22,046 nt of DNA from Spirogloea muscicola (Eukaryota; Streptophyta; Zygnematophyceae; Spirogloeales; Spirogloeaceae), in the NCBI GenBank assembly GCA_009602725.1, contig WELB01000046.1, positions 480,618 through 502,663 on the forward strand. The letters are read 5' to 3'. Shown piece by piece: positions 1 to 22,046 of the stretch (position 1 is the stretch's first letter; every line of letters begins with the position of its first letter). The notes beneath the pieces were generated by a model. That model was not told the origin of the DNA. It did not search any database and saw only the letters and a list, made by a program, of their open reading frames with translations. The position numbers and the translations under genes are program-made.

Positions 1-526
1 CACGAAGGTGCAGCGCACGGGCCATGGACCTCTGCAGCGAGACGGCCAAGCGCATGCGATACACTTGCGCCAGCGACCCGGCTGCAGGAAAGTCTACCGG
101 TTCACCATGGAAGCGACGGGCGATTGCGTGGCGGGCGAGCTGGTTAAGTAGCTCAAGCTACCGAGCGCCCAGTGCCCCATGGATATCAATTGCCAACGGG
201 AAGAACTCGTCTTCCGGCGGATGGTCGGCGTACTTGATCTCTTTTGCCCGAGCGGCGCAGGCGACCGCCCAGGCGACGGCCAAGCGCATACGGTACACCT
301 GCGCTAGCGACCCGGCTGCAGGAAAGTCCACCGGCTCCCCATGCAAGCGGCGGACGATGGCGTGGCGTGCAAGCTAGTTGAGCAGCTCGAGCCAGCTAGC
401 GCCCAACGCCCCATGCGTGTCGATAGCCAGCGGGAAGAACTCGTCACCCTGCGGGTGATCAGCATACTTGAGCTCCTTGGCCCGAAAGGCGCAGGCGACC
501 GTATACCCGGCCTTGGTGGCACACAG
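1..526 (-). mobile_element. LINE-like 3' coding fragment, chimeric, cut by window edge
   Basis: Read on the minus strand this encodes the C-terminal region of a non-LTR retrotransposon protein: a KYADHPPEDEFFPLAIDIHG stretch, then WLELLNQLARHAIARRFHG, EPVDFPAAGSLAQVYRMRLAV and LQRSMARALHLR. The same order recurs at 5365-6040, 13236-13640 and 20158-20824. The series is present twice. A more diverged unit (about 275-526, with a frameshift in the LACHAIVRR region) runs directly into a second unit (1-265) by joining RMRLAV to AVACAARAKE. The join lies between two copies of AGGCGAC (259-265 and 271-277). The second unit has an in-frame stop after HGALGAR. It is a dead fragment. The family assignment rests on the recurrent layout and on general resemblance to the C-terminal tail of plant LINE ORF2 proteins; no reverse transcriptase domain is present here. 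Confidence 0.75.
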
Positions 527-527
527 A

Positions 528-559
528 GGCCAGCCCAGGAAAAACAATGAACAAAGTGG
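528..559 (-). repeat. Partial 3' hairpin module
   Basis: GGCCAGCCC followed by AACAATGAACAAAGT is the reverse complement of the ACTTTGTTCATT...GGGCTGGCC part of the LINE 3' module. It directly abuts the 5' break of the fragment at 1-526, so two truncated copies are fused here. Confidence 0.5.
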
Positions 560-892
560 CTCCCTTGCCTACGCCGTCCACACGCGAGCAGGCTGTGCTA
601 TGGCTGCTGCCTCTGGGTCTCGGCGGAGTGCCTACTTCCCTGCAGCGAGCTACTCTGACTTAATGTTGCTCACTCGTGAGAAAGTGCTCGCCTATAGAGA
701 AGAGGAGCTGGCAAAGCCAGCCCAAAGAAAGAATGGACAATCACTCGTGGGTACTGAGCTTCCCACTGCATCGTCTCGTATTTTGTAGTGTAGTCCTTTT
801 TCGGCACCTCTTTCTTTGGCTTTGGACACTGTCCATTCACTTTGGGCTGGCTTTGCCTGCCCCTCTTCTCTATGGGCGAGCACTTTCTTCTT
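560..892 (+). mobile_element. LINE-like 3' end, second subfamily, with nested insertion
   Basis: The plus strand carries the last codons of a second LINE subfamily (VHTRAGCAMAAASGSRRSA, then YFPAASYSDLMLLTR) and its 3' UTR. Related copies are at 14220-14665 and 20880-21135. A 62-nt insertion at 679-740 splits the terminal RGY codons. Without it the frame reads SDLMLLTRGY-stop (stop 755-757). The 3' UTR (TTTTGTAGTGTAGTCC, then GGCACCTCTTTCTTTGGC) ends in a hairpin module whose 3' arm is imperfect, followed by GGGCGAGCACTTTCTTC. The fragment is non-functional. Confidence 0.7.
679..740 (-). repeat. 62-nt nested hairpin-module insertion with 9-bp TSD
   Basis: The insert is the reverse complement of the family 3' end: TTGTCCATTC, a GCTGGC-TTT-GCCAGC hairpin (707-721), then a GCGAGCACTTTCT end. 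TCACTCGTG flanks it on both sides (670-678 and 741-749), a 9-bp target-site duplication. The host copy is a C-terminal LINE fragment whose terminal motif is restored when the insert and one duplicate are removed. Confidence 0.85.
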
Positions 893-1123
893 TTCTTTTA
901 AGTGGACGGCAAATGCCAAGGACCGCTGCAGGGAGATGGCGAGCCGCATTTGTACACCTAAGCAAGCGAACCGGCAGCACCGAAGCTGGGCTGCTCTGCT
1001 CGCTCTGCTGCCCATTGGTGGCGGGACAAAGAAGAATGCGGCTGCTGCCTCCGGATTCTGCAAAGGCGACGATTTTCGCCGTCTAGTCATTCTGATCTGC
1101 ACTTGCTGACTAGAGGTTATTGA
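893..1123 (+). mobile_element. Degenerate LINE-like C-terminal remnant
   Basis: A weak remnant. DRCREMASRICTPKQANR-like codons resemble the LQRSMARALHLRAGR stretch of better copies, GCGGCTGCTGCCTCCGG matches the AAASG codons, and the fragment ends SDLHLLTRGY-stop at 1091-1123. The frame between these islands is broken. Confidence 0.45.
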
Positions 1124-1441
1124 TCGCCCACTTGACAAAAATTATCAAGATTCATTTTGTGCTTTTTTGCGCCTTCCATGCCTTCTAGTGAGACCTTGTA
1201 CATCCGTTTGGTGGCCTTCGGAAACAAAAATGGCGCGCCTTGAGAGAAGAGGGGCTAGCAAAGCCAGCCCAGAAAAGGATGGACAATGTCCGCAGGCCTC
1301 AAAGGCCACAAGCGCTGTTTGGAAGCACTTTTTCTTTGGACCAGGACCAGGACCACCAGGATCCCCCCTCGTCTTGACGATTCAGGCACAGATCGCTCAT
1401 GCTGGGGCACAGACTCTGCCTTCACTTAGAGATCAGCCACC
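1124..1441. other. Intergenic repeat mosaic
   Basis: No gene is supported here. Apart from the module at 1238-1295, the stretch holds a small (GGACCA)-type tandem near 1340-1360. Short open frames in it have no recognisable content. Confidence 0.5.
1238..1295 (-). repeat. 3' hairpin module (GCC-loop type)
   Basis: AGAGAAGAGGGGCTAGCAAA followed by GCCAGCCC and GGATGGACAA is the reverse complement of the TTGTCCATTC...GGGCTGGCTTTGC module. One stem base is altered (GCTAGC). Confidence 0.7.
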
Positions 1442-1521
1442 GAGTCATACAGACAGCCCAGCCTCAGCCCTCACTCAACCACACAGTCACACAGACAGCA
1501 CAGGCTCCCGCCCTCACTCAG
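1442..1521. repeat. Imperfect 42-bp tandem duplication
   Basis: Two units begin at about 1442 and 1484, each reading GAGTCAYACAGACAGC-like then CCCTCACTCA. They differ at several positions. The repeat lies in non-coding sequence and no function is suggested. Confidence 0.6.
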
Positions 1522-1721
1522 AGAGTGGCAGCCATAGCTAGGGCGCATTGGAACAGCAGCGAAGTCGTCAGTTCCAGGAAAATATGTAAGCCCGACACAC
1601 CAGGCCAGCCCTTTCTACAGGGGCGCCAGTCTTCCGTTGGAGGGGGGCTGAGGTTTAAATCCACGAAAGCTTCAGCGCTTTCCGGCCCCTTCCGTTCTTA
1701 TCCATATTTGCGGTCATTGTT

Positions 1722-1830
1722 CAGTCCTCTGGGCTGGCCTCTCACAGCCATTGCCTTAAATTGAAAGAGCTGTTTGTTGGTGTAAGGCTGGCTTATCACA
1801 GCCCTCGCCCCTTGCAGATACTATTTAAAT
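1722..1830 (+). repeat. Two hairpin modules (CACAGCC type)
   Basis: GGGCTGGCCTCTCACAGCC followed by ATTGCC lies near 1732-1757. A second, GGCTGGCTTATCACAGCCC followed by TCGCCCC, lies near 1786-1815. The stem is GGGCTG/CAGCCC rather than CTGGC/GCCAG, so these belong to a different subtype of the same short repeat. Confidence 0.65.
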
Positions 1831-2175
1831 CTCTTCTTTCAAAGGGAGCCCTCCAATGGCCCACTAGGCTAGTCAGATGGTGATCAGCCCAAACTGCTGG
1901 TTCACCGCACTTTCTCCAACACCACACCCCCTCCCCTCTTCCCCTCCCCACTTTCCTCTCAATCAAGACTTATACAACCCATCAGTTAGCCCTAACTTGC
2001 TTAGAAGGACCGCCAGCTTGCAGCTAGTTGCTCTGAAGAGCCCCAAGCCACGTCATGTATGCCGCTGTCATTGTTGCAGTAAGCACATCTGAAGGCCCCA
2101 GTGTCTGAGTACAATCACCCACTATGACTTGGTATTTGTCAATGATAGCTAACGCATATTCGAAGAGAAGACGCT
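1831..2175. other. Intergenic, nothing recognised
   Basis: A C-rich pyrimidine stretch (about 1920-1970) and mixed sequence. No coding frame with convincing composition, no RNA gene and no repeat module was seen. Confidence 0.5.
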
Positions 2176-2222
2176 TCCAGTAGAGGGCGGTGGCTGTGAG
2201 AGGCCAGCCCAGAAAAATGAAT
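2176..2222 (-). repeat. Hairpin module (CACAGCC type)
   Basis: CCAGTAGAGGGCGGTGGCTG followed by TGAGAGGCCAGCCCAG is the reverse complement of the GGGCTGGCCTCTCACAGCC-type module. It ends in the CCCTCTACTGG tail also seen at 11769-11825. Confidence 0.7.
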
Positions 2223-2458
2223 GAATGGAATATATGACTCTACATGTGACGGAAGTTACAGTCGTGTACCGGCAGAAGAGCATCAGTTTCTAAAGTGCAA
2301 GTTCAGAGCATATGCAGCACCACATACCGATGGCCCCTAGTGCCCAGAGAAGAAATAAGCATCGCGAGACATGCTTTCAGCTAGCCTGCACTCTCAATTA
2401 GCTGCACCACAGAAGACAATGCAGGCACAAAAAGTAACATTTTACCTGATGAGGCCCT

Positions 2459-4503
2459 TCACGTTCCTTCAAGATGTGTCCTGGTAGTGTGCCCAAGATC
2501 ACGAGAACTATGGTGATCTACCTCTCCAACTCTTTTGCCAACTATCACATCCTTCAGCCCTTCCATAATTACATGGGAAACTCTCCGGCTAGACTCGGAT
2601 GAAGGAGCTACAGGTCTAATAGCAGATTGTAGCATTTGTGCTTTCTCCATAGAACCTGTGCTTGCTTCACTATACCCGGAGGAAAAGCTGTGCGGTCCTA
2701 CTTTATTGTCAGAGGTCACAGGAGGAGCTTGAGGACGAGTTGGAGATGGAAGTGGAGGAGAGGCTGCCTTCTGCTCTCTCCTCCTCTGCTCAAGAGCCTC
2801 CATTGCTTCTTCAAACGACTTCTGAACAAACAACCAGGAGCTTGAGCTCAGAACATGGCAAATGACAACTGTGTTTGAATGTACTCCCCACAAACGGACT
2901 TGGACAACGGTCGACTCTGCTATGCTCACTTGCAGTGACACCATTAACTGCTGCATGCAGGATTGCTGCGAGGCCTTTTATGAACAGTGCATCACTGCAA
3001 CTTGCTTACTCCAGAATTCCTCGTGTTCCACAGGACGTCGGCCAGAGGTTCTGAAAAGACGAGCGCTGCCATTGCAACCCTGCAAGTATTGAGCAACACA
3101 GCAGAGTCTTCAACTCATCCAGGTGAGGCATAATATAAGTTGCGGTCCTTCTCACAAGCAGAATGTTTATGAAAGGGACCCCAGTGACCGGTGTGAGTGG
3201 CTGAGATGAGAAGGAGAACTTTCATGACGAACATGTAGAGATGTATGATGAGATATCATCGTACAATTCCTAAGATATCAGTTAGTGAAAGCAGATGAGG
3301 TGTCCCTGTCATTCCTGGCAAGTAAGCAGATCAAGGGCGAGTATATCCTGAAATTACTACATTGCAGCTCAGGTTCGGGGCTTAAGGTCCAGCATGCGGA
3401 GGCTTAGAAGCGGCGTCCTACCCAGCAATGACGAGGTGGAAATAGGCATCTCCTCGAGTCATGCCGCGAAGCGGGGCCGCCCACCATGCAAATCGCCCGC
3501 CATGGCCACCGCTGTTGCCACCACCAGCGGTGGAGCTGGTCCCAGCGCCTGCGCTGTAGCTTGACCGACCAGGCCGGTAGCTGGGCCGGCTGTCAGGGCC
3601 ACGGTTGAGGCCCGCCCTACCCTCGCGGTTGTAAATTGCTCTCTGCAGAATGTCACAGAGCGCACACAGACACAGGACAATCAGCGCAGCCTCAACTAGA
3701 GCTGCTTGGCCAACAGAGAACAGAGTCGAGCAATCCTATCGCCCAGGGATCGCCACAAAGGCATGGAGATGATGTCGAGAACTGGTGAGAGCACCGCCCA
3801 GCAGGACAGAAAAGATAGCGGCGGTTTTGTCCTTGAGAGCAATGGAGACAGGCCCTGCAGGGTTTGAGTATTTAGAGGGCAAGAGTGCTTTTGCTCTGTG
3901 CCGCTAACTAGATAAGTGACAAGACATCAACCACGTTGGGCGTTTAACAAGACAGCTGTAGCCTTGCCACTGATCTGGCATCACATGCAGAACCCAAGTA
4001 AATGGTCACAACTGAACAACCTACGAGACCTCAGACGAGTAAGCGCCCACAGTCAAACATATAAGATTGCCTTTAAGTCATGGATGAAAGAGGCCTATTG
4101 GGATTGAGTGACTGAACTGATTCATGCAACCTAAGCTTCTGGAGGAGAGGCGAAGGTTCAATCCAACGAGTGAGTTTAATAGGAGCTGAGTCAAAGAGTT
4201 GACATCTGGAATGTAGACATTAGGCTTAAGGCTTCGAAGTCCAAGGATGGCAATTGTGGTTTGAGGGTTGGACTTTGATGGGTGAAAAGTCGTCGGAAGT
4301 GAGGGGGCGACCTTGTGGGGCTTGCTGAGGATCTCGTAGGCCTCGGCGAGCTCGCGGAAGCGGGCGGCGGCGGCGGCGCGGCGGGCCTCGGGCGCGCCGG
4401 CGTGGCGGTCGGGGTGCCACGCCAGCGCCAGCCGTCGGTACGCCGCCTTGATCTCGCCGACCGGCGCGTCTCGCGCCACGCCCAGCACCCGGTATAGGTC
4501 CAT
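2459..4503 (-). CDS. ATJ72: J-domain protein, dnaJ 72-like, four exons
   Basis: Exons on the minus strand: 4503-4312, 3642-3422, 3079-3010 and 2821-2459, 846 bp or 281 residues. Every junction is GT-AG and keeps frame (phases 0, 2, 0). Residues 1-64 plus RAIYNREG form a J domain; the HPD motif (30-32) that stimulates Hsp70 ATPase is intact. A Gly/Ser/Arg linker follows. Residues about 130-146 (AYFHLVIAG + VAMAALVF) form one hydrophobic, probably membrane-spanning segment, assembled across the exon 2/3 junction. LWNTRNSG + [11 protein letters not shown], split by intron 3, matches the C-terminal signature I recall for Arabidopsis dnaJ 72 ([19 protein letters not shown]). The Pro/Ser-rich tail beyond residue 175 looks longer than in that family. 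The ATG at 4503 is chosen because the J domain begins there and only telomere-like repeat lies upstream. Likely role: membrane-anchored Hsp70 co-chaperone; location not determinable. The symbol is by inferred orthology. Confidence 0.9.
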
Positions 4504-4515
4504 TCCTGCCACCAC

Positions 4516-4577
4516 TAAACCCCAAACTCTAAACCCTAACCCCCTAAACTTAACCCTAAACCCTAAAGCCTAAACGC
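4516..4577. repeat. Interstitial telomere-like repeat (CCCTAAA) block
   Basis: About eight degenerate copies of the plant telomere unit CCCTAAA, several perfect (CTAAACCCTAA, CCCTAAACCCTAAA), interspersed with variants such as CCCCAAACTCTAAA. The block starts 12 bases upstream of the J-protein ATG, so it probably lies in its 5' UTR or core promoter. AAACCCTAA is also the plant telo-box promoter motif. Confidence 0.85.
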
Positions 4578-5364
4578 CATAACCTGCTCTCCCCTGATTC
4601 TGCTAAGTGGAGGCCGAGGCCGTGGCGTCCTGTCGGAGGCGGCAGCTGCAGCTTGGCAGAGGCCCTTCGCCGGGCTCGGGCATGGCCCCGCGCAATTGGA
4701 GACGTGGGTCAGCTGAAGCGAAGCTCAGGCAGGAGGGTTGAGCGTACTTGCGGATCGAGTGGCAGCTTCAGCGCCACTGCGGAGGAGGTTGCGGTGGTGG
4801 TTGCCGCGGCAGCTTGGGTCTCTCTCGCGGGGAGCTCTGGAACTCGCCGGGAGTAAAGCGAGGCCGCCCTTGGCTGGCGTCCTTGTGCTCCTGGAGGCCT
4901 GGCACCAAGGCAACGGGCGGAACAGATGGGTCTGAGTGGGAGGACGGAGTGTGGCTTATGGGATGGTGGTTGATGACAATCTCTTTCAAGGGGGCGAGGG
5001 CTGTGGAAAGCAAGCCAGAAAGAATGGACTATGAATTACCAGGGCTTTACGGCCGTAAGGCGCTAAATTTACACAGCAATGCTAGTGACTACAGCGTATG
5101 GAGCTCAGAAGCCCCTGTTCAGAAAGCCTCAAAGTCGGAGTAACTTGCAGCTGGAAATGAGTTTACTTCAGTAAGCGGAACAGTGCTCAGGCCAACCAAA
5201 AGTGGATAAGACGTGGCTACAAACTGACAGCGTGCTAGTAACCCGCCAGCACAAAAGCAACGTGGCCACACAGTCTGTCGGATCTGCGGCTCCTCACTCA
5301 GTAGTTTCGGATCTGCGGCTCCTCACTCGTAACTACTGAGTGATCTATCCCACTGCATCTTTAG
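4578..5364. other. Upstream region of the J-protein gene, no gene supported
   Basis: GC-rich to about 4900, then mixed composition. Short frames on both strands have low-complexity compositions and no start or splice support. A direct repeat of GGATCTGCGGCTCCTCACTC lies at about 5280-5329. This stretch is probably promoter plus intergenic DNA. Confidence 0.5.
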
Positions 5365-6040
5365 AAGAAAGAGCTCGCCCATTGAGGATAGGGGCTGGAA
5401 CAGCCAGCCCAAAAAAGAATGGACAAAGTACGAGAAGGGAGCCAGGGGAAGCGCTAAGAAACAAGCACAAGAAGAAACAAAGCAGCTACGAATGACTCAG
5501 TAATTCCTGCTGAGCAGCCGCAGATCAGAGATGCTAGGGTCCTGGAAGTGGGTCCCCTGGACAGAGCCAGAGGCAGCAGCTAGGGCTCTTCCGGCACAAA
5601 GGTGCAGCGCACGGGCCATGGACCTCTGCAGCGAGACGGCCAAGCGCATGCGATACACTTGCGCCAGCGACCCGGCTGCAGGAAAGTCTACCGGCTCACC
5701 ATGGAGCGACGGGCGATTGCGTGGCGGGCGAGCTGGTTAAGTAGCTCAAGCCACCGAGCGCCCAGTGCCCCATGGATGTCAATTGCCAACGGGAAGAACT
5801 CGTCTTCCGGCGGATGGTCGGCGTACTTGATCTCTTTTGCCCGAGCTGCGCAGGCGACCGCATGCCCAGCCTTGGTGGCAGACTGGGCTGGGTGGGAGCG
5901 GTCAAATGCGTCGGTAGTCACCACGTCCAGAAGCAGACGTGGCCCGCCGGCCTGTGGGGTGGCCACCAGGTCGATGCGACGAGCGTGGAGACCGTCGGCC
6001 CTTTCCTGGAGCGGCATGACGCCGGAGTGCTCCTCTGTAG
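5365..6040 (-). mobile_element. LINE-like 3' end, 5'-truncated, frameshifted
   Basis: Minus-strand translation gives SGVMPLQERADGLHARRIDL, TTDAFDRSHPAQSATKAG, KEIKYADHPPEDEFFPLAID and WLELLNQLARHAIARR. A one-base deletion (CGCTCC for CGCTTCC, near 5704) then shifts the frame. In the next frame VDFPAAGSLAQVYRMRLAVS, LQRSMARALHLCAGRALAAA and ISDLRLLSRNY-stop follow. The 3' UTR (TTTGTTTCTTCTTG, GCGCTTCCCCTGG) ends in a GGGCTGG-CTGTT-CCAGCCC hairpin and GGGCGAGCTCTTTCTTCT. This is a near-twin, inverted, of 20158-20824. Only the protein tail and UTR survive. Confidence 0.8.
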
Positions 6041-6361
6041 GCCCCTGTGTAAAGAAAGCGGCTGCTGATATGAAAGAATCGGCTGTGAAATGCCAGCCAG
6101 ATGCATACAAGTGTTCATGACGGAGCCAAAGGCTAGGCAGACAGGGCGCCCTCAATACCCCCGTGTCAGCAGTAGGAAGTCAGATGAGCTGAGGGGAGGA
6201 AGAGCAACCCCGCAGCGCAAGCCAGAGGCTGCTGCAAGGGCGCGACCAGCGCGGCGGTGCAAAGCAAGCGCTTGGGAGCGCTGCAAGGACATAGACAATC
6301 GCATACGGTAGCAGGACACAAGACCCAAAAGACCTGTGTAGGCGCTTGTCGGCCCCTCCGA

Positions 6362-6425
6362 ACCCTAGTCAATTCTTTTTGGGCTGGCTTTCACAGCCCT
6401 TGCCCCCGTTTGGAGTGCCACTTCT
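6362..6425 (+). repeat. 3' hairpin module (CACAGCCC type)
   Basis: AATTCTTTTTGGGCTGG followed by CTTTCACAGCCCTTGCCCCC and a TTTGGAGTGCC tail. It is the subtype also seen at 13655-13712 and 21420-21475. Confidence 0.7.
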
Positions 6426-7472
6426 TTCACAGACCGCGGCTTGTGCACGCAGGCCACCTACACGTAGGTGGCTGTCGACTCGACTGACGCTTAGTCTTGT
6501 GTTAAGTTCCAGTTACATTGTCTGGCCCCTCGCCGTCAGGGCGTGCCCAGCCACAAAGACGTAGATGGCTTTAGGGGTTGAAAGGTTTTGGGGTTTAGTG
6601 GCGAAATGATGCCTCTTCGTCTCATCCTGGCATGCTTGCCCAGCTCGTCTCTTCGCAGACCCCTCCGGCGCCGCCGCTCGTAAGCCGCGCTTGCCGCTCA
6701 GCCCATTGGCGGCAGGCCATAGCCCCATCTCCTGCGGCCCATTCTGGACGGCGCCCGCTTGCTGCTGCCAGTGGGCGCTCGTGCCGGTTGCTGCCGCTGC
6801 CCAAGGTTGAAGCCTGACCTGAACCCCTAACTCTTCATCCTGACTCTGGACTTTATATCCTGAAGCAGTTATGTTTAGGACTGTTCTCCATGACTCTGAC
6901 CTGAGACTTATTCCAGTTCTGAGTCGACTGACTGTCAATCTTGCGCTCAAAGTTCTCTTGCACTACTGTTGACTGCATAACGATTATATGACATCTGAAT
7001 TAGGGACCCTAACCTTTATGTCCTCACTTCCTCCTTCGGATACTCACGTAAGGTGCTTCCACTAATTTCTTCAGACACACTCACATGTACGTTGCAGAGC
7101 ATTCAGGCCACAATCTCAAATGCACGTGGATCGTACTCGATCTGGCTGCTCGCAGCGGCTGCTGGTCCAGGGGAGGTTGCTGCTTCTCCAGAGGCCGCCG
7201 CAACGGCTCTACCTCGCTCCACATTTGCGTGGCTGGCCGGCTGAGGCAGACCTTCTGGCCTGCATGCACACCCTGAAAGCCTAGCAGAGGCGCTGTGGCA
7301 AGCTGCCACGGTGGTCGCCATGCAGAGGTCGCAGTGGCCACCATCCGCTGCCTCCAGTGGTCATGCAACGCGCCCATTTTGGCACCAGGCACCGCCTGCC
7401 TGGCACCATGATAGCAAATGTGGCTCCATGAGCCCTGCGCCGTTGTGGACTGCCCTCCCCTCCTGCCGCCGC

Positions 7473-7474
<2 letters not shown>

Positions 7475-7522
<48 letters not shown>
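7475..7522 (+). repeat. (CTG)16 trinucleotide tract
   Basis: Sixteen uninterrupted CTG units flanked by GCCGCCGCCG and CCGCTGCCG. Depending on frame it would encode Leu, Cys or Ala on the plus strand or Gln on the minus strand. A polypyrimidine tract and two CAG acceptors (near 7568 and 7598) lie just downstream, so the tract is most simply in a 5' UTR or intron of the plus-strand gene. Confidence 0.85.
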
Positions 7523-7524
<2 letters not shown>

Positions 7525-7598
7525 GCTGCCGAAGCGGCGCAGCCGAGCTCGCTCCTTGCTCTGTCCTCAGCTCCCCCCTACCTCCGCCTTCCTTCTCA

Positions 7599-8332
7599 GC
7601 ACGGCCCGACGCCGCCCACCGGATCTCCACGACCTGGTGGCCAGCGCCAGGCCCAACTGCCGTGCCACCACCAGCAATACCACAGCAGGGGCTTCAGAGT
7701 GCAGCAGTTGAGAATGTCAACGCACCTGAGAGCGGAGGCGTTGAGGATCAATTCTTGCAGGAGGTAGGGAGGGAGGAGGAGGATGCCATCAACGGGGAGG
7801 GAAGCGAGGAGGACGTTGAGCTTGAGCTCACAGAAGAGTGGGTCCGCTTCTTCGCTGAGGCTGATGCCAGGCGGCGAGCGAGTGCGGCACCCAAACCCAT
7901 CGCTCACCTTCCTCTTCTCTCAAACTCAGCCACTGACTTGTCCTGATGCATGGCTACCTCCTCTCTCCAGCCTCCTCTATCTTCGTCACTCATCTTTTCC
8001 CACATTCCAAACTTCCCATCTTCTTGTTCGCCCTGACTCCTCTCACTCTCTTTCCAGCACAGCTCTCTCCTCCTGTCAATCATTTCCTCTGCTTCCTCGT
8101 CTCTCTTTATCCCATCTCCACCAGATGTCAATTCTTTCCTGATGCGCGCAGCATCATCGCTGCGGTAGAGTGCAGCCTGTCTGAGCATACTGCAGGCTTT
8201 GCTGCCACAGGGAAAGCGGAGCGGAGGAGGGAGGCCCGAGCTGGCCGGGCCTCTCGACGGCGGCCCGAGTGCCAGCCCGTGGGCACGCTCCAGTCAGAGC
8301 CAGAGGCGCTGCCACCGATGGCGGAGTCCTGA
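7599..8332 (+). CDS. Unrecognised gene, 3' part, two exons
   Basis: The 3' end of a gene whose start was not found. The penultimate exon runs from an uncertain acceptor near 7598 (CTTCCTTCTCAG) to 7881. It encodes VPPPAIPQQGLQSAAVEN, then an acidic stretch (EEEDAINGEGSEEDVELELT) and EEWVRFFAEADARRRA. The donor A|GTGCGG (phase 1) joins acceptor CCACAG|GG at 8211, giving KAERRREARAGRASRRRPEC and a short tail ending at the TGA at 8330-8332. The join keeps one continuous acidic-then-basic helical-looking segment; unspliced, the frame runs on into unrelated sequence. I do not recognise the family. The gene converges on paralogue B (9359-11257). The weak points are the unknown 5' end and the lack of homologue evidence. 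Confidence 0.5.
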
Positions 8333-9358
8333 CACGAATCCTTCTGTGCGGGTGCCAGATCAACAGACTTTCCAGATGTGTCCAGGTTCATGGTCTTCTT
8401 TTAAGCATAGGGGCTTACAGGTTGCAGGTCATAGGGTGTTACCGGTCGATAAAGCTTCAGAGCTACACATGCTCGTACTAATCAAGGATGAGGGGGCCAC
8501 GTCATGCACATACTAGATGTGGTCTTGCTCTCTGTTATCATGGGGAGGGAAGGCGGGGGGAGGGAAAGGGAGAGGGAGAGAGAATTAGAACAAGGGGGAG
8601 AGACGGGGAAGTGAGGTTTCGGGGGAGGGAGGATGGAGACAGGGAAGGAGAAACGTAACGAGGGGGAAGATTGGAGCGGGGGGGGGGGAGGGAGGGGGAG
8701 AGGTGGATAGGGAGAGAGGTTGGAATGTAGGCATATCATGGTCGTCATTTGGGAAGCACCACGAAAGCTCAAGAATGAGAATTGGATGAATAAGAATGGG
8801 GCTTATACTCGAGAGTCCAGGTTGGACACCTCTGTTTATACAAGAAGCGGCACTATGGCCTAGGGCCCTCAGCGCCTGGTAATACATCCACAGTTGGAAC
8901 GAAGTGATTGGCGGGCATAGGCACCATCATAACAAGGCGAAGTGCCTGTACCAGGTTATTTGTAGGCTGCTAGGCGGCGGCACTCTTCAACTCTGGAGGA
9001 GAGGGAGAGAGAGGAAGTGCTGTGGAGGATCTAGCGAGGAGAGGTGAAGCTCGCGACAAGGGAAGCTGGTTCTCGAGGGAGCCGTACCAGAATAGTGGGG
9101 AGCTCGACCGGAGAATCACTTATTTGCTGTCGTCCGTAGGCATCCATCCTACGTCCTCAGCAGGGCCGGCCAACCGTATCAAGGTGCGAGTCGGGCCGAA
9201 TATGGTCGCCGCAGACTGACAAGTCTTTGGCAAAAGTTGGCAAGTGGCCGGCCTGCAAGAAGAGGAGCTGCTCTGCGGACTGGCAAGGACAGATGGGCGA
9301 GCCCGTACAAGGAGAGAGGAGGATAGACACAGTGGCAGAAGGAGATGAGTGCGCCCAG
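8333..9358. other. Convergent intergenic region
   Basis: Lies between the 3' ends of the plus-strand gene and paralogue B, with a polypurine block in the middle and another GA-rich patch near 8994-9020. No coding frame is supported; the 3' UTRs of both genes are expected here. Confidence 0.5.
8542..8725 (+). repeat. Polypurine (G/A) tract
   Basis: About 180 bases almost free of pyrimidines on the plus strand, rich in GGGAGG and GGGGAG, including a run of twelve G near 8680. Such tracts can form triplex or G-quadruplex structures. It lies 0.6 kb beyond the stop of paralogue B. Confidence 0.8.
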
Positions 9359-11257
9359 TTACTTGTTGGAGCACTTGAGGCCGCCGTTGGCCTTGTCGTT
9401 GGAGCAGTGTGTGGAGGACGCCTCCTCGGCATCGTCCATGACAGCGAGCAGGTGCGTGGGCGCAGCGTCGGCCTGGCGCACCGTATATGGCAGCCCCTCG
9501 AAGATGCTCACTGGGCAGTCGGCCGTAAAGAGCGACGTGGCCGTGTACGACAGCACATCGTGCAAAATGTATGATGCAACCTGCGTGCCCTCCCGCACGT
9601 TTGGTGGAGACCACAGCTTTTGGTATGTCTGGCCAAGCACGCCCTCCGCAGAGCCTGCAGCAGTCAAGAGCATCATTGCGACACTGGTTAGTTGAGATTG
9701 CCAATCTTACTCTAAGATGCGTTTCCAGAACATCTGATATAGTACTTTTTGGAAGTGCTGGACAAATGCTTGCAGCACAACATTGCTTGATTCTTGGAGC
9801 CTGCGGCAGAAGTCGGAAAAGGTCTTTGCTATTACAAGCACAAGGCAATAGGTAGCCGGCGGAGTGGAGCTCGCGAGCTTACCGGAGAGCTGAGAGAATT
9901 CGAATGACATGTCGAGGTGTGCATAACAGCTCGCATCGGTCCACTCGTTGCGACCGATGGGGCGGGCTTCGATGCTGGACGCCAGCAGGCCGTCAATCTC
10001 TACGTGCACCCAATTGGCCTTGCCTGACCGCACGACCTTCACACCTGACGCTTTATCTTCGAACACCGCCTCCTCAATCGTGTTGCTCACTTCGAGGAGG
10101 ACCTGCCAACGCGATGTTGTCCAGGCATTAGCATGACGATACTGGCGGTAAAATACGGTCAGGATGAGACCTGTGCCGTCTTTCATGACATTAGGCAACT
10201 GAAACGAGGCAGCTACCTATCGACAGGCAAATCGTGATCAAGCAAAGCGGACACAACCAGATTGTTGACTTGTGCAGGAGGCCACTGGCGTGCTTGCTGC
10301 TCACCTCGCCATCGAGGGCGAAGAGGAGGTGGTCGGCATGGGGGCTCCACACAGCCTCCTGCTGCGCTCCAATGTAGAGCTTGTGGTCACCGAACATGAC
10401 GGCCAGGGCTTGGACCCACGTCAAGTCGTGGCCCTCAGGCGTGGCCTTGCCGATGAAATGCGCGTTCACGTGCAGGTTGCGGTCCGACACGATGCAGAAG
10501 TCGCCGTCCCGCTGGCCGTGGAACCAGAAGGGTACGCCGTCGCCGCCAACGAGGTGCGGGTCACCACACAGTGAGCCGCCCTTGGCGCAGATGGGGCACG
10601 TGGCTGGCCTCGCAGCGGGCTTCAGCGCGAAGGTGGGGATCGTGTAGACGCCGTTCCATTGCAGCGCCTTGCCATAGGTGGGGTCCAGGACCTGCGTCGG
10701 GCCAGCCTTCTCCAGCACTGCGCACTTCTTGTCATTGGTCGACACGAGCGCGACGGTGCAGCCCTTGAAGTTCTTGAAGTTCTGCACCGTCTGCACGGAC
10801 GCGAAGTGCCAAGTGCCATCCGCGCCGGTGCGTGCGAAGGCCCTTCCGGGCGCGCCACCAGTGCCCAGGTCGCAGGTCAGCTGAACCAGAGCGCCCGATG
10901 CAGGCTTGTCGGCGCTGTCCATCTTCCCATCCCAGCACTGGTCGCAGAACACCTGCAACGCGCACGACCAATAACAAACTGAGATAAAGGTCCGACAGGC
11001 GAAGCCACACGCTAGGCCAGACAGTGGTTGCTGCGGGTGTTGCCGCGGTTGCTGAGCCGTCTGCGGTCTGCCTGCGCCTGCGCGCGCGAAGCTGCCGCTA
11101 CTCGGAGAGCTCAGAGCTGGGTCTCGGACGCCGCAGAGGAGGGAGGAGCAAAAGAGGCCTGGCAGACCTTGCCCTGCACGGTGCAGTAGTGGGCGAGCGC
11201 CGGCGCGGCGAGGCTCGCGAGGGCGAGCGCGACGGCGAGCGCGGCGCGGCCCGCCAT
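9359..11257 (-). CDS. Secreted Ole e 1-like / Root_cap protein, paralogue B
   Basis: Exons on the minus strand: 11257-11168, 10952-10305, 10102-9883 and 9654-9359; 1254 bp, 417 residues. Introns are GT-AG, phases 0, 0, 1. Residues 1-22 form a signal peptide (MAGRAALAVALALASLAAPA, LA) before HYC. Residues about 23-150 match an Ole e 1-like domain: VFCDQC, GALVQLTC, RTGADGTWHF and CTVALVSTNDKKC, with the six cysteines of that fold. CPICAKGGSLCGDPHLVGG then opens a Root_cap domain (GGDGVPFWFHG, FCIVSDRNLHVNAHFIG, DLTWVQALAVMFG), continuing to CYAHLDMSFEFSQLSGSAEG and VLGQTYQ. The tail ends CSNDKANGGLKCSNK. Predicted extracellular or cell-wall protein; biochemical function unknown. It lies 5.4 kb downstream of paralogue A in the same orientation, so a tandem duplication. 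The third intron, in the Gly codon of QLSG, is absent from A. Confidence 0.92.
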
Positions 11258-11364
11258 GGCTGCCGAGCGCGGGGCCGAGGCGAGCAGATGGACGGGCAGC
11301 GCGAGGAGACGAGGCGCTTATGGAGGGTCTTGAAGCCGCAACTGGGGGACGGCGGTAGTGGGGG

Positions 11365-11372
11365 CTATTTAG
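11365..11372 (-). promoter_or_regulatory. Possible TATA element of paralogue B
   Basis: CTAAATAG on the minus strand followed by a C-rich run, about 110 bases upstream of the ATG at 11257. Its position is comparable with the TATA box of paralogue A. Confidence 0.45.
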
Positions 11373-11482
11373 TGGGAGGGACGGACGGTTTTAGTTGGGG
11401 GGTTTCGTAAGAAAGGCCCTCCGGGGTTGGGCGCCGGGGGGGGGTTCTTGTAATGGACAAATTTATGTCGGTGTCAGGGCCT

Positions 11483-11566
11483 CACGTGCACCGGCGCGTG
11501 CGGGTTGAGCCACCACCTGGCTCCAGCAGAGGGGTGGCGCCACACGGCCGGGAGGGCGCCACGTCA
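11483..11566 (-). promoter_or_regulatory. ACGT-core elements upstream of paralogue B
   Basis: CACGTG (11483-11488) and CCACGTCA (11559-11566) lie about 230 and 305 bases upstream of the start codon. CACGTG is the G-box core; ACGTCA is a TGA/bZIP-type core. Regulation by bZIP or bHLH factors is inferred only from the motifs. Confidence 0.4.
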
Positions 11567-11572
11567 GCCAGT

Positions 11573-12059
11573 CTGCTTGTCGTGGCACGGCGCCAGGGGG
11601 CCCATTGGCGCGACGTGCTCCCAGGCCCGGCGGGCGCGGGATCCGCTCTCAGGGTGTGGCAGCAGGGCCAGCGGGGCGGCAGGTGTTGGCCAATGCCAAC
11701 CCCAACACCCCCCCCCCTCCCCCGCGGACTCCCCCCTGTACCAGCTAATGTTCTGCATCAGAAATACTGTTCCAGTAGAGGGCGATGGCTGTCATTGCCC
11801 AGCACCAAAACAGAATGAACAGAGTCCGAAGGGGCTAGAAAGGCGCTGAAGCACATCGTGACTCAGGTTGCCACTGGGTGCTCAAATGTCCCCTGCATAA
11901 ATCCGCCTCGTTCCTACATTGTTTGCCACTTGATCTGTTACATCTGATATAAAGTGTAGGAATCAAGACAATCTCTCTCCCAGATGAAAGACTCTACTTT
12001 GAAGAGACTCTCTCTCCCTGCTGAGCAGCTGGGCGAGCTCTAGTTGGTGGCAGAAAGAC
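11573..12059. other. Intergenic
   Basis: GC-rich sequence with a C-run near 11705-11725, then AT-richer sequence from 11840. Apart from the module at 11769-11825 nothing was recognised. Confidence 0.5.
11769..11825 (-). repeat. Hairpin module (CAGCCATCGCC type)
   Basis: TTCCAGTAGAGGGCGATGGC followed by TGTCATTGCCCAGCACC and AGAATGAACA. This is the reverse complement of TTCATTCT...GGGC...CAGCCATCGCCCTCTACTGG, with the upper stem decayed. Confidence 0.65.
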
Positions 12060-12287
12060 AAAACAAGGGCGCGCCCATTGATGAGAATAGGGACTGGAAA
12101 AGCCAGCCCAAAAAAGAATGAACAAAGTACGAGACGGGGGCTAGGGGAAGCGCTAACAAAAACAAGCACACAAAGAAACAAAGCAGCTACGTATCACTCC
12201 GTAAACCCTGCTAAGCAACCTTAGGTCAGAGACCCTAGGCTCCTGGAAGTGGATCCCCTGGCCAGAGAGCCAGAGGCAGCAGCGAGG

Positions 12288-12396
12288 AAAGAAGAAAGGG
12301 CTCGCCCATTGAGGATAGGGGCTGGACAAGCCAGCCCAAAAACGAATGAACAAAGAACGAGAAGGGGGCCAGAGGAAGCCAGAGGAAGCGCTAAGA
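12288..12396 (-). repeat. 109-nt nested insertion with 7-bp TSD
   Basis: A 5'-truncated 3' UTR copy: minus strand TTCTTAGCGCTTCC, then TTTGTTCATTC, GGGCTGG-CTTGT-CCAGCCC and GGGCGAGCCCTTTCTTCTTT. AGCGAGG lies on each side (12281-12287 and 12397-12403). The insert carries an internal 12-bp tandem duplication (CAGAGGAAGC units near 12370-12390). Confidence 0.8.
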
Positions 12397-12440
12397 AGCG
12401 AGGGCTCTGCCGGCACGCAGGTGCAGCGCGCGGGCCATAG

Positions 12441-12467
12441 AAAGAAGAGCTCGCCCATAGAGAAGAG
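12441..12467 (-). repeat. 27-nt nested insertion with 9-bp TSD
   Basis: Minus-strand CTCTTCTCTATGGGCGAGCT followed by CTTCTTT: only the extreme 3' end of the second-subfamily module, without the hairpin. GGGCCATAG flanks it exactly (12432-12440 and 12468-12476). Confidence 0.85.
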
Positions 12468-12600
12468 GGGCCATAGACCTCTGCAGCGCAACGGCCAAGC
12501 GCGTCCGGTACACCTGCGCTAACGACCCGGCTTCAGGAAAGTCCACCGGCTCCCCATGGAAGCGGCGGACGATGGCGTTGCGGGCGAGCTGGTCGGCTAG

Positions 12601-12840
12601 GCTAGAAAGGCTAGAAATCCGTCATCCGGTATTCAGGCATTAATTCGCGACCTGTATGTGCTGACCTGTGGTTGCTAAGCGGGTGAATCTGCAGTAGGTA
12701 ATGTACGTCTTCAGATGTGCTTTCCGTGTACTTGTCCATTGTTTTGATACACGCAAGTCCACCTCGTTGCTCGAGGCAAGGAGGCGAAGGATGCCTACCC
12801 TCCGCGTGAGGACGAGTTCAGCTGCAGCGATCAATGGCAC
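12601..12840. other. Intergenic, nothing recognised
   Basis: Unique-looking sequence between oppositely oriented retroelement fragments. Open frames on both strands (12640-12840 minus, 12701-12919 plus) show no recognisable motif. Confidence 0.45.
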
Positions 12841-13134
12841 ACGCGTTGCATTGGCGTGCTGGTCGCGCTTTGGCTGCAGCTTCAGTCTATTCAGAGGGGG
12901 CCTGCTACCTGGAGACTAAATTCTCTGACCTGCGGCTGCTCACTGGGGGAGAATGAGCACCCAGTGGCCACTTGAGTCGCTGTGTGCTTTAGCGCTTTCC
13001 TGACCCCTTCGAAATTTGTTCATTCTTTTCTGGAATGGCCAATCGCCCTCGTCTGGAAGATTCTTTCTTTCTGGGTTGCCTCTGTTCCAGCTGCAAATAA
13101 GTCCGACTTGCGGCTGCTGACTAGGGGTTACTAA
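12841..13134 (+). mobile_element. Two degenerate LINE-like 3' ends in series
   Basis: The first copy ends SDLRLLTGGE-stop at 12924-12956, followed by a 3' UTR with GACCCCTTCGAAATTTGTTC and a decayed GGAATGGCCAATCGCCCTCG module (to about 13065). A second copy ends SDLRLLTRGY-stop at 13102-13134. Upstream coding is too decayed to trace. Confidence 0.6.
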
Positions 13135-13185
13135 GCTCCCCTTCGCTATAGATTCTTGAAAAGCTGTGCAATCTGGCGCATATCG

Positions 13186-13235
13186 GCCCTTTGGACCTTG
13201 TCCATTCCGTCTGGGCTGACCATTCACAGCCCCCG
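13186..13235 (+). repeat. 3' hairpin module (CACAGCCC type)
   Basis: CCTTGTCCATTCCGTCTGGG followed by CTGACCATTCACAGCCCCCG. It directly precedes the truncated LINE copy at 13236, another fusion of two fragments. Confidence 0.6.
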
Positions 13236-13640
13236 CCGTCGCTCGCCGCTTCCGTGGGGAGCCGGTGGACTTTCCTGCAGCCGGGTCGCTCGCCCAGGTG
13301 TATCGCATGCGCCTGGCCGTCTCGCTGCAGAGGTCAATGGCCCGTGCGCTGCACCTGCGTGCCGGCCGAGCCCTCGCTGCTGCCTCTGGCTCTGGCCAGG
13401 GGACGTCCTTCCAGGAACATAGCCTCTCTGACCTGCGACTGCTTAGCAGGGGTTACTGAGTAGTTAGTAGCTGCTTTGTTTCTTCTTGTGTGCTTCTTTC
13501 TTAGTGCTTCGCCTTAGTGCTTCGCCTGGCCCCCTTCTTCTTGGGTTTCTTGTACTCTGCTCATTCTTTTTTGGGCTGGCTGTTCCAGCCCCTATCCTCA
13601 ATGGGCGAGCTCTTTCTTCTTTGAAAGGACTCACTTACTT
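13236..13640 (+). mobile_element. LINE-like 3' end, frame intact to stop
   Basis: SRCGEPVDFPAAG-type codons lead to SLAQVYRMRLAVSLQRSMAR, ALHLRAGRALAAASGSGQGT and LSDLRLLSRGY-stop at 13457-13459 without interruption. This is the best-preserved example of the protein tail. The 3' UTR follows (TTTGTTTCTTCTTG, TGCTTCGCCTGGCCCCC), with a short duplication of TTAGTGCTTCGCC, the GGGCTGG-CTGTT-CCAGCCC hairpin and GGGCGAGCTCTTTCTTCTTT. The 5' end is truncated within the tail region, so it encodes no enzyme. Confidence 0.8.
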
Positions 13641-13654
13641 TTTCCTGTTGAACT

Positions 13655-13712
13655 GGCATTCATGGGCTTGGCTTTCACAGCCCTCGCCCCCTTTGGAACA
13701 GCCCCTCTCTTT
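13655..13712 (+). repeat. 3' hairpin module (CACAGCCC type)
   Basis: GGGCTTGGCTTTCACAGCCC followed by TCGCCCCCTTTGGAAC. The CCCTTTGGA tail is shared with the 6362 copy. Confidence 0.65.
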
Positions 13713-13844
13713 TCTTCGCCCCCTTGGAAATTTCTACCTTGGACGAGCTGCTTCCTCTGTTGGGCTGGCCTTTCCCTCCCATAAGCCCCTAACGAAGAAT
13801 ACTATCATCTTTAGTCCCCTGCTTTCTGTGCCATTCGGCTCCTC

Positions 13845-14665
13845 TTGACCTCGTCCATTCCTTTTGGGCTGGCTTCTCCCAGCCACCAGTCAATTCGGCC
13901 GCGCTTTTGTTCATCTCCCACGTTCCTACGATCCCCCACCCGCCAATCCCACCAGATCGGCGTCGTTTGCAGGGCACGCGGTCGGCCAGGCGGCCCGGGG
14001 CAAGGAGCGAAAATATGCCGATCACCCGGTTGGTGATGAATTCGCGGCCCTGAGCGATAGATGTTTCGGCAGCCGCTGGCTAGATCTCCTCCAGCGGCTT
14101 GCCCGTCAGGCCACTGACCGGCGGCCGGGTCTGCTAGGGGCGATGCCCGGCTTCAACGCCGTCGGTTCGCTCGCCCAAGTCTTCCGTATACGCCTGGCGG
14201 TATTGTTTTAACCGGTCCCTGGCCCACGTCGTCCACACGCGCGCAGGCCGTGTTATGGCCGCCGCCTCTGGGTCTCGGCGGAGTGCCTCTTTCCGTGCAG
14301 TGAGCTACTCAGACCTGATCGTGCTCACCCGCGGGTACTGAGCTTCCCTCTGCATCGTCTAGTGTTTTGACTAGAGGTTACTGAGCGTCCTCTGGCTGAT
14401 GTCTTCGTCCTAGTCCAAAGGCATGGACTGTAGTGTAGTTCTTTTATCGGCACCTCTTTCTTTGGCTTGGGATATTGTCCATTCTTTCTGGGCTGGCTTT
14501 GCCAGCCACTCTTCTCTATGGGCGAGCACATTCTTTGCAGTGTTTTGTAGTGTAGTCCTTTTGCGGCACTTTCCCCTCTTTTTTTGTTTTGTTGGCTTTG
14601 GACATTGTCCATTCTTTTTGGGCTGGCTTTGCCAGCCCCTCTTCCCTATGGGCGAGCTCTCTTTC
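13845..14665 (+). mobile_element. LINE-like 3' end, second subfamily, with duplicated 3' UTR
   Basis: Begins with a module (TCGTCCATTCC...GGGCTGGCTTCTCCCAGCC, about 13850-13888). Degenerate coding follows: GHAVGQAARGKERKYADHPV, GDEFAALSDRCFGSRWLDLL, QRLARQATDRR and VGSLAQVFRIRLAV, then after a frameshift VHTRAGRVMAAASGSRRSAS and YSDLIVLTRGY-stop (14339-14341). The 3' UTR carries the second-subfamily end twice, about 14428-14540 and 14543-14665. Each has TGTAGTGTAGT, TTGTCCATTCTTT, a GGGCTGGC-TTT-GCCAGCC hairpin and GGGCGAGC. This is the most diverged version of the KYADHP...DEF region in the window. Confidence 0.75.
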
Positions 14666-14743
14666 ATGGCCTCCCCATCTCTTAATACACACGCATTTCT
14701 TTCCTGTCCTCGTGACCTCTCACGAGGAGAGGTCTACTCCGAG

Positions 14744-14961
14744 ACCTCCAGCTTTGTCCTGCTTCGCACATCCCTTTGGGCTGGCCTCTCACAGCCATTG
14801 CCGGTTGAATGGAGAGCTGTTTCCTCTCACGAGGGGAGAGCCATTTTCTCTCACGAGGTGAGAGTCTCCTCTCCTTGTGAGAGCAGCTCTTGCAACTTAC
14901 GGCCATGGCTGTCAGAGGCCAGCCCAAAGGAATGCACAAAGCAGGACAAAGCAGGAGGAAG
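14744..14961. repeat. Fold-back (long inverted repeat) element
   Basis: Arms 14775-14803 and 14900-14928 pair at 27 of 29 positions (TTTGGGCTGGCCTCT...GCCG). Pairing continues outward through CTTTGTCCTGCTT (left) and its partner near 14940-14955, and inward through GAGAGCTG / CAGCTC and CTCTCACGAGG-like blocks. The apex holds a perfect CTCTCAC-GAG-GTGAGAG hairpin (14848-14864). The arms contain the CACAGCC-type module in head-to-head orientation, so it may have arisen by opposed insertion of two modules. Confidence 0.75.
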
Positions 14962-15501
14962 CCGAGACCATGGCGGTCTCCTCTTTCACAAATGAGGAGA
15001 CAAGCCGCGACGAGAACCTGACTCAGAAGAATCCACTGTGTGGTAGATATGCTGCGGTGCCGCCGCCAGCCTGCAGCGTTGTGACCGCCATGGCCACTTC
15101 TCCAGAGCCCGCCGCCGCCGCCGCCGCCCCCCCACTATGGTATTTCTGGCCCCTCCGCCGCCGCCGCCGTGGCGTCGCGGCGCCGCCGGCAGGCGGACCC
15201 TCCGGGCGGCCGCTGCGAGCCAGGCGCCGCCGGCGAGAGCCCTGCAGGCTTTCTTTTGTATTGAAGATGTCAGAACGAACAAAGAGCTCATCATGCATGG
15301 CAGCCAGTAGCTGCAGAAACGTCAACAAGGGCCTATCACGCAAAAAGCTGACTGGGCTATCACGGAACTAGCTGGCTGAATCCACCAGACAATATTGAAT
15401 CCCGAGAAAAGAGCAATCTAATATGCAGCAGAACCAGTCAAATCACACTTTGATTTCCAACCACCTTTTACAACCAAATAGCTGTATACAAGAGCAAGAT
15501 G
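14962..15501. other. GC-rich then AT-rich intergenic region
   Basis: GCC/CCG-rich tracts at about 15045-15240 give long frames on both strands but of Ala/Arg/Gly low complexity. A minus-strand frame ending VTTLQAGGGTAAYLPHSGFF near 15023 could be an exon but has no partner I can connect. From 15370 the sequence turns AT-rich, consistent with the 3' UTR of the minus-strand frame above it. Confidence 0.4.
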
Positions 15502-15911
15502 TTACAATATTGTCCAGAAAATCTGTGGGCTCCAAGAGTACCACTCCTTGGTTGTAACTACCAGCTCTGCTTCGATGCCATCCTTTTTGAATTTGTCGCC
15601 CTCCAAAATCCTCCCAACCAAGTCCTTGTTGCTGCTCAAAGACCCACCCTTTGCATGCTGTAGCTGGTGGATGTTACAAGGCAGCTGCATTCCGGGTAGT
15701 ACTTCAGGTTGTGCTCTGACTAACTTCATCGCAATTTGAGAAAAAATGAAAGAGAAATGATACCAAGACCATCAGTCAACACGCAATCTCTGCGCACCTC
15801 TTGAGGTGTGCCCTGTTGCATCTTAGCTGCCACAATGATGCTGCTCTTGTCATCCGATATTCTAGTTCTTGTACATGCTCTATCGGACGTATCGCTGTTG
15901 CAGGCAGCCAC
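15502..15911 (-). CDS. Tentative 3' end of an unrecognised gene
   Basis: Minus strand. The exon 15723-15502 encodes LVRAQPEVLPGMQLPCNIHQ, then LQHAKGGSLSSNKDLVGRIL, EGDKFKKDGIEAELVVTTKE and a Trp-rich end before TAA at 15502-15504. Its composition is protein-like, unlike the opposite strand. A preceding exon could be about 15911-15798 (SDDKSSIIVAAKMQQGTPQE), with donor GAG|GTGCGC and a 74-bp pyrimidine-rich intron to AAG|TTA. No domain is recognised and the 5' part is not found. It lies 0.76 kb downstream of paralogue A in the same orientation. It could instead be an unrelated chance frame. Confidence 0.35.
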
Positions 15912-16673
15912 TGTGATGTGCTAGCTTGGAAGATGTTATCACACCGTGAGATCGAGCAGGCCACTGGACAGCACGCTGACACGTAGCAGCGCTGCATGTG
16001 CACGTCATCTCTCAGCAAGTTTTGGCCAGCATGATGAAGTTTACTGTGCGAGTGGCTTCTGTCGTACAGCCTTCTGGAGGTCTCAGGCAGGATATACAGC
16101 TACTCTGATGCGCATAAATTTTGCTTATGTACGATCTTGGCAGTCTAAGAGAGACAGTGAGCTTGAGGTTCGACTTCCAGATCTACAAACCACTAAGCTG
16201 ATCAAGCCGCATCGATCAATGCTGCTGGCAGATACGCAGAGTCAAAATCCGCGCTTTCAAGAGCGATGAATTGTTGGAGCCAATGCGACTGCCATTGCAT
16301 GGTGGAGGTTGTAAAATGGATACTCTTGCCATAGATGTATGTGCAAAGGTCTGATATTTTGATTATTCGACTCAATGTTCGACATTGAGTCCTGCGGGAG
16401 CTGCAAGTAGCTGTCTAAAGTCTGTGAAAGAGAGGTAAGGTCTATAATGTCCTGAAGGCTCGGCTAGCTAATGCAGCATTTATTTGGGGAGCGAGGATGA
16501 AGAGGCCACTCAGGCGTATGAGCGGCTCGCAGGGGTGTGTTAAAAGGGAGGATGGTGAGCAGAGTATCACGTATCACTTATTACACCAAGTAGTGTCACT
16601 TATTACAGCCAAAGATAGGCTGGCTCTGGACTCAGCTATCGTCACCATGGGCAACACGTCCAGATGGGGAGCT
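15912..16673. other. Downstream of paralogue A, no gene supported
   Basis: Expected to hold the 3' UTR of paralogue A and possibly upstream exons of the tentative gene at 15502-15911. Frames on either strand are short and unconvincing. No retroelement modules are visible. Confidence 0.4.
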
Positions 16674-18313
16674 CTAGCGAGTGGTGCACTTGAGCCCGCC
16701 GGCAACCTTGTCATTGGAGCACAGTGTCGAACCGAAGGTCTCCTCGTCCTCCTCCACGTCGTCCATGACGGCCAGCTTGTGCGCCATTGCACCAACCTGG
16801 AGGACGTCGTAGGGAGTCGCCTCGAAGATGCTCACTGGACAGTCAGCGGCAAAGAGGGAGGAGGACGTGTATGATGGGACGTCGCCAAGGATGTATGAGG
16901 CGACAGTGAGGCCCTCCTTGACGTTAGGCGGCGACCACAGGCGCTGGTATGTCTGGCCGAGCACGCCCTCCGCAGAGCCCGAGAGCTGCGAGAACTCCAA
17001 GGCCATGTCGAGGTGCGCGAAGCAGCTCTCCTCTGTCCACTGGTCCCTGCCGATGGGCCGGGCCTCCACGTTGAGTGCCAGCAGGTTCTCAATCTCAATG
17101 CGTGCCACATTGGGCTTGCTAGAGCGCACTACTCGGACCTTGGCCGCATCAGAGACATAAATGGCCTCATCTGCAGTATTGCTGACAGGAAGCAGCACCT
17201 GGACGGCAGAGAAGGCAGAAAGTGAGTAAGTAAAAAATTGACCAATAGTTGCTTTCCACATTCAGGCGGCGAGCAAAGACAATCATTCTTTACTATCAAG
17301 ATCCTAAAGATCAGAGGTAATCAGGAGATTGCGACAAGGCTTACCTCGCCATTGAGGGAGAAGAGGAGGTGGTCGGCCTTTGCGTCCCAGGTCGCCTGCT
17401 GCTGGGTGCCGATGTAGAGCTTGTTAGTGCCGAAAAGGATGGCAATGGCCTGCACCCAGGTGAGGTCGTGGCCCTCCTCCACAGACTTGCCGATGAAGTG
17501 GGCATTGATGTGTAGGTTGCGGTCGGAGACGACGCAGAAGTCCCCATCCTTGCGGCCGTGGAACCAGAAGGGCACGCCGTCGCCGCCGACCAGGCGGGGG
17601 TCGCCGCACATCGAGCCGCCATTAGTGCAGAGCGGGCAGTCGGCGGGCTTCACGGCCTTCTTCAAGGACAGGTCCGCCATTTTGTACGTCGCCCCGAACT
17701 GGAGAAGGACGCCCTTGACGGGGTCCCGGACGTCGAGCGGGCCAGCCTTGAGAAGCACGTTGCAGGTCTTGTCGTTGGTGCCCACGAGCGAGAGGCTGCA
17801 GTACTTCATGTTCTTGTAGTTCTGCTCAGTCTGCACCTTCACGAAGGTGTACGTGCCGTCAGCGCCGGTCCGGGCGTACTGGGTGTACGGGCCTCTGCCA
17901 TTGTTGACGTCGCAGGTCAGCGCGACTTGGGCGCCCTTAGCGGGACCGTCGGTGGCCCCCTTCTTGCCATCACCGCAAGAGTCGCAGTACACCTGCATGA
18001 GCAACGGATTGAACGCGTCAACGACCTTGCCGAGAACAACGTGTGGCTTCTCTGCAATGTTATAACGAGAACATTACACCCGGAGGACGTGGCCACCGCT
18101 CAGGCCTGCACCATGCAGCCGCTGCACTAACAAACACTGCTTTCTTCATGAGCGCAGGACTGGCTTGGGATACTCGATAGCAAGGCAAGCACAGCAAACG
18201 CATTTGAGCAGGTGCGGTGTGCTCACCGAGCCGGTGACCGTGCAGTAGTGGGCGGCGGCGGGCGCCACGAGGCACGCGACGACCAGGAGGGCGAGGAGCG
18301 CCTGGCTGGCCAT
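16674..18313 (-). CDS. Secreted Ole e 1-like / Root_cap protein, paralogue A
   Basis: Exons on the minus strand: 18313-18227, 17992-17345 and 17198-16674; 1260 bp, 419 residues; both introns GT-AG, phase 0. Residues 1-21 (MASQALLALLVVACLVAPAA, A) are a signal peptide, cut before HYC. Residues 22 to about 148 form an Ole e 1-like domain with six cysteines (HYC, VYCDSC, GAQVALTC, MKYC, DKTC). From residue 158, CGDPRLVGGDGVPFWFHG, FCVVSDRNLHINAHFIG and DLTWVQAIAILFG define a Root_cap domain, running to FAHLDMALEFSQLSGSAEGV and LGQTYQ (323-329). The tail ends CSNDKVAGGLKC. The ATG context is GCCATGG. The spacing of CGDPR and GGDG resembles a von Willebrand D-type opening, an inference. Predicted extracellular or wall protein, molecular activity unknown. 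GC-rich third positions. Compared with B, the last two exons are one. Confidence 0.93.
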
Positions 18314-18457
18314 GGCGACGGGCTGGAGCAGCAGCAGCAGCGAGCGCGGCGCCGCAGCTGACTGGCGGCGGCGGCGGCTGGCAGATGTAGGTGGCGAAGG
18401 TGGGGGAGCTGGGAAGAAGGGCGAACTGGGTCCCCAGATGGCTGGCCCGATCGCCGA

Positions 18458-18465
18458 TCTTATAG
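18458..18465 (-). promoter_or_regulatory. TATA box of paralogue A
   Basis: CTATAAGA on the minus strand within GGGCTATAAGATC, 145 bases upstream of the ATG. This allows a 5' UTR of roughly 110 bases. Confidence 0.65.
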
Positions 18466-18574
18466 CCCGGGCCCTGAAGGCGAGGGAGGGGGAGAGAGAG
18501 GAATAGAGAGGGACGGAGGGGGGTGGGAGAGCTAGAGGGAGAGCGAGAACGAGGGAGAGAGAGAGAGACGGAGN

Positions 18575-18833
<259 letters not shown>

Positions 18834-19008
18834 GGAGGGAGCGAGGAGGGCGGGAGCTGCTTCCAGCGTGTGGGTGCGGCGGCGGCGGGAGATGGGCCCC
18901 GCCTCGGGCAGGAACTTGATGGCCGGGCTAATGCATTTCAATCACCGTGCCTCGACGGGCAGAGGCGGCGTCCCTCACGGCAGCCAGTCGGGTGCTGACA
19001 GAGCCCCC

Positions 19009-19038
19009 TAACCGCCGGTTATCCTTAACCGGCGGTTA
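19009..19038. repeat. 13-bp perfect inverted repeat
   Basis: TAACCGCCGGTTA and TAACCGGCGGTTA separated by TCCT. Each arm itself contains AACCG and CGGTTA, the core recognised by plant MYB proteins, and another TTAACCGG follows at 19046. It lies about 0.7 kb upstream of the paralogue A start. Confidence 0.75.
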
Positions 19039-19165
19039 CGGCCGCTTAACCGGGCCAGACCCATGCAGCTGTCGTGGCGTGAGCCGCCCCCGGGGGGTCG
19101 GCGCCAACTGGGGCGGCAATCACGGCGGGATTGGCGGGTCAACCCCCTGGTCGGCACGCGCAGAC

Positions 19166-19212
19166 TGCCACGTGGCAACTCCAAGCGACTTCCGTGCGGA
19201 GGCTTCCACGTG
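19166..19212. promoter_or_regulatory. G-box pair
   Basis: TGCCACGTGGCA (19166-19177) is a 12-bp perfect palindrome around the G-box CCACGTGG. A second CACGTG lies at 19207-19212. They are 0.86 kb upstream of paralogue A. These are bZIP/bHLH-type sites; abscisic-acid control would be an inference. Confidence 0.5.
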
Positions 19213-19784
19213 CGCCGCCCCCGGTCGCCGGCTTCCCCACTTCCGTCGGCGAATGCCTCCGCGGGCAGGGCCCAGCAGGTAGCGCTTACCGGGAGCCGAC
19301 TTTGATGGGGCGTCGAGGCGGAGCGTGCGTTCAGGGTAGCTTCTGTCACCGGCCAGGTGGCGGCAGCACCGGGTTTCCAGCCACGCCGGGGGGGGCCAGC
19401 AGAAAGACCCCCTGGGTGCCGCAGGCCAGCTGTCTGCCGGGACCACTGAGGTGCGGCCAGGTGGGGGCGGCGGCATCTGGGGCAGGTGCTAATTGACGGA
19501 AGACGACAAAAAGCCAGTGGTTCAGGGTCCTGGCTGTTGCAACGTGGCGGCCGAGCAGGTGGCGCGCAGGAGCCGGCGACGGACCCGGCTTTGTCGCCTT
19601 GCGGGGCCCCGGCGCGAGGCGGGTGGGCGCACTCGCGCAACGTGGCGGAGCCGTTTCGCACTCACCCGCCGCCATCTCCTCCAACGAGAGGGCCACCATT
19701 GGGAGAGCCACTTTCTCCGACGAGGCACGTCCCCTCATGTCCCTTGTCCACTTCGGTCGTCCAGTCTCTGGGTTGTCCACTTTG
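19213..19784. other. GC-rich intergenic region
   Basis: High-GC sequence with G runs and long frames on both strands that lack recognisable motifs or splice support. Possibly the distal promoter of paralogue A. Confidence 0.45.
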
Positions 19785-19840
19785 GTCATTCATTTTCTGG
19801 GCTGGCGAAGCACTGCCATCGCCCTCGACTGGGAAAGGTC
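19785..19840 (+). repeat. Hairpin module (GCCATCGCC type)
   Basis: CATTTTCTGGGCTGGCGAAG followed by CACTGCCATCGCCCTCGACT and GGGAAAGGTC. The stem is decayed but the CCATCGCCCTC tail matches 11769-11825 and 21955-22005. Confidence 0.55.
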
Positions 19841-19865
19841 TTTGGCTTCCTCTGGCCCCCTTCTC

Positions 19866-19925
19866 GTTCTTTGTTCATTCTTTTTTGGGCTGGCTTGTCC
19901 AGCCCCTATCCTCACTGGGAAAGGT
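19866..19925 (+). repeat. 3' hairpin module (CCAGCCC type)
   Basis: TTTGTTCATTCTTTTTTGGG followed by CTGG-CTTGT-CCAGCCCC, then TATCCTCACTGGGAAAGG. The GGGCGAGC box is replaced by GGGAAAGG. Confidence 0.7.
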
Positions 19926-20006
19926 CTTCCTTCTACTGGAGCACCACTTCTTCACTGGAAGAGTCGGTCTTCGCTCTTCTTTCTGGTCCACTCTTTCTGG
20001 TCCACG

Positions 20007-20152
20007 CTTAGCAGGGGTTACTGAGTGTCTCGTAGCAGCTTTGTTTCTGTTACTTAGCGCTTCCCCTGGCCCCCTTCTCGTACTCTGTTCATTCTTTTTC
20101 GGGCTGGTTGTTCCAGCCCCTATTCTCAATGGGCGAGCACTTTCTTCTTTCT
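20007..20152 (+). mobile_element. LINE-like 3' UTR with last codons
   Basis: LSRGY-stop codons (20007-20024) are followed by a first-subfamily 3' UTR (GCTTTGTTTCTG, GCGCTTCCCCTGG), a GGGCTGG-TTGTT-CCAGCCC hairpin and GGGCGAGCACTTTCTTCTTT. It ends just before the next copy. Confidence 0.7.
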
Positions 20153-20157
20153 GGGCT

Positions 20158-20824
20158 GGCTCATCCGGCGTCATGCCGCTCCTGGAAAGGGCCGACGGTC
20201 TCCACGCTCGTCGCGTCGACCTGGTGGCCACCCCACAGGCCGGCGGGCCAAGTCTGCTTCTGGACGTGGTGACTACCGACGCATTCCACCCAGCCCAGTC
20301 TGCCACCAAGGCTGGGTATGCGGTCGCCTGCGCCGCTCGGGCAAAAGAGATCAAGTACGCCGACCATCCGCCGGAAGACGAGTTCTTCCCGTTGGCAATT
20401 GACATCCATGGGGCACTGGGCGCTCGGTGGCTTGAGCTACTTAACCAGCTCGCCCGCCACGCAATCGCCCGTCGCTTCCATGGTGACCGGTAGACTTTCC
20501 TGCAGCCGGGTCGCTGGCGCAAGTGTATCGCATGCGCTTGGCCGTCTCGCTGCAGAGGTCCATGGCCCGTGCGCTGCACCTTCGTGCCGGAAGAGCCCTA
20601 GCTGCTGCCTCTGGCTCTGTCCAGGGGACCCACTTCCAGGACACTAGCACCTCTGATCTGCGGCTGCTCAGCAGGAATTACTGAGTCATTAGTAGCTGCT
20701 TTGTTTCTTCTTGTGCTTGTTTTTCTTAGCGCTTCCCCTGGCTCCCTTCTCGTACTTTGTCCATTCTTTTTTGGGCTGGCTGTTCCAGCCCCTATCCTCA
20801 ATGGGCGAGCTCTTTCTTCTGGCT
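20158..20824 (+). mobile_element. LINE-like 3' end, frameshifted, twin of 5365-6040
   Basis: SGVMPLLERADGLHARRVDL, VATPQAGGPSLLLDVVTTDA, FHPAQSATKAG, KEIKYADHPPEDEFFPLAID and WLELLNQLARHAIARRFHGD lead into a stop caused by a one-base loss (GGTGACCGG for GGTGAGCCGG, near 20486). The next frame carries VDFPAAGSLAQVYRMRLAVS, LQRSMARALHLRAGRALAAA and TSDLRLLSRNY-stop (to about 20684). The 3' UTR ends in GGGCTGG-CTGTT-CCAGCCC and GGGCGAGCTCTTTCTTCT. Relative to the inverted twin it lacks 9 bases in the TTDAF region. Confidence 0.8.
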
Positions 20825-21135
20825 CAGCCCTTCTCCGGCTCGCCCACGTCTTTCGGATGCGCCTGGCGGTATCGTTCCAGCGTTCTCTTCCCCACGCCGT
20901 CCACACGCGAGCAGGACGTGCTCTGGCCGCCGCCTCCGGGTCTCGGCTGAGTGCCTCCTTCCCCGCAGCGAGCTACTCTGACCTGATGTTGCTCACTCGC
21001 GGGTACTGAGCTTCCCTAGTGTGTTGTCTTGTTTGGTTGTGTAGTCCTTTTCCAGCACCTCTTTCTTCGGCTGCAGATATTGTCCATTGTTTTTGGGCTG
21101 GCCTTGCCAGCTCTTCTTCTCTATTCTCTTTCATT
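20825..21135 (+). mobile_element. LINE-like 3' end, second subfamily
   Basis: SGSPTSFGCAWRYRSS-like or, in the adjacent frame, FRMRLAVSFQRSLPHAVHTR, AGRALAAASGSRLSA and SFPAASYSDLMLLTRGY-stop (21007-21009). The 3' UTR has TTGTCCATTG and GGGCTGGCC-TT-GCCAGC and ends TTCTTCTCTATTCTC without the GGGCGAGC box. It starts directly after the tail of the preceding copy. Confidence 0.75.
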
Positions 21136-21419
21136 CTCTTTCATCAACGTGCAGGGCGCGCTCTAAGTCAGGCCTCCGGCTTTCGTGGCGGCGCTCCAGC
21201 TCCCCAAGTTAGCTTGTCAGATTTGTTTGTGCTCACCCGTGGGTACTAATGTCGTCTTAGGTACCTTAGATTAGGTCTCCGTATTATGTAGCATTGTTTA
21301 GTCTGCACTCGACTCTGCCTGAACAATGTATTGGCTTGAATTGGCCTCCCTTTCAATTCATGCGCCCCGCGCGCCTTCTCTCTCTATATGGGCGCGCACT
21401 TCTCTTTTCTAAACCTTTG
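21136..21419 (+). mobile_element. Short LINE-like C-terminal remnant
   Basis: Encodes AGRALSQASGFRGGAPA, then QVSLSDLFVLTRGY-stop (21247-21249): the AGRALAAASGS...SDLxLLTRGY pattern with diverged sequence. From 21250 to 21419 nothing else is recognised. Confidence 0.55.
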
Positions 21420-21475
21420 TCAATTCTTGTCGGGCTGGCTTTTCACAGCCCCAGCCCCCTTGGATGAGCTTCCGG
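21420..21475 (+). repeat. 3' hairpin module (CACAGCCC type)
   Basis: GTCAATTCTTGTCGGGCTGG followed by CTTTTCACAGCCCCAGCCCC and TTGGATGAGC. Confidence 0.65.
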
Positions 21476-21615
21476 TTTACGGCCCTTGCCCCCTTGTTGG
21501 CTCTTTGTACCTTGTCCATTCTTTTGGCTTGGCCTTTCCCAGCCTGCTGCCTCTGGCTTAGCCCAGGGACCCGCTTCCAGGAACCCAGACTCTCTGACCT
21601 GAGGCTGCTTAGCAG

Positions 21616-21644
21616 TCTCTCTGACCTGAGGCGAGCCCTTTCTT
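21616..21644 (+). repeat. 29-nt nested insertion with 8-bp TSD
   Basis: TCTCTCTGACCTGA, copied from the adjacent host sequence, joined to GGCGAGCCCTTTCTT, the extreme 3' end of the element. CTTAGCAG precedes it (21608-21615). The matching copy begins at 21645 and is itself split by the next insertion. Confidence 0.7.
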
Positions 21645-21651
21645 CTTAGCA

Positions 21652-21718
21652 TTTTGAATTGAAAGGGCTCGCCCATTGAGGATAGGGGCTGGACAAGCCA
21701 GCCCAAAAAAGAATGAAG
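21652..21718 (-). repeat. 67-nt nested insertion with 10-bp TSD
   Basis: Minus strand: CTTCATTCTTTTTT, GGGCTGG-CTTGT-CCAGCCC, then GGGCGAGCCCTTTC and an A-rich end (AATTCAAAA). CTTCTTAGCA flanks it exactly (21642-21651 and 21719-21728). Confidence 0.8.
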
Positions 21719-21954
21719 CTTCTTAGCAGGGGTTACTGAGTGCTTCGTAGCTGCTTAGTTCTCTTTGTGCCTGTTTTTCTTAGTGCCTCCCCTGGCCCCT
21801 TCTCGTCCTTTGTTTGCTTCTTTGGGATGGCTTTTTCCAGCCCCTATCCTCAATGGGCGAGCCCTTCTTCTTCTTTCCCAGCCCCTACCCTCGGTTGTGA
21901 GCTCCTACCCTCGGTGGACGAGCGATTTCTCCTTTGGAAGAGCCTGGCCCCTTC

Positions 21955-22005
21955 GAAATTTGTTCGTTCTTTTCTGGGCTGGCCAATCACAGCCATCGCC
22001 CTCCC
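21955..22005 (+). repeat. Hairpin module (GCCATCGCC type)
   Basis: GAAATTTGTTCGTTC, then CTGGGCTGGCCAATCACAGC and CATCGCCCTCCCTGCTAGAG. It resembles the decayed 3' UTR at 13013-13065. The window ends shortly after. Confidence 0.65.
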
Positions 22006-22046
22006 TGCTAGAGTCCATCTCTCTTGGACCGTTGGCGGCCCCCCCC

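Follow-up and report, generated by a model that had tools for sequence, protein, structure and literature searches.

Several related LINE families in Spirogloea muscicola share a 3'-end hairpin with a near-invariant stem

The hairpin module that recurs in the window (i.e., the whole stretch of 22,046 nt analysed here) forms the 3' end shared by a number of related LINE families. We consider it likely that the module is a 3'-terminal cis-element of co-resident R2-like LINEs, probably encoding a restriction-like endonuclease (RLE), with the hairpin being gripped by the reverse transcriptase (RT) for target-primed reverse transcription (TPRT). Where codons are lacking, the copies have been cut back from the 5' end to an extreme degree, some to only about 30 nt, and some have target-site duplications.

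We compared the window with the 3' ends of the families (E≤1e-4, overlaps removed), which yields 32 non-overlapping modules on both strands between positions 679 and 22003. This bears out the more than 25 hairpin copies in both orientations described in the first-pass annotation. Two of the 32 (12445-12471 and 14665-14698) are tails that start within the 3' arm of the hairpin. The window's features are given below; modules, 3' ends and insertions come from the family 3'-end comparison, with further evidence in brackets.

679..740, minus: A-type module, insertion of about 62 nt flanked by a 9-nt direct repeat (repeat check)
749..890, plus: A-type 3' end, stop codon to element end (93.7% to family exemplar)
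1247..1291, minus: A-type module without codons
1717..1750, plus: G-type module, D2 being the nearest exemplar
2174..2212, minus: E-type module
5364..5505, minus: B-type 3' end, stop codon to element end (the copy is the B2 exemplar itself)
5500..6032, minus: B-type LINE C-terminal codons, RLE-motif region, more than one frame
6053..6160, minus: F-type 3' end (99%)
6155..6364, minus: F-type C-terminal codons, terminating in SDFLLLTRGY*
6343..6425, plus: C-type module
11770..11885, minus: E-type 3' end
12065..12204, minus: B-type 3' end
12292..12397, minus: B-type module without codons
12445..12471, minus: A-type tail-only insertion of about 30 nt within B-type codons, starting at the hairpin 3' foot
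12810..12956, plus: E-type C-terminal codons, terminating in SDLRLLTGGE*
12954..13064, plus: E-type 3' end
13183..13234, plus: R-type module, D1 being the nearest exemplar
13235..13456, plus: B-type C-terminal codons
13451..13618, plus: B-type 3' end
13811..13908, plus: D-type 3' end
13924..14338, plus: A-type C-terminal codons, two frames
14429..14535, plus: A-type 3' end
14540..14660, plus: A-type 3' end
14665..14698, plus: Y-type tail-only insertion of 34 nt (repeat check)
14769..14797, plus: G-type module
14906..14939, minus: G-type module
19797..19832, plus: E-type module
19840..19932, plus: B-type module without codons
20016..20147, plus: B-type 3' end
20164..20681, plus: B-type C-terminal codons, RLE-motif region, two frames
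20676..20819, plus: B-type 3' end
20839..21006, plus: A-type C-terminal codons, terminating in SDLMLLTRGY*
21001..21124, plus: A-type 3' end
21163..21246, plus: X-type C-terminal codons, terminating in SDLFVLTRGY*
21241..21382, plus: X-type 3' end with another stem (TGAATTGG/TCAATTCA in exemplar L127)
21412..21469, plus: C-type module
21509..21544, plus: D-type module
21661..21717, minus: B-type insertion of about 59 nt flanked by a 10-nt direct repeat (repeat check)
21733..21870, plus: B-type 3' end
21945..22003, plus: E-type module (E4), C3 being the nearest exemplar by BLAST

Weaker modules outside the 32 are seen at 534-554, 4990-5030, 1786, 13659 and 13755. A two-part scan for TTGTCCATTC (at most 3 mismatches) and GGGCTGG (at most 1 mismatch) gave 34 raw matches, whereas 50 dinucleotide shuffles averaged 5.3 and never exceeded 12. 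On inspection by eye, seven of these matches turned out to be the palindromic stem read from the opposite strand, and two more (9937, 17041) do not qualify as modules. The strict pattern TTGGGCTGGN{3,12}CAGCC matches 11 times in the window (0.01 expected), i.e., about 499 per Mb vs. 94 per Mb genome-wide, where 14,409 matches in 153.1 Mb stand against a single one for the reversed control. An Rfam search returned nothing at gathering scores. Where the first-pass annotation had distinguished four types with changed stem composition, we find one stem: GGGCTGGC/GCCAGCCC, GGGCTGG/CCAGCCC, GGGCTG/CAGCCC and GGCTG/CAGCC are its forms at 8, 7, 6 and 5 bp, respectively. The TTGTCCATTC-like sequence, taken there as common to the copies, is present in some families but is not seen beside the hairpin in F, X and Y (in Y1, TTGTCCAATG is located 17 nt upstream of the hairpin).

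That the module is a LINE 3' end, and this in several families, is borne out by frames which run uninterrupted from the RT domain as far as the stop codon, with the module behind them. The refuting case named in the first-pass annotation, no full-length LINE with the module at its 3' end, did not arise. Such frames were read for families A, B, D, F and Y (A, B, D1, D2, F2, Y1, Y2); the RT parts of C and X are mostly assembly gaps. Protein identity among the five families is 44-87%. All seven proteins carry YADD or FADD, and their C-terminal CxC-x11/12-HxxxC and RxxD-x14-D..K arrangement is invariant (7/7). Pfam finds RVT_1 in A, B, D1, F2 and Y1. A profile of the seven proteins, compared among solved structures only, scores R2 proteins best (3e-12) with the next kind at 3.6e-6; for Y1 by itself, RTs of the group II intron and retron type come slightly ahead of R2. 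Judged by such sequence profiles, R2 proteins are the closest solved relatives of the LINE RT, and we call the RLE clade of the families R2-like, a label that does not tell R2, R4, NeSL, CRE and Utopia apart. The C-terminal motif suggests that the families probably encode an RLE; the C-terminal part has no Pfam or PDB match, and the structure model of the window's own RLE-motif fragments is poor (pLDDT 56.5). One B-type frame (L072) was read to its N-terminal end. In these 1,337 aa, i.e., in one complete frame, no Exo_endo_phos domain (apurinic-type endonuclease, APE) is found at E≤0.1, and for an N-terminal C2H2 zinc finger the zf-C2H2_4 model scores 14 bits (cut-off 27). This copy carries an A-type module 40 nt past its stop codon, in place of a B-type module. 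Frames from the PF00078 search with a match of about 160 aa appear Gypsy-like by eye; they were kept in the sampled sequence and excluded from the families.

The element ends share one order, i.e., a C-terminal motif of the SDLxLL(S/T)RGY type, the stop codon and a UTR of about 95-145 nt that contains the hairpin, with a pyrimidine-rich terminus (CTTTCTT-like) and no poly(A). The 3' foot of the hairpin lies 22-36 nt before this end: 24-29 nt in 13 exemplars, 27 nt in B (hairpin set by hand; the automatic call had picked another stem) and 36 nt in X (22 nt for X's stronger stem). C3 reads 24 rather than about 27 because this exemplar was trimmed about 3 nt before its end. In 14/15 exemplars, which are non-independent and represent about four deep lineages, the most stable perfect hairpin within the UTR terminates 22-29 nt short of the element end, vs. 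211/2,997 in the shuffle comparison, the range having been fixed post hoc from the data. In the exception, Y1, the end-proximal hairpin is second best by 0.2 kcal/mol. The near-fixed spacing and the lack of poly(A) would also suit a signal for RNA 3'-end formation, i.e., a host factor binds the hairpin, the RNA is cut about 25 nt downstream and the RT reads the resulting end. We regard this as unlikely, since both the free divergence of loop and flanks between families and the different stems in Y and X fit a factor that evolves with the element better than one host factor.

Differences between families were counted over 178 copies from the sample before overlapping loci were removed. The core stem GGCUG/CAGCC differs in 54/4,640 cases (1.2%), the loop in 1,354/3,430 (39.5%) and the other columns in 13,906/25,941 (53.6%). 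Since the stem arms are near-constant while the rest varies, the hairpin is probably the enzyme's handle on its RNA. That is, from the observed constraint and position we infer binding of the hairpin by the RT, with the loop conferring specificity; the constraint on the stem is also compatible with recognition of sequence only or with a function in forming the 3' end. Recent shared ancestry or gene conversion might have kept the stem without any function, and the core is indeed identical in its bases as well as in its pairing. We hold this to be very improbable given the 54% difference in other columns and the 39% difference in the loop of this alignment, together with a difference of 13-48% among the A, B, D and F proteins.

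Of the earlier proposal that pairing is kept across types and read by the RT, the strong constraint on the stem is borne out, but the covariation which had been named there as the test was not found. The 33 copies, picked for a recognisable hairpin and hence favouring apparent constraint, show no double-sided change in the 5-bp core (RNAalifold covariation term -0.06). The 8-bp stem is 77.7% paired vs. 77.3% in shuffles, with its covariation score matched by 136/500, and covariation is absent within A-G, F and R. Given the near-invariant core, this is missing evidence rather than evidence against pairing. Compared with shuffled UTRs, the hairpin is clearly better in A and B (0-5 of 300 shuffles as good), weakly better in C and D (18-27 of 300) and not better in E, F, X and Y (37-124 of 300). 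The two deeper lineages among these, X and Y, have other stems at nearly the same position, with a stability no better than that of shuffled sequence. An outer helix between the TTGTCCATTC box and the ATGGGC tail was considered and found unsupported. Although A and B give it -10 to -11.5 kcal/mol, which is strong, a box pairs with its own tail no better than with a swapped one (0.18-0.31 of permutations as good), and on alignment A2 shuffles are not beaten.

To place the copies without codons, we used a sample of about 306 kb around LINE and RT matches. It holds 304 modules in 306,118 unique bases; L001 and L039, which overlap the window, were left out, and the overlapping loci L065/L069 and L064/L070 as well as eight overlaps of 38-51 nt, doubled in a 308-module count, were removed. 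The stop codon is reached by 129 modules, while 175 start within the UTR, 23 of them inside or beyond the hairpin. Truncated modules begin at scattered points between 85 nt ahead of the hairpin and 24 nt beyond the hairpin's start. Among 108 truncated modules (those without both junctions being omitted), direct repeats of at least 7 nt flank 17 (permuted mean 5.8, maximum 10; 200 permutations) and repeats of at least 8 nt flank 11 (mean 2.7, maximum 7), such that 91/108 have none of at least 7 nt. Target-site duplications are in excess as a set and clear in single cases, e.g., 679-740; the 10-nt repeat at the tail-only insertion 12445..12471 is possibly in part element sequence. We thus see 5' truncation, a fixed 3' end and target-site duplications, i.e., the marks of LINE retrotransposition by TPRT.

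Types without codons had been suspected to be SINEs, i.e., independent elements that borrow a LINE tail. The 175/304 modules that do not reach the stop codon would agree with this, and there is precedent in Chlamydomonas and grasses, where PMC3747384 describes SINEX with RandI or L1 tails and ZmSINE2/3 with LINE1-1_ZM. The spread of the start points makes this reading most improbable, as do the sequences upstream. The 108 heads with at least 30 unmasked nt form five small clusters only (4, 4, 2, 2 and 2 members; based on the 308-module count with overlapping loci doubled), three of which have at least one member with LINE stop-codon context, and one head pair matches the X-type UTR. The pair L065, L069 has no visible LINE context in the stretch printed. 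No fixed 5' head of small-RNA origin was found in the approximately 306 kb around LINE/RT matches and no tRNA gene in the window (bacterial search settings).

Elements do land in old tails, since 7/228 element ends have another element's GGGCGAG-type tail within 14 nt. The palindrome could accordingly act as DNA, e.g., as target or cleavage site for later insertions. This is hardly probable: by eye, the landings in L092, L120, L125 and L129 are in the pyrimidine tract 3' of the hairpin, and the first 5 nt past element ends are 76% pyrimidine vs. 52% in the next 5.

In the reading that we find likeliest, the RT holds the hairpin by general recognition of the stem and family-specific recognition of the loop, and TPRT begins about 25 nt further downstream, at the pyrimidine-rich terminus. 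Since copying often halts very early, 5'-truncated copies accumulate, down to the last 25-60 nt and often nested in each other, which explains why the module recurs with and without codons.

Among known systems, R2 and other RLE LINEs share an RT with C-terminal CCHC-like and RLE-like motifs, R2 being the best solved relative of the RT found here. R2Bm needs a small structured 3' UTR core, reducible to a 43-nt tag, that is read by NTE-1 (PMC10499050). In contrast to R2, the families are dispersed rather than confined to 28S rDNA, as judged from 14,409 tails genome-wide and from copies inside other LINE copies, and several families together have one short hairpin near the end with a nearly invariant stem. 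Dualen/RandI and Zepp are green-lineage LINEs as well. Dualen carries both APE and RLE, while the 1,337-aa L072 frame has no APE match. ZfL2-1 and ZfL2-2 are APE-type L2 elements, while the families here are R2-like. The analogy to stringent-type LINEs drawn in the first-pass annotation holds for the conserved 3' stem-loop (shuffles being clearly beaten in A and B only), but not for the clade (L2; PMC4176376) nor for compensatory stem changes, as the core hardly varies. For ZfL2, that paper proposes that the stem is recognised in general and the loop specifically, which matches the fixed stem and variable loops observed here. For the monocot L1 lineage ME1, with ZmSINE2/3 as SINE partners, PMC3747384 describes the last 45 nt as conserved well beyond the remainder and as containing a putative hairpin; there, the stem varies with compensation and the loop is conserved, while the families here combine a fixed stem with a variable loop. 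Copies of Zepp also cluster (PMC8226300), but Zepp is listed as L1 with poly(A) in PMC3747384.

R2-type enzymes are under development as gene-insertion tools, and their 3' UTR cues are hard to discern because known UTRs diverge. Here, one genome offers numerous related families in which a very short stem persists amid changing loops and flanks, i.e., a natural panel for working out the enzyme's requirements in stem, loop and spacing. In addition, a class of short dispersed repeats is explained as LINE ends cut to about 30-60 nt. As a tentative and rather doubtful extension, the families may share a docking code: with proteins 44-54% alike, they would retain a hairpin at the same site, about 25 nt before an end without poly(A), where the fixed stem docks and the family-specific loop chooses, and deep lineages would have re-invented the stem (GGCUG, GGCC, UGAAUUG) at this site. 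If so, families could mobilise one another's tails, or the loop alone could separate them. The Y stem was also considered as a compensatory version of GGCUG/CAGCC, but this reading is unproven: MAFFT aligns its 5' arm with loop-side sequence of E, such that homology of the arms is uncertain, and in L110 either stem register is open to the E copy.

The repeated hairpin module proposed by the first-pass annotation is real and far above chance in the window, and pattern counts show that it is spread genome-wide. Within the whole 153.1-Mb genome, the pattern TTGGGCTGGN{3,12}CAGCC yields 14,409 matches compared to 1 for its reversed control, while the stricter pattern GTCCATTCTTTTTGGGCTGGCN{1,10}CAGCC still gives 826 vs. 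0. The module forms the 3' end of several R2-like LINE families, i.e., the stop codon is followed by a UTR with a hairpin whose foot lies 24–29 nt short of the element end, which is pyrimidine-rich and without poly(A). For family X, the respective distance is 36 nt via a GGC-type stem and 22 nt via a stronger stem. The hairpins of families A to G are as follows.

A: 8 bp, 3-nt loop
B: 7 bp, 5-nt loop
C: 6 bp, 8-nt loop
D: 6 bp, 6-nt loop
E and G: 5 bp, 8-nt loop
F: 5 bp plus one U.G pair

Save two single changes, all of them share the core stem GGCUG/CAGCC. The deeper lineages use other stems, namely GGCC/GGCC in most Y copies and UGAAUUGG/UCAAUUCA in X. In one A-type copy outside the window (L005, 594–823, minus strand), the loop is widened to GGCTGGCAAAGCTTTGCCAGCC, which results in a longer perfect palindrome.

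To assess constraint, we aligned 33 module copies without Y and X. Core columns hold 1.8–2.0 bits, flanking columns mostly below 1.1. Differences between families amount to 54 of 4,640 comparisons (1.2%) in the core, compared to 39.5% in the loop and 53.6% in other columns; with regard to each family's own reference 3' end (exemplar, n=178 copies), the values are 1.7%, 5.5% and 4.2%, respectively. Both core changes observed keep the pairing as G.U. Stem covariation, expected if pairing were preserved across divergent types, was not found, and it cannot show because the core hardly varies. The strongest perfect UTR hairpin ends 22–29 nt from the element end in 14/15 exemplars compared to 211/2,997 shuffles, a range fixed after the data were seen and exemplars that represent about four deep lineages, i.e., not 15 independent cases. 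Stability alone does not set the hairpins of E, F, X and Y apart from shuffled UTRs, and when seven UTRs are folded in full, their z-scores range between +0.95 (C) and -2.27 (A).

This 3'-end anatomy fits a template-recognition element, and we infer that the enzymes of these LINEs bind the hairpin. R2Bm is described as requiring a small core of its own 3' UTR, read by NTE-1 (PMC10499050), and separate reading of stem and loop is proposed for ZfL2 proteins (PMC4176376). The main rival explanation is that the hairpin may instead be a 3'-end formation signal. Searches of an open-access library brought up no paper on the module or on such an RLE LINE set in a green alga.

The expectation that LINEs bear the module at their 3' end is borne out by open RT frames followed by the module in A, B, D, F and Y. 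Many copies close their upstream codons with SDLxLL(S/T)RGY or a near variant before the stop, and the window's LINE codon matches are confined to the last ~182 residues of the protein. There, places with the C-terminal motif at the stop include the following.

6155–6364: SDLxLL(S/T)RGY-like motif
20839–21006: SDLxLL(S/T)RGY-like motif
21163–21246: SDLxLL(S/T)RGY-like motif

Outside the window, the B-type locus L072 holds a single frame of 1,338 aa, running from a zinc-finger-like N-terminus via RVT_1 (Pfam, residues 615–843, 3e-16) to the stop. At L072:6848–6980, the UTR following this complete frame turns into an A-type module 40 nt past the stop, such that its B-type tail is missing or displaced; the junction reflects either a nested insertion or an inter-family chimera. 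A second B copy (L069) shows an open 949-aa frame with RVT_1 and then its own B-type module. Frames open from RT domain to stop were found for A (L113), D1 (L117), D2 (L118), F2 (L114), Y1 (L115) and Y2 (L116), and in every case a module follows in the neighbouring sequence (L073, L093, L096, L082, L088, L090); Pfam reports RVT_1 in 4/4 of those scanned (A, F2, Y1, D1). Genome searches also gave longer frames, e.g., 1,386–1,433 aa in five A copies, and a length of exactly 1,267 aa shared by nine Y copies. Eight C-terminal queries returned 2,715–20,116 first-look candidates, which are not copy counts. Open frames of thousands of residues also appear beside LINE hits; since their upstream part is a run of N in L119 and L130, they are probably assembly gaps.

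Over ~795 aa, protein identity is 67–87% among A, B and D, 52–55% for F vs. these, and 44–47% for Y vs. all others. The closest solved relatives of the RT are R2 proteins; when Y1 is taken by itself, R2 is narrowly outranked by RTs of the group II intron and retron types. SD..L.RGY at the stop codon is invariant in all seven aligned proteins (L072, L113–L118), at identities down to 44%, and a constraint at the RNA level possibly lies behind this motif.

The sample of 306,118 unique bases contains 304 modules, of which 129 extend to the stop codon and 175 begin within the UTR. Start points of the latter are spread, with 23/175 inside or past the hairpin. The shortest modules are tail-only, as in two cases from the window.

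12445–12471: tail-only insertion in B-type codons, direct repeat at its flanks
14665–14698: tail-only, 34-nt Y tail

Direct repeats of at least 7 nt flank 17/108 truncated modules (5.8 on permutation) and are absent from 91/108. Directly past the element ends, pyrimidines account for 76% of positions 1–5 and 52% of positions 6–10; the first five positions may partly belong to the element and not to the target. The suggestion that codon-less types are SINEs found no support in this sample, which was drawn around LINE and RT hits and not genome-wide: no SINE head was found in it. X and Y elements sometimes terminate within a pyrimidine tract that belongs to an A- or B-type tail (L092, L120, L125, L129), as if old tails served as insertion targets; over all families, a GGGCGAG-type tail lies at most 14 nt from 7/228 element ends.

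Beside the modules, the window holds the following features.

9362–11258, minus: host gene, Pollen_Ole_e_1 (Pfam)
16677–18310, minus: host gene, Pollen_Ole_e_1 and Root_cap (Pfam)
4081–4569, minus: DnaJ-domain frame, overlapping CCCTAAA-like repeats
4516–4570: plant-type CCCTAAA-like repeats
18574–18826: (GA)n, ~250 bp, one N at its start

The two host genes look like tandem paralogues, both apparently split by introns. Together, the Ole e 1, Root_cap and DnaJ domains and the CCCTAAA-like repeats suggest the green lineage. The (GA)n tract is likely an assembly-sensitive microsatellite.
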